DNA of 64,000 nucleotides from Deltaproteobacteria bacterium (GTDB lineage Bacteria > Desulfobacterota > Desulfobulbia > Desulfobulbales > SURF-16): assembly GCA_016219175.1 (NCBI GenBank), contig JACRCD010000076.1, positions 1-64,000 of the forward strand. Direction: 5' to 3'. The notes below the pieces were generated by a model, which searched no databases, had not been told where the DNA came from, and worked only from the letters and a program-made list of their open reading frames with translations. Numbering within the stretch: the first letter of the stretch is position 1; every line of letters begins with the position of its first letter. Position numbers and translations under genes: made by a program. Of the stretch, positions 1 to 64,000 are shown in pieces.

Positions 1-2
1 CT

Positions 3-92
3 GACAGCCGATCCGGTGGGCGTACGGAAATTGATAAATTGATGGCCAAGATACACGAATGTAGTGCCACTACGAAAAATTTAAAGACGTAA
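3..92 (+). CDS. possible C-terminal fragment of an upstream gene
   Basis: An open frame enters from the left edge and stops with TAA at 90-92, giving about 29 residues that end in a polar, lysine-rich tail (GRTEIDKLMAKIHE in the middle). It would be convergent with the cpoB gene. The fragment is too short to assign to a family and could be chance. It is listed only because the first 160 bases hold no other gene. Confidence 0.25.
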   Translation, partial: DSRSGGRTEIDKLMAKIHECSATTKNLKT

Positions 93-160
93 CGTGCTGA
101 TTATATTAGGCAAATAATTTATGCTGTTAAACTTGGGTTAATAAACCATCAGTCAGCGTT

Positions 161-1192
161 TCATTTCGCCAGTTCCTGCAGCTTTTTTTTCGCGGCTTCA
201 ACCTGATCGCTTTTCGGATACTCATCCAGGATTTTTTTGTAAACAATTTTGGCTGTATCCGCATCCTGGAGATTCTCAAACGCCATAGCCTGTTTATAGA
301 GAGCAGCAGGGGCCTTGGTATGGTTGGGGAAATCTGCTATAACGTTCTGGTATTCCAGAATGGCAAGAGCATATTCATTTTGATTGTAAAGGCAATCTCC
401 GACCCAGAAACGGGCGCTGACGGCCAGATCCTCTTTTGGATTTTTTTGGATGAATTCGCCGAAGAGATTCTGCGCCTCCTTATATTTTTTCGCCTTAAAG
501 AGTTCCAGGGCCTGATCATACATTTTCTGGCCGGAACCCTGAGGAGGGGGGGGGGCACTTGCAGAGCTACTGCCGCCGCTCTCCGCAGGTGGCTGTTTTT
601 TTGCTTCCCCAGGTGTTTTCTTGGCTTTTTCCGGGGTTATTTCCCGCGGTTGGGATGCGCTCTTCATGGCTATTTCAGCTTTTTTTCTCGCCTCCTCCGC
701 CGCGATCGTCGCAGCGCGAGCCTGTTCTTCCTTCATATCGGCCAGATTCGAATCGACAGAAGAGAGACGAGTGTCAATTTGCGTGGCGCTTGATTCAACC
801 GTGCCGATTCTATCCTGTAATTCCGTGGCATGTTTTTCGGTTTTCTCTTGAACCGTCTTCAATTCATCCTGTAGATTTTTATTTTCTGACTGCAAACTGC
901 GGTACCTGTGTCGAGATTCGTCAAGCTCGCCTTTGACCTGCATCAATTCTGTATTGAGACGGTCAAAATTACTGCTCAACCCTGCCTGTTGTTTTCGCAC
1001 AAGCTCAACAGAGGCGCCAGCCCCGCTTTGCAGTTCCTTAACCTCGTTTTCAACCGCCACCATTCTGTTATCCATGTTGCGAATCTGCATTTCAAGACTT
1101 CGGAAATCCTGAGCCGTAACACACCCGGAAAGAAAAGGAAGCAGTCCGATGGCCAAAATCGTCAGATGAGAGCCGGAAAAATATTTCTTCAT
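161..1192 (-). CDS. cpoB: Tol-Pal system protein YbgF/CpoB, TPR lipoprotein
   Basis: This is a 343-residue periplasmic partner of the Tol system; in E. coli CpoB coordinates Tol constriction with peptidoglycan synthesis. The N-terminus is a lipoprotein signal with a lipobox ending LSGC, placing the acylated cysteine at residue 24. Residues about 27-165 are predicted coiled coil, followed by an Ala/Lys/Pro/Ser-rich linker to about 222. The C-terminus (about 223-343) contains three tetratricopeptide repeats of the YbgF type (QALELFKAKKYKEAQNLF and two relatives). It is the last gene of the Tol cluster, 64 bp after tolB. Oddities are the lipobox, which E. coli CpoB lacks, and a run of nine C (minus strand) coding for Pro-Pro-Pro in the linker. 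Confidence 0.9.
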   Translation of the reverse strand: MKKYFSGSHLTILAIGLLPFLSGCVTAQDFRSLEMQIRNMDNRMVAVENEVKELQSGAGASVELVRKQQAGLSSNFDRLNTELMQVKGELDESRHRYRSLQSENKNLQDELKTVQEKTEKHATELQDRIGTVESSATQIDTRLSSVDSNLADMKEEQARAATIAAEEARKKAEIAMKSASQPREITPEKAKKTPGEAKKQPPAESGGSSSASAPPPPQGSGQKMYDQALELFKAKKYKEAQNLFGEFIQKNPKEDLAVSARFWVGDCLYNQNEYALAILEYQNVIADFPNHTKAPAALYKQAMAFENLQDADTAKIVYKKILDEYPKSDQVEAAKKKLQELAK

Positions 1193-1256
1193 CGTGTCCT
1201 CTTTATTAGCAAATTAATCCGAATTGTATCTGTAGGATACTAGTTTGGATCAACTC

Positions 1257-2645
1257 TCAGTTCATCCTGTTTGACCACTGAGGAGTTGTCTGGTTTCCTT
1301 CAAAAGAATATAATTGACGCATATCCTTGCCATTCTGAGAAATCACATACAATTTTTTCTGGGAATTGACCGCTCTGCTGAACACAATCAGCCTTGAGTC
1401 CGGTGACCAGCTTGGGGCTTCATGATCTCCGGCGGAGCTGGTTAGTTGAACCGGTTGTCCTCCCTCGGGTGATATCTTAAAAAGCTGATACCTCCCATCG
1501 TCCTTGCCGGTATAGGCAATCCATTTACCATCGGGAGACCAGGCCGGTGTGGTATTTTCATTGCCCTGGTAGGTGATTCTGTTAACGGTGCCTGATTTAT
1601 AATCCATGATATAAACCTGAGGTTCTCCGGTTCGGTCCGAGACAAAGGCCAGTTTGCTGCCATCGGGTGAAAAGCACGGGGCGACATTTAATCCGGCATT
1701 GGTTGTAAGCCGCCGGACAACTGAACCATCAGTGCTGAGCTGGTAAAGATCAGGATTGCCATCCTTGCTTAAGGTGACCACCAACGAGTCGCCGTTTGGG
1801 GTCCAGGCCGGGGCCATATTGAGGCCGGATCTTCTGGAAAAGGCCTGGGTTGTCTTGTCCTGGGAAAGTTCGGTTATGTAAAGATTGGCATTGCCGCGGT
1901 GATAAGAGGTGTAAGCAAGTTTTTTGTTGTCAGGAGAAAAACGAGGCGAGACAGCCAAAAATTTATGTCTTGTCACCTGACGAACGGAATCGCCGAAGAT
2001 GTCAACCAGGAAAATCTCCTTCTGTCCGGTCTTGTCAGACACAAAGGCAATTTTGGTATCACATACTCCGGGAATACCCGTAAGTTTTTCAATGATCGCA
2101 TCACAAAATTTAAGGACCATTTGTTTACGTTTATTCCAGGGGAAAGTATATTTGAGACCAAGAATCATTTTCCCTTCAAGCACGTCGGTCAGCCTCATTT
2201 CCATAACTACGTTGTCGGCGCTGCCGGCATACTGGACCGTTACGACAAAATCAGCACCGACATTGGCCCAATCAGCGTCCTGTCTTCCACCGTATGAGGT
2301 GGGGGAAATCGTTTTAATGAAACCATGAAAATCAAGGGCCTTGGAGGCCAGCATGGCAAGCTCCTGTCCAGCCTGCTGGATTTCATTGGGCCTGTTGCTG
2401 TCTACAAAATAGGGAACGGCAACAGGTATCTTTTTGAATTCGGCAGAGGTGATGTCAAGATTGACCCTTTTGCCTGCCCAGGCAGATGAAAAAGGCAACA
2501 AAAGCAGGATGGTCAGTAAGGCGAGCCCGGCAGAACCGGCTACGATTCTTGGCGTAAAAATTTTGCTGATCATTCCAATCAGAGATATATCTGAGAGACG
2601 CTTTCTCAGAGTAAAGATGTAACAGTCTAAAATTTTCTCTTTCAT
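1257..2645 (-). CDS. tolB: Tol-Pal system beta-propeller protein TolB
   Basis: This is a periplasmic protein that links the TolQRA motor to peptidoglycan-bound lipoproteins. An N-terminal TolB amino domain (about 60-190) is followed by repeated propeller blades with the typical SPDGxxLAF and SPDGKWIAYTG signatures up to the C-terminus. The 462 residues are slightly longer than usual. The first 24 residues precede a better signal peptide that begins at an ATG at 2573 (charged n-region, hydrophobic core, SSAWA cleavage site). The true start may therefore be 2573. The gene lies 34 bp after tolA and directly before cpoB. A pal gene, normally next, is absent. Confidence 0.95.
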   Translation of the reverse strand: MKEKILDCYIFTLRKRLSDISLIGMISKIFTPRIVAGSAGLALLTILLLLPFSSAWAGKRVNLDITSAEFKKIPVAVPYFVDSNRPNEIQQAGQELAMLASKALDFHGFIKTISPTSYGGRQDADWANVGADFVVTVQYAGSADNVVMEMRLTDVLEGKMILGLKYTFPWNKRKQMVLKFCDAIIEKLTGIPGVCDTKIAFVSDKTGQKEIFLVDIFGDSVRQVTRHKFLAVSPRFSPDNKKLAYTSYHRGNANLYITELSQDKTTQAFSRRSGLNMAPAWTPNGDSLVVTLSKDGNPDLYQLSTDGSVVRRLTTNAGLNVAPCFSPDGSKLAFVSDRTGEPQVYIMDYKSGTVNRITYQGNENTTPAWSPDGKWIAYTGKDDGRYQLFKISPEGGQPVQLTSSAGDHEAPSWSPDSRLIVFSRAVNSQKKLYVISQNGKDMRQLYSFEGNQTTPQWSNRMN

Positions 2646-2679
2646 ATGGTAAGTTAACTCGTGTGATATATTGATGATG

Positions 2680-3657
2680 TTATTCTAAACCGCTTGGATG
2701 AAATACGAGCCCGATTTCCAGTTCGCTTTCGTCTAAATTTTCAGGGAATGGCGGTAACGGAAACGATTCTTTCAATGTTTTTTCGACAAATTGGTTGAAG
2801 ATGCTATTGTCTGATTTCACTTCAAAAAAGTGATCCGTCACCTCTCCATCACGTTGCACTTTGACCACCACCACGGCTTTCAGATCCTTTTTCCAATCCT
2901 GTGTCTCGGGCAATTTCCAGTGTTCGTGTATCTTTTGCGATACGGCAATATAGTACAGTCTCAGGGCGGCATCAAGTTTTGCGCTGCCGCCTCCCGTGGC
3001 GCCGGCGCCGGTGGTTGATTGTGTGGAAGAAGATGGCGGCGCTGTCCGGCGAGCGTGTATCGAATCACGTATCTTGGCAAGAGCATTATCCACAGCGGCC
3101 GTTGCGGAGGCCTGAGCTTCTTTTGCTTTCTGTTCAGCCTGTTTTTTGTTCAGTTGGTTTTTGATGCGATTAAGCGCCTGGTCAATTTTTACATCTTGAT
3201 TCTTATCCGGCTTGACCTCTTTTTTTGGTTTTATCTCTTTTTTCACCTGACGCGGCTTGAGACTGACAACCTCTCCAGTAGACGTGCTTATTGTTTCGGG
3301 CGCGGGAGCTATTTTTTCCACCACGGCAGGCGGTTCTTTTACCGGCGGCGGTTCAACTTCTTTTACTTCTGGCGGAGGAACCTCTTTGGGCTTCTTGATC
3401 TCAGGAGGAGCGGGTGGAGCAGGGGGGGCTTCCTGCTTGGCGGGCCCGGGTTCGCTCATTTCGAAAAGATTTACCGTATAGATTTCTTCATTATTCCGTT
3501 CAAATTTGAAAAAAGAAGCAGGAAGCAACATGAGAACAATAACCAACAGATGGATACATATTGCCAGAATAATGGGTTTTTTCCATAGCTCTTCCGTGTA
3601 GCGCTCTATTGTTAGGAATTCGTCGGACTCTGAAGGGGCGTCTGAAAATGGTGACAT
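2680..3657 (-). CDS. tolA: TolA/TonB-type energy transducer
   Basis: This is an inner-membrane protein of 325 residues that spans the periplasm and transmits proton-motive force from TolQR to the outer membrane. A cytoplasmic N-terminus is followed by one membrane helix at about 29-52. A Pro/Glu/Lys-rich stretch comes next (about 75-150, many PPPEVK-like units), then an Ala/Lys helical region (about 150-205). The C-terminal TonB/TolA domain (about 225-325) contains YYIAVSQKIHEHWKLPE. The assignment to TolA rather than TonB rests on its position between tolR and tolB. It starts 3 bp after the tolR stop, so the two are translationally close. Confidence 0.88.
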   Translation of the reverse strand: MSPFSDAPSESDEFLTIERYTEELWKKPIILAICIHLLVIVLMLLPASFFKFERNNEEIYTVNLFEMSEPGPAKQEAPPAPPAPPEIKKPKEVPPPEVKEVEPPPVKEPPAVVEKIAPAPETISTSTGEVVSLKPRQVKKEIKPKKEVKPDKNQDVKIDQALNRIKNQLNKKQAEQKAKEAQASATAAVDNALAKIRDSIHARRTAPPSSSTQSTTGAGATGGGSAKLDAALRLYYIAVSQKIHEHWKLPETQDWKKDLKAVVVVKVQRDGEVTDHFFEVKSDNSIFNQFVEKTLKESFPLPPFPENLDESELEIGLVFHPSGLE

Positions 3658-3660
3658 GCC

Positions 3661-4086
3661 TCACCGTTTCATCTCAACCGGCAAGGTTACCATGCCGAGT
3701 TTATTAAAGCCCGCATCCTTCACATCAGCCATAACCTGGGCGACTATACCATAGGGCACGTCTTTGTCAGCCTTTAAAAGAATTGTTTTGTCGGGATCTG
3801 TCTGGGAAAGTTTCTGTAATTCCTGGCGGAGAAGTTTCACATCCGCCTTTATTTTACCCAGGGCAATTACTCCTTTCGGATCAATGGATATGATGACAGG
3901 GTTTTCATCCTGTCTCAGGGGTTTTGCCGTTGTCTCCGGCAGGTTCACATCAACGCCTTGGGTCATCATTGGCGCCGTTACCATAAAGATAATCAACAGC
4001 ACCAGCATGACATCCACCAGCGGGGTAACATTAATATCCGCCACCAGTCCGCGTTTACATTTTTTTTGAATTGGTCCCATCGCCAT
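3661..4086 (-). CDS. tolR: biopolymer transport protein TolR/ExbD
   Basis: This is a 141-residue inner-membrane motor subunit. One membrane helix (about 22-42) contains the conserved NVTPLVDVMLVLLIIFMV signature, including the Asp that carries protons in ExbD/TolR. The C-terminal periplasmic domain (about 60-141) has the family DKTILLKADKDVPYG segment. Length is normal. It sits 12 bp after tolQ and 3 bp before tolA, as in a standard tolQRA operon. Confidence 0.95.
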   Translation of the reverse strand: MAMGPIQKKCKRGLVADINVTPLVDVMLVLLIIFMVTAPMMTQGVDVNLPETTAKPLRQDENPVIISIDPKGVIALGKIKADVKLLRQELQKLSQTDPDKTILLKADKDVPYGIVAQVMADVKDAGFNKLGMVTLPVEMKR

Positions 4087-4098
4087 ATTTTTGATCCA

Positions 4099-4791
4099 TC
4101 AAATGCGGGAAATAAGATCTCTTTCCACAAGATTTAAGAAATCGGCGGAAAAGCTTTCCATCTTCCCCTCAAAAACTTCAACCTGATTTGCGTAAAAGTT
4201 ATAAAAAATAACCGCGGGAATCGCCACGGCAAGGCCTGCCGCCGTGGCAACCAATGCTTCGGAAATACCAGGGGCAACTACGGCAAGGGAGGCTGACCCG
4301 CGCAGGCCTATTTCCTTGAAGGATGCCATAATGCCCCATACTGTTCCGAAAAGGCCGATAAAAGGGGTTGAACTGCCGGCTGTGGCAAGCAGGGAGAGGG
4401 ACCTGCTCAGCTGAAAGGATTCCTTGCCAACAGCTTTTTGCAATACCCTTTTCAGGTTATTCATGCCGGCCAGCCGCATCTCCAGAGTTTGCGATTCCTC
4501 GTTACTTTTTCTCTTGCCGATTTTCTGCAGTTCAGCATACCCTGACCTGAAAATTGCCGATTCCGGACACAGGGAAATCTCAAGGGCGGACTTGTATGCT
4601 TCCGCAAGGTTTTTGCTACTCCAGAATTTATCAAGAAATTTCTGTGACTCTCCCCGGACTTTTCTGAAAAGCATGAATTTTTGAAAAACAACATACCATG
4701 ATATAAGCGAAAAAAAGAGGAGCATGAGCATAACAAATTTAACTACAAGTCCTGCATTCCAGAACATTGCGAAAATATTAACTTCTTGCAC
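4099..4791 (-). CDS. tolQ: MotA/TolQ/ExbB proton channel family protein
   Basis: This 230-residue inner-membrane stator subunit assembles with TolR to use proton-motive force and energise TolA. Three membrane helices are visible at about 14-40, 130-160 and 172-200. The second has the family motif TPFIGLFGTVWGIM, and the third begins ISEALVATAAGLAVAIPAV. Length is normal for TolQ. It is the first gene of the tolQRA-tolB-cpoB cluster; the promoter must lie in the intergenic region shared with the divergent hom gene. Confidence 0.95.
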   Translation of the reverse strand: MQEVNIFAMFWNAGLVVKFVMLMLLFFSLISWYVVFQKFMLFRKVRGESQKFLDKFWSSKNLAEAYKSALEISLCPESAIFRSGYAELQKIGKRKSNEESQTLEMRLAGMNNLKRVLQKAVGKESFQLSRSLSLLATAGSSTPFIGLFGTVWGIMASFKEIGLRGSASLAVVAPGISEALVATAAGLAVAIPAVIFYNFYANQVEVFEGKMESFSADFLNLVERDLISRI

Positions 4792-5216
4792 GATTCATTC
4801 CTTTCAAAAGCTGTTTTCTATTTTTTTAGGAGAATACTCAGAAACAAGCGGGGAGAATATTCATAGTGATCATCAATCATTGAAAATGTTCAACTCTTTA
4901 TATATATTTTTACAACTATTTCAAGGTATTTTTATTTTAATATCCGCCGATGCCGCAAAAAGGCGTTTATCTGTCGGTTTGTGCCGCGCAACTCCTTGAT
5001 TTGCCGTGCGCTTTGAATCCATTTCGGTGCTTTCCGCGGCGGCATCATGTATCGCTAAAATCAATAGCGATACACCTTGGTGGAATCGTGTTTTCATGTT
5101 TTTTAGTTATATTTTTTGACATCATTCATTAAAGCAGGTAAATGTATACGATTTTTCTAACACCGCAGGGTTAAAACGATTCCATAGATAAAACATCACG
5201 AAAGGCAGCTGGAGAT
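4792..5216. other. divergent intergenic region with a GC-rich structured core
   Basis: This 425-bp spacer separates tolQ (minus) from hom (plus) and must hold both promoters. The flanks are AT-rich. A GC-rich core at about 4942-5075 has complementary arms GATGCCGC at 4949-4956 and GCGGCATC at 5039-5046, with GCGCA/TGCGC inside. These are followed by a perfect hairpin with 8-bp arms, GTATCGCT at 5049-5056 and AGCGATAC at 5066-5073. This could be a structured leader or small RNA; no known riboswitch was recognised. No convincing protein gene is seen here. Confidence 0.45.
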
Positions 5217-6527
5217 ATGAAGGAAATAAAGGTTGGACTTATAGGGTTTGGCACGGTTGGCAGTGGCACGGCTCAGGTGCTGTATGAGCAGGCCAGCCGC
5301 ATTCAAAAGAGGACAGGCGCATCCATCATTCTGAAAAAGGTGGCTGATATATCCATAGAGAGTTTGCCAAGCCACTTAAGCTCCACGCAATTGACCCGGG
5401 ATGCGGCGGATATTATCGATGATCCTGATATTGATATAGTCATTGAGCTTATCGGCGGAACCACCATTGCCAAAAAGTTTATCCTTGCCGCGATAGCTAA
5501 AGGTAAGCATGTTGTTACGGCAAACAAGGCCTTACTGTCCGAGCACGGCAAGGAAATATTCGCCGCTGCTGCTGAGAAAAACGTGGAGATCGGCTTTGAG
5601 GCCAGCGTCGGAGGGGGTATCCCGCTGATCAAAACAGTAAAGGAAGGGCTTGTCGCCAATAAAATATTATCCATCATGGGGATTATGAATGGCACGGCTA
5701 ATTACATTCTTACCCAGATGACCGATCACGGCATTGCCTTTGACAAGGTATTAAAGGATGCGCAAAAAAAAGGATACGCCGAGGCTGATCCGACCTATGA
5801 TGTGGAAGGGATTGATACCGCCCATAAGCTCGTCATTCTCATGACCCTGTCCTACGGGATGGATGTCCGGCTCGCTGACATAAACTGCGAAGGCATTTCG
5901 CGCATTGAACCGATTGACATCCAATTTGCCAGGGAATTCGGCTACAGAATCAAGCTGCTGGCCATAAGCCGAAACCATGGTGACCACGTCGAGGCAAGAG
6001 TGCATCCGACAATGGTGCCGGAAAAACACATGCTTGCCAATATCAACGGCCCATACAACGGGTTTTATTTTACCGGGGATATGGTTGAAAATGTGCTGCT
6101 GTATGGTAAGGGTGCGGGCAAGATGCCAACGGGAAGCGCCGTGGCCGCGGATGTTATCGATATTGCCAGGGATATCATGTTTCATGCCATAAACAGGGTA
6201 CCCAGTCTCTCCTACCAGCATCAACATATCGCACCGAGACGAATTACTCCCATGGAGGAGCTCCGTAGTCCCTATTATTTCAGATTCACAACCCATGACA
6301 AGCCCGGCGTTTTGTCAACAATATCCGGTATTCTCGGCAAATATGATATCAGCATAGAGTCTGTGATTCAGAAGGGCAGGGAAAAGAAAGGGAATGTTCC
6401 CATCGTCATGCGTACCTATGAAGCCAGTGAGGCCTCGGTGCGAAAAGCCCTGAGCGAGATCAATGGTCTGGACACGACCATGGCCGAGACGGTGAAGATA
6501 CGAATTTTGGTTGATGATGGGAAATAA
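5217..6527 (+). CDS. hom: homoserine dehydrogenase
   Basis: It reduces aspartate semialdehyde to homoserine, the branch toward threonine and methionine. The N-terminal Rossmann domain carries the GFGTVGSG nucleotide-binding loop at about 10-17. The catalytic domain (about 140-320) includes GIMNGTANYILT and the family segment KKGYAEADPTYDVEGID. A C-terminal ACT domain (about 355-430, KPGVLSTISGILGKYDISI) suggests feedback control by threonine. The 436 residues are typical for the ACT-containing form. A ribosome site, GGAG, lies just before the ATG at 5217. The 3' end overlaps the start of the phosphoglycerate mutase gene. Confidence 0.97.
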   Translation: MKEIKVGLIGFGTVGSGTAQVLYEQASRIQKRTGASIILKKVADISIESLPSHLSSTQLTRDAADIIDDPDIDIVIELIGGTTIAKKFILAAIAKGKHVVTANKALLSEHGKEIFAAAAEKNVEIGFEASVGGGIPLIKTVKEGLVANKILSIMGIMNGTANYILTQMTDHGIAFDKVLKDAQKKGYAEADPTYDVEGIDTAHKLVILMTLSYGMDVRLADINCEGISRIEPIDIQFAREFGYRIKLLAISRNHGDHVEARVHPTMVPEKHMLANINGPYNGFYFTGDMVENVLLYGKGAGKMPTGSAVAADVIDIARDIMFHAINRVPSLSYQHQHIAPRRITPMEELRSPYYFRFTTHDKPGVLSTISGILGKYDISIESVIQKGREKKGNVPIVMRTYEASEASVRKALSEINGLDTTMAETVKIRILVDDGK

Positions 6528-7728
6528 AGTGAAATATATCATCCTGGTCGGAGACGGTATCGGTGACCTGCCGGTTGATGAATTAGCCGGCAAAACACCT
6601 CTTGAGTACGCCCATACTCCGGCCATGGATTTTGTGGCCCGCCACGGGGTTATCGGCCGGCTGCAAACCGTGCCGGAGGGTTTTCCCCCGGGAAGCGATG
6701 TGGCAAACTTGTCTCTTCTTGGCTACAGGCCCGAGAAAATCTATACCGGACGATCTCCCTTAGAGGCGGCAAGCCTGGGAGTCAATCTCCATGAGAAGGA
6801 AATCGCCTTTCGCTGCAATCTTGTCAATATGACGCATAACGGCGACAGGGTTACCATGGTGGATTACAGTGGCGGCCACATTGACACCGCCAGCGCCAGT
6901 GAACTGATCGCGGCAATAAACGCGCGAATTTCCAGCAAGGTCTTCACTCTTTATCCTGGGGTCAGCTATCGCCACCTTTTTGTCTACAGAGGAGATATTG
7001 AAGGTCTGGTTACCGTTCCTCCCCATGATCACACAGGACAGGACGTGACGCGGTTCTGGAAAATCTATGAACAGTATCCGGACCTGAGGGATTTCCTAAA
7101 AAAAGCCGGCGAAATCCTGCCAAGCCACCCGGTCAACAGAAAGCGTGAACAGCAGGGCAAGCTTCCGGCTAATGGCGTGTGGCTCTGGGGTGAGGGCAAA
7201 GCTCCCTCAATGCCGACCCTGAGAGAAAACTTCGGGATCAGCGGGGCTCTGATTTCCGCGGTTGATCTGCTGAAAGGGATAGGAGTTTATGCCGGGATGG
7301 AGATTGTTCATGTGCCCGGCGCCACGGGTTATCTTGATACCAACTACCAGGGCAAGGTAGATGCGGCGCTGAAGGCCCTGGCTGAAAATGACCTGGTTCT
7401 TGTGCATGTGGAGGCGCCTGACGAGACTGGCCACCAGGGTCTGCTCAAGGAAAAAATTCAGGCCATTGAAGATTTTGATCAGAAAGTTGTGCAGCCTATT
7501 CTTGACGGCATGAAAGGTGGTCCTGACTTTCGCCTGGTAGTATGCATGGATCACTTCACCCCGGTCAGTTTAAAAACCCATGTCGCCGTCCCGGTGCCTG
7601 TTGCCGTGTTTGACTCACGCCGGCCGGAACAAAAAAATATGCTCTCCTACAGCGAAAAGAACGGAGCGGCTGCCGCCCTGCACTTTGCTGACGGGGAAGA
7701 GTTCTTTCATTTTCTTCTGGATAAATAG
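6514..7728 (+). CDS. apgM: cofactor-independent phosphoglycerate mutase
   Basis: It interconverts 3- and 2-phosphoglycerate through a metal-dependent phosphoserine intermediate, of the archaeal-type (ApgM) alkaline-phosphatase fold. The metal-site motif LVGDGIGDLP is at the N-terminus. The nucleophile region FPPGSDVANLSLLGY is at about 52-66 and the C-terminal metal motif HVEAPDETGHQG at about 305-316. About 404 residues is usual for the family. It overlaps hom by some 14 bp, so the two are probably translationally coupled. ATG at 6514 is used here; an ATG at 6517 is equally possible, and the TTG at 6511 is less likely. Confidence 0.93.
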   Translation: MMGNKVKYIILVGDGIGDLPVDELAGKTPLEYAHTPAMDFVARHGVIGRLQTVPEGFPPGSDVANLSLLGYRPEKIYTGRSPLEAASLGVNLHEKEIAFRCNLVNMTHNGDRVTMVDYSGGHIDTASASELIAAINARISSKVFTLYPGVSYRHLFVYRGDIEGLVTVPPHDHTGQDVTRFWKIYEQYPDLRDFLKKAGEILPSHPVNRKREQQGKLPANGVWLWGEGKAPSMPTLRENFGISGALISAVDLLKGIGVYAGMEIVHVPGATGYLDTNYQGKVDAALKALAENDLVLVHVEAPDETGHQGLLKEKIQAIEDFDQKVVQPILDGMKGGPDFRLVVCMDHFTPVSLKTHVAVPVPVAVFDSRRPEQKNMLSYSEKNGAAAALHFADGEEFFHFLLDK

Positions 7729-7742
7729 CTTGCGGGTCATCC

Positions 7743-8189
7743 ATGCCGTCATTGAAGATCAAACTCACGGATCCGGTGCATTCCTGCTCGTACAGGGTTC
7801 TCTATGGCGACACGGATGCCGGAGGGGTTGTCTATAACGCCAACTATCTTCGTTTTTTTGAATTAGGCAGATCAAGTTTCATGCGGCAGTATGTTTTTTC
7901 CTACCGGGAAATCGAGAAAGCAGGATTTATACTGCCCGTAGTTGAGACTTACTTGCGTTTTAAGGCGTCTGCCAGATACGATGATTTGCTCATTGTTCAA
8001 TCATCCATGCAGCGGATTTCCGATTTCTCCTGGAAATTCAGTCATCATATTTTAAGATCTGATGACGAGAAGCTGCTGGTCAAAGGTTTTACAGTTCACG
8101 CCTCGGTGGACATGGGTGGCAAGCTTGCCAAACTCCCGCCTGAATATATAGCAAAAATCAGGCAGGTTTCCTGCGCCCCCGACTCATAA
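7743..8189 (+). CDS. ybgC: YbgC/FadM-family acyl-CoA thioesterase
   Basis: This is a 148-residue hotdog-fold hydrolase of short or medium acyl-CoA. The diagnostic segment RVLYGDTDAGGVVYNANYL (about 18-36) contains the catalytic Asp of the 4-hydroxybenzoyl-CoA thioesterase/YbgC family. In many Gram-negatives ybgC is the first gene of the tol-pal operon. Here it lies 3 kb away on the opposite strand, 14 bp after apgM, so it is probably transcribed with hom and apgM. The substrate cannot be told from sequence. Confidence 0.9.
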   Translation: MPSLKIKLTDPVHSCSYRVLYGDTDAGGVVYNANYLRFFELGRSSFMRQYVFSYREIEKAGFILPVVETYLRFKASARYDDLLIVQSSMQRISDFSWKFSHHILRSDDEKLLVKGFTVHASVDMGGKLAKLPPEYIAKIRQVSCAPDS

Positions 8190-8284
8190 CCGCTTCCTAC
8201 TCCAAATCCCTTGACGTAACTGGCTGTTTTTTTGATCTGCCCGGAGAATAGAGGATCTTGCAAAACTAACTGACAGGATAATTG

Positions 8285-8851
8285 ATGAACGCAACTCCTC
8301 AGCCGATAGACCTGTCTGACATATTTCGTTTTCTCGCCCAATCGATGCGCTATCCCGGGCCGGAGTGGTTGAATGAACATTTCTGGTCCGCCTTATTCAC
8401 TTTGCTTGAGGAATTGCATTGGCATGAAGATCGTGAAGAATTGCGAAAGGCGCAAGCGGATGGCGAAGACTTTCTTGAAAACCTCCAGATCGAGTATACC
8501 CGTCTCTTCATCAATAGCGTGCCTCATGTCGTAGCATCCCCCTACGCCTCGGCCCATTATAAAGGGGATGGGACACTGTATGGGCAGATTGCCGAACAGA
8601 CCCAAAAAAAATACCGGGAAATGGGTTTTGATCTGGCAAGAAAAAACGATCTTCCTGACCATATCGTCTTGGAACTCGAGTTTTTAGCCATACTCTCCCA
8701 AGATTATCCTGAAGAGCAGCAGAAATTCCTGGCCACTCTTTTCACCCCGTGGTTTACAATTTTTATGCATAAAGTTTTAATGGAGAGCCGCCATCCTTAT
8801 TATGGGGTGGTGATGAAACTGATTGATTTTTTTACCAGGGAGGAGCTGTGA
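8285..8851 (+). CDS. TorD/DmsD-family molybdoenzyme chaperone
   Basis: This is a cytoplasmic chaperone that binds the Tat signal of a molybdoenzyme and helps insert the cofactor before export. The 188-residue all-helical protein has the family core LQIEYTRLFINSVPHVVASPY-like segment near residue 60 and an acidic helix LPDHIVLELEFLAIL. The chosen ATG at 8285 has an AGGA ribosome site 7 bp upstream. Its stop is only 2 bp before the start of the catalytic subunit gene, so the client is almost certainly the next product. Confidence 0.9.
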   Translation: MNATPQPIDLSDIFRFLAQSMRYPGPEWLNEHFWSALFTLLEELHWHEDREELRKAQADGEDFLENLQIEYTRLFINSVPHVVASPYASAHYKGDGTLYGQIAEQTQKKYREMGFDLARKNDLPDHIVLELEFLAILSQDYPEEQQKFLATLFTPWFTIFMHKVLMESRHPYYGVVMKLIDFFTREEL

Positions 8852-8853
8852 TT

Positions 8854-11085
8854 ATGTCTTGTAAAGTGACACGACGCCAATTCCTGCAAACCGCGTCCTT
8901 AGCTGCCGCCTCTTTTCCGCTGACCAAGATTGTCTCGGCTGAAACCGGCTTTGCCAGAACTGCTTCTCCTCCGCCTGGAAGTTTTGAGGGAACCCGGACG
9001 GTCACCGGCGGCGTATGCGAGATGTGTTTCTGGCGATGCCAACTGGTTGGGAAAATTCGTGACAATAGACTTATCAAGCTTGAGGGCAACCCGAAAAGTA
9101 TTGATAACGGCAAGTCAATCTGCGCCCGCGGCAATGCCGGCATTAAACTTCTCTATGATCCCGATCGCTTGAAATATCCGCTTAAAAATGTCGGAGAGAG
9201 AGGCAACCCCCAGTGGAAACGGATTTCCTGGGAAGAGGCGCTTAATGAATGCGGCGCCAGGCTGAAGGCGGTTCAGGAAAAATACGGCGGTCATGGCATT
9301 GCCGTTTTTCCCCATGGCTCATCGGCCAAATATCCCATGGATTTTTTTGAAAGAGTGGTCGGGACGCCAAATATAAGCGAGGCATCGTTTTTTCAATGCC
9401 GTGGTATTCGTGACAGCGGCTACATGGCGACATTTGCCACCGCACCCGATGAAAACGTCGACATGGCGAACGCCAAGGCGATTTTTTTGCTTGGCTGCCA
9501 TTTTGGCGAGAACGTGCATGTCTCCCATGTCAAACGGTACCTTAAAGGTTTGGAGAAGGGCGCCAAACTGATTGTCGTTGATCCGCGTTATTCCGCCTCC
9601 GCCGCTAAATCGGATATCTGGGTGCGGATAAAACCGGGCACGGATACGGCTTTTTTGCTCGCTGTCATGAATTACCTGGTGGAAAGGGATAAATTTGACA
9701 AAAAATTTGTCGCCGCCCACTGTGTGGGTTTCCAGCAGTTCAAGAGTGGCATCTCCCACGCCTCTCTTGACTGGGCCGCCAAGATCTGCGATATTCCCGT
9801 TCAACAGATCCGGGAGGTTGCCGAACTTCTCGCCAGCAATGCTCCACATGTTGCCATCCACCCGGGACGGCATGTGAGCTGGCATGGCAATGATTTTCAA
9901 CGCCTGCGAGCCCAGGCCTGTTTAACCGCCCTGCTTGGGGCGGTCGGCGTTCAAGGCGGTTTCGTCAAGCCCAAAGCGCTTAAGGTGAAAGGAATCTCCT
10001 GGGCCAAGGGGGGAGAAGGGGTGGAGCATAATTTGCGACTGCTGGCTGACAAATACCCTTATTCTCCTCCGGGCACCCCAAGTGAATTAATCCGTGATGC
10101 CTGCCTGACAGGCAAGCCTTATCCGATCAAGGCTTGTGTCATCTGGGGGCAGAACCCCATGCAGAGCATCCCCAATCAGCAGAGAACCATGGATGCCTTG
10201 AAACAGATGGAGTTTGTCCTGTGCGTTGACATCATGCCCACCGATATCACCATGTATGCGGACATCCTGCTGCCTGAAGCGAGTTATCTGGAAAGATTCG
10301 ACTTTATTAAAACCGGAACTCAGTGGAATTTGGCCGACAAACACCAGCAATACGTCGCGCCACGGATGCCGCTGGTTGATGCCATGTTTGAGTGCCGGGA
10401 TGGGGTCTGGATCACCAATGAAATCGCCAAACGCATGGGACACGGGGATAAGATTCCGGTAAACAGCCTTGAAGAGAAGGTGAACAGGGAACTTGGCGCC
10501 GTGAACCTTTCCATCGACCAGCTGAGAAAAGAAGAGGGCATTCATATCCGGGATGGCCAAGATCCTTACGGAGTCGCCGATGATTTCGAGGTGCAGCTCT
10601 ATAATGAGGATATCGCAGACAACGGTTATCCTGGCGTGCCGACTTATATTCCGGTGGAAGAGGTCCCGAAGGGTTTTACCCGTCTTGTTTACGGCCGCTC
10701 TCCAGTGCATACCTTCAACCGGACCCAGAATAACGTCTGGCTGCATCATGCCATGCCGGTCAATCCCGTCTGGTTAAACGATGAAGTGGCTGAAAAGATG
10801 GGCTTGCGGGATGGGGATGAGGTCAGTTTGGTTAACAGCGAGGATATCAAATCAACCACCAAGACAGTTGTCAAGGTAACTCCCGGGATTCGTAAAGATA
10901 TTGTCTACATGTATCACGGCTATGGCTCTCGGAATTCCCTGTTGTCCGTAGGAGCTCATGCCGGTATTGATGATCAGGAACTTATCACCAAATTGGCGAT
11001 TGATCCTGAAACCGGTTGTCACGGCATGAGGAATAATTTTGTCAAATTTGTTAAAGACGGAAAAGTGCTTGATATCCCGGCATAG
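8854..11085 (+). CDS. Tat-exported molybdopterin oxidoreductase, PsrA/PhsA-like catalytic subunit
   Basis: This is a periplasmic Mo/W-bisMGD oxidoreductase of 743 residues. The twin-arginine signal TRRQFLQTASLAAAS is at 6-20. A [4Fe-4S] motif, C-x2-C-x3-C-x27-C, uses Cys55, 58, 62 and 90. A Cys at about 182 (FFQCRG) is the likely Mo ligand, as in polysulfide and thiosulfate reductases and formate dehydrogenases. The C-terminal molydopterin-dinucleotide-binding domain begins near 610. The ATG at 8854 is chosen because GGAGG lies 8-12 bp upstream; the GTG at 8848 is too close to it. Substrate is likely an inorganic sulfur compound (polysulfide, thiosulfate, tetrathionate), but arsenate or others cannot be excluded. 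Confidence 0.88.
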   Translation: MSCKVTRRQFLQTASLAAASFPLTKIVSAETGFARTASPPPGSFEGTRTVTGGVCEMCFWRCQLVGKIRDNRLIKLEGNPKSIDNGKSICARGNAGIKLLYDPDRLKYPLKNVGERGNPQWKRISWEEALNECGARLKAVQEKYGGHGIAVFPHGSSAKYPMDFFERVVGTPNISEASFFQCRGIRDSGYMATFATAPDENVDMANAKAIFLLGCHFGENVHVSHVKRYLKGLEKGAKLIVVDPRYSASAAKSDIWVRIKPGTDTAFLLAVMNYLVERDKFDKKFVAAHCVGFQQFKSGISHASLDWAAKICDIPVQQIREVAELLASNAPHVAIHPGRHVSWHGNDFQRLRAQACLTALLGAVGVQGGFVKPKALKVKGISWAKGGEGVEHNLRLLADKYPYSPPGTPSELIRDACLTGKPYPIKACVIWGQNPMQSIPNQQRTMDALKQMEFVLCVDIMPTDITMYADILLPEASYLERFDFIKTGTQWNLADKHQQYVAPRMPLVDAMFECRDGVWITNEIAKRMGHGDKIPVNSLEEKVNRELGAVNLSIDQLRKEEGIHIRDGQDPYGVADDFEVQLYNEDIADNGYPGVPTYIPVEEVPKGFTRLVYGRSPVHTFNRTQNNVWLHHAMPVNPVWLNDEVAEKMGLRDGDEVSLVNSEDIKSTTKTVVKVTPGIRKDIVYMYHGYGSRNSLLSVGAHAGIDDQELITKLAIDPETGCHGMRNNFVKFVKDGKVLDIPA

Positions 11086-11130
11086 TCAGACATCCGTGTC
11101 CACGGAAGTGAGCAAGGAGGGGAATCCCTT

Positions 11131-11940
11131 ATGCAGTATGGAATGATAATTGATCTGAACAGATGCGTGGGATGTCACGCCTGCGCAATTGCCTGCAAGG
11201 CGGAATGGGAGGTGCCTGCCGATAAGGGCCGGAACTGGGTCCATCGTCTTGGTCCGGCCAAAACCCCTGAAGGTCTTGCCGCGACCTATTATCCTGGCTT
11301 ATGTAATCACTGTAACGAGCCATCCTGCGTTCCGGCCTGTCCGGCGGATGTTGTTGAAAAAACATTTCATGACAACAGAACCGGAAAAACCCAAACCCTG
11401 CGGGTTGCCGCTACCTATAAAAATCCAGTCAACGGCACGGTGCAGATAGACAGGCATCGTTGCCTGGGCTGCGGGGCCTGTGCCCATGCCTGTCCTTATG
11501 GCGCCCGCTATATCAACCCGGAAATCAAAAATGAGGATATCGGCGGAGAAGGCATTGCCGACAAATGCACCTATTGCCTGCCGAGGGTGGAACAGGGCTT
11601 AGAGCCGGCCTGTGTCCTGACCTGTCTGGCAAATGCCCGTATTTTCGGGGACCTTGATGATCCTGATTCGGAGGTCTCCAGATATGTAAGCAAAGGCGCC
11701 ATAGGCTTGACCTCAGCCGCGGTTCATATTGGTCCCAACAGCAGATACTATGGCAATAAAAAGGACATGCATCTGCTCACCAGCACCTCGGCGCCAACGG
11801 GCACCGGCAAGCCGTCGGCCTCGTTGCGCCGCGGCTTTATCGCCCAATTGACAACGGAGATGAAAAAAGCCGGGGGGCTGGGATTTCTCGGCCTGGCCGG
11901 GGCAGTCATTGCTTCAGATTCGGATGATGATAACGGTTAA
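11131..11940 (+). CDS. four-cluster [4Fe-4S] electron-transfer subunit, PsrB/NrfC/DmsB-like
   Basis: This is a 269-residue ferredoxin-like subunit that should pass electrons to or from the preceding catalytic subunit. Four cysteine groups are seen: CVGCHACAIAC (12-22), the CNHC...CVPACP group near 55-68, CLGCGACAHACPYG near 110, and the CTYC...CVLTC group near 145-165. It lacks a Tat signal and would be exported with its partner. The extreme C-terminus has a short hydrophobic stretch (GGLGFLGLAGAVIA) that might touch the membrane. A strong AAGGAGG site precedes the ATG. No membrane quinol-oxidising subunit follows, which is unusual for this enzyme class. Confidence 0.92.
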   Translation: MQYGMIIDLNRCVGCHACAIACKAEWEVPADKGRNWVHRLGPAKTPEGLAATYYPGLCNHCNEPSCVPACPADVVEKTFHDNRTGKTQTLRVAATYKNPVNGTVQIDRHRCLGCGACAHACPYGARYINPEIKNEDIGGEGIADKCTYCLPRVEQGLEPACVLTCLANARIFGDLDDPDSEVSRYVSKGAIGLTSAAVHIGPNSRYYGNKKDMHLLTSTSAPTGTGKPSASLRRGFIAQLTTEMKKAGGLGFLGLAGAVIASDSDDDNG

Positions 11941-12023
11941 TGAATCGCCTATCCGGCGGACTGCCCTATCAGTCTCTGACTCCTGGAGCCATTACTGGGC
12001 GGGATAACAGGCCGCGATGCATG

Positions 12024-12056
12024 AAAAAGGTCCTGCTGTTTTTCAGCGACCTTTTT
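12024..12056. terminator. bidirectional intrinsic terminator
   Basis: Arms AAAAAGGTC (12024-12032) and GACCTTTTT (12048-12056) form a perfect 9-bp stem with an inner GCTG/CAGC pair. The T tract serves the plus-strand molybdoenzyme operon, and the A tract serves the convergent minus-strand GGDEF gene, whose stop codon lies in the loop. Confidence 0.8.
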
Positions 12057-13692
12057 TACTCTTTTTTGATGAATACATCAGCTTGTCAGCCATGGCGATA
12101 AGCTCCTCAACCGGACAGGGCTTGTGCTCGTCATAGGGAACGACGCCGAAGCTTACCCCGATTTCAAAACCGAGCTCACGTTTTGTGTTTTCTTCCCGAA
12201 TCAATGCCTTAAATCTCTCGGTTATTTTTTTTCCATCCCCGGACTCGGAACTGCCGGAAATCAAAATGGCGAATTCATCCCCGCCGAGGCGGGCGATAAT
12301 ATCAGAACGGCGGAAGGAAGAAAGGATTTTGGCAACCTTGACAAGAAGCATGTCCCCCGTGTCATGACCATATGTATCATTGACCAATTTCAGATTGTCT
12401 ACGTCGGCGAAAAGTAAGAAAAGCCTCCCCTGATTCCGGTCGGCTATGCGCAGCTGTTTTTTGGCCATCATCATAAAGCCGCGGCGGTTTAAAAGACCGG
12501 TAAGCTCATCAGTAATGGAGAGGGAGTGCAGTTTATCCTCCAGTTTTTTCTGATCGGAAATATCAAGAAAGCTTTCAACAATGCAGGGTTTGTCATTAAT
12601 TGTGCAGACTGTCGCTGTTTTCAGTATATGGATTACCTGTCCATTGCTTTTCGTGATAGACCCTGTGCCCTGATAGGTTGACTTTCCCTCCCTGGTAATG
12701 GGACATACCCCGCTCTCCGCGGAGCAGAATAATGTATGGCATCTGTGTTGCAGCATATCCGTTTTCGCTATGTCAAACAATTCAAGGGCGCGGGGATTGG
12801 CGTCAATAATTGCCCTTGTCTCCGCATCAATCACTATTATTCCGGTCTGTACGGAATTAAAAACCGAATGCAGATACTCCTTCGTCTCCATGAGACGTTT
12901 TTCCGCATCCTTTGTCTTGCTGATATCCTTTATGATGGCAACAACCGTCATACTCTCCCGGTCATGAACAGGAAGAAAATTTATGGAAACTTCCTGGTTG
13001 TTGAATTTGACAGGCAGACTGTCGTTTATCTGGATTGGTGTCCTGTCAATATCCCGAAGAATTTCAGCAACACGCAACTGGTCATCTTCGAAAAAGAGAT
13101 GGGTGAAATTTACGGCAAGCAATTTTTCTTGAGTAATACCGGCAAGTCTTTCAGCCGCGGGATTAACGAAAATGATCCGATGGTCAGCGGCGAGTTCCAC
13201 TATCCCCTCGCTCATATTGTTCAGGACAACCTTCAAATGTCTGTTTGCCGCAAGCAGTTCCTTGGAGATTTCCCGGGGAAAGACATTTTCTGTCCCAAAA
13301 ATTTCATGATCATTGGCCGGGTAATTTTTTTCAGTAAAAATTTTTCTGGCAATATCAGTAACATGCGTTACTAAATGGGGGCCCTTGGCTATGCAGGCAT
13401 GAACACCTCTGATCTCACAATCTCCTTGGGCCTCAACCGCCACCCCTGAGATAACCACGATCTTCGTTTGCCCCAGGCTTTTTCTCCCCGCAATCATCTG
13501 ACAGAATTGTTCTCCGCTGATGTTAGGCATGATGAGATCAAGAAAAATGATTTCCGGCACAAAGGTCTCAAGAAGATCAAAAGCGGAAAGTCCGTCTTCA
13601 GCAGTAGCAACATGATAGTTTTCTTTCTCAAGTGCGGAAGAGAGTATTTTCCTGATCAATGGATTATTGTCTACAATCAGAACATTATGCAT
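12043..13692 (-). CDS. response regulator REC-PAS-PAS-GGDEF diguanylate cyclase
   Basis: This 549-residue cytoplasmic protein is predicted to make cyclic di-GMP. The N-terminal receiver domain (about 1-120) has the phospho-acceptor Asp in IIFLDLIMPN. Two PAS domains follow at about 165-285 and 290-390; the second contains a CHTLFCSAESGVCP cysteine segment. The GGDEF domain (about 395-549) retains the active-site motif RLGGDEFAIL. An RRSD inhibitory I-site lies five residues before it, so product feedback is likely. It is a single gene with its own terminator; a partner kinase is not adjacent. Confidence 0.93.
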   Translation of the reverse strand: MHNVLIVDNNPLIRKILSSALEKENYHVATAEDGLSAFDLLETFVPEIIFLDLIMPNISGEQFCQMIAGRKSLGQTKIVVISGVAVEAQGDCEIRGVHACIAKGPHLVTHVTDIARKIFTEKNYPANDHEIFGTENVFPREISKELLAANRHLKVVLNNMSEGIVELAADHRIIFVNPAAERLAGITQEKLLAVNFTHLFFEDDQLRVAEILRDIDRTPIQINDSLPVKFNNQEVSINFLPVHDRESMTVVAIIKDISKTKDAEKRLMETKEYLHSVFNSVQTGIIVIDAETRAIIDANPRALELFDIAKTDMLQHRCHTLFCSAESGVCPITREGKSTYQGTGSITKSNGQVIHILKTATVCTINDKPCIVESFLDISDQKKLEDKLHSLSITDELTGLLNRRGFMMMAKKQLRIADRNQGRLFLLFADVDNLKLVNDTYGHDTGDMLLVKVAKILSSFRRSDIIARLGGDEFAILISGSSESGDGKKITERFKALIREENTKRELGFEIGVSFGVVPYDEHKPCPVEELIAMADKLMYSSKKSKKGR

Positions 13693-13780
13693 TATGCGTA
13701 TTGCGGTCGTTGACGTGATAAGATTTAATAAAATTTAAAAATTAGCACGATAAAGCGGGATGGTAAAGAACAAAACAGAG

Positions 13781-14260
13781 TCAGTCTGCAAGATTTTCTT
13801 GTTGCCTGAGGGCTTCAAAAAGGACAATACCAGCGGCCATGGCCAGATTGAGGCTTCTGATATTGGGATTAGACATGGGAATTGAAAAACAGCGGTCATG
13901 GTAGAGGGAAAGAATATCTTCAGCGATCCCCTTGGTTTCTTTCCCGAAAATAAGATAATCTCCCGGCCGGAAACGGGCCTCCGTGTATTTTCTGCTTACT
14001 TTTTTACTCAAAAAGAAAAGTTTCTTTTCATCCTGGGCCTGCAAAAAATTATCAAAATTGTCCCAGTAGACAATTTTCACAAATTGCCAATAGTCCAGCC
14101 CGGCCCGCTTTAAATATCTGTCATCCGTGCTGAAGCCCAGTGGTCTGACAAGGTGCAGGATAGAGTCGGTAGCCCCGCACAACCTGGCAATACTTCCCGT
14201 ATTCGGGGGAATTTCAGGTTCAACGAGAACAATATTGAATGGCGGCTGGGGGCTTGGCAT
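13781..14260 (-). CDS. trmL: tRNA (cytidine/uridine(34)-2'-O)-methyltransferase TrmL
   Basis: This 159-residue SPOUT methyltransferase should modify the wobble ribose of tRNA-Leu isoacceptors. It begins with the family pattern NIVLVEPEIPPNTGSIARLC and contains GDYLIFGKETKGI and the knot motif IPMSNPNIRSLNLAMAAGIV. Length is typical. Its ATG overlaps the stop of the upstream peptidase gene by one base (TGATG), so translation is probably coupled. Confidence 0.95.
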   Translation of the reverse strand: MPSPQPPFNIVLVEPEIPPNTGSIARLCGATDSILHLVRPLGFSTDDRYLKRAGLDYWQFVKIVYWDNFDNFLQAQDEKKLFFLSKKVSRKYTEARFRPGDYLIFGKETKGIAEDILSLYHDRCFSIPMSNPNIRSLNLAMAAGIVLFEALRQQENLAD

Positions 14261-15582
14261 CAGAGCAGGGTTAACTGTTCATCCGGCTCAATCACCAAAT
14301 GCCGGACATAGAGGGTTCCCGGCAGTGAAGTCGATCCAACCAGGCGGGTAAGCACATTGATATCATTTTGAAAACGGGCGAGCTCCTCACCCTGTAACAC
14401 GGATTTCGGTTGGAATTCCATGGAAAAAGGATCGTAGAATTTGTCATGCTGCTGCAAACGATAATCGAGGTGAGGACCTGTGGAAAACCCGGATGATCCC
14501 ACATAACCGATTACCTGTTTCTGGTTTACCGCGCTTCCACATTGTAAATCTTCGCTGAACCGGGACAGATGTCCATAATACGTTTTATAGCCGCCGGCGT
14601 GGGTCAAGACAATCTGTCGTCCGAAACCTCCTTGAAAACCGGCAAAGGATACCTTGCCGTCGGCTGTTGCCATGACAGGAGTGCCGGCGGGTGCGGCAAA
14701 ATCAACCCCCAGATGGGGGCGAATAATGCCTGAGATCGGGTGAATACGCCTTAAATTGAAATTGGAGGTAACCTTGCCAAGGGGCACGGGCGATTTAATA
14801 AATGAGGTTCCCAGCTCCCGGCCTTCGGTATCGTAAAAAGAACCGGCCTTTTCTTCGGACCGGTAAAAATAACCTTCATACATTTCGCCGGAACATTGTT
14901 GATACCGGGCATAGAGAATGTTGCCATAGCCGATGAATTGATCGTCTTTGTAATATTTTTCAAAAACAATCAGAAAGGAATCGTCCTTCTGGGTTTGGGT
15001 GTTGAAGTCCATGCGGGATGAGAAAATGTCGGCAAAGGCATAAATCAGAGCCGGTTGTAATTGTTGCTGGGAAAACGCCTCAAAAAGAGAAGTCGAGATC
15101 ACCCCCTCAATCATGCAGGTATTGACATCAACATCTATGGTGTCCTTTTCAGCGACAAACGTATCCGCCATTCGCGTAATGGAGTAGGATTCCATGGGGC
15201 TTGACTCATATTCACAGCGCAGGAGCTGCCCTTCATCATCCAGATAGACACGATATTTGTCTTTCGGCCGTAAACGCTTAAAGTCAAGACAGGTGGACAG
15301 ATTGTCAAGAATCAGTTGCCTCACCAGAGGGTCGATGCTGTACCGGGCCAGGGACCTGCTCAGTGTGTCGCCCGAGCGCAACTCGCCCTCCACCATGGTA
15401 TGAAAAGAATCCTGGTTCGTCTTGTTGTTCTCTTGCGCCGGCGGCTCCGGAGGAACCGATGCTATGGCGTTTGCTGATGTGAGATCACTTTGTCTGTCGG
15501 TGGATGGAATGGAACCGAGAGCAAGAAAGGTGCAGAATGCCAGCGGAATAGCGAGCAGGATGATTTTTTTTAACGTTGTCAT
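14260..15582 (-). CDS. M23-family peptidoglycan endopeptidase
   Basis: This is a 440-residue cell-wall hydrolase or LytM-type factor anchored by an N-terminal signal/membrane segment (about 5-26). A SLARYSIDPLVRQLI segment at about 80 resembles the OapA/LysM-like region of MepM-type proteins. The C-terminal LytM domain has HPISGIIRPHLGVDFAAPAGTP (Zn ligands His and Asp), then YGHLSRF and TGPHLDYRL. In the last motif the usual HxH is HxD, so the third Zn ligand is Asp or is lost. Activity is therefore uncertain; such proteins may act as LytM activators. It is in a two-gene operon with trmL. Confidence 0.88.
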   Translation of the reverse strand: MTTLKKIILLAIPLAFCTFLALGSIPSTDRQSDLTSANAIASVPPEPPAQENNKTNQDSFHTMVEGELRSGDTLSRSLARYSIDPLVRQLILDNLSTCLDFKRLRPKDKYRVYLDDEGQLLRCEYESSPMESYSITRMADTFVAEKDTIDVDVNTCMIEGVISTSLFEAFSQQQLQPALIYAFADIFSSRMDFNTQTQKDDSFLIVFEKYYKDDQFIGYGNILYARYQQCSGEMYEGYFYRSEEKAGSFYDTEGRELGTSFIKSPVPLGKVTSNFNLRRIHPISGIIRPHLGVDFAAPAGTPVMATADGKVSFAGFQGGFGRQIVLTHAGGYKTYYGHLSRFSEDLQCGSAVNQKQVIGYVGSSGFSTGPHLDYRLQQHDKFYDPFSMEFQPKSVLQGEELARFQNDINVLTRLVGSTSLPGTLYVRHLVIEPDEQLTLL

Positions 15583-15881
15583 GATGGTCCTTCAAAAAAA
15601 TGTCAATATCAAATTGCCGCAACGATACAATTTTCTCTCATTTTTTGCCAGCAAAAACCAAATGTTATTACAAACCATATTTGTACCGGGAAAAAACTTT
15701 TTATCCTTGATATTCTATGTGTTTTTTTGTTATTTTTTAAAATTGGCATTTGTCGTGATTGATTTATGTTAGCAATTCTCGTACCGTTTTATTGAAAGTG
15801 GCATCCGAAAGTCATATTTTGGAAAATACAGGGAAAATTCAGAAGAATTTCAAGAAGCATAAAACTGGAGTGTTTGAATAA
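15583..15881. other. divergent intergenic region, M23 peptidase / lysC
   Basis: This is an AT-rich spacer with promoters for both flanking genes. No gene, repeat or riboswitch-like structure is seen, apart from one sigma-70-like candidate listed separately. Confidence 0.5.
15743..15770 (+). promoter_or_regulatory. candidate sigma-70 promoter for lysC
   Basis: TTGGCA at 15743-15748 and TATGTT at 15765-15770 are separated by 16 bp, about 110 bp upstream of the lysC start. It is a reasonable but not strong match. Confidence 0.35.
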
Positions 15882-17120
15882 ATGGCACTAATTGTTCAAA
15901 AATTTGGCGGGACGTCTGTCGCTAATCCCGATAAGATCAGAGCCGTAGCGCAGCGGGTAATGGACTGCTACAAACAAGGAAATCAGGTGGTGGTTGTCCT
16001 GTCTGCCATGGCAGGGGAAACAAACCGTTTAGTGGATCTGGCCCATCAGATGCAACCAATACCTGATCCCAGGGAAATGGATGTGCTGCTTGCCATCGGC
16101 GAGCAGGTGACAGTCGCCCTTTTCGCCATGGCAGTCAAGGAAGCGGGGCTTGATGCCGTTTCCCTGCTTGGTGACCAGATAAAGATCAGCACCGACAGCA
16201 TGCATACCAAGGCAAGAATTAAATCGATCAACGCGGATCTCATTAAGAGCTATCTTAATGACGGGAAAATCGTGGTTGTCGCCGGATTCCAGGGAGTGAC
16301 GGAAAAAGGAGACATCACCACCTTGGGCAGGGGTGGATCCGATACCACCGCCGTTGCCCTGGCTGCTGCGCTTGCGGCGAATCAATGCGATATTTTTACC
16401 GATGTGGAGGGCGTCTACACAACAGATCCGAATGTTTGCCCTTCCGCTCGTAAAATTGACAAAATTACCTATGATGAAATGCTCGAACTCGCCAGCCTGG
16501 GGGCCAAGGTGCTCGACATCAGGTCAGTCGGTCTGGCGAAAAGATACAAAGTCCCGGTTCATGTGCGATCAACTTTTACCACAACTGAAGGAACATGGGT
16601 CGTTGAGGAGGATAAAATTATGGAATCCATGCTGGTTTCCGGCGTAACGTATAATAAGAATGAAGCACGTATCACCTTTTCCAAGGTACCGGACACCCCG
16701 GGCATTGCCTCTCGCATCTTCAATCCGATTTCCGATGCCGGCATTGTGGTGGATATGATTATCCAGAACACAAGGGCAGGGGACATGACGGACATGACCT
16801 TTACCGTTCCCCGCACCGATTATGAAAAGGCGATGCGGATCATGAAAAAAACCGCGGCGGAAATCGGCGCGGAAAGCGTCACCGGTGATCCGAAAATCGC
16901 CAAAGTCTCCATTGTCGGAGTCGGCATGCGCAATCATTCAGGCATTGCCACCACCATGTTTCATATCCTGTCCAGGGAAAATATCAATATCTTGATGATT
17001 TCCACCTCGGAAATCAAAATTTCCTGCGTCATTGAAGAAAAATACACCGAGCTTGCGGTTCGGGCTCTGCATGACGCCTTTGAACTGGACAAACAAAATC
17101 TTCCGCTGGAAGAACATTAA
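15882..17120 (+). CDS. lysC: aspartate kinase
   Basis: It phosphorylates L-aspartate, the first step to lysine, methionine, threonine and, in many bacteria, isoleucine. The KFGGTSV nucleotide-binding motif is at about 6-12, and [16 protein letters not shown] lies near 150. Two C-terminal ACT domains (about 265-335 and 345-412) indicate allosteric control by an end product such as lysine or threonine. The 412 residues match the monofunctional class II form. It is followed 15 bp later by cimA, which joins two amino-acid routes in one operon. Confidence 0.97.
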
Positions 17121-17135
17121 GGATAGCAAACACTT

Positions 17136-18728
17136 ATGAGTAAGCAGCTGACAATATACGACACGACTCTTCGAGACGGGACACAGGCGGAGAATTTTAA
17201 TCTGTCCGTTGAGGACAAAATAAGGGTCAGTCTCAAACTGGATCAGCTTGGTATTGATTTTATTGAAGGTGGATGGCCGGGAGCAAATCCCGCCTCCACC
17301 AAGTATTTCGAGGAGATCAGAAATTACGAGTTGAAACATGCGCTGATTTCCGCCTTTGGCAGCACCCGGCTGTTTGCCAATCCCGCTGATGCCGATGCCA
17401 ACCTGCAGGCATTAATCGCCGCCAAAACTCCAGCCATAACTATCTTCGGCAAGAGCTGGGATGTGCATGTTCATGCCGCCCTGCGTATTGAGCTGGAAGA
17501 CAACCTTCTGATCATTGAAGATTCTCTATCCTATCTGCGGCCCCATGTGCGCCACCTGTTTTATGACGCCGAGCATTTTTTTGACGGTTTCAAACTGAAC
17601 AGAGAGTATGCCCTTGCCACCCTTGAGCGGGCCATCAGGGGAGGAGCGGAAATGCTTGTTCTCTGCGACACCAATGGCGGCACGCTCCCCACCGAGGTTC
17701 ATGATATCCTTGCGGAGGTGAAAAAATTCATCAAACAGGGCAAACACCCCGTGGAAATCGGCATTCATGCCCATAATGATTCCGAAACAGCAGTGGCTAA
17801 CTCCCTGCTGGCGATTTCCCTGGGAGCAACCCAGGTGCAGGGCACCATTAACGGCTATGGGGAAAGGTGCGGAAACGCCAATCTGACGTCCATCATGCCT
17901 GCCCTTGCCTTGAAAATGGGGTACACCTTCCATGCCGCGAACAATCTCAGTAAATTGAGCGAAACGTCAAGGTATATCAACGAACTGGCCAATCTGCCCC
18001 ACAACCGTTATCAACCCTATGTGGGCGCCTCTGCCTTTGCCCATAAAGGGGGGATTCATGTCAGCGCTGTCAAACGAAATCCGTTGACTTACGAGCATAT
18101 CGATCCGGAGCTGGTGGGCAATGTGCGTAGAATTCTCATCTCCGATCAATCAGGTCGCAGTAACGTCTTGCATAAAGCCAAGAAATTCGGCATTGATCTC
18201 GACAGCAAGGATCCCGTGGTCACCGCTATCCTGAAAGAATTAAAAAGCTTGGAGAATCAGGGCTTCCAGTTCGAAGGCGCCGAAGCCTCCTTCGAACTTT
18301 TGATGCGCCGCGCCTTGGGCGCACAGCGTAAATATTTTACCCTTCTCGGGTTTCGGGTTATCAATCAGAAATCCGATATCGACCAGCCTCCGCAGGCCGA
18401 GGCGACCATCAGGCTTGAGGTGGGGGGAGAAATGGTGCATACCGCGGCCCTGGGAGATGGGCCGGTCAATGCCCTGGATAACGCGCTGCGTAAGGCACTG
18501 ACCAGCTTTTATCCTTCACTATCGGAAATGTGGCTTGATGATTACCGAGTACGAGTTCTGGCCAGCGATCACGGCACAGGAGCCAGGGTCAGGGTGCTTA
18601 TCGAGTCCAGGGACCGTGAATCCGAGTGGGGGACAGTCGGCGTTTCCCACGATATCCTTGAGGCCAGCTGGCAGGCGCTGGTTGACAGTATTACTTACAA
18701 ACTCATGAAGGATGAAAGAAAAAAGTAA
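17136..18728 (+). CDS. cimA: (R)-citramalate synthase
   Basis: It condenses pyruvate with acetyl-CoA to citramalate, the entry to threonine-independent isoleucine synthesis. The 530 residues contain the DTTLRDGTQ metal-site motif near the N-terminus, the IEGGWPGANP segment typical of CimA rather than LeuA, and HAHNDSETAVANSL (metal ligands). A C-terminal LeuA-type allosteric domain (about 400-530) is present. It lies 15 bp after lysC and overlaps the next gene by 17 bp. The size and motifs fit the long CimA type common in Desulfobacterota. Confidence 0.95.
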   Translation: MSKQLTIYDTTLRDGTQAENFNLSVEDKIRVSLKLDQLGIDFIEGGWPGANPASTKYFEEIRNYELKHALISAFGSTRLFANPADADANLQALIAAKTPAITIFGKSWDVHVHAALRIELEDNLLIIEDSLSYLRPHVRHLFYDAEHFFDGFKLNREYALATLERAIRGGAEMLVLCDTNGGTLPTEVHDILAEVKKFIKQGKHPVEIGIHAHNDSETAVANSLLAISLGATQVQGTINGYGERCGNANLTSIMPALALKMGYTFHAANNLSKLSETSRYINELANLPHNRYQPYVGASAFAHKGGIHVSAVKRNPLTYEHIDPELVGNVRRILISDQSGRSNVLHKAKKFGIDLDSKDPVVTAILKELKSLENQGFQFEGAEASFELLMRRALGAQRKYFTLLGFRVINQKSDIDQPPQAEATIRLEVGGEMVHTAALGDGPVNALDNALRKALTSFYPSLSEMWLDDYRVRVLASDHGTGARVRVLIESRDRESEWGTVGVSHDILEASWQALVDSITYKLMKDERKK

Positions 18729-19122
18729 AAACAACAATACGTCAGGCAACAGGCGGGATTACCGGCCGATGATTCTGCTTGTTGCCGGTTTGCTGGTAGG
18801 TTTCTCCGCCTTTGTTGACCAGGCAATGCAGATCCGCAAAACAGATCCGCAAACATCTTCCCTGCCGATGCCGAGGGCGGAATTTTTATTGCCCGGCACT
18901 CTTAGCGACGAAATGAGGCCTTTTGTCTTTCTGCCGGTGCGGATTAACAGTGCCGACGGCAGGCTGCTTGAGACAATTCCCGGTATCGGACCGGCGCTGG
19001 CGGAACGGATTATTGCCTTACGCACGGCGCGCAAGGGGTTTCATGATCTAACCGAGCTGCTTGAGGTGGAAGGCATCGGTCCGCGGAAATTCGCCGGCCT
19101 GCAAGGCTTCTGCTCCTTGTAA
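18712..19122 (+). CDS. ComEA-like helix-hairpin-helix protein
   Basis: This 136-residue protein has an N-terminal basic segment and one membrane helix (about 21-40). The C-terminal ComEA-type tandem helix-hairpin-helix DNA-binding domain runs from about 80 to 136 and contains ETIPGIGPALAERII and VEGIGPRKFAGLQ. Such domains bind double-stranded DNA, for example in DNA uptake. No other competence genes are nearby, so the role is open. The start overlaps the cimA 3' end by 17 bp, which suggests co-transcription. Confidence 0.82.
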   Translation: MKEKSKNNNTSGNRRDYRPMILLVAGLLVGFSAFVDQAMQIRKTDPQTSSLPMPRAEFLLPGTLSDEMRPFVFLPVRINSADGRLLETIPGIGPALAERIIALRTARKGFHDLTELLEVEGIGPRKFAGLQGFCSL

Positions 19123-19133
19123 AAATTTTTCTT

Positions 19134-19781
19134 TCAACCGATTCCGGCCACAAAGGCGGACATATCCTTTCGTATCTTTTTATAGCGTTCAACGCTTAAA
19201 CCGGCGCCCAGCGCCACAATTCTGGCCATGTCACTGGTCAGGAAGTCCCCGGGCCCATGGGCGTCCGCATTGATCGCAAGCTTTGCCCCACAAGCCTCAG
19301 CCACTCTGGCTACATGGCCATTGGTCAGGGAATGGCCCCTGCGGCCCGACAATTCCAACATGATCCCTTTTTCAGCGGCCAGCCGGGCATCTTCCACTGT
19401 GATTAAGCCGGGATGAGCCAGCAAATCGACTCCTGCTTCCAGGGCGGCTCTATTGGTTCCGGTTTTCACCGGTTCCACAACAGTTTCACCATGGCCCACC
19501 ACGATCTGAGCGCCAAGCTCTCTGGCATAACGCGTTAATTCAGCCATCAATTGAGGAGGAACATGGGTCAGTTCAACGCCGGCCAGCAGCCTGGTAGAAG
19601 AAAAGGGATTCATGTCCCGCGCCGCTTTGAGGATCCTCGGCAGGATGAAATCAATATTGGATGAATCGGCATGATCGGTTATGGCGATCGCCTCATAACC
19701 GAGAACCTCGACTCTGCGCAGATGTTCAGCCGGGACAAGTTCGCCGTCACTGAAAAAACAATGGGTATGAAGATCAATCAT
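19134..19781 (-). CDS. PHP-domain metal-dependent phosphoesterase
   Basis: This 215-residue protein has the polymerase-and-histidinol-phosphatase fold: MIDLHTHCFFSDGEL (HxH) at the start, ITDHAD at about 35, VGHGETV and LAHPGLIT in the middle, and NADAHGPGDFL near residue 170. These His and Asp residues make a metal site. The family includes histidinol phosphatases and phosphoesterases of unknown substrate; the substrate cannot be deduced here. It lies 69 bp after miaB on the same strand and is convergent with the ComEA-like gene. Confidence 0.85.
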   Translation of the reverse strand: MIDLHTHCFFSDGELVPAEHLRRVEVLGYEAIAITDHADSSNIDFILPRILKAARDMNPFSSTRLLAGVELTHVPPQLMAELTRYARELGAQIVVGHGETVVEPVKTGTNRAALEAGVDLLAHPGLITVEDARLAAEKGIMLELSGRRGHSLTNGHVARVAEACGAKLAINADAHGPGDFLTSDMARIVALGAGLSVERYKKIRKDMSAFVAGIG

Positions 19782-19850
19782 AATATCTCCGTGGCCCGCA
19801 CAGGGCTTTGCTAAGCAGGGTGTGAATTGAGTAAAAAAGAATTTATTTAA

Positions 19851-21182
19851 TCAGAGCAATTCCCCGCGTAATGAGTGTAAACAGGCTTCCCGGATGATCA
19901 CCTGGACGAGATTCCCCGGCGCCAGGACGTCGGGGCTCTGAAAATTAACAATATGATTCGTGCCGCTTCGCCCGGACCACTGCCCGTCAGCCGCCTTGCT
20001 TTCCCCTTCAACCATGAGCTCCAGCCGCTGGCCGATATATTCTCTGTTTCTCTCCAGGGTAATGCTGCTCAGACGTTCCTGCAGCTCAGCCAACCGCTCC
20101 TCTTTTTCCTCCCGGCTTACTGTTTCCGCCATCTGGCATGATTTAGCCGGCGGCCTGCTTGAATACTTGAATGAAAAGGCGGCGTGGTAACGAACTTTTT
20201 CAATGAGATCCATGGTGGCTTGAAAATCGGCTCGTGACTCGCCGGGGAAACCGACAATAATGTCCGTGGTCAAGGCTAGTTGCGGATAATAGCTGCGCAG
20301 TTTTTCAACCTTTTCCAAATAAAGTTCAATGGTATACCTGCGGTTCATGCTTTTTAAAATCGCATTTGACCCGGATTGCACAGGGAGATGAAAATGGGGG
20401 CAAAGTTTTTTTAAATCCGTGAAACACTGCATCAGCTCTTCTGAAAGATCCTTTGGGTTGGAAGTGGTGAAACGCAGCCTTTCAACCCCTTTGATTTCAG
20501 AAACCCGCCGAAGCAGAGAAGCAAAGCTGGTGCGGTTCCCCTCGGGTTGATCATTGCCGTATGAATTGACATTCTGTCCCAGCAAGGTCACTTCCTTAAC
20601 GCCTCCGGCAGCCAAATGATTGATTTCAGAAAGAATATCCTCTGCTTTCCGGCTGATTTCCCGTCCTCGGGTAAAGGGCACAATACAGTAAGTGCAGAAA
20701 TTATTACAACCCTGCATGATCGTCACAAAGCGTTTGTGGGGCTGCCCTTGTTGCAGGGAGGGCAAAAATGGCGGAATCATGAAGGACTTGGCCTGATCGG
20801 TGGCGACAATGCCTTTTTGCTGCTGTTCCGCCCTTCGGAAGAGCTCCGGCAACTGATAAATATTCCGCGGGCCAACGACAAGATCCACGTGCGGCATGCG
20901 GGACAGCATCTTTTCCCCTTCCTGCTGGGCCACACAGCCGGTGGCGGCAATAATGAGCCCGGGATTTTCCTTTTTTTTCTTCCGCAAGGCTCCGAGCAGG
21001 CTGTAGGCCTTCTGCTCTGCCTTATCACGGATACTGCAGGTGTTGACGATGATGGCATCGGCCGAGCTGATGACATCAGTGGTTTCATATGCCGTGGCAA
21101 GAAGCTGGCGCATGATTTCCGAATCACGGTCGTTCATCTGACAACCGAAGGTTTCTATATAGAGTAATTTTTTTTCGTTCAT
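19851..21182 (-). CDS. miaB: tRNA-2-methylthio-N6-dimethylallyladenosine synthase MiaB
   Basis: This radical SAM methylthiotransferase acts at A37 of tRNAs reading UNN codons. The 443 residues show the N-terminal UPF0004 domain with cysteines in TFGCQMNDRD, VNTCSIRDKA and ATGCVAQQEG. The radical SAM CX3CX2C motif is in GCNNFCTYCIVPFTRG, and a C-terminal TRAM domain spans about 375-440. Its start overlaps the stop of the TolC-like gene by 4 bp (ATGA). The partner miaA lies 5 kb upstream on the same strand. Confidence 0.97.
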   Translation of the reverse strand: MNEKKLLYIETFGCQMNDRDSEIMRQLLATAYETTDVISSADAIIVNTCSIRDKAEQKAYSLLGALRKKKKENPGLIIAATGCVAQQEGEKMLSRMPHVDLVVGPRNIYQLPELFRRAEQQQKGIVATDQAKSFMIPPFLPSLQQGQPHKRFVTIMQGCNNFCTYCIVPFTRGREISRKAEDILSEINHLAAGGVKEVTLLGQNVNSYGNDQPEGNRTSFASLLRRVSEIKGVERLRFTTSNPKDLSEELMQCFTDLKKLCPHFHLPVQSGSNAILKSMNRRYTIELYLEKVEKLRSYYPQLALTTDIIVGFPGESRADFQATMDLIEKVRYHAAFSFKYSSRPPAKSCQMAETVSREEKEERLAELQERLSSITLERNREYIGQRLELMVEGESKAADGQWSGRSGTNHIVNFQSPDVLAPGNLVQVIIREACLHSLRGELL

Positions 21183-22477
21183 TTTACGTAAAGTTGCCCA
21201 AAGAGTCCTTTTGATTTGTCTATTGCCGCCAGGGCGAGCTGGTAACCGTACAGGGCGTCATAATAATTCGTCATGGCTTGGGACAAGAGAGTCTGGGCAT
21301 CAAGTACATCCGTTGAGGTTGTAAGCTGCGCCTGATACTGGGCCTGATTGATCCGGAAATTTTCCTTGGCGTGCTCAATGGCCTTTTCCGAAACCTTTAT
21401 CCTTTTGGCGGCTTGTTCGAGACGGAGAAAAGAATTTCTGGCATCCAGCGTGACTTCATTGACCGTTTTCGCGACGGATTTTTGTACCCTCCGCAGGTTC
21501 TTGCCGGCCGCCAGCACATCATCGCTGTCTTTCCGCCAGGTCCAGAGTTTCCAACTGGCTACAGCCATTATGGTTTTCATCTCCCGGGGCGCCCCTGGTT
21601 CATGAGAAAGGCCCAGATCATCTCCCAGCCAATCATAGGAGGCTGAAAGAGTGACGGCAGGGAGGTAAGGGGCCTTGGCCAGGACAATATCATTCTCGGC
21701 GATCCGTACAGACATTTCCGCCTGGGCTATTTCGGCGCGACTTTCTCTGGCCTTTGCTATAACCTCATCCCAGTTAATGTTCTGTATTGCATATTCAGTG
21801 CTGTCCTCAATGGCAAATAACGTATCAACCGCACGTTCCATCAACACGTTCAGGCGAGAACGGGACAAAGCGGTTGAATTTTCCGCATCAACCATATCCT
21901 GTTCGCCCTGGGCCAATTCCACCTCACTCTGCAACATGTCATTTTTAGGGATCAGCCCCGCATCATAAAATGCCTTGGCATCCTTAAGGTGGGACTGCAG
22001 GCGCAAAACAGACTGTTGCGCTTCCTCTTCCAGTTTTACAGCGCGAAGAAGCTCGTAATAACGGCCATATATCTCAAAAACCAGATTGTTGACGAGCTGC
22101 TCCAAGGCCAACCTGGAAGTGCCAAGAGAGAGTTCGGCCTGCTTAACGGATGTAACGAGAGCCTTGCCTTTATAAAGAGGCTGTTCAGCTTTGAAGCCAT
22201 AGGTGAAGAGGTCTGCCGGAGAAAAAAATTGATCCGGTTGATGCGCATAACTATACTGGGCCGACAGGGTAGGGTAGAGATCTTTTTGGGAACTTTGCAG
22301 GGCGGCTTCCTTACTTTCAATATCAGCCTTGGCCATGGCAAGATCAGGATTGTTGGCCAAGATGATCTCAATACATTCGTTTAAACTCAAGGGCAGGGAA
22401 GCATCACCCTCAGCCGTAAAAGCTCCGCTTGGAATGAGTAAGCAAAACAAACATAAAATCAAAATGATACGTTTCAT
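21179..22477 (-). CDS. TolC-family outer-membrane efflux protein
   Basis: This 432-residue outer-membrane channel component has an N-terminal signal peptide (MKRIILILCLFCLLIPSG) followed by two TolC/OEP repeats. Long helices rich in Glu, Ala and Gln are visible, such as NDMLQSEVELAQGEQDMVDAEN-like and QAKYQAQLTTSTDVLDAQTLL-like segments. It should pair with a periplasmic adaptor and inner-membrane pump, but none is adjacent. The 4-bp overlap with miaB and the 15-bp gap after the DUF4911-like gene place it within a purB-to-miaB operon. Confidence 0.9.
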   Translation of the reverse strand: MKRIILILCLFCLLIPSGAFTAEGDASLPLSLNECIEIILANNPDLAMAKADIESKEAALQSSQKDLYPTLSAQYSYAHQPDQFFSPADLFTYGFKAEQPLYKGKALVTSVKQAELSLGTSRLALEQLVNNLVFEIYGRYYELLRAVKLEEEAQQSVLRLQSHLKDAKAFYDAGLIPKNDMLQSEVELAQGEQDMVDAENSTALSRSRLNVLMERAVDTLFAIEDSTEYAIQNINWDEVIAKARESRAEIAQAEMSVRIAENDIVLAKAPYLPAVTLSASYDWLGDDLGLSHEPGAPREMKTIMAVASWKLWTWRKDSDDVLAAGKNLRRVQKSVAKTVNEVTLDARNSFLRLEQAAKRIKVSEKAIEHAKENFRINQAQYQAQLTTSTDVLDAQTLLSQAMTNYYDALYGYQLALAAIDKSKGLFGQLYVK

Positions 22478-22492
22478 AGCTTAAAATCAAAA

Positions 22493-22711
22493 TTAGCTTT
22501 TTGGTGAAATACTTTCGACCAGATCGGCAAGCAGTTCAAAAAGAACCCTTTGCGATTCCATGGGGTATCGGAGCAGGACAAGGCCAGTCCGTACATCAAC
22601 GGTAGACAGGGTCGCCATGCCGTCATATCCTTCCAGAAGAAACTTGAAAAAATAAATCCGCCGGGCATTGATCCTCAGATAGAGTTTATGCGTTTCAAAC
22701 GGATCTTTCAT
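22493..22711 (-). CDS. small conserved protein, DUF4911-like
   Basis: This 72-residue protein, of the KLYLRINARRIYFFKFLLEG type, ends with a helical stretch (VLFELLADLVES). I believe it belongs to the DUF4911 family known from Desulfobacterota, but this was not searched. Family members have no assigned function. It overlaps the purB stop by 4 bp (ATGA) and lies 15 bp before the TolC-like gene, which supports it being real and translationally coupled to purB. Confidence 0.7.
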   Translation of the reverse strand: MKDPFETHKLYLRINARRIYFFKFLLEGYDGMATLSTVDVRTGLVLLRYPMESQRVLFELLADLVESISPKS

Positions 22712-24156
22712 ACTTTGAGTTCTGCGTCCATCTCACCGGTCAACAAGCTGGAATATGCGGATAGGCGCGGCTCGACAACCTCAGTAAGATATTCCTCGGT
22801 CTGGGCCTCCGCCCGGCCTGAAAATTCCCGACCGGTGCCCACCATGGCCTGTAGTTCCTCTGCGCTAAAGGGAATGCGGGGATTAGCGCCAAGACGGGAG
22901 AGTAGATCATTGTCCCGTCCTTCCTCTTTCACGACTTTACCTGCTTCAAGAGAATGCAGCTTGATAATTTCGTGCATTTCCTGTCGGCTTTCTCCTTTTT
23001 CAACACAGGCCATCAGGATTTTTTCCGTAGCCATGAAAGGCAGCTCCATCCTCATGTGACGTTCAATTTGTTTCGGAAAAACAACCATTCCGCTCGTAAT
23101 ATTAAGATACAACTTTAATATGGCATCCGTCAGGAGAAAGGCCTGGGGTATGTCCATGCGCCGAATGGCTGAGTCATCAAGAGTACGTTCAAACCACTGA
23201 TTGGCAAAAGTCGCGGCAAAATTCGCCGGCAACCCCATGAGTTTGCGGGCAAGCCCGGTCATCCGCTCACTGCGCATGGGGTTGCGCTTGTAGGCCATGG
23301 CTGAACTGCCCACCTGATTTTTGGCAAATGGTTCCTCTTGAACCTTGAGGTTGGAAAGCAGGCGAAGGTCAACGGCAAATTTATGGGCGGAAGCGCCGAT
23401 CCCGGCAAGCGTTTCGGCGGTTTTCATGTCAAGTTTACGGGTATAGGTCTGGCCGGTTACGGCAAAAACATCGGTGAAACCCAACTTTTTCGCGACCAGC
23501 AGGTCAAGCCGCCTGACTTTTTCGTGGTCATCCTTAAACAACTCCATGAAGGTTGCCTGGGTTCCGACCGTGCCTTTCACCCCTCGAGCCTTGAATTGCT
23601 TTTCCAGATTTTCAAGATAATCAAGATCCATGAGCAGGTCCTGAATATACAAAGTATGGCGCTTGCCAACGGTAGTCGGCTGGGCTGGCTGATAATGCGT
23701 GTAGCCAAGCGTGGCGAGATTTTTATGCTTCCGGCAGAATGCAACGAGATTGGCTATGACATTGACCAATGCTTTTTTTATCAAAGCCAACGCCTTACGC
23801 TGCAGGATAAGGTCTGTGTTGCAGCCGACAAACTGAGAGGTCGCGCCGAGATGTATGATCGGCTCGGCGACGGGGCATTGTTTGCCGTATGCATAAACGT
23901 GCGCCATGACGTCATGACGTATTTCTTTTTCCTTCTGGGCCGCAACATCAAAATTGATGCATTTTTCAAACCGTTTTAATTCGTCAATCATTTCACGGGT
24001 GACAATCTCGTCCAAACCCAGTTCATGCTGGCCCTCCGCCAGGGCGATCCAACAACGTCTCCACGTTTCGAACTTAGTTTGCTCTGAAAAAATTTTCTGC
24101 ATTTCAGCGCTGGTGTACCGGCTGACGAGTGGTTCCTGATAAAATTCTCTGCTCAT
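22708..24156 (-). CDS. purB: adenylosuccinate lyase
   Basis: It splits SAICAR to AICAR and adenylosuccinate to AMP in purine synthesis. The 482 residues carry the fumarase/aspartase signature SSAMAYKRNPMRSERM (about 290-305), the catalytic region GYTHYQPAQPTTVGKR and the N-terminal MSREFYQEPLVSRYTSAEM. Length is typical for the longer PurB type. It heads a minus-strand run purB, DUF4911-like, TolC-like, miaB, with overlaps of 4 bp at two junctions. Confidence 0.96.
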   Translation of the reverse strand: MSREFYQEPLVSRYTSAEMQKIFSEQTKFETWRRCWIALAEGQHELGLDEIVTREMIDELKRFEKCINFDVAAQKEKEIRHDVMAHVYAYGKQCPVAEPIIHLGATSQFVGCNTDLILQRKALALIKKALVNVIANLVAFCRKHKNLATLGYTHYQPAQPTTVGKRHTLYIQDLLMDLDYLENLEKQFKARGVKGTVGTQATFMELFKDDHEKVRRLDLLVAKKLGFTDVFAVTGQTYTRKLDMKTAETLAGIGASAHKFAVDLRLLSNLKVQEEPFAKNQVGSSAMAYKRNPMRSERMTGLARKLMGLPANFAATFANQWFERTLDDSAIRRMDIPQAFLLTDAILKLYLNITSGMVVFPKQIERHMRMELPFMATEKILMACVEKGESRQEMHEIIKLHSLEAGKVVKEEGRDNDLLSRLGANPRIPFSAEELQAMVGTGREFSGRAEAQTEEYLTEVVEPRLSAYSSLLTGEMDAELKV

Positions 24157-24360
24157 TATTCAACAATCTCCGTAATGAAGTTCACGAGGGGAAGTTATAT
24201 TTAGCACTCTAGCGGTAAAAAGAAAACATATATTGGCAATGTCGCATAATGTATATTATGTATAGTTTTATTAATAATAAAGAAATCAAGCAATTAGAGT
24301 GGAGATAAGCCTCCTGCTTCGGCTATTGACTGAGGGGGTTTTTTAAAAAAAGGAAGAGCA

Positions 24361-26163
24361 TCAAAAAGATAGCCCCGCGATATCATGAGGTTCGGCGTAT
24401 TCAATCAGCAGTTGGATATTTTTCTGACCCCGGAAATTATTCAGCTTCAACTTAAAGGCGCATCGTATTGTATTTCCGCCTGTAATTGATGGTTTGTCTC
24501 CAGGAGCATGAACAGCGTTAAACCAGATGGCTTGAAATTCCCGCCCTTGATTCCGGAGCTTAAGGGAAAGATGAACAGGTTCTTCCGCGCCAACCATCCG
24601 GCTTTGTGTAACATTAAAAATTCCCTCAAAGGCTGGTTCGTCAAAATCCCGGCCAAACGGTTCCAGCTTTTGCAGTTCCGCCAGAGTGCCAAAATTGAGC
24701 CTGTCGGCTTCAATATATCCGTCAGTCAACACCACCGGTTTCATATCCTGATTGTAGAGCTCTTCACAGACAATATCTTCAAAGGACGCGCGGAAAAGTT
24801 CAAGTTTTTCCTTCTTTATCTTTAAACCCGCGGCGCCCTTATGACCGCCAAAGGAAAGGAAAAGTTCAGGATTTTGTTCGTGCATTTTCCGCAGAACCTG
24901 AAAGAGGTGCACTCCAGGAATTGTCCTGGCTGAGCCTGACAATATCTCGCCCTCGCCAAAAGGACTTAACACCACGGCGGGCCTGCCGTAGGAATCAACA
25001 AGTCTTGCGGCGACAATGCCCTGGACGCCAGCGTGGAAATCACCGCCGGACACAACAAGAGATTTTTTGTGTTGTTTTATCTGTATCTCAGCTTTTTTAC
25101 GAGCTTTTTTGACCATGTCACGTTCAGTCAATTTTCTTTCTTCATTGTTTCTTTCGAGTTTTTGCAGTTGCCTCTCCGCCTCTTCCCTGCTTTCCGCCAG
25201 GAAAAAATTGAGAGCGGCATATGGGTCAGCCATTCTGCTTCTGGCATTGATCCGGGGCGCGACCTGAAAAGCGAGATCTTCCGCGGTAAAAGGAAATTTT
25301 TCACTTTTGCCCAGCGCAACTCCCAACACAAGCCAGGCTGGCAGACGCATTTGATTGATGATTCGCAGCCCGGAATTGACAACCGCCCTGTTGGTCGGAC
25401 TGACAAAGGTAACGGCATCGGCAACCGTGCTGAGTCCGACAAAATCCAGCAAGCCGCTTAATTTTTCCGAGTCCGGCGCGATGAACCCGCATTCGGCCAG
25501 ACGGTTTCTCACCATGCACAGCAAAAGCCAGCTGACCATGCATCCCGAAATGAATTTGTCCGGGTAATGACAGTCGTTCCGGAGCGGGTTAATGGTTGCC
25601 ATGGCTGATTGGGGAATGCCGGCCTCCGGAATCGCATGGTGATCAGTGACAATGACATCAATGCCGGCCTCCCTCAGCCTCCTGATCTGCTTTTCATCTG
25701 AAGAACCGCAGTCCGCGGTGACGACAAGATCGGGTTTCTCCGGCAAGGCGAGAATCTTGTCAACGAGTTTTGCGCTGATCCCGTACCCGTCATGCATCCT
25801 GTGACCGATAAGGCTGATCAGCCTGTCGCCGGGAACCCCAAACTGCCGCAATGCCTTATAAACAACAACATGGGAACAAATGCCATCCACGTCGTAGTCC
25901 GTCAGGACACCGATTTTTTTCCCGCTGCGGATGGCTTCGACAATGAGCTCAGCGCCTCGCAAGCAGTCTTTAAGGAGCTCGGGATGATGCAGGTTTTTCA
26001 AGGCAGGAAACAAAAGACTTTCTAAATCGGCACAGCCATCTTGTCCCGAGGCCCTGCCGGCGATAATGCGGGCCTGCAGTGGTGAAAAGCCGAATTTCAG
26101 GGAGGCCTCGAAAACCTGCCGGTCCTGCGTTCGCTGTCTGAATTGTTTAGGGAATAAAGTCAT
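24361..26163 (-). CDS. recJ: single-stranded-DNA-specific exonuclease RecJ
   Basis: This 5'-3' single-strand exonuclease acts in recombination and mismatch repair. The 600-residue protein has the DHH-family motifs: VLTDYDVDGICS (about 82-93), VTADCGSSD, and VTDHHAIPE (motif III). The DHHA1 domain carries FGGHKGAAGLKI-like residues near 440, and a C-terminal OB-like domain follows. Length matches the family. It lies about 200 bp upstream of purB and 43 bp downstream of miaA on the same strand. Confidence 0.96.
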   Translation of the reverse strand: MTLFPKQFRQRTQDRQVFEASLKFGFSPLQARIIAGRASGQDGCADLESLLFPALKNLHHPELLKDCLRGAELIVEAIRSGKKIGVLTDYDVDGICSHVVVYKALRQFGVPGDRLISLIGHRMHDGYGISAKLVDKILALPEKPDLVVTADCGSSDEKQIRRLREAGIDVIVTDHHAIPEAGIPQSAMATINPLRNDCHYPDKFISGCMVSWLLLCMVRNRLAECGFIAPDSEKLSGLLDFVGLSTVADAVTFVSPTNRAVVNSGLRIINQMRLPAWLVLGVALGKSEKFPFTAEDLAFQVAPRINARSRMADPYAALNFFLAESREEAERQLQKLERNNEERKLTERDMVKKARKKAEIQIKQHKKSLVVSGGDFHAGVQGIVAARLVDSYGRPAVVLSPFGEGEILSGSARTIPGVHLFQVLRKMHEQNPELFLSFGGHKGAAGLKIKKEKLELFRASFEDIVCEELYNQDMKPVVLTDGYIEADRLNFGTLAELQKLEPFGRDFDEPAFEGIFNVTQSRMVGAEEPVHLSLKLRNQGREFQAIWFNAVHAPGDKPSITGGNTIRCAFKLKLNNFRGQKNIQLLIEYAEPHDIAGLSF

Positions 26164-26206
26164 GATTATTAATGTGTCGGAAGCGCTTTATTGATGTTAA
26201 TGTAAT

Positions 26207-27142
26207 TTATAATTTATTTTTCACAAATGACCTGATCCGCGATATTTCATCAGGCTTAAACCAGACGAAATCCCTGTCCCGGCCAAACCAGGTCAACTGT
26301 CTTTTGGCGTAACGCCGGGTGTCCCGGGCAAGATAGTCAAGGGTCTCATCCCACTGCCACACCTTGTCAATGTAATTGACCATGTGCTTGTAGCCTATGG
26401 CCTGCATGGAATTGAGATCCCGGGTGTAACCCCTGGCAAGCAGTTTTTCAACCTCCGCAAGAAGGCCCTGCTCCACCATGGTCGTAACCCGTTTATTAAT
26501 CCTTGCATAAAGAACATCCCTGGCGCAGTTCAGACCGATCTTTATCACCTCAAAGGCCCCCCTCTGTTCGGCGGCCAAGTCATTTTGCTGCTGGAGATGG
26601 CGGCTCCAGGTCATGCCTGTTGCCTGCCATATCTCCATGGCCCGGGTCAGACGCTGGGTGTCGTGGGGATGGATTCTGGCCGCGCTTTCCGGGTCAATTC
26701 CGGCCAGTGCCCGGTGGAGATATTCGCTCCCCTTCGTCCGCAAGATATCCAGGACATTCTCCCTGATTTCACCCGGGACCTCGGGCAAGGTAAAGATCCC
26801 CCGCAGCAATCCCTTCAGGTACAGACCCGTGCCGCCCACCAGCATCGGCAGATGATTGCCGCCGGTTATCCTGTTCATGGCGTCTCCGGCGTCCGCGGCA
26901 AAACGGGCGACATTATACTGCTCCGCCGGGTCAACAAAATCGATCAGGTGATGGATAATGCGTTGCCGCTCGGCCAGAGACGGCTTTGCCGTGCCGATAT
27001 CCATGTACTTATAGATCTGCATGGAGTCCATGGAGATAATCTCGCAGCGGAATTCCTCGGCCATGGCCAGGGATAGATCCGTTTTGCCAATGGCGGTTGG
27101 GCCCGCCAGCACAATAATCTTTTTTTTATCAGGAGATGGCAT
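26207..27142 (-). CDS. miaA: tRNA dimethylallyltransferase MiaA
   Basis: It transfers a dimethylallyl group to A37 of tRNAs, giving the substrate for MiaB. P-loop LAGPTAIGKTDLSLAM lies near the N-terminus, followed by SMDSMQIYKYMDIGTAKP and LVGGTGLYLKGLL. The C-terminus has QAIGYKHMVNYI and RRYAKRQLTWFG. The frame stays open to 27268, but those extra 42 residues are encoded by the short repeat element upstream. The ATG at 27142, preceded by the element, gives the normal length of 311 residues. The insertion ends only a few bases before the start, so the gene's original 5' region may have been displaced. Confidence 0.95.
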   Translation of the reverse strand: MPSPDKKKIIVLAGPTAIGKTDLSLAMAEEFRCEIISMDSMQIYKYMDIGTAKPSLAERQRIIHHLIDFVDPAEQYNVARFAADAGDAMNRITGGNHLPMLVGGTGLYLKGLLRGIFTLPEVPGEIRENVLDILRTKGSEYLHRALAGIDPESAARIHPHDTQRLTRAMEIWQATGMTWSRHLQQQNDLAAEQRGAFEVIKIGLNCARDVLYARINKRVTTMVEQGLLAEVEKLLARGYTRDLNSMQAIGYKHMVNYIDKVWQWDETLDYLARDTRRYAKRQLTWFGRDRDFVWFKPDEISRIRSFVKNKL

Positions 27143-27411
27143 ATTCTTGATGAACTCGTAAAAAGTCGGCGACAAAGCCCGGATGGCTAACCAGCATGGC
27201 TGGACCAGGCTGGCCAGCCACAACGAACCATGAAAGTCCGGCGCTCCGGCATGGTCGGTTTCGAGCACCGTCGACTTTCATATAAAGTAACAAAATTCGA
27301 CATACAAGGCGTAGTGTATTTTTGAGAGTGAGGCTATACATGTGGTATGCCGAACGAACAAAAATGCGCTACAACGCAGTAGATCGGATTTTTTACGACG
27401 CCATCATTCTT
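27143..27411 (+). mobile_element. MITE-like element copy 1, with nested 96-bp insertion
   Basis: The element spans 27149-27405 and is flanked by perfect 6-bp direct repeats ATTCTT (27143-27148 and 27406-27411). Its ends are GATGAACTCGTAAAAA and the inverted TTTTTACGACGCCATC. Without an insertion at about 27191-27286 it would be 161 bp, like the other three copies. The insertion contains arms TGAAAGTC and GACTTTCA and the 12-bp palindrome GGCTGGCCAGCC. It sits directly before the miaA start codon. Confidence 0.85.
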
Positions 27412-27574
27412 TAATCATTGCAGTAAGTAGATGACAGAGTCCCTTATTTACACTATATTTGCTCTTTTTTCAGCCGGTGTTCCGGTTTTATTTATGCCAA
27501 ACACAATTTATTGCCTATTTTTTCCCGCATCCTTTTTTTTGAAGCACCATTAAAGCGGCTAAGGAGATCACATC

Positions 27575-28654
27575 ATGCCAGAGAGAATTTATAATTTCAG
27601 CCCCGGCCCCGCCACCCTGCCCATTGAGGTGTTGCATCAGGCAGCCAAGGACATTGTCAATTACAATAACAAAGGAATCGGCCTCATTGAAATGAGCCAT
27701 CGCAGCAAGGATTTCATGGCGATTACCGCGGAGGCGGAAAGTCTGGTCCGGGAACTGCTGGCCATCCCGCGGAACTATAAGGTTCTCTTTCTCCAGGGCG
27801 GGGCCTCAACCCAGTTTGCCATGGTTCCCATGAATTTACTTGGGCCCGGCAAAAAAGGGTCCTATCTGAACACCGGGGTCTGGGCCAAGAAGGCGATCAA
27901 GGAGGCGAACATCGTCGCCAGCGCCCATGTCGCCTACTCAAGCGAAGGGACCAAATATGATCATGTTCCCTCTGATGGCGACTATACCGTTGATCCGGCT
28001 GCCGAGTACCTCTATTTTGTCTCAAACAACACCATTTACGGCACCCAGTTTCAAGTCATGCCGAAATCGGAAAAAATGCTGGTTTGCGACATGAGTTCGG
28101 ACATCATGTCCCGCCCCTTTGACATCGCCCCTTTCGGCCTGGTTTTTGCCGGAGCCCAGAAGAATATCGGTCCGGCGGGTGCCACCCTGGTCATCGTCAG
28201 GGAAGACCTGCTTGACCGGGCGCCGGAGACCGTGCCCACCATGTTCCGCTATAAAATCCATGCGGAAAACGGTTCAATGTTCAATACCCCCCCCTGCTTT
28301 GCCATTTACACCATCGGCCTGGTCTGCAAATGGCTGAAAAAAATCGGGGGGATAGAGGCCATTGAAAAAATCAACCGGGAAAAAGCCGCCATTCTCTACG
28401 AGGCCATTGACGGTACCGATTTTTACCGGGGGCATGCCAGAAAGGATTCCCGTTCATTGATGAATGTCACCTTCAATCTGCCGACTCCCGAGCTTGAAGC
28501 CAGGTTTATCCAGGAAGGGGCAAAACGCGGCCTGGACGGCCTGAAGGGACATCGATCCATTGGCGGCATCAGGGCCTCGATCTATAACGCCTTCCCGAAG
28601 CAGGGGGTCATTGATCTTGTTGAATTCATGAAGGATTTCGAGAAAACAGCCTGA
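27575..28654 (+). CDS. serC: phosphoserine aminotransferase
   Basis: This pyridoxal-phosphate enzyme converts 3-phosphohydroxypyruvate to phosphoserine in serine synthesis, and can also act in pyridoxal synthesis. The N-terminus IYNFSPGPATLPIEVL is typical. The PLP lysine is in FAGAQKNIGPAG, and GGIRASIYNAFP is near the C-terminus. The 359 residues are normal. A strong AAGGAG site lies 8 bp before the ATG. It is followed 5 bp later by a radical SAM gene. Confidence 0.96.
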   Translation: MPERIYNFSPGPATLPIEVLHQAAKDIVNYNNKGIGLIEMSHRSKDFMAITAEAESLVRELLAIPRNYKVLFLQGGASTQFAMVPMNLLGPGKKGSYLNTGVWAKKAIKEANIVASAHVAYSSEGTKYDHVPSDGDYTVDPAAEYLYFVSNNTIYGTQFQVMPKSEKMLVCDMSSDIMSRPFDIAPFGLVFAGAQKNIGPAGATLVIVREDLLDRAPETVPTMFRYKIHAENGSMFNTPPCFAIYTIGLVCKWLKKIGGIEAIEKINREKAAILYEAIDGTDFYRGHARKDSRSLMNVTFNLPTPELEARFIQEGAKRGLDGLKGHRSIGGIRASIYNAFPKQGVIDLVEFMKDFEKTA

Positions 28655-28659
28655 TAACA

Positions 28660-29529
28660 GTGAACTACGAGGGCATCATCATCCGGCCTCCCAGCGAGGC
28701 CGACTCCATCATCCTCCAGGTCACCGTCGGCTGTTCCCACAACAAGTGCACCTTCTGCGGGACGTATAAGGGTACCCGTTTCCGCATCAAGGATGACGAA
28801 GAGGTAAACCAGGATATCGATTTTGCCGCAACCTACTGCAAACGCCAGCAAAGAGTCTTTCTGGCGGATGGGGACGCCCTGATCATCCCCCAGCGCCGGT
28901 TGGTCGCCCTCTTTAGCCGGATCAGGGGGAAGCTGCCGTGGGTCAACAGGATCAGCCTTTACGGCAATGCCAAAGCCATTTTGCTGAAATCGGCAAGGGA
29001 GCTGAGAGAACTAAAAGAGCTTGGCCTTGATCGGGTGTATATGGGACTTGAAAGCGGAGCCGACAGGATTCTCAAGGATATCGGGAAAGGCGCGGACGCA
29101 GCCAAAATGATCAGGGCCGGCAGCCAGGTTAAGGAGGCCGGCCTGTTTCTTTCCCTGACCGTCCTTCTCGGTATTGGCGGCACGGAACATTCCCGGGAGC
29201 ATGCCGAGGAAACCGGTCGCGTCGTTTCCGCAATGTCCGCCAACCAGATTGCGGTCCTGACCCTCATGCTCCTTCCGAACACTCCTCTTTATCTGCTTGA
29301 GAAATCGCAGAAATTCAACATTCCAGACCAGAGCGGCATGCTCAGGGAATTACGGTTGATGGTGGAAAATATCACCATAACCAAGGCCCAGTTTCAGGCC
29401 AACCATGCCTCCAATTATCTGCCCATCAATTGCCGTCTCAGCCGGGACAAGGAAACGGTTCTGGCGGCAATCGATCAAGCCCTGGCCGGTGAAAAAAGGC
29501 TGACCCCCGAGCATTTACGAGCGTTGTGA
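28660..29529 (+). CDS. radical SAM protein with CX4CX2C cluster motif
   Basis: This 289-residue protein has a GTG start 5 bp after serC. The cluster motif is TVGCSHNKCTFCGTYKG, with four rather than three residues between the first two cysteines. It is a recognised variant in one group of uncharacterised radical SAM proteins. RISLYGNA, YMGLESGADRIL and LLGIGGTEHSREHAEET follow the order of Elp3/MiaB-like TIM barrels. No auxiliary cluster domain is seen. The substrate is unknown; coupling to serC may be only positional. Confidence 0.82.
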   Translation: MNYEGIIIRPPSEADSIILQVTVGCSHNKCTFCGTYKGTRFRIKDDEEVNQDIDFAATYCKRQQRVFLADGDALIIPQRRLVALFSRIRGKLPWVNRISLYGNAKAILLKSARELRELKELGLDRVYMGLESGADRILKDIGKGADAAKMIRAGSQVKEAGLFLSLTVLLGIGGTEHSREHAEETGRVVSAMSANQIAVLTLMLLPNTPLYLLEKSQKFNIPDQSGMLRELRLMVENITITKAQFQANHASNYLPINCRLSRDKETVLAAIDQALAGEKRLTPEHLRAL

Positions 29530-29661
29530 CCGCCCCGCTCCCGCTTTCCCTCTCATTCCGATTCCAAAGCAAAAGTAAAACGCGAAGGCAAGCGAGCAGC
29601 GACGCGACAGTATAATCAAGTACGGCAAGGAGCCGCGCAGCGCAGCCGATTCAGTTCAATG

Positions 29662-29675
29662 CCCCCTTGAGGGGG
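29662..29675. terminator. GC hairpin after the serC operon
   Basis: CCCCC and GGGGG are separated by TTGA, in the 177-bp convergent gap between the radical SAM gene and the response-regulator kinase. No T tract follows, so termination would be weak. The rest of the gap is low in structure. Confidence 0.35.
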
Positions 29676-29706
29676 ACAAAGTTATACAAATGATTTGGAA
29701 TTGGAA

Positions 29707-30906
29707 TCACTTGGGCAGGGAGATCTCAAACCTGGCGCCCTGCCCCGGCTTGTTGATCATCTTCAGTTCTCCGTTGAATTTATGGATCAGCTGCCGCGAG
29801 ATGCTTAATCCAAGTCCGGTTCCCTGCCCCGCGGGTTTTGTGGTGAAAAAAGGATCGAAAATGTTCTCTTCGGCCATTTGATCGATGCCGCCGCCATTGT
29901 CTTCAATGGCGAGGCAGACCCTGTCGTTCTGCTGATAAATGCAGATATTGACCCTGGGCTCAAAAAAGTCATCCTCCTCCTTCCTTTCAACCAGGGCATA
30001 CCTGGAGTTGGACAACAGGTTGAGCAGCACCTGTTCAAACTCTGACTGAACAGCTTTTACCGGGGGGGCGTTGTCATCAATGTCAACATCAATGGTGATG
30101 CCGTGGTTGAGAAACTGCATACGGCAGAGCGACAGGGTATCCTGCAGCACATCCTGCAGGTAAAAACGGCATATCTCCTGGGAAGGGTGGCCCAAGGTGC
30201 GCACATGGTCAATAAGACGGGAAATGCGGCTGACATTATCAAGAAGGATCTGCACATCACCCAGCATTTTTTCCGTTGTCAACAGCCCCCGCCGATTGAG
30301 GAGCTGCCAGCCCTGAACCGTGATGGAGATGACATTTAAGGGCTGGTTGATTTCATGGGCCATGGAGGTGGCCATCTCGCCCAGTGCGGCCAGCCTTCCG
30401 CCGTGCACCTCGGCGGCCTGGCGGAACTCGCTTTCTTTTTTGGCCTGCAGCAGTTTTAACGCTTTATTCAGCTGGCCGGTTCGCTCCTCAACCATTTTTT
30501 CAAGATGAGCGCGATGTTGCCTCAATTCCAGATGGGTGCGTATGCGGGCTTTGCCAATGGCGGCATTTACCGGTTTGACCAGGTAGTCGACAGCGCCGAG
30601 GGCAAGCCCCTTGGCTTGGTCCGCATCTTCAGCCCGCGCCGTGACAAAGATTATGGGAATGGTGGAAAATTTCGCATCCTTCTTCAGCACGCGGCATAAC
30701 TCATAGCCGTCCATGACCGGCATCATGATATCAAGCAGAATCAGATCCGGCGATTCGGCATTGACAAGTTTCAGGGCCTCGGCGCCGCTTGTGGCGGTGA
30801 TGACGAAGTAGTCTTCCTCCAGCTTATTGGCCAGGTTTTTTATGCTTGCGGGAAAGTCATCAACAATAAGTATTTTTCCCTTAGGTGACCCCTGACTCAC
30901 ACGCAT
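29707..30906 (-). CDS. receiver-histidine kinase fusion protein
   Basis: This 399-residue cytoplasmic signalling protein has an N-terminal receiver domain (about 10-130, Asp in LILLDIMMPVMDG), a coiled-coil linker with an ERTGQLNKAL segment (about 135-170), a HisKA domain with the phospho-His in MATSMAHEINQPLN (about 183), and a HATPase_c domain with IEDNGGGI, FFTTKPAGQGTGLGLSIS. The receiver-first order suggests it is controlled by another kinase. No membrane segment is seen. The single-domain receiver gene at 31234 on the opposite strand is a possible partner. Confidence 0.92.
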   Translation of the reverse strand: MRVSQGSPKGKILIVDDFPASIKNLANKLEEDYFVITATSGAEALKLVNAESPDLILLDIMMPVMDGYELCRVLKKDAKFSTIPIIFVTARAEDADQAKGLALGAVDYLVKPVNAAIGKARIRTHLELRQHRAHLEKMVEERTGQLNKALKLLQAKKESEFRQAAEVHGGRLAALGEMATSMAHEINQPLNVISITVQGWQLLNRRGLLTTEKMLGDVQILLDNVSRISRLIDHVRTLGHPSQEICRFYLQDVLQDTLSLCRMQFLNHGITIDVDIDDNAPPVKAVQSEFEQVLLNLLSNSRYALVERKEEDDFFEPRVNICIYQQNDRVCLAIEDNGGGIDQMAEENIFDPFFTTKPAGQGTGLGLSISRQLIHKFNGELKMINKPGQGARFEISLPK

Positions 30907-31233
30907 GCCTCTGATATGTTTTCGAGATAAGCCGTTGTCAATAAATTACTGTAACACACCATGCGTGGCAACGGCATAAGGGGCCGTACAGATGATATCA
31001 AATCTGTAATGGTTATTTTATAACGGCCCTAATGATATTTAAAAGTAATTTAATCTAAAAATTTAACCATGTCATTAAGTTACATTTTTTTCTTGTAAAG
31101 TTATGACGTTTTCACATAACATAGACCTCAATTGTGTCACACTTTGTTGATTCCAGCGCAGACAAGCCCAAGCAGGAACATTTCCAAGAATTTCATGGCA
31201 TAAATTCCATTCCCTTTACCGGATCATAGTGTT
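30907..31233. other. divergent intergenic region between two signalling genes
   Basis: This is AT-rich non-coding DNA of 327 bp that must hold promoters for the flanking divergent genes. A small hairpin ACGGC-N7-GCCGT (30971-30987) is the only structure noticed. No gene is supported. Confidence 0.4.
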
Positions 31234-31656
31234 ATGCTTCAAGATCAATACCGAATAATGATTGTCGATGATGAACCGGACATTGCCGAAGGAATTGCAG
31301 ACACCATGTCGGTGCTGACAGGGCACACCTGCCATCCTTACAGTAATGCCCTTCATGCCCTGGCAGTCTTCAAAACCCGCCCCTACCACCTGGTGCTTAC
31401 CGACTTGACCATGCCGGGGCTGGGAGGATTTGATCTGCTGGCGAAAATGAGAAAATTGCATCCTGTTACGGATTTTATAGTTATTACCGCCCATAAGTCA
31501 AAGGAAGTTGTTTATAATTCCCACTTTCTTGGAGCCACAAACATTTTCTATAAACCTCTCAATATTGAAGAGCTGGAAACGGCTGTTATTCAGTGCTACC
31601 AGAAATTCATCCTCTGGCAACAACGCTTCCAGGAAGTCTCCTTTATCAATCAGTAG
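31234..31656 (+). CDS. single-domain response regulator
   Basis: This 140-residue receiver domain has acidic pocket residues in IMIVDDEPDI, phospho-Asp in LVLTDLTMPGLGGFD, the Thr-equivalent in FIVITAHK, and the conserved Lys in IFYKPLNIEEL. No output domain is present, so it acts by protein contact or phosphotransfer. It lies 330 bp from the divergent receiver-kinase gene and 23 bp before rlmN. Confidence 0.88.
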   Translation: MLQDQYRIMIVDDEPDIAEGIADTMSVLTGHTCHPYSNALHALAVFKTRPYHLVLTDLTMPGLGGFDLLAKMRKLHPVTDFIVITAHKSKEVVYNSHFLGATNIFYKPLNIEELETAVIQCYQKFILWQQRFQEVSFINQ

Positions 31657-31679
31657 CCTGTACAGACAGATATCTCAGC

Positions 31680-32735
31680 GTGCCGAACGTGCATCACTCT
31701 CAAAAAACCGATCTCAGAAATCTCACCAGGGACGAACTGACTGCCTTTGTCGTTGCTCGCGGTCTCCCCTCCTTCAGGGCCAAACAGATATTCCCCTGGC
31801 TCTACCGCCCCGGTATTACGGATTTTTCCGAAATGACCGATCTTTCCAAAGATCTGCGGAACACCCTGACGGAGGAGGCTTTTTTCAGCCGCCTTCTTCC
31901 GGCTGCTAAAGAAACATCAAGCGACGGAACGGTAAAATATGGATTCCTGCTGGAAGATGGGAAGGTGATTGAAACCGTGCTCATTCCGGAAGACGGCAGA
32001 CATACCCTCTGCGTTTCCTCCCAGGTCGGCTGCGCCATGGACTGTTCCTTCTGTCTGACCGGCACCATGGGGTTTTCCAGAAATCTGAGTTGCGCGGAGA
32101 TGGTCAATCAGGTCTTCACGGTTGCCGATGACCTGCACAAAAACGAGCAGGGAGCCATCAACAACCTGGTGTTCATGGGCATGGGCGAGCCTCTGGCAAA
32201 TTTCAACAATTTGGTAAAGGCGCTTACCATCCTGACCGATGAACTTGGGTTTGACTTCCCGGACCGGAAAATAACGGTCTCCACCTGCGGCCTTGTCCCG
32301 CAAATTCTTGAGCTGGGACAACTGTTCAAGGTTAATCTGGCCATATCTCTCCACGCCGCGGACAATGAAACTCGAACTCGTCTGATGCCGATCAATGCGC
32401 GATATCCTTTGGAAAGTTTGCTTGAGGCGTGCCGCCAATATGCCCTGAGCAGACGTAAACGGATCATGTTTGAATACATTCTTCTGCAGGGCATCAACGA
32501 TTCCGATCAGGATGCCCTGAGGCTGGCAAAACTTCTGCACGGTATCCCGGCGAAGATCAATCTGCTGCCCTGCAATGAGACACCCGAACTCCCGTATAAA
32601 AAACCGGATCAGAAGCGAATCGACTCCTTTCAGGAAATCCTGAAAAGAAAAGGCTATACGGTTCTTGTCCGCTCCAGCCGCGGAGCGGACATCTCCGCGG
32701 CCTGCGGTCAGCTTGCCGCCAAGTCATCTACCTGA
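31680..32735 (+). CDS. rlmN: dual-specificity 23S rRNA/tRNA adenosine-C2 methyltransferase RlmN
   Basis: This radical SAM enzyme methylates A2503 of 23S rRNA and A37 of some tRNAs. The CX3CX2C motif is in GCAMDCSFCLTGTMGFSRNL, preceded by VSSQVG. VFMGMGEPLANFNN and ISLHAADNETRTRLMPIN are family landmarks. The mono-methyl cysteine region is near the C-terminus (SSRGADISAACGQL). The GTG at 31680 is chosen because the 29 residues upstream overlap the receiver gene and are unlike the family; it gives 351 residues. A GTG at 31689 is possible. Confidence 0.94.
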   Translation: MPNVHHSQKTDLRNLTRDELTAFVVARGLPSFRAKQIFPWLYRPGITDFSEMTDLSKDLRNTLTEEAFFSRLLPAAKETSSDGTVKYGFLLEDGKVIETVLIPEDGRHTLCVSSQVGCAMDCSFCLTGTMGFSRNLSCAEMVNQVFTVADDLHKNEQGAINNLVFMGMGEPLANFNNLVKALTILTDELGFDFPDRKITVSTCGLVPQILELGQLFKVNLAISLHAADNETRTRLMPINARYPLESLLEACRQYALSRRKRIMFEYILLQGINDSDQDALRLAKLLHGIPAKINLLPCNETPELPYKKPDQKRIDSFQEILKRKGYTVLVRSSRGADISAACGQLAAKSST

Positions 32736-32741
32736 AAGAAC

Positions 32742-33173
32742 TCAGTGTCTGTGGTGGCCTCTGCCATGTCTGTGTTCATGCCGCCAATGATGATCTCCCT
32801 GGTGGTCGTCATACCCTCTTCTCCACACGGCCGGTACTGGATAGTAATAACCGTAGGCCGGCGCGACTATGACTTGCACGGGCCGGGGCGGAGGAGGAGC
32901 CACAATGACTTCAACCGGGCGCCAGTCCCGGCTGCCGCCGTAATAACGGTTCGACACGTAACCGCCTCTATCCATTTCGCTGCCGACCACATACCCCAGA
33001 ATCCCTCCGACAGCCGCTCCGATCAGCGTCCCTTCCGTGTTTCGGCCGATACCCTGGCCGATCAAGGCGCCGCCTGCCGCTCCGGTCACGGCCCCCAGGG
33101 AGGAATTACCCGCTCCGGCGCCTGACGTCATGCAGAGCAGAATGAGTGTGACAAGAACGATGATGTTTTTCAT
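32742..33173 (-). CDS. glycine-zipper 2TM-domain envelope protein
   Basis: This 143-residue protein has a signal-like N-terminus (MKNIIVLVTLILLCMTSGAG). It is followed by a glycine-zipper region of the SlyB/OmpA-like 2TM type (GAVTGAAGGALIGQGIGRN and GTLIGAAVGGILGYVVGSEMD). A Pro-rich linker and a His/Arg/Gly-rich tail (HHWRHEHRHGRGHHRH) end the protein. Related proteins sit in the envelope and can form small pores or stabilise the outer membrane. The tail could bind metal ions. It is a single gene, convergent with rlmN. Confidence 0.82.
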   Translation of the reverse strand: MKNIIVLVTLILLCMTSGAGAGNSSLGAVTGAAGGALIGQGIGRNTEGTLIGAAVGGILGYVVGSEMDRGGYVSNRYYGGSRDWRPVEVIVAPPPPRPVQVIVAPAYGYYYPVPAVWRRGYDDHQGDHHWRHEHRHGRGHHRH

Positions 33174-33276
33174 GATGACCTCCTGACTGTTTATGGCAAA
33201 ACTTCTCCCCTGTCTGAGTCAGATGGTATAACAAGAGGGGGTGGAAAAATAGAGGACATCGGGGCAAACGGAGCCG

Positions 33277-33304
33277 CATATCGACCCGACATCGGGTCGA
33301 TATG
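33277..33304. promoter_or_regulatory. perfect 13-bp inverted repeat, operator or terminator candidate
   Basis: Arms CATATCGACCCGA (33277-33289) and TCGGGTCGATATG (33292-33304) are exact complements with a 2-base centre. The repeat lies about 100 bp upstream of the glycine-zipper gene and 45 bp downstream of the small HTH/zinc-ribbon regulator gene. No T run follows closely on either strand, so an operator fits better than a terminator. Confidence 0.5.
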
Positions 33305-33348
33305 GCCTTATTTTCGTGGGGATTGACAACAAGAAGGATGGAAACCGA

Positions 33349-33633
33349 TTATTGCTGAATAAAATAGGAGGCCATACGGATATGGCCCCCCTTGCAGCGC
33401 GGGCAACGACCCGGCCTGTTGAAACGATGACGGTCCGCAAATGAAAACCCACAGCCCAGGCAGGTGTACGGTCTGACCAGCAGCCTTTTCCCCTGGGCGG
33501 TCAAGGTCCGGTTGATATGATCAAGATGCTCATAGACCTCTTTTTCACGTATTGACAACGCCTGTGATATTTCCAGGGCGTTCAGTTCATTATCGCCAAG
33601 CAGAGCGATTATCTCCCGGCGAATTGTCGACAA
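33349..33633 (-). CDS. small transcriptional regulator, HTH plus zinc ribbon
   Basis: This 94-residue protein has an N-terminal winged-helix-like segment (LNALEISQALSIREKEVYEHLDHI in two parts, about 16-45). A zinc ribbon follows with CLGCGFSF and CPRCKGG (about 58-82). This layout matches the COG3357-type predicted regulators. It lies 5 bp after the unknown gene at 33639 and 40 bp before an unusual perfect inverted repeat. Confidence 0.75.
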   Translation of the reverse strand: MSTIRREIIALLGDNELNALEISQALSIREKEVYEHLDHINRTLTAQGKRLLVRPYTCLGCGFSFADRHRFNRPGRCPRCKGGHIRMASYFIQQ

Positions 33634-33638
33634 AATCC

Positions 33639-34001
33639 CTACATCCTGATTTTTGCCTCGGTTTTCTTCGGGTTCTTTTCCAGATGCCTATAGTGTTTTA
33701 CAGCCGTTTCCGTAAAACGTCCCACCAGATTCGGCAGGTCCGAGGTGTTCCAGACATAGGTGAAATCATCCTTGTCAAGCAGGACCGTACTGATAACAAA
33801 TGATGGTTGCTGATCAGGCTGCAGGGAAATGTCCTCAAAGTCCAGGTCTATTTTGCCACCGAATACCTGGCGGAAAAGATCCTGCATTGTGTAGACGTAA
33901 AATTTTTTCACGTCTTCGGTGGATTCAGCGGAACCGATTTTCCTTCTGTACTCCGGCAGCAATTCATTTTCAATTTTTGTAAACGAAAGTTGCATTGTCA
34001 T
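33639..34001 (-). CDS. hypothetical protein in the rtcB operon
   Basis: This 120-residue protein was not recognised. It is mixed alpha/beta in appearance: an N-terminal SFTKIENELLPEYRRKI segment, a central hydrophobic strand SFVISTVLLD, and a basic C-terminal tail (KKTEAKIRM). It does not look like archease, the usual small partner of RtcB. A good AAGGAGG site (34009-34015) precedes the ATG. It lies 37 bp after rtcB and 5 bp before the zinc-ribbon regulator gene, so the three are probably one transcript. Confidence 0.75.
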   Translation of the reverse strand: MTMQLSFTKIENELLPEYRRKIGSAESTEDVKKFYVYTMQDLFRQVFGGKIDLDFEDISLQPDQQPSFVISTVLLDKDDFTYVWNTSDLPNLVGRFTETAVKHYRHLEKNPKKTEAKIRM

Positions 34002-34038
34002 GGCAATTCCTCCTTATCAATATTTTAACTATTTCATT

Positions 34039-35217
34039 TCAACCTTTTATCACGGCAAGAGGACGCAATTCAACGATAACTTCAACAAGATCAATCTGAT
34101 TCTCAATCACCTCGTCAATATTTTTGTAAGCTCCGGCGGCCTCGTCAAGATCACGAACACCGCGGACGGCATGGATAATGCCTTGATCTTCAAGTTTTTT
34201 TTGTTCCTGATGCAGATCAAGCTGCCGCTGGGCCTGTTTTCTTCCCATTTTCCGGCCGGCGCCGTGGGCGCAGGACTGAAAACTTTCGGGATTTCCCCGC
34301 CCCCTGACAATATAACTCGGGCTTCCCTGGGAACCGGGAATAATGCCGATTTCGCCCTCCCTGGCACTGGTGGCGCCCTTGCGGTGCACCATGACATTCT
34401 TATGAAAGTGGGTTTCCAGGGCAGCATAGTTATGGGCGATGTTGATGACCGGTTCAAACACCACGGATGGGACAACCGAAAGCAGCGCCTCCTTTACCCG
34501 CTCCATCATCAATTTTCTGTTGGCATAGGCAAACTCCACGCAGTAGCGCATTTCCCTGAGGTATCGTTGCGCCGTTTCCTTATCCAGGGGCAAAAAAGCC
34601 AGTTGCCATTTTTCAGGGATTCTCGATCCCCATTTTCGATTCAAGTCCATGGCCAGCCGGTTATAATGATTTGCCACCTTAAAGCCGAGATTCCGGCTCC
34701 CCGAATGGATCATAAGCCAGACATGACTGTCGTTTCCCTGCTGTATCTCAATAAAATGATTGCCGCCCCCCAGGGTGCCGATCTGGGTCAACGCATTGCC
34801 ATACTCCTCGGCCACAACAGGGAAATCCGACAGGGGTCTCCCCGCAGTTTGGGGCATCAACGCCGGATCCTGCTTTTTCTTGTGATGTTGAAAGCCCAGG
34901 GGCACCGTCTTTCTGATTCCGGCAAGAACGGCTTTTATCTTTTCCGTGGCAAGAGAGGTAAGCGAGGTCTTGACCGCGCACATGCCGCAGCCGATGTCGA
35001 CCCCGACCGCGTTTGGAATAACGACTTCCTCAGCGGCCATTACCCCGCCGATGGGCATGCCATAACCCTGATGGGCATCGGGCATCACGGCGATATGTTT
35101 GAAGACAAAAGGAAGATTGGCGAGATTTCTGGCCTGGTCAAGGGCCCCGGCCTCGATATCATCAAGCCATAGTTTGATCGGCTGCTTTTCGGTATTGACA
35201 ACACGCTTCATGGTCAA
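34039..35217 (-). CDS. rtcB: RNA-splicing ligase RtcB
   Basis: This GTP/Mn-dependent ligase joins RNA 2',3'-cyclic phosphate or 3'-phosphate ends to 5'-OH ends. The 392 residues contain the metal-site motifs VGVDIGCGMCAVKT, GTLGGGNHFIEI and HSGSRNLGFKV. The guanylylated histidine is in SCAHGAGRKMGRKQA. It is slightly shorter than E. coli RtcB. It is the first gene of a run with an unknown gene and a small regulator; RtcR and RtcA are not present. A MITE-like element lies about 100 bp upstream. Confidence 0.95.
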   Translation of the reverse strand: MTMKRVVNTEKQPIKLWLDDIEAGALDQARNLANLPFVFKHIAVMPDAHQGYGMPIGGVMAAEEVVIPNAVGVDIGCGMCAVKTSLTSLATEKIKAVLAGIRKTVPLGFQHHKKKQDPALMPQTAGRPLSDFPVVAEEYGNALTQIGTLGGGNHFIEIQQGNDSHVWLMIHSGSRNLGFKVANHYNRLAMDLNRKWGSRIPEKWQLAFLPLDKETAQRYLREMRYCVEFAYANRKLMMERVKEALLSVVPSVVFEPVINIAHNYAALETHFHKNVMVHRKGATSAREGEIGIIPGSQGSPSYIVRGRGNPESFQSCAHGAGRKMGRKQAQRQLDLHQEQKKLEDQGIIHAVRGVRDLDEAAGAYKNIDEVIENQIDLVEVIVELRPLAVIKG

Positions 35218-35304
35218 GCACCCTGCCAGGTAGAAATTTAGTCCGAGGTTTTATAAAATCATATCATACAATCCTCAGAAAATTCCGACAATTTCATCTT
35301 ATCC

Positions 35305-35477
35305 ATAATTGATAAACTCGTAAAAAGTCGGCGACAAAGCCCGGATGGCTAAGTAACAAAATTCGATATACAAGGCGTAGTGTATTTTTGAGAGCGAGGC
35401 CATACATGAGGTATGCCGAATGAACAAAAATGCGCTACAACGCAGTAGATCGGATTTTTTACGACGCCATCATAATT
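35305..35477 (+). mobile_element. MITE-like element copy 2
   Basis: A 161-bp element at 35311-35471 is flanked by perfect direct repeats ATAATT (35305-35310 and 35472-35477). The left end is GATAAACTCGTAAAAA and the right end TTTTTACGACGCCATC. It differs from the other copies at only a few positions. It lies between divergent-looking ends: upstream of rtcB and downstream of the pseudokinase gene. Confidence 0.85.
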
Positions 35478-35515
35478 ATATATTAGGCATTTTCGTTTCC
35501 CGGCAAAAGTGATGG

Positions 35516-37726
35516 TCACGAGAAAATAAGATTATAAATGATTTTCCAGATCAACAGGGCGCCGCTTTGCTGGCCGGCCATGAAAAAATGCGGCTGTGTC
35601 CCGCCAGCCAGACAGCAAATCCCGTTTTCTCTGCCGTCAAGGGTGAGCGCGACCTCGCCTGAGTTGAGATCCCGGATGCGAATCATATCATCCATGCCCG
35701 CGGAAACGAGATGATGATTATCCTGCAAAAGCAGCACCCGCGTGGTTCCGCCGGGGTGACCCGCCATCTGCCGCAGACACCCTCCTGTCCGGCTATCCCA
35801 TATTTTTATTTCCTCACCCCCGCTTGAGACAAAAAAATCTCCCTTGAGGGATGTTGCCAGGGAAACAACCGGCGAGGCATGGGCGGCTAGGGCATGTAGG
35901 CATTTTTTCCCGCGTGAACTCCACAACTTGATTTCTCCCGCGCTGCTGCCGGCAACAAGATCAGTCCCGCCGGGGAGGAAGGCAAGGGCGGTTACCTGGT
36001 GGTTATCCCAGGCAGGGATAATTTTTTCTCTGTTCGTTGCCACGCTGCGGACTATCACTTTCCCGTCTGCTCCGCCACTGGCGAGAAAACGTCCATCCTC
36101 ACTAAAAGCAATGGCGTTGATCCGCTCTGCATGAGGATGAGCCCGCCGCAAGGTATTACCCGATCGGCTTTGCCAGAAATCAATCTCTCCCGCGGTCGTT
36201 CCCGCAACAATCATTTTGCCGTCAGGGGAAACGGCAAGGGCGCTGACAGCTCCTCCGCCGGTTTTGAGGGTGGAAACCTTCATCCCCGCCCCGTAGTCAT
36301 GGATCAGAAGGTTATCGCCGCCGGATGACTGGATAATCTTTCTTGTCCCGGGCAGATAAGAGAGGTGTTGGACCGCTTGCCCATGTCCCTTAAAAGTTGC
36401 ATAGCGCTGCACCCCGACAATTTCCCGCTTATCGGCTCTGGCCAGAAGTCTGTCATAGATCCTGGAAAAAAAGGGATCCTTGGCGAATTTCACCTCTTTC
36501 CATGAGCAAAGCAGGGATTTGAGGCAGGCTTCATAACGCAGCCTCAGAAAATGGCTCTCAATATCCTGGCGGTTTTGCTGCTTTTTTTTAGCCTGCCGGT
36601 AAAAACGAAGGGAGTCTGCCGGCGGACAGAGAAGAAATGGCGGCAACCCGCTTATCTTTTGCCGGCCCTCTTTTTTTATCAAGGGGAGCGCTTGCTTGAG
36701 CAGGGACAGATGATCGTCTGTTGGTCCGTCCCGTAGAGCCGCCTCAATCATCAGCTGGATCCTCCAGGCAGGAAACAGACCGGAACGCAGCTTAAAAAGG
36801 ATAAGATTGTAAACAGCCTCGGCAAGCCGGTCTTTTACCAGAAGGGATTGTCTGAGTTTGAGCATCCCTTGCCGGTAACGGCCTGTTTCAAAAAGAAAAA
36901 CGGCCTGATTGTTTAAACTCTCGGCCCGGCAAGCCGTTTCAATCATGTCATAGGGACAGGCCAGACCGTAAACCTGCTGATACATATTATTAAGGTCATG
37001 GCGCAAAACGGAGATGTGACGATAACCCGCGGTCACGGATGGGGCGCATTTTGCCAGCACGGAGCGCAGCAATGGGGCATGGCCGCGGAAATCACGGCCA
37101 AAAGTATCTTGTCCGGCCTCGGGCTCCTTGGGTTGGGCGCGGATCATCATTCGCAACAGATCACCCATGGCGCGGATATCGGCAATCTCTCCCGCAACAT
37201 TTGGTTTCCGCCCCTGCCAGGCAACAGGACGGATAATTTCCCGGATTTTTGCCAGGGAGTTACGGGTAATATAAATTCTGTCAGGGGTCAGCCCCTGATG
37301 ATGCATACCATGGGCGTGCAGATATTCCAGGCCGTGGCAGATCTGGATGAGAAGGGAAAGGACGGTGCGCAGGTTACATTTGTTGCTCTTGAGCCAGTTC
37401 GTCAGACTGGCGCCCAGGATGTCTTCCACAAAAAACGCCACCCCGCTATCGTCAACCAGACCATGGCAGGCTTCCACGTGAGGATGCATGCCGAGACGGA
37501 CCCACTGCTGGATACCGGTGCGGAAAAGCTCGACATCCTCTTGGCTTCTGATCAGTTTGGCATGGGGAGTCCTGATGGTAACCCTGCCCTGCCAGCCGGG
37601 GTGGGAAAGCAGGTAGTCGGTATGAAGCGGTCCGCTCCGGATATCATTGACCGTGAAGGAAGCAAGGATCTTCTGCCCGCAAACCCAGGCGGTTGCCGTT
37701 CTGTGGCCGGAATCAGGGTTTCCCAT
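35516..37726 (-). CDS. pseudokinase - helical linker - seven WD40 repeat protein
   Basis: This 736-residue protein has a Ser/Thr-kinase-like N-terminus (about 45-245), including LEYLHAHGMHHQGLTPDRIYI. The catalytic loop normally reading HRDLKPDN reads HQGLTPDR at about 143-150, so the catalytic Asp is Gly. The ATP-binding Lys position reads VTIR, and no DFG is seen. Catalysis is thus unlikely. Residues 250-440 are helical and TPR-like. Seven WD40 repeats from about 445 to the end (for example VSALAVSPDGKMIVAG and INAIAFSEDGRFLASGG) make a full propeller. No membrane segment is seen. It lies 18 bp after an M48 protease gene, so they are probably co-transcribed. Function is unknown. Confidence 0.85.
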   Translation of the reverse strand: MGNPDSGHRTATAWVCGQKILASFTVNDIRSGPLHTDYLLSHPGWQGRVTIRTPHAKLIRSQEDVELFRTGIQQWVRLGMHPHVEACHGLVDDSGVAFFVEDILGASLTNWLKSNKCNLRTVLSLLIQICHGLEYLHAHGMHHQGLTPDRIYITRNSLAKIREIIRPVAWQGRKPNVAGEIADIRAMGDLLRMMIRAQPKEPEAGQDTFGRDFRGHAPLLRSVLAKCAPSVTAGYRHISVLRHDLNNMYQQVYGLACPYDMIETACRAESLNNQAVFLFETGRYRQGMLKLRQSLLVKDRLAEAVYNLILFKLRSGLFPAWRIQLMIEAALRDGPTDDHLSLLKQALPLIKKEGRQKISGLPPFLLCPPADSLRFYRQAKKKQQNRQDIESHFLRLRYEACLKSLLCSWKEVKFAKDPFFSRIYDRLLARADKREIVGVQRYATFKGHGQAVQHLSYLPGTRKIIQSSGGDNLLIHDYGAGMKVSTLKTGGGAVSALAVSPDGKMIVAGTTAGEIDFWQSRSGNTLRRAHPHAERINAIAFSEDGRFLASGGADGKVIVRSVATNREKIIPAWDNHQVTALAFLPGGTDLVAGSSAGEIKLWSSRGKKCLHALAAHASPVVSLATSLKGDFFVSSGGEEIKIWDSRTGGCLRQMAGHPGGTTRVLLLQDNHHLVSAGMDDMIRIRDLNSGEVALTLDGRENGICCLAGGTQPHFFMAGQQSGALLIWKIIYNLIFS

Positions 37727-37744
37727 GATGAAGAGTGCGGAACG

Positions 37745-39220
37745 CTATCTCATCTCTTTTTCAATCTTTTTGATCTTATCCAAAAGATCCTGAACCTCTT
37801 CTCTATCGCGGCCGGAGGCGAGTTCCCTGGCTTTTTTCAGATGAAAGGTGCTGGTGGGGAAATTGCCCTCATAATAAAAATTCTTGCCCAGATAGATATG
37901 GGCCTGGGCCTCTTTTCCCTTTTTCGTGGCAATCTGGGCCAGTTGATAATAGGCGCCGGGATAATCCGCGTTATGGCCAAGAATCTGGGTGTAGAGATCC
38001 TCGGCCCTGTCATCCTGGCCGGACTGCTGCAGGGCATTGGCCAGATAAAAGGCGCTGTACCAGCTGCCCGGGTCCTTGCCCCTTGCCTCTTCGAGGTACA
38101 TCAGGGCCGTTTCGACCTTGCCCCACTGCAGATAAACGATACCGAGATCAGTCAGCAGCAGAGGCTTGTCCGGGTAATAACGTATCACTTCCCGCAATTT
38201 TTCCGCAGCCTGTTCATAGTTGCCGGTAGACATGTCCGCCAGGGCCAGGCCATATGTCGCCATCATTTTCACATCTTCGCCAGTTGCCTCCCTGACCTCT
38301 TTGCGGTATTTGCCATAGAGTTTCTGCGGCTCAACGGTTAAGGAAGAAACCCTTTTCTGCAGACGGCGGAAGGCAAACTGATCAAAGGCCCGGTACTGCG
38401 CCTCACCTTTGATATGGAGCAGATCCTCAACGTAACTCATACGCAGTTTTGGTTTGGGATGGGTCAACAGATACTGGGGGATATTGCCCATCTTGATTTT
38501 TGATTCCTTATACATCTTGTTCAGCATGGAGAGCATCTCATGGGGATCCCTCTGCTGGCCATCCATCAGATTGAAACTGATTCTGTCGGCCTCTTCCTCG
38601 TCCTGCCGGGTGAATTCAAGACTCATGGCGGCGCCGGTAGCCATGCCGCCGGTGACCAGGGCCTGGGACAGCGCCCCGCCGCCGAGCGCGATGCCGGCCA
38701 GCATCATAGCCAGGGTGCTGGCGTTAATCGCGGTGGATTTTTCGATCCGCTCCGCGATATGGCGGCTCATGACATGCCCGCATTCATGGGCCATGACACT
38801 GACCAGCTCACCCTCCGTATCCATGGCGTTGATAATACCGGAATGGAAAAAGATCAGGCCGGATGGCGTGGCAAAGGCATTGAATTCCTTATTGTCAATG
38901 ACATAAAAATGATAGTCGAAGAACTGGGGTCCGGCCAGGGCTAGGATGGAATCGCCCAGGTTATTGATATACTGAGAGATATCAAGCTCATCGAGAAGTT
39001 TGAATTCCCGCCGTATGATAGCCAGCATGTTTTCGCCGTATTCACGCTCTTCCTTGACCGAAAAGGCATAGGCCGCGGCTGGCGGCAGAAGGGTGAAGAC
39101 GTTGGCGGTCAGGAAAAAAAACAGAACAGCCAGGGAGATAAAACGTTTGAAAAAGCGTAATGGCTGAAAGTTAACCGCGGCGGAGGTGGATAAAATTCTT
39201 TGCGACGAAACTTTAATCAT
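37745..39220 (-). CDS. M48-family metalloprotease with TPR domain, BepA-like
   Basis: This 491-residue periplasmic protease probably acts in outer-membrane protein quality control. The signal/membrane segment is at about 28-50. The Zn motif is HECGHVMSRH (about 145), with the third ligand in RQDEEEADRISFNL. The C-terminal half (about 290-490) has TPR repeats (NYEQAAEKLREVIRYYPDKP, ALMYLEEARGKDPGSWYSA). The domain order matches BepA/YfgC. It is the first gene of a pair with the pseudokinase-WD40 protein. The long Lys/Glu C-terminal end is normal. Confidence 0.92.
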   Translation of the reverse strand: MIKVSSQRILSTSAAVNFQPLRFFKRFISLAVLFFFLTANVFTLLPPAAAYAFSVKEEREYGENMLAIIRREFKLLDELDISQYINNLGDSILALAGPQFFDYHFYVIDNKEFNAFATPSGLIFFHSGIINAMDTEGELVSVMAHECGHVMSRHIAERIEKSTAINASTLAMMLAGIALGGGALSQALVTGGMATGAAMSLEFTRQDEEEADRISFNLMDGQQRDPHEMLSMLNKMYKESKIKMGNIPQYLLTHPKPKLRMSYVEDLLHIKGEAQYRAFDQFAFRRLQKRVSSLTVEPQKLYGKYRKEVREATGEDVKMMATYGLALADMSTGNYEQAAEKLREVIRYYPDKPLLLTDLGIVYLQWGKVETALMYLEEARGKDPGSWYSAFYLANALQQSGQDDRAEDLYTQILGHNADYPGAYYQLAQIATKKGKEAQAHIYLGKNFYYEGNFPTSTFHLKKARELASGRDREEVQDLLDKIKKIEKEMR

Positions 39221-39259
39221 AATTTCAATCAGATATAAATCCGAGAGAGAATTTTTTAA

Positions 39260-39346
39260 ATGAAAAGTGTAAGAATCTCACTATCGGCAATGAAGGAGGC
39301 CTTAAAAAAAAAGAGAGAAAGGCTCGGGGAAATCAAGGATTTTTAA
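39260..39346 (+). CDS. possible 28-residue basic peptide
   Basis: A short frame, beginning MKSVRISLSAMKEALKK and ending GEIKDF, reads as one amphipathic helix. It lies between the divergent M48 protease gene and recN, with only a weak GAGA ribosome site. It may be chance, and it would be transcribed ahead of the recN promoter candidate. Confidence 0.2.
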   Translation: MKSVRISLSAMKEALKKKRERLGEIKDF

Positions 39347-39356
39347 CAAATGAAAA

Positions 39357-39386
39357 TTGACAACAACTCAATAAAACATGTATTTT
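39357..39386 (+). promoter_or_regulatory. candidate sigma-70 promoter for recN
   Basis: TTGACA (39357-39362) and TATTTT (39381-39386) are separated by 18 bp, 60 bp upstream of recN. No LexA-like operator was recognised next to it. Confidence 0.5.
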
Positions 39387-39446
39387 ATTTAATTTATTAT
39401 TTCGATCAATTATCAATGAACAAACATCATTTGTCAATTTAAAAAA

Positions 39447-41111
39447 ATGCTCTGCGAGTTACACATAAGCAATCTTGCCCTCATTGAAAAGCTCTCTCTT
39501 TCCTTTGCCAACGGTCTTTCCGTCCTGACCGGAGAAACCGGGGCCGGCAAATCCATTATCCTGCAGGCCATCCATCTGCTGTCGGGCGGCAAGGGTTCAT
39601 CTTCCTGGGTGCGAAGCGGCGCGGAAAGCACGACCATTGAAGCTCTTTTCGAGATAAGCGGCGACCACGGACTGGTGATTGACACCATGAAGGAACAGGG
39701 CTTTGATTGCGACGGGACCATCGTCTTAAAAAGGGTTTTGTCGCAGAGCGGACGCAGCCGTTTTTATATCAACGGCAGCCCCGCCACGGCAAAAATCATC
39801 GAGGAACTTACCGAGGATCTGTTCAGCGTGGCCAGCCAGCATGATCATCAGCAGCTGCTCTCCTCGCGCTATCATCTTGATTTTATCGATGCCGTGGGCG
39901 ATCTTTGGCAACAGCGGCTTGATTTTTCCAGACAATACGAGACCTGGCAGCTGAAAAAAAACGAATATGAAAATCTGCGTCATAAAGAGACGGAAAAGGA
40001 GCAGCGTAAGGATTTCCTCTCCTTTCAGGTGCGGGAAATCCTGGATGCCCATATCATCCCTGATGAGGACGAAAGGCTGGCCCTGGAAAAACAGCGTTTA
40101 AAAAGCGCGGATGATCTCACCCGGCTGGGCCGGAAAAGTTATACGCTTCTTTATGACTCAACCGACCCCATGGCCCAGGCCCGCAAAAATCTGCGGCAGA
40201 TGGCCGAACTTGACGCGACGGTTTCTCCCCTTGCCGAGGACATTGCCGGTCTCACCTTTCAGCTGGAAGAAAAATTGCTTCTGCTGCGTGACTATGCGGA
40301 CTCCATTACCAATGACCCGCACGCGCTTGATGCCGTCATGGCGCGGCTGGATGTTCTGCAGCAATTGAAAAGAAAATACGGTCCCGGCTTGTCTGACGTC
40401 ATCAGTCATGGCAGCAGCGCCTCCAGGGAGCTTGAAGAGCTTGAAGAACTCGATGTGCGCCTGGAAACGCTGGAAAAAGAGCTCGGTAGAAGCGAAAAAG
40501 AACTGCTGGCCGCAGCCCTATCACTCTCCGGGGCGCGGCAAAAAACCGCGGCAATGCTTGCTGAAACCATCAAGAACGAGCTGCATTCACTTTGTCTTGA
40601 CCGGGCGCTTTTTGAGATCAGGTTTTCCGAAGAAGAGCCGTCCATATCTTCCCTGGGGCGTACCGGCGCGGATCATCCGCTTTTCATGTTTTCGGCAAAT
40701 CCCGGCGAACCGGTCAAACCCATTGCCCAGATCGCCTCCGGCGGCGAATTGTCACGGCTGCTGCTGGCCCTCAAATGTCTGCTGGCCCGCAAGGATCAGG
40801 TGGAAACCGTCATCTTTGATGAAGTGGACACCGGCATCAGCGGCAAGGCCGCCGAATCGGTGGCCAGAAAGATCAAGGAACTGGCAAGCCATCATCAGGT
40901 CATCTGCATCACCCACCTGGCCCAGATCGCCTCCTGCGCCCGTGACCATTACCGGGTCAGCAAACATGTCAGCGACGACCGCACCCACACCTCCATCGTC
41001 CAGCTTGATAAAGCAGAGAAGGTCATGGAACTGGCAGGCATGCTTGATGGGGATTCGGTCACGCCCCAGACCTTGGCCTATGCCGCGGAACTGATCAACA
41101 GAAATCAATAA
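39447..41111 (+). CDS. recN: DNA repair protein RecN
   Basis: This SMC-like ATPase acts in double-strand break repair. The 554 residues carry the Walker A in LTGETGAGKSIILQA (about 28-42), long central coiled coils (about 160-380), the signature IASGGELSRLLLALK (about 430-445) and Walker B in VIFDEVDTGISGKAAE. Length is normal. It starts without a clear ribosome site and is followed 16 bp later by a PP-loop gene. Confidence 0.96.
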   Translation: MLCELHISNLALIEKLSLSFANGLSVLTGETGAGKSIILQAIHLLSGGKGSSSWVRSGAESTTIEALFEISGDHGLVIDTMKEQGFDCDGTIVLKRVLSQSGRSRFYINGSPATAKIIEELTEDLFSVASQHDHQQLLSSRYHLDFIDAVGDLWQQRLDFSRQYETWQLKKNEYENLRHKETEKEQRKDFLSFQVREILDAHIIPDEDERLALEKQRLKSADDLTRLGRKSYTLLYDSTDPMAQARKNLRQMAELDATVSPLAEDIAGLTFQLEEKLLLLRDYADSITNDPHALDAVMARLDVLQQLKRKYGPGLSDVISHGSSASRELEELEELDVRLETLEKELGRSEKELLAAALSLSGARQKTAAMLAETIKNELHSLCLDRALFEIRFSEEEPSISSLGRTGADHPLFMFSANPGEPVKPIAQIASGGELSRLLLALKCLLARKDQVETVIFDEVDTGISGKAAESVARKIKELASHHQVICITHLAQIASCARDHYRVSKHVSDDRTHTSIVQLDKAEKVMELAGMLDGDSVTPQTLAYAAELINRNQ

Positions 41112-41127
41112 CAGGCTCATCTTGTCA

Positions 41128-42144
41128 ATGAATAAACAGCGCCATACCGCAATCGCCCTCTTTTCCGGCGGACTGGACAGCATCCTTGCCTGCCGGGTTG
41201 TCGCCGAGCAAGGGGTAAAGGTCAAGGCCATCAAATTCGTCACCCCGTTTTTTGACTATGATCTGCTAACAACAACCGCCAGGTACCAAAAAAAAATCAG
41301 GGACAAGTACGACATCGATGTCGAGGTCAGGGATATCACTGATCCTTATCTGCGCATGCTGCATGATCCGCCCCACGGTTACGGCAAGCATTTCAACCCG
41401 TGCATTGACTGCAAGATTCTCATGATCAGCGAGGCCAAAAAACTCATGGCCGATTATCACGCCTCATTTATCATCACCGGCGAAGTCGTGGGTCAGCGTC
41501 CCATGTCGCAGCGCAAGGACACCCTGCGCGTCATCGAACGGGACAGCGGCACGGATTCCCTGCTGCTTCGCCCTCTCTGTACCCAATGCCAGAAGCCCAC
41601 CGCCGTGGAACTGGCGGGAATAATCGACCGGGAGAAATTGCCCGGCATCAGCGGCCGCGGCAGAGCACCGCAGAGAGAACTCGCGGCGAAATTCGGCATC
41701 ACCGACTACCCCAATGCCGCGGGCGGCTGCGTGCTGACCGACAAGAACCTCGCGCTGCGCATCCAGGGCTATTATCGGGAGACAACCGAAATCAACAAAG
41801 AGGATATCCGCTTTCTGCTGGCGGGCCGGCAATTCAGATTGCCTCACGGCGGCTGGCTTGCCATGGGGCGTGACGAGGAAGAAAACAACAAGGTGGCAAG
41901 GCTCAGGCAGTCCGGCGATGTGATTTTGCGCCTGAGCGACAGGCCGGGTCCGACAGCTCTGCTTCGTCATTCCAGGCATGGTGAGGATATCCGTTTAAGC
42001 GCGGCGCTGCTGGTCCGATACGGCAAAAAAATCCCCGGCGCCCCGCCGGATGTTGGCGTAACAGTGACGGAAGATCAAACAGAAACAATGGTATACTCCC
42101 CTGCCCTGCCCGATGACCAGGTTGCGACCTTGGCCGCTCTTTGA
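41128..42144 (+). CDS. PP-loop ATPase, tRNA-thiolase-like (MnmA/ThiI-related)
   Basis: This 338-residue protein has an N-terminal PP-loop in ALFSGGLDSILA (about 11-22). A Cys pair follows in HFNPCIDCKILM, like the NPCxxC of MnmA, and a second pair in LCTQCQKP. The C-terminus differs from MnmA, with RGRAPQRELAAKFG and a GGCVLTDKNLALR segment. Proteins of this kind are often named tRNA methyltransferase or ThiI-like in Desulfobacterota. A sulfur-transfer role on tRNA is a family inference, not shown. ATG at 41128 is preferred to the TTG at 41122. It lies directly upstream of tRNA-Thr. Confidence 0.75.
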   Translation: MNKQRHTAIALFSGGLDSILACRVVAEQGVKVKAIKFVTPFFDYDLLTTTARYQKKIRDKYDIDVEVRDITDPYLRMLHDPPHGYGKHFNPCIDCKILMISEAKKLMADYHASFIITGEVVGQRPMSQRKDTLRVIERDSGTDSLLLRPLCTQCQKPTAVELAGIIDREKLPGISGRGRAPQRELAAKFGITDYPNAAGGCVLTDKNLALRIQGYYRETTEINKEDIRFLLAGRQFRLPHGGWLAMGRDEEENNKVARLRQSGDVILRLSDRPGPTALLRHSRHGEDIRLSAALLVRYGKKIPGAPPDVGVTVTEDQTETMVYSPALPDDQVATLAAL

Positions 42145-42155
42145 TAAGAGAAATC

Positions 42156-42184
42156 TTGACACCTTGGGCAACAGTTGCTAAAAG
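42156..42184 (+). promoter_or_regulatory. promoter of tRNA-Thr
   Basis: TTGACA (42156-42161) and TAAAAG (42179-42184) are separated by 17 bp; the predicted start is a few bases before the tRNA. Confidence 0.6.
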
Positions 42185-42197
42185 ATGGCAACCTTGC

Positions 42198-42273
42198 GCC
42201 ACCTTAGCTCAGTTGGTAGAGCATCGGATTCGTAACCCGAAGGCCGCCGGTTCGATCCCGGCAGGTGGCTCCA
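42198..42273 (+). tRNA. tRNA-Thr (anticodon CGT)
   Basis: A full cloverleaf is seen. The acceptor arms are GCCACCT and AGGTGGC, the D arm is GCTC/GAGC, the anticodon loop is TTCGTAA with CGT at its centre, the T arm is GCCGG/CCGGC, and CCA is encoded (42271-42273). The discriminator is T. The last anticodon-stem pair (positions 31-39) is A opposite C, a mismatch that E. coli tRNA-Thr(CGT) does not have. Confidence 0.93.
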
Positions 42274-42408
42274 GTAAACTTTCCCGGTCTTTAAGCCACA
42301 AAAAAATTCCCTACCCCCATTGTCCCTGCGATTAATTTTCCGGCACATACCACCTGTTTTTTCCTTACATCTACTTGACATCGACTTTCTTTTGCATGAT
42401 ACTATGTT

Positions 42409-42581
42409 TATTTTGGTGAACTCGTAAAAAGTCGGCGACAAAGCCCAGATGGCTAAGTAACAAAATTCGATATACAAGGCGTAGTGTATTTTTGAGAGCG
42501 AGGCTATACATGTGGTATGCCGAACGAACAAAAATGCGCTACAACGCAGTAGATCGGATTTTTTACGACGCCATCAATTTT
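42409..42581 (+). mobile_element. MITE-like element copy 3
   Basis: A 161-bp element at 42415-42575 is flanked by TATTTT (42409-42414) and AATTTT (42576-42581), a 6-bp target duplication with one mismatch. The left end is GGTGAACTCGTAAAAA and the right end TTTTTACGACGCCATC. It lies 140 bp after tRNA-Thr and 109 bp before the CheB-CheR gene. Confidence 0.82.
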
Positions 42582-42689
42582 CGATTAATGGTGTTGCCCC
42601 TGGCCGGTCCCGTGCTTAATATTTTGCCGGCTGGCCGGGAGACGAAACTTTTCGAAAAATTTTCATCCTGGCTGCACAGGAGACCTATA

Positions 42690-45600
42690 ATGACCAGAAA
42701 GAAGAGTTCCAGCGCCAATCAAGGGCCCCTGGAATCCGCACAGGGTGTGGCGGACAAAACCGCTCAAGCCAAGCCGCCCGGAATGAAGGCAAAAGGGAGG
42801 CAGGACGAAAATGCCCCTCCGCAGGTTCATTTTCCCATCGTCGGCATCGGGGCCTCGGCCGGAGGGCTCTCGGCCTTCGAGGCCTTTTTTTCCGGCATGC
42901 CCGCCGCCGGCCCAGGCATGGCTTTTGTCCTGGTGCAGCACCTGGCCCCTGACTACAAAAGCATCCTCGCCAGCCTGATCCAACGCTTCACCCCCATGCG
43001 GGTCTTCGAGGCCGCGGACGGGATGATCATCAAAGCAAACACCGTTTACGTCATCCCGCCTAACTTCGACATGGCCTTGCTTAACGGCGCGCTGCATCTG
43101 TTACCACCGGCGACGCCGCACGGCCAGCGTCTGCCGATTGATTTTTTCTTTCGCTCCCTGGCCCAGGATCAACAGGAAAAAGCGATCTGTATCGTGCTCT
43201 CCGGCACCGGCAGCGACGGCACGCTGGGGGTGCGGGAGGTCAAGGGCGAGGGAGGCATGGTCATGGTTCAGCAACCCGAATCCGCCGAGTACGATGGCAT
43301 GCCCCGCAGCGCCATCGCCACCGGCCTGATGGACTATATCCTCCCTCCGGCCGAGATGCCGGCCAAACTGCTTCTCTACGCCTCCCATCTCTGCAAAAAA
43401 AAGGTCAAAAAGATTGTTCACCCCTCCCCCCCGAGGGGAGATGTCTATAATAAAATCTTCATTCTGCTGCGGGATCAAGTCGGCCACGACTTTTCCGAAT
43501 ACAAAACGAACACCGTTATCCGCCGGGTTGAGCGGCGTATGCTTGTCCACCAGATCGAGCGCCTTGAAGAGTATGTCCTCTTTCTGCAGAAAAACCCGCT
43601 GGAGGCGCAGGCGCTTTTTCGCGACCTCCTGATCGGCGTCACCAGTTTTTTCCGGGACCCGGAAGCCTTTGCGGCGCTTGCAACCTACATCGGCCCAAGG
43701 CTTTTTGCCGGCAGACCGGCCGACGCCCCCATCCGGGTCTGGGTCCCGGCCTGTTCCAGCGGCGAGGAAGCCTATTCCCTGGCCATACTGTTGCAGGAGC
43801 AAATGGAGGAGCTGAAACGATACTTTACGGTGCAGATCTTCGCCACCGACATTGACAGCCGGTCCATTGAAACGGCCCGCTGCGGCCTCTATCCGGCCAG
43901 CATTGCCGGCGATGTTTCCCGGGACCGGCTGGCGCGGTTTTTCACCCTGCAGGCGGACGGCGGCACCTACCGCATCAACAAAGTCATTCGCGACATGCTG
44001 GTTTTCTCCGAGCAGAACCTGATCAAGGATCCACCCTTTTCCAGGCTCGATCTGGTCAGTTGCCGCAACCTGCTGATCTATATGAACGGCGCGCTGCAGA
44101 AGAAGCTGATCCCCTTGTTCCATTATGCCCTGAATCCGGGAGGGCTGCTCTTTCTGGGCACTTCCGAGAGCGTGGGCGATTGCCGCGATCTTTTTACCCC
44201 CCTGGATCGCAAGGCAAAACTCTATTTCAGCAAAAAAAACGGCGCGCAGGGCGAACAGCGTCTGGTATTGCGGAAATTTATCAAGCCCTTACCGGCGCAG
44301 GCTCTCCCGCGAGACACAGGCCTGACAGATGCCCAGAGGTTGTTGACGCGGCAGGAGTTGACGGAGCGGGTTCTCCTGCACTGCTACTCACCGGCCAGCG
44401 TGCTGGTAAGCAAAAATGGCGAGATCCTCTATATCCACGGCCGTACCGGCAAATACCTGGAAATGGCCGCGGGCGATATCGGGGTGAATATTCTGAAAAT
44501 GGCCCGTGAAGGTTTGCGGCGTGACCTGACCACTGCCCTGCATACGGCCGTCACCCATAAAGAGCCGGTATTCCGCTCTGGTCTGCGGGTCAAGACCAAC
44601 GGAGATTTCAGCCGGGTTAATCTGACGGTGCATCCGGTGGCTCCCGGTTCCGCGGAGGGCTGCGACGCTTCGGACCCCCAAGGCGCGCACAGCGTCACCG
44701 AATTGAAGACGGGCCGCCAGGTGACGGCTGATCCCTTTCAGTACCTGGTTGTTCTGGAGGAAGTCCAGGCCGCTGAAGGGGCAAGCGCCGGAAGAGCCGA
44801 TATCGCGAATTCGCTGGAGCCTACTGATACTCAAGATTCTCAAGCCCTCATCACCGCCTTGCGCCAGGAACTGCAGGCCAAGGAGGAATACCTGCAGAGC
44901 ACCACCGAGGAACTCCAATCCTCGAACGAGGAACTGGAGACCTCCAAGGAAGAGCTGCAATCGATCAACGAGGAGCTGACCACGGTCAACGCCGAACTGC
45001 AAAACAAGGTGTTTGAACTGCAGCGGGCCAATAACGACATGAACAACCTGCTGGCCGGCACCGGCGTCGGCACCGTCTTTGTGGACAAACAGCTGCTTAT
45101 CCAGCGCTTCACCCCCGCCGCCACCCAGTTGATCAACCTGATCCCGACGGATGTGGGACGGCCGGTAGGCCATACGGTGACCAATCTGGTGAATTATAAC
45201 AGCCTGGAGGAGGACGCCAAATCCGTGTTGAACAGCCTGGCTCCGATGGAAATCGAGGTGCAGACCAAGTCCGGCGCCTGGTTTCTGATGTGCATCCGGC
45301 CCTACCGGACTCAGGAAAACGTGGCCGAAGGGGTGGTGATCAACTTTGTCGAGATCTCCAAGATGGTCGCCGCCCAAGAGTCCTTACGCCGCCTGGCGGT
45401 GGTTGTCAACGATTCCCACGATGCCGTCACCCTGCAGGATCTGCAGGGCCGCATTCTGGCCTGGAATAACGCGGCCCAAAGGATGTACGGCTGGAGCGAG
45501 CCCGAGGCGCTGGCCATGAACATCCGCGAGCTGATCCCGGCGAACCGGCGTAAGGAGGCGCTGGAAAAACTTCACCAGCTCATCCGGGCCGAAACCCTGG

Positions 45601-45743
45601 AGCCTTACCAAGATCAACGGCTCACCAAGGACGGCCAGCGCCTGGCGGTGTGGATAACCGCCACCGCCCTGCTCAACAAGACCGGCCATGTTTACGCCAT
45701 TGCCACCACGGAACGTCATCACGGCCTGAAATATCCGGATTAA
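42690..45743 (+). CDS. CheB-CheR fusion with C-terminal PAS domains
   Basis: This 1017-residue cytoplasmic signalling protein has a CheB-type methylesterase domain at about 48-235: active Ser in VGIGASAGGLSAFE, His in LVQHLAPDY, Asp in GSDGTLGVREV. A CheR-type methyltransferase follows at about 250-515: GVTSFFRDPEAF, the SAM site VPACSSGEEAYSLA, and VSCRNLLIYM. A coiled coil of TTEELQSSNEELETSKEEL type (about 730-785) and two PAS domains complete the protein. The ATG at 42690 is chosen because AGGAG lies 8 bp upstream; the longer frame begins inside the MITE-like element. It lacks a kinase domain; the hybrid kinase 37 bp downstream is the likely partner. Methyl-accepting substrates are not in the window. 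Confidence 0.93.
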   Translation: MTRKKSSSANQGPLESAQGVADKTAQAKPPGMKAKGRQDENAPPQVHFPIVGIGASAGGLSAFEAFFSGMPAAGPGMAFVLVQHLAPDYKSILASLIQRFTPMRVFEAADGMIIKANTVYVIPPNFDMALLNGALHLLPPATPHGQRLPIDFFFRSLAQDQQEKAICIVLSGTGSDGTLGVREVKGEGGMVMVQQPESAEYDGMPRSAIATGLMDYILPPAEMPAKLLLYASHLCKKKVKKIVHPSPPRGDVYNKIFILLRDQVGHDFSEYKTNTVIRRVERRMLVHQIERLEEYVLFLQKNPLEAQALFRDLLIGVTSFFRDPEAFAALATYIGPRLFAGRPADAPIRVWVPACSSGEEAYSLAILLQEQMEELKRYFTVQIFATDIDSRSIETARCGLYPASIAGDVSRDRLARFFTLQADGGTYRINKVIRDMLVFSEQNLIKDPPFSRLDLVSCRNLLIYMNGALQKKLIPLFHYALNPGGLLFLGTSESVGDCRDLFTPLDRKAKLYFSKKNGAQGEQRLVLRKFIKPLPAQALPRDTGLTDAQRLLTRQELTERVLLHCYSPASVLVSKNGEILYIHGRTGKYLEMAAGDIGVNILKMAREGLRRDLTTALHTAVTHKEPVFRSGLRVKTNGDFSRVNLTVHPVAPGSAEGCDASDPQGAHSVTELKTGRQVTADPFQYLVVLEEVQAAEGASAGRADIANSLEPTDTQDSQALITALRQELQAKEEYLQSTTEELQSSNEELETSKEELQSINEELTTVNAELQNKVFELQRANNDMNNLLAGTGVGTVFVDKQLLIQRFTPAATQLINLIPTDVGRPVGHTVTNLVNYNSLEEDAKSVLNSLAPMEIEVQTKSGAWFLMCIRPYRTQENVAEGVVINFVEISKMVAAQESLRRLAVVVNDSHDAVTLQDLQGRILAWNNAAQRMYGWSEPEALAMNIRELIPANRRKEALEKLHQLIRAETLEPYQDQRLTKDGQRLAVWITATALLNKTGHVYAIATTERHHGLKYPD

Positions 45744-45780
45744 CCGAGCACGATAATTAAAAATATTTTCGAGACCAATC

Positions 45781-47865
45781 ATGTCAAAAAAAGAGGGCAT
45801 TTCCGATCAGAAGAAGGTTTTGCGCCGCGGGGCGCGGGAAAAAAACAAAGCCCCGGCCGGTCCCAAAAACGACCAGGAGACGTCGCAAATACTTTACGAA
45901 CTGCAGGGACATCAGGTCGAACTGGAGATGCAAAACGATGAATTGCGCCGCACCCAGCAAGAACTGGAGACCTCGCGGGCCCGTTATTTCGACCTCTACA
46001 ATCTGGCCCCGGTCGGCTATTGCACCATCGATCAACAGGGGCTGATCCTGGAAGCCAATCTTACGGCCGCGGCCCAGCTCGGCGTGGCGCGAGAGGCGCT
46101 GGGCGCCCAGTCGATAAGACGTTTTGTCTTTGCCGAGGACCAGGATGTTTACTCACACAGATGCCGACAACTCTTTGAGACCTGCGCCCCTCAGGTCTGC
46201 GAATTGAGACTGCAACGTCCCGATGCCGCCGTTTTCTGGGCGCGAATGGAGGCCAACCTCGCCCATGGTCCGGACGGTTTGCCTTTATGCCGCCTCGTCA
46301 TCAGCGACATCACCGACCGAAAACGGATCGAGGAGGCCCTGCGGATGAGTGAGGAGAAATATCGCACCGTGGCGGATTTCACCTATGACTGGGAATTCTG
46401 GCTCGGGCCGGACAATAATTTTCTTTACTGTTCACCCTCTTGCCTGCGGATCACGGGCTATCCGGCCGAGGCCTTTGACCGGGATCCCGCCCTGCTGCGC
46501 ACCCTTGTCCACCCCGATGACCTGGCCGTGTATGACCAGCACTTCCGGACCGCCAAGAACCGGGAAATGAGCCCGGAGTTTGAATTCCGTATCAGCCACG
46601 TGAATGAATCGACAGGATGGCGCTGGATCGCCCACGTCTGTCAACCTGTCTATGATGACAAAGGCCGGTTCCTGGGTATCAGGGGAAGCAATCGGGACGT
46701 TACCGGGCGCAAGCGTCTGGAGGCCGAGGTCGCCAAGGCCAGAAATCTTGAATCCCTTGGCGTCCTGGCTGGCGGCATCGCCCATGATTTCAACAACCTG
46801 TTTCAGGCGCTTCTAGGCAATCTCGCCCTGGCCAAGATGTACACCCCGGAATCAAGCAAGGCCTTCCTGTTTCTGGAAAATGCCGAGCAGGTATCCGCAT
46901 TGGCCACCAAGCTCACCAGCCGGCTCATCGCCTTCTCTTCCGGCGGTTTGTCACTCATGATAAATATCCAGCCGTCCAGTCACATCAGGGAGGAGGCAAC
47001 TGCTACCCTGGGAAGTTCCGGACTGGCAGCCGAGTTTGACCTGGCCGATGACCTCTGGCTCATCAATGTCGATGCCGCCCAATTCCGCCAGGTCATAAAA
47101 CAGATGGTGCTGAACGCCATGGAGTCCATGCCCCCGGGATCAGGCGGCAAGCTAAGGATAATGGCTGTCAATGAGGCTTTACAGGCACATCCCGGCATGT
47201 CTCCAACCCTTGCCCCCGGCAACTACGTAAGAATTTCAATCCAGGATCAGGGTTGCGGGGTCAGCAGCGAGAACCTGCCCCGCATCTTTGATCCCTATTT
47301 TTCCACCAAGCAGCGCGGCTGCCAGAAGGGGTTGGGCCTTGGGCTCGCCCTGTGCGATACGATCATAAGGAAGCACGGCGGAGCGATCACCGTGAAGTCC
47401 CAACCAGATAAAGGCGCCACCTTTCATATTCACATCCCGGCCGTTGTCATTGCCGCCAGAAAGACGGAGACAACAAAGGATCGGAAAACCCATGGTCCGC
47501 GAATTCTTTTTATGGACGACGACCTTGGGGTGGTGCAGGTAACCAGAAATTTCTTGAGACTTTCCGGTTACCGGGTTGACTCGACCCTGGACGGCAATGC
47601 GACCATCGCCGCCTATCAGGAAGCGCGCGCCGCCGGCGACCCCTATGCGGCGGTCATCCTTGATCTCATGATCCCCGGCGGCATGGGCGGTAAGGAAGTC
47701 ATCGCCGTTCTCAGGCAAATTGATCCCGAAGTGAAGGCCATTGTCTCCAGCGGCTATGCCGATGATCATGCCATGACCGATTTCGCGGACTACGGATTTG
47801 TTGCAGCCTGCGCCAAACCGTATCAGCTCACGGACATGAAAAAAATTCTGGACCGCTTCGTTTGA
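45781..47865 (+). CDS. hybrid histidine kinase PAS-PAS-HisKA-HATPase-REC
   Basis: This 694-residue protein has no evident membrane segment. A charged N-terminus and coiled coil (about 30-70) precede PAS domains at about 75-185 and 195-310. The phospho-His is in LAGGIAHDFNNLFQALLG (about 337), a HDFNN-type kinase. The HATPase_c domain has IQDQGCGVS and KGLGLGLALCDTI. A C-terminal receiver domain (about 575-694) has LFMDDDLG and phospho-Asp in AVILDLMIPGGMG. The N-terminal HQVELEMQNDELRRTQ helix resembles the coiled coil of the upstream CheB-CheR protein, which suggests contact. The two genes form one unit between inverted MITE copies. Confidence 0.92.
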   Translation: MSKKEGISDQKKVLRRGAREKNKAPAGPKNDQETSQILYELQGHQVELEMQNDELRRTQQELETSRARYFDLYNLAPVGYCTIDQQGLILEANLTAAAQLGVAREALGAQSIRRFVFAEDQDVYSHRCRQLFETCAPQVCELRLQRPDAAVFWARMEANLAHGPDGLPLCRLVISDITDRKRIEEALRMSEEKYRTVADFTYDWEFWLGPDNNFLYCSPSCLRITGYPAEAFDRDPALLRTLVHPDDLAVYDQHFRTAKNREMSPEFEFRISHVNESTGWRWIAHVCQPVYDDKGRFLGIRGSNRDVTGRKRLEAEVAKARNLESLGVLAGGIAHDFNNLFQALLGNLALAKMYTPESSKAFLFLENAEQVSALATKLTSRLIAFSSGGLSLMINIQPSSHIREEATATLGSSGLAAEFDLADDLWLINVDAAQFRQVIKQMVLNAMESMPPGSGGKLRIMAVNEALQAHPGMSPTLAPGNYVRISIQDQGCGVSSENLPRIFDPYFSTKQRGCQKGLGLGLALCDTIIRKHGGAITVKSQPDKGATFHIHIPAVVIAARKTETTKDRKTHGPRILFMDDDLGVVQVTRNFLRLSGYRVDSTLDGNATIAAYQEARAAGDPYAAVILDLMIPGGMGGKEVIAVLRQIDPEVKAIVSSGYADDHAMTDFADYGFVAACAKPYQLTDMKKILDRFV

Positions 47866-47935
47866 GCGACCGGGTACAGGGCGGCAGAGGAATATTTGCT
47901 TAAAAAATTCTATCGTAAAAAATGCACACTATTGT

Positions 47936-47954
47936 AATATAATTGTATTATATT
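47936..47954. other. AT-rich hairpin after the hybrid kinase gene
   Basis: AATATAAT (47936-47943) and ATTATATT (47947-47954) pair perfectly around a 3-base loop. It is too weak for a standard terminator. It lies 12 bp before the target duplication of MITE copy 4. Confidence 0.3.
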
Positions 47955-47966
47955 GTTGTCATAGAC

Positions 47967-48139
47967 AATTTTGATGGCGTCGTAAAAAATTCGATCTACT
48001 GCGTTGTAGCGCATTTTTGTTCGTTCGGCATACCGCATGTATAGCCTCACTCTCAAAAATACACTACGCCTTGTATATCGAATTTTGTTACTTAGCCATC
48101 CGGGCTTTGTCGCCGATTTTTTACGAGTTCATCAATTTT
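47967..48139 (-). mobile_element. MITE-like element copy 4 (inverted)
   Basis: A 161-bp element at 47973-48133 is in reverse orientation to copies 1-3. It is flanked by perfect direct repeats AATTTT (47967-47972 and 48134-48139). Ends are GATGGCGTCGTAAAAA and TTTTTACGAGTTCATC. It lies 107 bp after the hybrid kinase gene. Confidence 0.86.
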
Positions 48140-48188
48140 GTGTTGTGGATCTTATCTCAATAACCTCTACCGACAAGGATCAGAAACC

Positions 48189-48311
48189 ATGAGCAAAGGA
48201 AAGGATACGAAAAAGGAAACCAAGAAAGAGCCAGCCAAATCCCTGAAGGAAAAAAAGGCGGCAAAAAAGGCCAAGAAAGAAGATAAAAAGAGCCAGAGCC
48301 TCCTGAAGTAA
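48189..48311 (+). CDS. lysine-rich micro-protein, 40 residues
   Basis: A short frame encodes a product with 17 Lys in 40 residues, beginning MSKGKDTKKETKKEPAK and ending SQSLLK. It has an AAGGA ribosome site 9 bp before the ATG. I have an impression that similar small Lys-rich proteins occur in other Desulfobacterota, but this was not searched. The charge suggests nucleic-acid or ribosome binding, as an inference only. It lies 50 bp downstream of MITE copy 4 and 43 bp upstream of an RNA-modification gene. Confidence 0.65.
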   Translation: MSKGKDTKKETKKEPAKSLKEKKAAKKAKKEDKKSQSLLK

Positions 48312-48354
48312 ATAGCGGTCAGCCGTTTGCGAAGGCGGAGGGAGAAAAGGGATC

Positions 48355-49275
48355 ATGAAAAAGATGCTCGCCAGGGAAGAAACCACTCTTCTTGCTTTGC
48401 TTTCCGGTCACGGCTATTCAAAAACAAAGGTGAAACAACTCATTAAGTACCGGGCTGTTTCGGTCGGCCGGGTGCCGGTAAAACTCCTTGATCACAACCT
48501 GCTTCCCGGTGATGAGGTCTCTGTCAGGTCCGAGAAGGAAATGAGCGATGATCGGCATCATTGCCCCGGCCTGGAGATTGTTTACGAGGATGAGGCGATC
48601 ATCGTCATAGACAAACCGGCGGGCTTATTGACCATTGCCACGGAAAAGGAAAAAATAAAAACCGCCTATTACAAGCTCAACGCCTGTTTGAAGGAAAGGT
48701 CTCCCGCGGGGAAAGGGCGGATTTTCATCGTCCACCGGCTGGATCAGGGCACCTCCGGCCTGCTTGTCTTTGCCAAGAACGAATCCGCCAAGCAAACCCT
48801 GCAGGATAACTGGCCCCAGGTTGATAAAAAATACGCGGCCATTGTCGAAGGGGTTCCGAGAGAAAAAAGGGGACGGATTGCCAGCCAGCTTGTCGAGTCC
48901 AAGGCCTTGCGGGTCTACTCGGTCAGTGGCGCCACAACGGATGGAAAAGAGGCCGTGACCTGCTATGAGGTGGTGAAGGAAGAAAAGGAAAAGGAGTACG
49001 CTCTCCTGCATATAACGCTGGAAACCGGGCGAAAAAACCAGATTCGCGTACACATGGCCGACATGGGACATCCCATTGCCGGTGATAAAAAATACGGGGC
49101 AAAGAGTGACCCGCTCGGGCGCCTGGCCCTGCATGCCTTTTTTCTGGCCCTCAATCACCCGGTCACGGGAAAACATCTGGAGTTTCAGAGCAGGATGCCG
49201 GCTAAATTCAACAAACTTTTCACGAAAAAAACAAGCGGACAAGCCTTGCCGGCAAAGCCTTCCGGTAATTCTTGA
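48355..49275 (+). CDS. RluA-family 23S rRNA/tRNA pseudouridine synthase
   Basis: This 306-residue protein has an N-terminal S4 RNA-binding domain (about 10-70, KTKVKQLIKYRAVSVG) and a catalytic domain whose motif FIVHRLDQGTSGLLVFAKN contains the active Asp. RKNQIRVHMADMGHPIAGDKKYG follows in two parts. The order fits RluA/RluC/RluD relatives; the target uridine is not deducible. GGAGGGAG before the ATG supports the start. It lies 43 bp after the micro-protein and upstream of the initiator tRNA. Confidence 0.92.
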   Translation: MKKMLAREETTLLALLSGHGYSKTKVKQLIKYRAVSVGRVPVKLLDHNLLPGDEVSVRSEKEMSDDRHHCPGLEIVYEDEAIIVIDKPAGLLTIATEKEKIKTAYYKLNACLKERSPAGKGRIFIVHRLDQGTSGLLVFAKNESAKQTLQDNWPQVDKKYAAIVEGVPREKRGRIASQLVESKALRVYSVSGATTDGKEAVTCYEVVKEEKEKEYALLHITLETGRKNQIRVHMADMGHPIAGDKKYGAKSDPLGRLALHAFFLALNHPVTGKHLEFQSRMPAKFNKLFTKKTSGQALPAKPSGNS

Positions 49276-49307
49276 ATCAACGCAACATACTGAAGTGATT
49301 TTAAATG

Positions 49308-49340
49308 TTGACTTTCGCCTGAATTGCAGTAAAGTATATG
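49308..49340 (+). promoter_or_regulatory. promoter of initiator tRNA
   Basis: TTGACT (49308-49313) lies 16 bp before TAAAGT (49330-49335), which overlaps the AT-rich TATATG (49335-49340). Transcription would start just before the tRNA. Confidence 0.5.
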
Positions 49341-49347
49341 GATGTGA

Positions 49348-49424
<77 letters not shown>

Positions 49425-49436
49425 AATAAATTCAAG

Positions 49437-49474
49437 GGACTTAGAGGACATTTTCTTCTAAGTCCTTTTTTTTT
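49437..49474 (+). terminator. intrinsic terminator of the initiator tRNA gene
   Basis: GGACTTAGA (49437-49445) pairs with TCTAAGTCC (49457-49465) and is followed by nine T. Confidence 0.92.
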
Positions 49475-49588
49475 GCCGTCTCCCGGCCACAGCTGATGCC
49501 TCTTGCGGCAAAGTCAGGTTACGCCGCGAGCCGGCAGCATAAAACCATGGATAAATGAACAGAAAAAAAATATAATCAGCTCATCCAT

Positions 49589-50674
49589 ATGTCTATGCAA
49601 AAATCAAAATGTCCATTGCAACTCGAAGGGAAAACAACGGGCGGCAGCCAATGGGTCGTTCCTGTTTCCACCACGCCTTTCCGGATCGGCCGCAAGGAAG
49701 GATGCAATCTGCATCTCGTCGTGGAAGGCGTGTCCAGGATTCATGCCGAAATCAAGGAAACAGGAGACGGCTGGCGGATCATGGATTGCGGCAGCACGAA
49801 CGGCACCTTCGTCAACAGCCGGAGAGTGACCGGGGAGCAGTTGCTTAAACCCGGTGATATCCTGCAGTTCGCCGACCTGTTTTTCACCGTGACCGAATTC
49901 GCCGAGGCCAGCGAGCACACCCAGATCATCAATCCCCATGCCCTGAGATTTGAGGGCATGATGATAAAAAAAGCGGTAACCCCCTACTTTCAACCCATCG
50001 TCAATTTTTCCGACCTGAGACTTGCCGGCTACGAAGCGCTGGGGCGAGTTCATTACGATGGCTTGCCGGAGGCGCCGGGGGCATTGTTTCAGATTGCCAG
50101 AAGGCTCGGCCGGGAAGTCGAGCTGAGCCAACTGTTCCGTGAAGAGGCCTTTGCCTGCGCCGGACGGATGAATATGCCTGGTGTTCTTTTTTTCAACATG
50201 CTGCCCGGGGAGGTGAATGTTGAGGAGATCAGCGTCTCCCTGGCCCAGGTCCGCAGGGATTTTCCCTCTCTGCGTCTGGCCATGGAGCTGCATGAAGGGG
50301 TGGTCACCAATGTGCCCATGATACGGAAACTGCACCAGGTCTTAAAAGACCTGGGAATTTTCCTGGTTTACGACGATTTTGGCTCCGGGCAGGCGCGGCT
50401 GGTGGAATTGATCGAGGCCCCTCCGGATGTTATCAAATTCGATATCTCCCTGGTTCACGGCATCGAAACCCGCTCCGCAACCTCTCAGTCCATTGTGGCG
50501 GCCCTGGTGAAAATGGCCAGGGAGGCAGGCATTGCAGCCTTGGCCGAGGGGGTGGAGAGCCGGGAGGAAGCCGATGTCTGCAAACAGCTGGGTTTTGACT
50601 TTGCCCAGGGATTTTTCTTCGGCCGGCCGGCACCGCTGCCGGACGAGGGCGGCGATGCCGGCCCGGTTGCGTAA
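49589..50674 (+). CDS. FHA-EAL protein, predicted c-di-GMP phosphodiesterase
   Basis: This 361-residue cytoplasmic protein has an N-terminal forkhead-associated domain (about 20-105) with FRIGRKEGC, SRIHAEI and GSTNGTFVN, which binds phospho-Thr partners. The C-terminal EAL domain (about 120-350) keeps the catalytic set YEALGR, FNM, ELHEG, DDFGSG, KFDIS, LAEGVES and QGFFFGRP, so it is probably active. The coupling would link protein phosphorylation to c-di-GMP turnover. A ribosome site is weak, and an ATG at 49595 is also possible. It stands alone, with no kinase nearby except the pseudokinase 12 kb away. Confidence 0.9.
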   Translation: MSMQKSKCPLQLEGKTTGGSQWVVPVSTTPFRIGRKEGCNLHLVVEGVSRIHAEIKETGDGWRIMDCGSTNGTFVNSRRVTGEQLLKPGDILQFADLFFTVTEFAEASEHTQIINPHALRFEGMMIKKAVTPYFQPIVNFSDLRLAGYEALGRVHYDGLPEAPGALFQIARRLGREVELSQLFREEAFACAGRMNMPGVLFFNMLPGEVNVEEISVSLAQVRRDFPSLRLAMELHEGVVTNVPMIRKLHQVLKDLGIFLVYDDFGSGQARLVELIEAPPDVIKFDISLVHGIETRSATSQSIVAALVKMAREAGIAALAEGVESREEADVCKQLGFDFAQGFFFGRPAPLPDEGGDAGPVA

Positions 50675-50813
50675 ACCGGATCGAGGAGAAGAAGCGGCGA
50701 AAATAAGAAAGCACCCCAAGGGGCATAAACTCCGCCTATAGGGCCATGGGTGAGCAATTTTCCTTTCGCCGCGACGCATTAATCGGGCCAGAGGGCAATT
50801 TTTCAAGGTTCCC

Positions 50814-50842
50814 TTGACTTTTAGCCGACTTTTCTGTAACCT
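50814..50842 (+). promoter_or_regulatory. candidate promoter of the DEAD-box helicase gene
   Basis: TTGACT (50814-50819) and TAACCT (50837-50842) are separated by 17 bp, 110 bp upstream of the chosen start. The remaining 277-bp gap is otherwise featureless, apart from the short palindrome CCCCAAGGGG. Confidence 0.35.
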
Positions 50843-50951
50843 GAACATGTAGATAACTTATTAATTTTCATAAATAATCTTAGTACCAGACCTGATCTTG
50901 CCTGCTCATCGGCTGTCAACGTTCTGTTGCCTGACCCGGGAAGAAATGATA

Positions 50952-52544
50952 ATGGCAGAAAAAACAGCACAGCACAACCGGAGAGACTCATCCTCTCCGG
51001 CCCCGTCGTCAACCGTCACGACGGTGCAAGGACCTATTTTCGGACTCAATGTCGTAAAGGACACCAAACCCTTTGCCCATGAGGTTCGCGGAGGCAAATC
51101 CGCCCCTCGCAAGGAGAGGGCGGCAAAACCACGGGACCTGCCTCCTGAACCACCGCCGCCTCCCGCGGAAGTCAGGCCATTGATTGATGACCAGTGGGAC
51201 ATCGCCCGGTTTGAGGTGGAACCCGTTGCCGGCCGGGTACGCTTTCACGATTTTGACATCCCGAAACCGATCATGCACGGCATTGCCGATCTTTCCTTCA
51301 ACTATTGCACCCCGATCCAGTCAGCGGTTCTTGCCCACACCTTAAACGGCGGCGATGCCACGGGCCGGGCCCAGACGGGCACGGGCAAAACCGCGGCTTT
51401 TCTGATAACCGCCCTCACCAGACTGCTGCGCCACCCGGCCGCAAGCAGAAAGACGGCGAGCCCCGGCGCCCTTGTCATTGCCCCCACCCGCGAACTCGTT
51501 CTGCAGATCGCCGATGATTGCGAGGCCTTAAGCCGCTATACGGGTCTTACCGTGGTAGCGGTTTACGGCGGCATGGATTACCAGAAGCAGCTCTCCAAAC
51601 TGCACGGCAAGCAGGTGGATGTGGTGGTGGCCACCCCGGGGCGGCTGCTTGATTTTCAGCGCCAGCAGGCGATTCATCTCGGCCAGGTGGAGATATTCGT
51701 CATCGATGAGGCGGACCGCATGCTGGACATGGGATTTATCCCTGATGTCCGGCACATCATCTACAGCCTGCCGCCCAAAACCAAAAGGCAGACCCTTCTT
51801 TTCAGCGCCACCCTGACCCCCGAGGTCAACCACCTTTCCGCCCAGTGGACCCGGGACCCTGTCATTGTTGAAATCGAACCCGAACAGGTCACTGTCGATT
51901 CGGTGGAGGAAATTGTATATCTGGTTACCGCGGGCGAGAAATACGCCCTGCTCTATAATATCATCACCCGCCTGAACCTGGAGCGGGTCATCATCTTCGG
52001 CAACCGGAGGGATGAAACGAGAAAGCTTACCGATATGCTCCAGCACTGCCAGATCAAATGCGATCTGCTTTCAGGGGATGTGGATCAGAAAAAGAGAATG
52101 CAGACCCTGGACAACTTCAAGGCGGGAAAATTCCGGGTGCTGGTGGCTACCGATGTGGCTGGCCGGGGCATCCATGTCGAAGGGGTGAGTCATGTCATCA
52201 ACTTCACCCTGCCCTACGAGGCCGAGGATTATGTGCACAGGATAGGCAGAACGGGCCGGGCGGGGAAAACCGGCATATCCATCAGTTTTGCCAGCGAGGA
52301 GGATTCTTTTTATATCCCGGATATCGAAGAGTACATCGGCCATAAGCTGCACTGCCAGTATCCGGATCCGGAATGGCTGAAGCTGCCGGAAGGTATCGAT
52401 CTCAAAAACCTGAAAAGCAGCCCGCGGGGCGGGGGGGACAGCAAATCCAGATCGAATCGTCCGGGCGGCCGCACATCGAATCGCTCCGGCGGCAGCCGCT
52501 CGAATCGTCCGCCATCACGGGGCAGAAGCGGCGGGAAAAAGTAA
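50952..52544 (+). CDS. DEAD-box ATP-dependent RNA helicase, RhlB/RhlE-like
   Basis: This 530-residue helicase has a low-complexity N-terminus with Pro/Glu segments (to about 85), a Q motif in CTPIQSAVL, Walker A AQTGTGKTAAF, PTRELVLQI, TPGRLLDF, DEAD in VIDEADRMLDMGF, SAT in LFSATLT, then VATDVAGRGI and HRIGRTGRAG. The C-terminal tail is Arg/Gly/Ser-rich (SNRPGGRTSNRSGG), typical of RNA-binding tails. ATG at 50952 is chosen because GGAAG lies 8 bp upstream; longer frames run to 50898. It is likely involved in cold-stress or mRNA turnover, as an inference from the family. Confidence 0.93.
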   Translation: MAEKTAQHNRRDSSSPAPSSTVTTVQGPIFGLNVVKDTKPFAHEVRGGKSAPRKERAAKPRDLPPEPPPPPAEVRPLIDDQWDIARFEVEPVAGRVRFHDFDIPKPIMHGIADLSFNYCTPIQSAVLAHTLNGGDATGRAQTGTGKTAAFLITALTRLLRHPAASRKTASPGALVIAPTRELVLQIADDCEALSRYTGLTVVAVYGGMDYQKQLSKLHGKQVDVVVATPGRLLDFQRQQAIHLGQVEIFVIDEADRMLDMGFIPDVRHIIYSLPPKTKRQTLLFSATLTPEVNHLSAQWTRDPVIVEIEPEQVTVDSVEEIVYLVTAGEKYALLYNIITRLNLERVIIFGNRRDETRKLTDMLQHCQIKCDLLSGDVDQKKRMQTLDNFKAGKFRVLVATDVAGRGIHVEGVSHVINFTLPYEAEDYVHRIGRTGRAGKTGISISFASEEDSFYIPDIEEYIGHKLHCQYPDPEWLKLPEGIDLKNLKSSPRGGGDSKSRSNRPGGRTSNRSGGSRSNRPPSRGRSGGKK

Positions 52545-52567
52545 TATCAGGTGTTGGGGAGACAACA

Positions 52568-52617
52568 GGCATAAGGCAACAGGCATAAGTGAAGGTGCTT
52601 TTCCTCCGCCTTATGCC
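52568..52617. terminator. hairpin between convergent helicase and receiver genes
   Basis: GGCATAAGG (52568-52576) pairs with CCTTATGCC (52609-52617). A second copy of GGCATAAG lies at 52582-52589 and can compete for the same arm. There is no T tract, so it would act as a weak terminator or 3'-end protector. Confidence 0.4.
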
Positions 52618-52627
52618 CGAGGCCTGA

Positions 52628-53008
52628 TCACGCCAGGGGCAGAATGACCTCGGCCAGCCTGTCAAAATCAACCGGTTTGGCGATGAAACCATCCATGCCG
52701 ACCTGATCGCACTGGCCTTCGAAGTCCTGGTAAGTGCAGCCTGAGATGCCGAAAATCGGGGTATAGCCGCGTCCCTCATCCTTTTCCCGCCGGCGGATTA
52801 TCCGGGTGGCTTCCAGCCCGTCGACCTCAGGCATCTTGATATCCATCAGAATGGCGGCAAACTCATACTGCTCCCATTTTTCAATGGCCTCCCGGCCATT
52901 GATCGCCTCTTCCACATGCAGGTCATGAATATGGAAAAACTCCTTCAGAAAGAAACGAATAAGATTTTCATCATCCACCACTAAAAATCGTTTTTTCTTG
53001 CCTGTCAC
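52628..53008 (-). CDS. single-domain response regulator, paralogue 1
   Basis: This 126-residue receiver has FLVVDDENLIRFFL, phospho-Asp in AAILMDIKMPEVDG and Lys in MDGFIAKPVDFDRL. It starts at a GTG. It is closely related to the next gene (shared NGREAIEKWEQ, RYTPIF-like and GMDGFIAKP). No output domain is present. It is the last of three receiver-like genes in tandem on the minus strand. Confidence 0.88.
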   Translation of the reverse strand: MTGKKKRFLVVDDENLIRFFLKEFFHIHDLHVEEAINGREAIEKWEQYEFAAILMDIKMPEVDGLEATRIIRRREKDEGRGYTPIFGISGCTYQDFEGQCDQVGMDGFIAKPVDFDRLAEVILPLA

Positions 53009-53247
53009 AATTCTTTTCCCCGCGTGTCCGCCATCCGATCAGGATTTTTTTTGAGCCGTGGCGCCGCGATGCTTATCCGCCGCGCCGTTTATTCTCCCCT
53101 GCTGTCTGCTGCCATATAGACATGATACAGGTTTTTTCGCAGAGAAACATGTAATGTTTAGGTATAGATCGGACTTTTATTGAAAAAGTTGCAGAAAAAA
53201 AATAAAAAAAAGGGTGATGCTGAAAAAATACGGAAAGGATGCGGTTT
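53009..53247. other. gap between two receiver genes
   Basis: The gap is 239 bp, AT-rich in its right half. Nothing beyond a likely promoter for the downstream receiver gene is seen. Confidence 0.3.
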
Positions 53248-53631
53248 TTAACTTGCCAGAGGCATGACGCATTCCAGCAGTTTGCTGATGACAACCGGCT
53301 TGGCGATAAATCCGTCCATGCCGGCTTTCCGGCAATGCTCTTCGGGATCCAGGACAGCGGTGCCTGATATGGCGAAAATCGGAGTATAGGGTCTCTGCGC
53401 CTCTTTTTCCTTCTGGCGGATGATGCGGGCCGCCTGCAGACCATCCATTTCCGGCATCTCAAGATCCATGAGGATGGCATTGAAATCCTCCTGCTCCCAT
53501 TTCTCGATGGCCTCTCGCCCGTTTGCCGCCTCTTCGCATTTCATGTCATAGTGCAGAAAGAGATCCTTGAGAAAGGAGCGGATGATGGCTTGGTCATCAA
53601 CTATCAGAAACCGCCTGGTAAGAGTGTACAT
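53248..53631 (-). CDS. single-domain response regulator, paralogue 2
   Basis: This 127-residue receiver has FLIVDDQAIIRSFLK, phospho-Asp in NAILMDLEMPEMDG and Lys in MDGFIAKPVVISKL. It shares long blocks with the product of the gene at 52628, which suggests recent tandem duplication. No output domain is present. It lies 54 bp after the degenerate receiver gene at 53686. Confidence 0.88.
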   Translation of the reverse strand: MYTLTRRFLIVDDQAIIRSFLKDLFLHYDMKCEEAANGREAIEKWEQEDFNAILMDLEMPEMDGLQAARIIRQKEKEAQRPYTPIFAISGTAVLDPEEHCRKAGMDGFIAKPVVISKLLECVMPLAS

Positions 53632-53685
53632 ATGTTCCTGTTTGTTTTATCGGGTTTCCGCCGGCATCGGGTTATTGCCCCCGGG

Positions 53686-54033
53686 TTATGCCGAAAAGCA
53701 TCTTCTCGCTCCGACTATCACCTTGCCGATTTTCCAGTTTTTCCTGCTGTCGGACAGGGGCCGTCTGGTTATCGCCACAATGGGTTCCGGAGCCTCCTCA
53801 TGGACGCTGATAAAATCCCAGCAATCCGGCTCATTGATATCCTCATCGGCCATTTCAAGCTCAAGCATGATGGCTGCCAGATTTTCATCGAACGATTCAG
53901 CCGTGTTCTCAGCACTTGCCTTTTCCAAATCCCCTTTGCCCTGCATGCGCAGCAGATCAACAAGGAAGCGCTGCCCAATTTCTTCTTCATCAACGATCAT
54001 CGCCGTTTTCCATAACCAGAGTTTATACCGCAA
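53686..54033 (-). pseudogene. degenerate third receiver-domain gene
   Basis: The frame keeps receiver landmarks (AMIVDEEEIGQRFLVDLL for the acidic pocket, AAIMLELEMADEDI for the phospho-site, PEPIVAITRRP for the beta-4 region). The phosphorylated Asp position reads Glu (LELEM where the neighbours have MDLEM). The last strand-helix with the conserved Lys is absent. Best start is a TTG at 54033 or the ATG at 54000. It may be a decayed copy of the two neighbouring receivers, or an atypical receiver that no longer needs phosphorylation. Confidence 0.45.
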
Positions 54034-54095
54034 CCTGCTATTTATACCTATTGTATATGGAATTTTTATGCCAAGGGAGGCAGGGGATTAATAAA

Positions 54096-54167
54096 CGTTT
54101 CAGCGTTTCAACGTTTCAGCGATTGAGCGTTTCAACGCTCGAACGATGGAACGATGGAACGTTGATT
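54096..54167. repeat. degenerate 8-bp tandem array, 3' side of the sigma-54 regulator
   Basis: Nine phased octamers of the CGTTTCAG/CGTTTCAA type run from 54096 (CGTTTCAG, CGTTTCAA, CGTTTCAG, CGATTGAG, CGTTTCAA, CGCTCGAA, CGATGGAA twice, CGTTGATT). The same unit family lies on the other side of the regulator gene at 55771. A run of ten C follows at 54168. Confidence 0.75.
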
Positions 54168-54175
54168 CCCCCCCC

Positions 54176-54193
54176 CCGCAGGATATCCTGCGG
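54176..54193. promoter_or_regulatory. perfect 18-bp palindrome
   Basis: CCGCAGGATATCCTGCGG is self-complementary over its full length, 113 bp downstream of the sigma-54 regulator stop. It could be a protein-binding site or the base of a cruciform. No gene starts next to it. Confidence 0.4.
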
Positions 54194-54305
54194 AACATGC
54201 GGCAACCGTTGGTACTAAAAAGACAGAACAGCGGAACAACAAGGTGTTCAAGGCCGCCAGGAATTGTTGACAGCGCAATTTTTCCGGCAGGGGTGGTTGA
54301 AAGGG

Positions 54306-55742
54306 TTATTTTCCGTTCTCCCGGAGGGGAGGAAGACAAATATCATTGTTGTGCAGGAACTGGCTGAGGGATTGCCTGGAGAGGCCGATCAGCCTTGCCG
54401 CCATGCTGACATTCCCATCCGCCCTTTTCAGGGCTTCCTCCGCCAGCAGGCGGCGCATATCCTTCATGGAGGGCAGCATGTCGCCGAACCGCACCTTGCC
54501 GTCCGTTTTCGCGGGCAAAGGCGATGTTTTACCCGCGGACAGCCCCATGCCCCGGGCAAAGGATTCAAGTCCCAGGACGTTGCCCTGCTGCCGGCCCACC
54601 CCGTCAAAAATCAGGGCCTTGAGTTCCCGGACATTACCGGGAAAAGAATAATGGTCCAGGAGGCCATAGAGTTCCCGGGGCACGGTGATGTTTTTTTTGC
54701 CGAACTCCCTGGCCGCCTGCCCGGCGAAATACGGCACGAGCAGCCGCAGATCATCGAGGCGCTTGCGCAGGGGGGGCAGATGGACATGATGGGCGTTAAG
54801 CCGGAAGTACAGGTCCTTTCTGAAGGTTCCCCCGGCCAGCATCTCCAGGAGGTTGCAGTTGGTGGCGGCGACAACGCGGGCATCGGTTTTCCTCGGCGTA
54901 TCGGAGCCCAGGGGCAGGTATTCTTTTTCCTGCAGCAGACGCAACAGCTTGACCTGTGATTTCAGGGTCAGATCCCCGATTTCATCCAGAAAAAGGGTGC
55001 CGGAAACCGCTCTCTTTATCTGGCCCTCCCGGGCGGAGACGGCACTGGTAAAGGCCCCTTTTCCATGGCCGAACAGGGTGTCGCTGAATACCTCATCGTC
55101 AAGGCCGGCAACGTTCACGGCAACAAACTGCCCGCTCCTGCCGCTGGCCCGGTGAACGGCCAGGGCGGCAAGCTCCTTGCCGACGCCCGTTTCCCCGCTG
55201 ATCAACACAGGCTGACCGCTGGGGCCGATCTGCTCGATATAGCGGAAAACAGCGAGCATCTCGGGGCTTGCGGCCAGAAAGTCGTGGAATAATTCCGGAT
55301 GAAAAGGGGGGCCGTCCTGTTTGCCGCCGCGCAGGGCCGCATTTTCCCGGCGCAGCTCCCTCACCGCCAGGGCGCCGCTGATGCTGGCCAGCAGACGGCC
55401 GGTGGAGAGCGGCTTGGTGACATAATCAAAGGCCCCCTTCTTCATGCAGTCAACCACCGTGTCGATGGAATCCGTGGCCGTGGCCATGATGACGGGCAGC
55501 TCCGGAAAATTGGCGGCAATTTCCAGGAGCAGCTCATCGCCGCGCAGATGGGGCATGGTGATATCGAGCAACATCAGCGACGCCCCGCTTTCCCGAAGCA
55601 AGGACAGAACCCGGCGGCTGTCGCTAACGGCCACCACATTGCTGTAGCCGTTTGCGGCCAAGGTCCGGGCCACGGCCCTGGCCACCCCCTCATCATCATC
55701 GACAAGCACAATGGGCAGATCGGGGTGCGGTACGGTTTTCAT
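54306..55742 (-). CDS. sigma-54-dependent response regulator, NtrC family
   Basis: This 478-residue transcription activator has a receiver domain (about 10-125, phospho-Asp in LMLLDITMPHLRG), an AAA+ sigma-54 interaction domain (about 150-385) and a Fis-type HTH at the C-terminus (DGNVSMAARLIGLSRQSLSQ). Walker A is ISGETGVGKELAAL. The sigma-54 loop reads GAFTSA instead of GAFTGA. LFLDEIGDL is the Walker B. It is the last gene of an operon with a binding protein and two kinases. Arrays of 8-bp repeats lie on both sides; the upstream one is 29-108 bp before the start. Confidence 0.93.
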   Translation of the reverse strand: MKTVPHPDLPIVLVDDDEGVARAVARTLAANGYSNVVAVSDSRRVLSLLRESGASLMLLDITMPHLRGDELLLEIAANFPELPVIMATATDSIDTVVDCMKKGAFDYVTKPLSTGRLLASISGALAVRELRRENAALRGGKQDGPPFHPELFHDFLAASPEMLAVFRYIEQIGPSGQPVLISGETGVGKELAALAVHRASGRSGQFVAVNVAGLDDEVFSDTLFGHGKGAFTSAVSAREGQIKRAVSGTLFLDEIGDLTLKSQVKLLRLLQEKEYLPLGSDTPRKTDARVVAATNCNLLEMLAGGTFRKDLYFRLNAHHVHLPPLRKRLDDLRLLVPYFAGQAAREFGKKNITVPRELYGLLDHYSFPGNVRELKALIFDGVGRQQGNVLGLESFARGMGLSAGKTSPLPAKTDGKVRFGDMLPSMKDMRRLLAEEALKRADGNVSMAARLIGLSRQSLSQFLHNNDICLPPLRENGK

Positions 55743-55770
55743 TTTCCGGCATACCTCTTTAATTTAAGAA

Positions 55771-55850
55771 CGTTCAAGCGTTTCAGCGTTCAAGCGTTCA
55801 AGCGTTCAAGCGTTTCAGCGTTTCAGCGTTCAAGCGTTCAAGCGTAACAG
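55771..55850. repeat. phased 8-bp tandem array, 5' side of the sigma-54 regulator
   Basis: Ten contiguous octamers are seen: six CGTTCAAG, three CGTTTCAG and a final CGTAACAG. The spacing is exactly 8 bp throughout. The unit family is the same as at 54096-54167. Confidence 0.85.
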
Positions 55851-55920
55851 CCATGAGCCATCACCCATGAGCCATCACCCATGAGCCATCACCCATGAGC
55901 CAAAACCCATCACCCATCAA
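55851..55920. repeat. 14-bp tandem repeat
   Basis: Three exact copies of CCATGAGCCATCAC and one CCATGAGCCAAAAC run from 55851 to 55906, followed by CCATCACCCATCAA. The last part enters the final codons of the upstream histidine kinase gene. It adjoins the octamer array directly. Confidence 0.8.
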
Positions 55921-57709
55921 CATCCACGGGAATGATGACCCTGAAGGTGGAACCTTCGCCCTCGCGGCTGTGAATGTCAAGCTGAAAGTTCAGCTCCCTG
56001 ATGATGCCCAAGGTCACGGATAGACCCAGTCCGGTGCCCTCTCCCACCTCCTTGGTGGTAAAGAACGGCTCAAGACAGCGGTTTCGCACCTCCGGGCTCA
56101 TGCCGATGCCGTTATCCGTCACCTCAAAGATAATAATCCGATCGGATGTTGTCTCCTTTTTCTTGAATTGCAGGTTGATGAATTCCTGATCCGTGATGGT
56201 TTCATGGCGCAGCGAGACCGTTATTTTTTTAACCAGGCCGGCATCCTTTTCCTGTTTTTTGTCCACGGCGTAGCGGGCGTTTGACAGCAGATTGACCACG
56301 ATCTGCTCGAATTTCTGGCCGTCCGTTTTCACCAGGGGCAGGTCAGCGCTGATGGCCTCGGAGTATTCGATCATGTGGATGCGGAACTGCTCGCTGAAAA
56401 AGGTCATGGCCTCGCGCAGCGGGGAGACGAGGCTGATCCTTTTCCAGTCGCCGGACGAGGCCCTGGAAAAGGAACGCATGCTGTTGACGATGCCGGTCAC
56501 CTTCCTGACGTTTGCCAGCATTTCCTCGCTGGCCTCGGCCTCGGGGCAGTGGGGATCATGGCGGTCAAAATAGGACTTGCAGGTCTCGGCCCCCAGATTG
56601 ATGATGGTAAGCGGCTGATAAATCTCATGACCGAGGCCCGAGGCCATCTCGCCCAGCGCCGTCAGCCGGCCGGCATGGGTCAGCTGGGCCCGGTGGGCGG
56701 CCAGGCTCTGTTCGGCATTTTCCCGCAGTATCGCCGTGCCGATCAGACTGGCCGCGGTTTTCAAGGCATCCAGCTCGGCCGCGGGCCACTCCCTCTCATT
56801 CAGGCAATCGGCAAAGGTGACCACGCCCCAGCAGGACTTCTCCATCATGATGGGGGCCAGGGCTATGGATTTGATCTGAAAACGGTTGAGATAATCCTTC
56901 ACCTCCTGCTCCGCGAAATCCTTCGTGTTGCCGTAGAGCAGTTCGCCCCGGGCAAAGAGAGCCTGACAGCGGTCAAAACCCTTGTCCCGGTAAGAAATGA
57001 CCGGGGCGGACTCAAGCCCCTGGGCGGGAATGCCATCGCTGTTGATCCATCTGAATACAGGCTCCAGCATGAGTTCGCCCTGCTCATCGGCCGAGTGCTT
57101 CAAGATGTGCACGCGGTTGACTCCCAGCACCAGCCCCATCCTGCCGATCAGTCCCTCGATATGGGCCTGCCAGTCGGCGTTTAACAGCAGGGACCTGGCC
57201 ATGTCGTTGACCGCGGCCAGAATCATGTCCCGCCTGAGCAGAATGGCTTCGATGCGTTTCCGTTTGGCGATGTCCGCCTCAAGCAACCGGTTTTTTTCGT
57301 CGAGTTCAGTGAGGAGCCGGCTGTTTTCCCGGGTCAGCAGGTAGGTTTCCCCCGCCTTGCGCAGCAGCTGGAGCAGTTCCCCCTCATCCCAGGGCTTGAC
57401 CAGATAATGGTAGATCTTGCCCCGGTTGATGGAGTCGAGAATATCCTTGATCTCCGTATAGGCGGTGAGGATGATGCGCACCACGTCCGGGTCCTGTTCG
57501 CGGATGCGGCTGAGCAGCTCAACCCCCGTCATGCCGGGCATGCGCTGGTCGGCCACCACCACGCTGATATCCGGATTATCCTTGAATACCGCCAGGGCTT
57601 CCACCCCCGAAGCAGCGGTAAAAATCAGGAAATGACGCTGCATGGACACGGTAAAATTGATCAGGTTCGGCTTTTCGTCATCCACGTAAAGAATTTTTAA
57701 TTTTTCCAC
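55910..57709 (-). CDS. receiver-GAF-histidine kinase fusion
   Basis: This 599-residue cytoplasmic protein has a receiver domain (about 3-125, with phospho-Asp in VVVADQRMPGMTG), a coiled-coil linker, a GAF sensor domain (about 175-330, IALAPIMMEKSCWGVVTF), a HisKA with phospho-His in MASGLGHEIYQPLTII and a HATPase_c with VTDNGIGMS and GEGTGLGLSVTLGI. It starts with GTG and has an AAGGA site 6 bp upstream. It follows the membrane kinase gene by 68 bp and precedes the sigma-54 regulator, so a phosphorelay of membrane kinase, this protein and the regulator is plausible. Confidence 0.92.
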   Translation of the reverse strand: MEKLKILYVDDEKPNLINFTVSMQRHFLIFTAASGVEALAVFKDNPDISVVVADQRMPGMTGVELLSRIREQDPDVVRIILTAYTEIKDILDSINRGKIYHYLVKPWDEGELLQLLRKAGETYLLTRENSRLLTELDEKNRLLEADIAKRKRIEAILLRRDMILAAVNDMARSLLLNADWQAHIEGLIGRMGLVLGVNRVHILKHSADEQGELMLEPVFRWINSDGIPAQGLESAPVISYRDKGFDRCQALFARGELLYGNTKDFAEQEVKDYLNRFQIKSIALAPIMMEKSCWGVVTFADCLNEREWPAAELDALKTAASLIGTAILRENAEQSLAAHRAQLTHAGRLTALGEMASGLGHEIYQPLTIINLGAETCKSYFDRHDPHCPEAEASEEMLANVRKVTGIVNSMRSFSRASSGDWKRISLVSPLREAMTFFSEQFRIHMIEYSEAISADLPLVKTDGQKFEQIVVNLLSNARYAVDKKQEKDAGLVKKITVSLRHETITDQEFINLQFKKKETTSDRIIIFEVTDNGIGMSPEVRNRCLEPFFTTKEVGEGTGLGLSVTLGIIRELNFQLDIHSREGEGSTFRVIIPVDVDG

Positions 57710-57777
57710 GGCATTTCCTTATGTTTGCAGTTCGTAGTTCAACATTAAGCCGGGGACAGCCGGCACAGCACCATTCG

Positions 57778-59580
57778 TCATTCCGGCATGCTTCTGGCCG
57801 GAATCCAGCCCGGCAACGCAACGTCCGTTTGTTGCGCATCCGGATACTCCTCCCCGGCCCCGCCGGTTGGCGACACGGGCAATATCACCTCGAAAGACGT
57901 GCCCCGGCCCACCGTGCTTTCCACCTCAATCTCCCCGCCGTGCTGCCTGACAATATCGTAGGAGATGCCGAGTCCCAGCCCGCTCCCCTCCCCCACCTCC
58001 TTGGTGGTGAAAAAGGGATCAAATATCCTGGGCAGGATATCCTCGGCAATGCCGCGGCCGGTATCGGCAAAGCGGAGATACACCCGGTCCCGCCGCTGAC
58101 GGGTGGTGATGGTCAGCGTTCCCCCGTTGCCCATGGCCTGGGCCGCATTGTCCAGAATGTTCTGGAAAACCTGGCTGATACGGCCCGGAATGCAGCGTAC
58201 CGGCCCGATCTCTCCATAATCCTTGCTGATTTCCACCTTGCCTCCCCGGCTGTCCATGAAGGGGATGGTGGAGTCGATGACCGCATGGAGATCAACCTCC
58301 TTGAAATCCTCGTCATCCTGCCGGGAAAAGATCTTCATATCCTTGATAATGCGGGTGGCGCGCTGCGCCCCTTCCTCCATATTGGCCAGCAGCAGCTCAA
58401 AGGTGGTAAAGAGGTGGCCGTAATCAATCTCTTCCTTCAAGTCCCTGACCACAGCCAGCCTTTCGTCCATCTCCTCGCTGGTATCCGCTTTCTCAAGTGC
58501 GTCAAAGCCCGCGGCCAGTCTGCCCAGATCAGCCGTCAGCCGTCTGACCGAGGGCAGGGCGCCGGAAATGAAGTTGACGCTGTTGTTGATCTCATGGGCC
58601 ACCCCTGCCACCATCCGCCCCATGGCCGCCATCTTCTCCTTCTGGATGAGCTGTTGCTGGGTCTTGCGCAGTTCCGCCAGGGTATCCAGAAGCCTGCTGT
58701 TGACCTCTTCAAGCTGGCGCTGGCGGACGGAGAGCTCCGCCGTCCGCTGCCGGACCTTGAATTCCAGCCCGTCCTTTAATTCCGTGATGGTCCTGAAGGA
58801 GTTCTCAAGCTCCCGGATCATGCCGGCATGGGTTTCCGAAAGCAGGCTGAGATCATCATGGCCGTTTAAGTCCGCCGAACTCTCCCTGATCTTTTCCAGG
58901 ACATGGGCCAGGGGCCTGCTCATCCTGCGGACAATGGCCAGGATCGCCATGATCCCGGCGGCAAGATAGAGCAGGGCGAGCAGGCCCGTGTTGAACATGA
59001 TCTGGCGCACCCCCTGGCTGAAGGATTTTTTTGATACGGCCAGGGCGGCATAACCGGTCAGTTCCGTCCGCACCGCCTGTCCGTTCCCCTCAAAGTAGAG
59101 CTCCGTCTCGCTTGCCGCGGCCGATTTAAAAATAACCGGATGCCAGAAAATAAAGCTTTCCCCCGTCTGCCGGTACAGCTCGCCGGACTGTTCTATCTGT
59201 TTGAAAACAGCGGCCAGCTCGGCGGGGTTCTCCAGGCGCTGCGCTGGGTCGCTCTGCTGTTTCTGGCGCATGTAAAGCCTTTCCCCCTTTTTGTTGAATA
59301 TATCGGCCCGGATTACATCGGCATGATTCATGATGGCATCCACCGGCAGGAAAAAATCTCCCTCGTTTTCGGTAAAAACGGCGACACTGACGGATTGGGC
59401 CAGCAGTCTGACCAGGGCCTGGCCGTGACTTAAGGTGTCCTTTTCGTATGATTTCGCCTGCATGCGGATAAGGAAATAATCAAAGAAGCCGCTGAGCACC
59501 ACCACGATGGCCACGATGACCACGGCGATTCTGGCGATAAAGCTTTCGCGCAGGGTGCGGAGGAATTTCACTCTGTTCAT
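57778..59580 (-). CDS. membrane histidine kinase with periplasmic sensor domain
   Basis: This 600-residue kinase has membrane helices at about 14-36 and 195-220, enclosing a periplasmic domain of some 155 residues. A HAMP-like segment and a long coiled coil (about 225-330) follow. The HisKA domain has the phospho-His in MVAGVAHEINNSVNFI. The HATPase_c domain has FADTGRGIAEDI and GEGSGLGLGISYDI. Its start overlaps the stop of the PF04392-type binding protein by 4 bp (ATGA). It probably senses the ligand that the binding protein carries, as in other binding-protein-coupled kinases. Confidence 0.92.
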   Translation of the reverse strand: MNRVKFLRTLRESFIARIAVVIVAIVVVLSGFFDYFLIRMQAKSYEKDTLSHGQALVRLLAQSVSVAVFTENEGDFFLPVDAIMNHADVIRADIFNKKGERLYMRQKQQSDPAQRLENPAELAAVFKQIEQSGELYRQTGESFIFWHPVIFKSAAASETELYFEGNGQAVRTELTGYAALAVSKKSFSQGVRQIMFNTGLLALLYLAAGIMAILAIVRRMSRPLAHVLEKIRESSADLNGHDDLSLLSETHAGMIRELENSFRTITELKDGLEFKVRQRTAELSVRQRQLEEVNSRLLDTLAELRKTQQQLIQKEKMAAMGRMVAGVAHEINNSVNFISGALPSVRRLTADLGRLAAGFDALEKADTSEEMDERLAVVRDLKEEIDYGHLFTTFELLLANMEEGAQRATRIIKDMKIFSRQDDEDFKEVDLHAVIDSTIPFMDSRGGKVEISKDYGEIGPVRCIPGRISQVFQNILDNAAQAMGNGGTLTITTRQRRDRVYLRFADTGRGIAEDILPRIFDPFFTTKEVGEGSGLGLGISYDIVRQHGGEIEVESTVGRGTSFEVILPVSPTGGAGEEYPDAQQTDVALPGWIPARSMPE

Positions 59581-60482
59581 GGCGCGCCCGGGGCCAGATC
59601 AAGACCGAGTTTTTCGGTAATATCATGGTTAATGGCGGTCTTCACCGCGGAGATGTCCCGGACGGACAGTCTGCCGGCCGGCGTGCCGGTAAAAATTGCC
59701 GCGGCCAGGCGGGCCGCCTGCACGCCCATGTCCTCAAGATCAAAGGTCACGGCCAGGGCCGCCCCGTTTTTCAGGTATTTTTCCGAAAAGGCCAGCACCG
59801 GTGTTTTATTTTGAAAGGAAAAGAGAAAATAACTCTGCAGGGTCTGCGGGTTGGTAACGGTCAGATCAGGCAGCAGCCAGAGGAGATCAACCTTGCCCTT
59901 GAGTTTCTCCAGCAGTCCAGGCACCTCTCTGGCGCTGGACGCGGCCAGGGCGACAAACTCCAGATCCGGCCGGTTCAGGGCTGCCTGGTTAACGACATGG
60001 CTGCTGCGAGCCGGATCAAAGATCACCCCCACCCTTTTCACCTTGGGCAGATAGCGGGAAACCTGATCAAACTGCAATTTCGGCGGGATGTCGAGCCTGA
60101 TGCCGGTGATATTGGTCCTTTCCTCGACGATCAGCTCCGGGGCCGCCACCAGCAGGTAGATAACGGGGATGGACCGGATGTCCCGCACGCTAAGCAGGGC
60201 CTCGCGGCCCAGAGCCAGGATGAGGTCCGGCCGCAACGCGGCTATCCGCGCCGCGGCCGACTCTCCGCTTAAATCTGTGCCGAGATTGATCTCTTCTATA
60301 TGATGGGGCTCGATGGTTTTGGGGCCGCGGGCCGGCAGAATCTTGACCAGCTCCTCGGCAAAGGCCGACACTACCTGGGCATCCGGCAGGGGGCCGCCCT
60401 TCACCACCACAATCTCATAACCCAGGGCCGGCAGGACCCGGACCAGCAGCATGAGGATGAGGAGGATAAGGGTTTTTTTCAT
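59577..60482 (-). CDS. ABC-transporter-substrate-binding-like protein (PF04392 type)
   Basis: This 301-residue periplasmic protein has a signal peptide (MKKTLILLILMLLVRVLPALG). The ABC_sub_bind fold is shown by VKRVGVIFDP, LLWLLPDLTVTNPQT and TPVLAFSEKYLKNGAALAVTFD. The start at 60482 is chosen because the longer frame to 60539 has no signal-like sequence. No permease or ATPase gene is nearby. It is the first gene of an operon with two kinases and a sigma-54 regulator, and is therefore more likely to be a sensor partner than a transporter. Its ligand is unknown. Confidence 0.88.
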   Translation of the reverse strand: MKKTLILLILMLLVRVLPALGYEIVVVKGGPLPDAQVVSAFAEELVKILPARGPKTIEPHHIEEINLGTDLSGESAAARIAALRPDLILALGREALLSVRDIRSIPVIYLLVAAPELIVEERTNITGIRLDIPPKLQFDQVSRYLPKVKRVGVIFDPARSSHVVNQAALNRPDLEFVALAASSAREVPGLLEKLKGKVDLLWLLPDLTVTNPQTLQSYFLFSFQNKTPVLAFSEKYLKNGAALAVTFDLEDMGVQAARLAAAIFTGTPAGRLSVRDISAVKTAINHDITEKLGLDLAPGAP

Positions 60483-60508
60483 CTTGTTTTGTGTTTTCGG
60501 ATAATTGT

Positions 60509-60640
60509 GAGGCTCTTGCAAAATGAACTTGTGTGTCATTCCGAACGCAGTGAGGAATCTTTAATTGCTAGATTTTATTAGATTTCTCCCTTCGGTCGAA
60601 ATGACAGGAACCACTCTTTTGCTTATTTTGCAAGAGCCTC
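60509..60640. repeat. inverted-repeat element A
   Basis: Ends GAGGCTCTTGCAAAAT (60509-60524) and its exact inverse ATTTTGCAAGAGCCTC (60625-60640) enclose a second inverted repeat built from GTCATTCCGA...GAGGAATCT and AGATTTCTCC...GAAATGACA type arms. The element is 132 bp, with no coding frame. Confidence 0.75.
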
Positions 60641-60800
60641 TTGTTTAAGGTATTTCGCCGGCCGACCGAAGAGGTGGCCGGAACGGCACCCCTTTGTCGC
60701 TATTTTTTTACAATTTATACAATTATTATGCCATCTATTTGATAAAGGCAAACCTAATGATGGACAAGCCCGTTTAACATATGCTAATTTATATTTCATT

Positions 60801-60900
60801 GAGCCTCTTGCAAAATGACGACAATGCACGTTTCGTCATTCCGGGCAAGCGCAGCGCGACCCGGAATCCATTTGATTTTATGTCATTTTGCCAGAGGCTG
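60801..60900. repeat. inverted-repeat element B, related to A
   Basis: AGCCTCTTGCAAAATGAC (60802-60819) and GTCATTTTGCCAGAGGCT (60882-60899) are inverse with one mismatch. The interior has CGTCATTCCGGGCAAG and CCCGGAATCC. The outer sequence matches the ends of element A, showing a family. The element ends 34 bp before the TonB receptor start. Confidence 0.75.
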
Positions 60901-60933
60901 CATTTTTAATAAAATTTACGGGAACACCCGCAC

Positions 60934-62829
60934 ATGAAGAAAAAAATCCTGCTGTCTGTCACAGCCCTGTTGACACTATCCTGCCCCGCCCACCCCCTGC
61001 TGGCGGCGGACCAGCCGCCAACCGAAAGCGAACTCACCGCCCTGTACTTTGACAGCGAGGACACGGAACAGACCACCACCCGCGCCCCCAAGCTCCTAAG
61101 CCAGGTGGCGGAAAACGTCACCATCGTCACCGCCGACGAAATCGCGGCCATGCGGGCCCACACCCTGGCCGAGGTTCTCGAACGACAGCCGGGGGTTTTC
61201 ACCTCGTTTGCCACCCATGATTTTTTAAGCGATGATTTTGAGCCTCTTCTCGGCGCCAGCGAACACCACACCCTGGTGCTGCTCGACGGGGTGCGGGTCA
61301 ATCTGAATTCAGGCGGCGACGCCCGCACAAACTTTATTCCGCTCACCATCATCAAGCGCATCGAGATCATCAAGGGGGCGGCCTCCGCCGCCTGGGGTTC
61401 GGCCCTGGGCGGGGTCATCAACATCATCACCAAGGACGGCGGCAAGAGCCCGGTACCAACCGGCTCGGTCAGCGCCAGCTACGGCGAGGGCCGGAGCCGG
61501 GATGTCGCGGCCGATATGGCGGGTCAGGCGGCCGGGGTGGAATAGTATCTCCATGGCGGCAACATCGACTCCAACGGCCTGGAGCGTGACCGTTATGGCG
61601 AGCGGGATTCGGCCTACGCTAAGTTGAGCAAAAAACTGGGCGACAAGACAGCCCTTACCGTAAGCGGAGGCTACAGCGACCCGTACTGGAAAAACCTCAA
61701 CTGGTCCGACCCCTGGGGCGTCACCGGCCTTGATATTTACGAGGATGTCCGCTCCAAAAACGTCTGGGGCGCCGTCTCCCTCGACAGCCGGCTCAGGGAC
61801 AACCTCACCCTCTACCTCTCCGGCCAGCATTTTGACAACGATTTTACAGCAAACAAATGCTCGCTTGGCACAGGATCGCTTGGCATCCCCAGGGGAGAGC
61901 TGATCGACCGCAACTTCTGGCAGGATGAGGCCAACAGCCTGGCCGGTCGCCTGAACTGGATGCGGGACAGCCTCACCGCCAACCTGGGCTTTGAGACCAG
62001 CCGCAGCGAGATGCGTTTCGCCTACACCCTGGGGCCCCTGTGGGGGCCTTTCCACACCGAGGATGAGCCGGTGCGCGAGGAGCGGCGCGGCGTTTATGCC
62101 AACGCCACCTATGGGGCGGGCGACTTTTCCGTCACACCGGGCCTGCGCTATGACTACAACTCCAATTCCGACGAGTTCATTAGCCCCTCCCTGGGGTTGA
62201 CCTACCTGCTGGCCCCTGACACCCTGCTCAGGGGCGTTATCGCCAGTGGTTTTTCCGCCCCTTATCTGGCGGCCATCAGCCATTCCCCGGACCTGGAAGC
62301 GGAAACCACCTGGACCTACCAGGCTGGGGTGGAAACCTCCCGCCTGCCCCATCTCCGTTGCAAGGCCACCCTCTTTTACCACGACATTGACGATGCCTGG
62401 AAAGTCAATGAAACACCGTGGACCAATACCGGCACCAAGCGCATCAACGGCGTGGAGCTTGAAGGCCAGACCGATGCGTTTCACGGCCTTTCTTTTACCG
62501 CCAACTTTACCTTGGCCAACGAGGACAGCCAGGATGTGGAAAACGATGAATCCTACACCGCCAACCTGATCTTCGATTACCACCTCAAGGACCTCGGCCT
62601 GCGGACCCAGGTGGCGGGCCATTATCACTGGATGAATACGGGTGGGGAAGAGCCGAGTTATGACGATTTCCTCTGGGACCTGCTCATCGGCAAGGATTTT
62701 ACCCTCTCCGCCCTTAGCGGCGAGATTTACCTCAAGGCACACAACATCTTCAACGGCAGCCAGTATTGGGATTTAGAATTCCCCAATCCCGAGCGTTGGC
62801 TTGAGGCGGGCATCGCCTTTACATTTTAA
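60934..62829 (+). pseudogene. TonB-dependent outer-membrane receptor with an in-frame amber codon
   Basis: The frame encodes a 631-position receptor: signal peptide at the start (MKKKILLSVTALLTLS), a plug domain (about 45-175, VTADEIAAMRAHTLAEVLER, LLDGVRVNLNSGGD, GAASAAWGSALGGVINI) and a barrel ending in AFTF with a C-terminal Phe. A TAG at 61543-61545 (codon 204), at the plug-barrel border, splits the otherwise uninterrupted frame. The flanking residues (AAGVE before, YLHGGNID after) continue the barrel smoothly, so one base change from TAT or CAG is likely. The plug and barrel style resembles BtuB/CirA types. The substrate may be a metal complex. Alternatives are sequencing error, suppression or a recently lost gene. 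Confidence 0.8.
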
Positions 62830-62858
62830 TGTTGACTTGCCCTTTCCAGGTATGCCAG

Positions 62859-62894
62859 GATAAAAGTGTCACACAAACCTGTTGCACTTTTATC
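62859..62894. terminator. perfect 10-bp hairpin after the TonB receptor
   Basis: GATAAAAGTG (62859-62868) pairs with CACTTTTATC (62885-62894) around a 16-base loop, 30 bp after the receptor stop and 24 bp before the peptide gene. No T run follows directly. It may be a terminator, or a 5' leader structure of the peptide transcript. Confidence 0.45.
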
Positions 62895-62917
62895 AATCAC
62901 CACAACGGGAGGGAACA

Positions 62918-63004
62918 ATGAAAATTTTGAGTCCAGGGAAAAGCATCAAGCAAGTGGCTGCCACCATAGATTGTTGTTCAGGCAAACCGTCAACAGCAAG
63001 ATAA
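62918..63004 (+). CDS. candidate RiPP precursor peptide, 28 residues
   Basis: A short frame has a strong GGGAGGG ribosome site 4-10 bp upstream. It starts MKILSPGKSIKQVAATI, a leader-like helix, and continues into a core with adjacent cysteines (DCCSGKPSTAR). An intrinsic terminator follows directly, then a radical SAM gene. The layout of peptide, terminator and maturase is the standard one for radical SAM modified peptides, where partial termination gives excess precursor. The modification cannot be predicted, but Cys thioether links are common for such enzymes. Length and start are clear; the function is inferred from context. Confidence 0.72.
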   Translation: MKILSPGKSIKQVAATIDCCSGKPSTAR

Positions 63005-63026
63005 CCGGGTGTTTTTTAATGATTCA

Positions 63027-63054
63027 GGAGGGCTGCGGCCTTCCTTTTTTTTTT
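63027..63054 (+). terminator. intrinsic terminator between peptide and radical SAM genes
   Basis: GGAGGGC (63027-63033) pairs with GCCTTCC (63038-63044), including one G:T pair, around TGCG. Ten T follow (63045-63054). It probably limits read-through into the maturase gene. Confidence 0.85.
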
Positions 63055-63070
63055 ACCATTGAGGAAGACC

Positions 63071-64000
63071 ATGTTGTTATCGCCCTATTGCATCGTCCGC
63101 CGCCACCAGTCAATCCCCGGCCAGGTCCTGCTTTTCACGGCCAAGACCGGGGCCCTGGTCCTGCTGCCCGAGGCGGATTTTCTGGCCCTGCAAAAGGGCA
63201 ACCCCGTCCCGGAGCAGGTTGAAGCGCTTATTGACATGGGTTTTCTGGTTGGAGATGTTAAAGCCGAGCGGAGGGAGGTCCTGGGTTATCTGGATGACAT
63301 CAACCGGCTCAACCCCAACCTGACCGTGGCCATCGTTTTAGGCATGGAGTGCAACTTCGCCTGCCGCTACTGTTTCGAAGGAGAGCAGAAAGGCCGGAAA
63401 TCCATGGATGACGCCACGGCGGACCAGCTCGTCTCCTTTATCAAGAGGTGCTTCACCCCGGACAAAAAAAAGCTGGCCCTGCAATTTTACGGCGGTGAAC
63501 CGCTGCTCTACACCAAGCGCATCGTCTATCTGGCCAAGCATCTTAAACCCTTTGTCGAGGAGAGGGGCGCGCAACTCACCATCGATCTTGTCTCAAACGG
63601 CTCGCTGCTCACCGCAAAGGTGGTGGAGGAGCTGAACCCCTGGGGGCTGGACGGCGTTAAGGTGACCATCGACGGCCCGCCGGACAATCACAATCATTAC
63701 CGGCCGTTCAAGTCCGGGGAAAAGAGTTTCGACATCATTGTCAAAAACCTCAAGGAGGTTTGCGGCAAGACCAAAATACGGCTGGGCGGCAACTTTAACG
63801 AGGAAAATTACCGCGAATTCGCCTCGGTCCTCGACCTGCTGGCCCAAGAAGGGATCGGCCCGGACCAGGTTGAGCGGGTCATTTTCAATATCATCGTGCA
63901 GGTCAGGGATGAACTCACGGGCAACCGGTACCGGGGGGGGTGCGCCACGGTCAATGAGCCATGGCTGCGGGAGGCGGCGTTGCATGTCCGGGCGGAGGTG
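63071..64000 (+). CDS. radical SAM peptide maturase (partial at window end)
   Basis: 310 codons are open to the right edge. The N-terminus (about 1-80) looks like the winged precursor-binding region seen in SPASM-type maturases. The [4Fe-4S] motif is C94-x3-C98-x2-C101 (GMECNFACRYCFEG). QFYGGEPLL (about 138-146) and VTIDGPPDNHNHYRPF continue the radical SAM barrel. The SPASM end is beyond the window. A GAGGA site precedes the ATG. The sequence resembles short Cys-peptide maturases such as the geopeptide-type family; that subfamily call is from memory and unchecked. The probable substrate is the 28-residue peptide encoded upstream. Confidence 0.88.
   Translation, partial: MLLSPYCIVRRHQSIPGQVLLFTAKTGALVLLPEADFLALQKGNPVPEQVEALIDMGFLVGDVKAERREVLGYLDDINRLNPNLTVAIVLGMECNFACRYCFEGEQKGRKSMDDATADQLVSFIKRCFTPDKKKLALQFYGGEPLLYTKRIVYLAKHLKPFVEERGAQLTIDLVSNGSLLTAKVVEELNPWGLDGVKVTIDGPPDNHNHYRPFKSGEKSFDIIVKNLKEVCGKTKIRLGGNFNEENYREFASVLDLLAQEGIGPDQVERVIFNIIVQVRDELTGNRYRGGCATVNEPWLREAALHVRAEV

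Follow-up and report, generated by a model that had tools for sequence, protein, structure and literature searches.

A MITE-type element family with a strand-polar conserved fold, recently multiplied in one species and recurring across its phylum, probably the Desulfobacterota

A stretch of 64,000 nucleotides from a deltaproteobacterial assembly (GCA_016219175.1, contig JACRCD010000076.1, positions 1 to 64,000; hereafter the window) carries four closely similar palindromic repeats, raising the question of what kind of element they represent and by what means they came to be where they are. The original prediction described them as a family of 161-bp MITE-like elements, about 96-98% alike and flanked by short direct repeats. 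We found all four copies at the predicted positions (Table 1), with copies 3 and 4 being 96-97% identical to copy 2 and every flanking repeat as described, including the 5/6 match at copy 3. The palindromic folding likewise claimed for them was borne out by copy 2, whose single-strand fold is stronger than those of its dinucleotide shuffles (z -3.9). Copy 1 is indeed a member of the family, but its 257 bp proved to be a composite: its positions 1-42 and 137-257 match the 161-bp type, with the intervening 96 bp belonging to another repeat. The longest reading frame of a CheB-CheR-PAS gene (window 42492-45743) begins within copy 3, so that an automatic start call there would mislead.

Table 1. 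Positions of the element copies, their target duplications and the nested module (window coordinates, except in the last line)
Feature	Position	Strand	Remarks
Copy 1	27149..27405	+	257 bp; 161-type element split by 96-bp unrelated repeat
Copy 1 right end	27390-27405		TTTTTACGACGCCATC
Copy 1 left target duplication	27143..27148		ATTCTT; partner 27406-27411
Copy 1 right target duplication	27406..27411		ATTCTT
Nested 96-bp module (in copy 1)	27191..27286	+	boundaries ambiguous by 2 bp
Copy 2	35311..35471	+	161 bp
Copy 2 left target duplication	35305..35310		ATAATT
Copy 2 right target duplication	35472..35477		ATAATT
Copy 3	42415..42575	+	161 bp; mutated left end, GGTGAACTCGTAAAAA
Copy 3 left target duplication	42409..42414		TATTTT; one mismatch vs right partner
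Copy 3 right target duplication	42576..42581		AATTTT
Copy 4	47973..48133	-	161 bp, reverse orientation
Copy 4 left target duplication	47967..47972		AATTTT
Copy 4 right target duplication	48134..48139		AATTTT
96-bp module standing alone	G000:C92 ~7888-8158 (L121)		split there by 161-bp copy

A search of the whole genome showed that the element is present well beyond the window, in more than 100 copies: 114 right ends were recovered at ≤2 mismatches, against none with the reversed control pattern, and 104 of the genome's right ends are exact. The very low divergence of the right ends is due in part to the copies having been searched by that end; the ≤2-mismatch scan gives the fairer view, and its mismatches lie nearly all in the four bases outside the right end. 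The assembly consists of 97 pieces, with several breaks falling at these repeats. About 100 places were extracted with their flanks. The catalogue comprises 122 distinct right ends, and in 88 cases there is also a left end and a flanking repeat matching at 5/6 or 6/7 bases; these 88 two-ended copies take in a few accidental pairs (e.g. L221). Exact duplications of 6 bp flank 61 of them and exact duplications of 7 bp a further 15 (together 76/88), whereas left and right flanks taken from different copies match over 6 bp in 1.2% of cases. The 6-bp AT-rich target duplication originally proposed thus stands, but as one of either 6 or 7 bp. The reconstructed target preference is itself palindromic, YAWNNWTR, the 7-bp class having one N more. 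The principal length clusters are at 161 bp (43 copies), 179-180 bp (16) and 162 bp (7).

A typical copy combines a left end of about 33 bp, GATGRNNTCGTAAAAAGTC, whose inner part is variable, with a 127-128-bp palindromic core beginning GATGGCTAAGTAAAAAGT and a nearly invariant right end, TTTTTACGACGCCATC. The end motif recurs in a left extension of about 24-35 bp. The terminal inverted repeats GATGAACTCGTAAAAA and GATGGCGTCGTAAAAA are identical at 13 of 16 positions. Forms of 179 bp and longer derive from the insertion of small hairpins into the core. One locus (L273) holds a 126-bp element directly bounded by its own exact 7-bp duplication, so that mobility seems to require no more than the core. 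Palindromes unrelated to this core are found between the same ends as well, among them dRS3-like CGTC-1 dimers (L159, L242, L264 and L298) and a CACAGAG hairpin (L147). In some elements of 132-133 bp that have 6-7-bp duplications, the core consists of dRS3-like units arranged head-to-head; in loci chosen for the ends, 5 of 10 dRS3/CGTC dimers are framed in this way.

The 96-bp repeat (CCAGCATGGCTGG...GTCGACTTTCATATAAA) is nested in some copies, copy 1 among them, and is itself host to one copy, which provides an empty site internal to the genome: the uninterrupted module has ATAAAA once, and the nested insertion has it on both sides (CCATAAAAGTCC in C6; CCATAAAA, the element and then ATAAAAGTCC in C92). 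Comparison with other species of the genus, which had been set beforehand as a possible refutation, left the claim of target duplication intact, with sites found empty in congeners. We prepared 16 joined flanks, the query spanning the first 11 and most of the twelfth, and congener matches ran through the junction at six sites (L027, L051, L203, L211, L215 and L216) with 73-83% identity. Junction alignments were read at four of these. At L211 the relative has a single ATCTTT where the element here has it on both sides, which is clear; at L051 the relative has one copy of the target, clear but diverged; at L216 and L203 the relatives' alignments span the junction with gaps nearby. The flanking repeats at the nested and congener-empty sites are target duplications. 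Given that all testable sites are empty in the congeners, and that exact right ends number 0-2 in them against 104 here, the family multiplied after the species split. The 161-bp copies stand at a median of 5/161 bases from their consensus, so the burst is recent on the scale of species, as had been proposed, though not necessarily ongoing.

Relative to genes placed with a simple hexamer gene model, 68 of the 88 copies are intergenic, compared with 26% of random control positions in the same flanks. One copy lies just upstream of the gene for ATP synthase subunit b, at a site empty in three congeners. A reading as immobile transcription terminators or other regulatory hairpins under host selection would account for this intergenic preference and for the T-runs at both hairpin ends, but is scarcely credible given the insertion shown by target duplications and empty sites and the few copies between convergent genes (4 +|-) against those between divergent ones (16 -|+); it is refuted as a full explanation, with a secondary effect on transcription being possible.

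The short, non-coding, repeated structure (typically 161 bp, with at least 114 right ends), the terminal inverted repeats, the duplications and the empty sites in congeners all agree with the MITE-like interpretation. We accordingly favor, with a probability of roughly 0.82, the view that the element is a MITE-type non-autonomous DNA transposon. Under this proposal the shared GATGNNNTCGTAAAAA ends would most likely be bound by a transposase supplied in trans, and their joining to a YAWNN(N)WTR site with a stagger of 6 or 7 bp would duplicate the target. We infer DDE-type chemistry from the fixed-length duplications and the palindromic target; mobilization in trans, likewise inferred, by a candidate DDE-type transposase is the most likely mechanism.

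The prediction that the copies are non-coding and moved by an enzyme encoded elsewhere holds in that respect, but the mobilizing element itself was found neither in the genome nor in more than 100 related loci. Profile searches of the genome with three large DDE families, DDE_Tnp_1, Transposase_mut and rve (PF01609, PF00872 and PF00665), and with ISNCY_1 (NF033593) gave no match, and the same four profiles in relatives recovered no loci with these ends, except for small elements beside unrelated genes. The full-length insertion sequence with the same ends that had been suggested as a search target was likewise found neither in the genome, nor among the 117 matches listed from related records, nor within the 400 kb covered of a complete relative. 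Two candidate end pairs were rejected: one of 1.8 kb (L234), which had the look of a full IS, consists of a pair of distinct hairpin copies on either side of unrelated genes, and one of 591 bp (L328) of a normal 150-bp copy and an accidental motif.

What fits less readily with a trans-acting transposase is the hairpin itself, as a fold of one strand is unexpected if only the double-stranded ends mattered. In 24 diverse sequences a 33-pair fold has 91.5% of its cells paired, and 16 of the 33 pairs show compensatory change; for most measures none of 500 shuffles scored as high, and slid partners pair in 28-49%. With a geometry drawn from Watson-Crick pairs only, G-U cells outnumber A-C cells by 172 to 49, and columns favoring G-U outnumber those favoring A-C by 34 to 11 (sign test p = 0.0008), statistics that are weakened by the shared ancestry of the sequences and that fall to 42 versus 24 (p = 0.036) for low-frequency pair changes alone. 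Of 28 diverse cores, 25 form a better fold as the plus than as the minus strand, and among 16 others (seven from one genome, two identical and one entered reversed) the plus strand is the more stable in 13. Since a double-stranded cruciform should lack such polarity, these patterns suggest that selection on one single strand is likely.

The same evidence could be read as that of a mobile structured RNA, or of an element that can move only if one strand of fixed polarity, as RNA or ssDNA, is folded, with the hairpin being a working part and more than fused long terminal repeats. Besides the ancestry effect, template switching between the arms of a palindrome can yield compensatory changes without function, orientation at co-directional sites is unbiased relative to the neighboring genes (19 versus 17), and no family among the curated covariance models of Rfam matches the element; we therefore consider this explanation rather unlikely. 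A broader possibility, which we regard as quite improbable, is that one old phylum-wide transposition system recognizes the short GATGNNNTCGTAAAAA ends and carries any long palindrome between them, including CGTC-REP dimers, provided that a single strand of fixed polarity folds, its enzyme belonging to a class that has yet to be connected with elements like these.

A strand-specific fold would also suit a single-strand transposase, and the genome has eight Y1_Tnp matches, which brings into consideration REP/BIME-type palindromes moved by RAYT (Y1 HUH) transposases. RAYT-type insertion is not known to leave a target duplication, against the 76/88 copies that have one here. Moreover, 30 sampled Y1 loci yielded one distant motif match (L359) and no right ends, seven regions covering the genome's own Y1 genes yielded one weak 78-bp model match only, and the Y1 loci examined carry other repeats. 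A REP-type hairpin would span 20-40 nt and carry a GTAG or CGTC tag, whereas the main element has a 127-bp palindrome and GATG ends, the CGTC dimer being confined to a rare second core. RAYT genes do not lie between such ends; the association was rejected, and we hold this alternative to be highly improbable. Some other repeats and genes were also observed: two direct repeats of 161 nt that are 93% alike and adjoin a Y1/RAYT gene (L363, 26-186 and 862-1022), where, despite their matching length, the present element's end motif did not turn up; an IS91-like Y2 transposase gene next to one for a tyrosine recombinase, in the vicinity of Y1/RAYT-like genes (L503, 6104-8007; G000:C10); and, in the L112 flank (query 2308-2383), a 40 + 36-nt repeat (CCGTTACGAAATAACATGGCCAT...) that is multi-copy in the genus and directly adjoins an element copy.

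Among relatives, 21 of the 58 examined have exact right ends, and a scan for GGACTTTTTACGACGCCATC recovered at least 117 stretches, the records listed bearing Desulfobacterota-type or broad names such as Pseudomonadota; the phylum is therefore probably the Desulfobacterota. Isolated right ends were set aside as evidence of the element; at least some are coding coincidences (e.g. in TrmFO at L146), as TTTTACGACGCCATC spells F-Y-D-A-I. A covariance model built from 24 diverse copies recovers the structure in 56 of the 148 genomes sampled from the phylum, in 40 of 110 genera, and other genera have elements of 90-304 bp with the same ends and 6-7-bp duplications. Matches in viral contigs were mostly chance coding hits, with a few remnants, and none was found in the plasmids searched.

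Among known repeats, the ERIC elements are intergenic imperfect palindromes of about 127 bp with internal insertion variants, for which we know of no transposase. The present family resembles them in palindrome length, insertion variants and the lack of a known transposase, but differs in its unrelated ends, its host group and its 6-7-bp duplications. Chunjie of Geobacter uraniireducens, a bacterial MITE of 178-235 bp, is, as described in a review (PMC10969869), similarly short, non-coding and mostly intergenic, as are bacterial MITEs generally, with terminal inverted repeats, direct repeats, tens of copies and variable length; set against that description, the present family is distinguished by its phylum-wide spread, its conserved fold and the absence of any parental insertion sequence found. 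CGTC-1 corresponds to dRS3 (PMC3733652), the neisserial repeat ATTCCC-N8-GGGAAT (PMC3898611), and the CGTC REPs are reported to have no dedicated transposase, with dimers described inside other palindromes (PMC3733652, 2013). Head-to-head dRS3-like dimers likewise form some of our cores, but here they sit within ends that make 6-7-bp duplications, and the main core, an ATACAT palindrome, is not a REP. Neither end sequence is described as a repeat in the papers listed by our literature search; what is new here is that the family is spread across the phylum, that its conserved fold has a polarity, and that cores have been exchanged while the ends stayed the same.

The elements thus represent a MITE superfamily common to many genera of one phylum, probably the Desulfobacterota, for which no parental insertion sequence was found and which has undergone a recent burst in one species. 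Since some dimers sit within ends that create target duplications, the family offers a candidate, testable answer to the question left open in PMC3733652 of how CGTC REP dimers move, and the one-strand bias of the hairpin makes a role of folded RNA or ssDNA directly testable.
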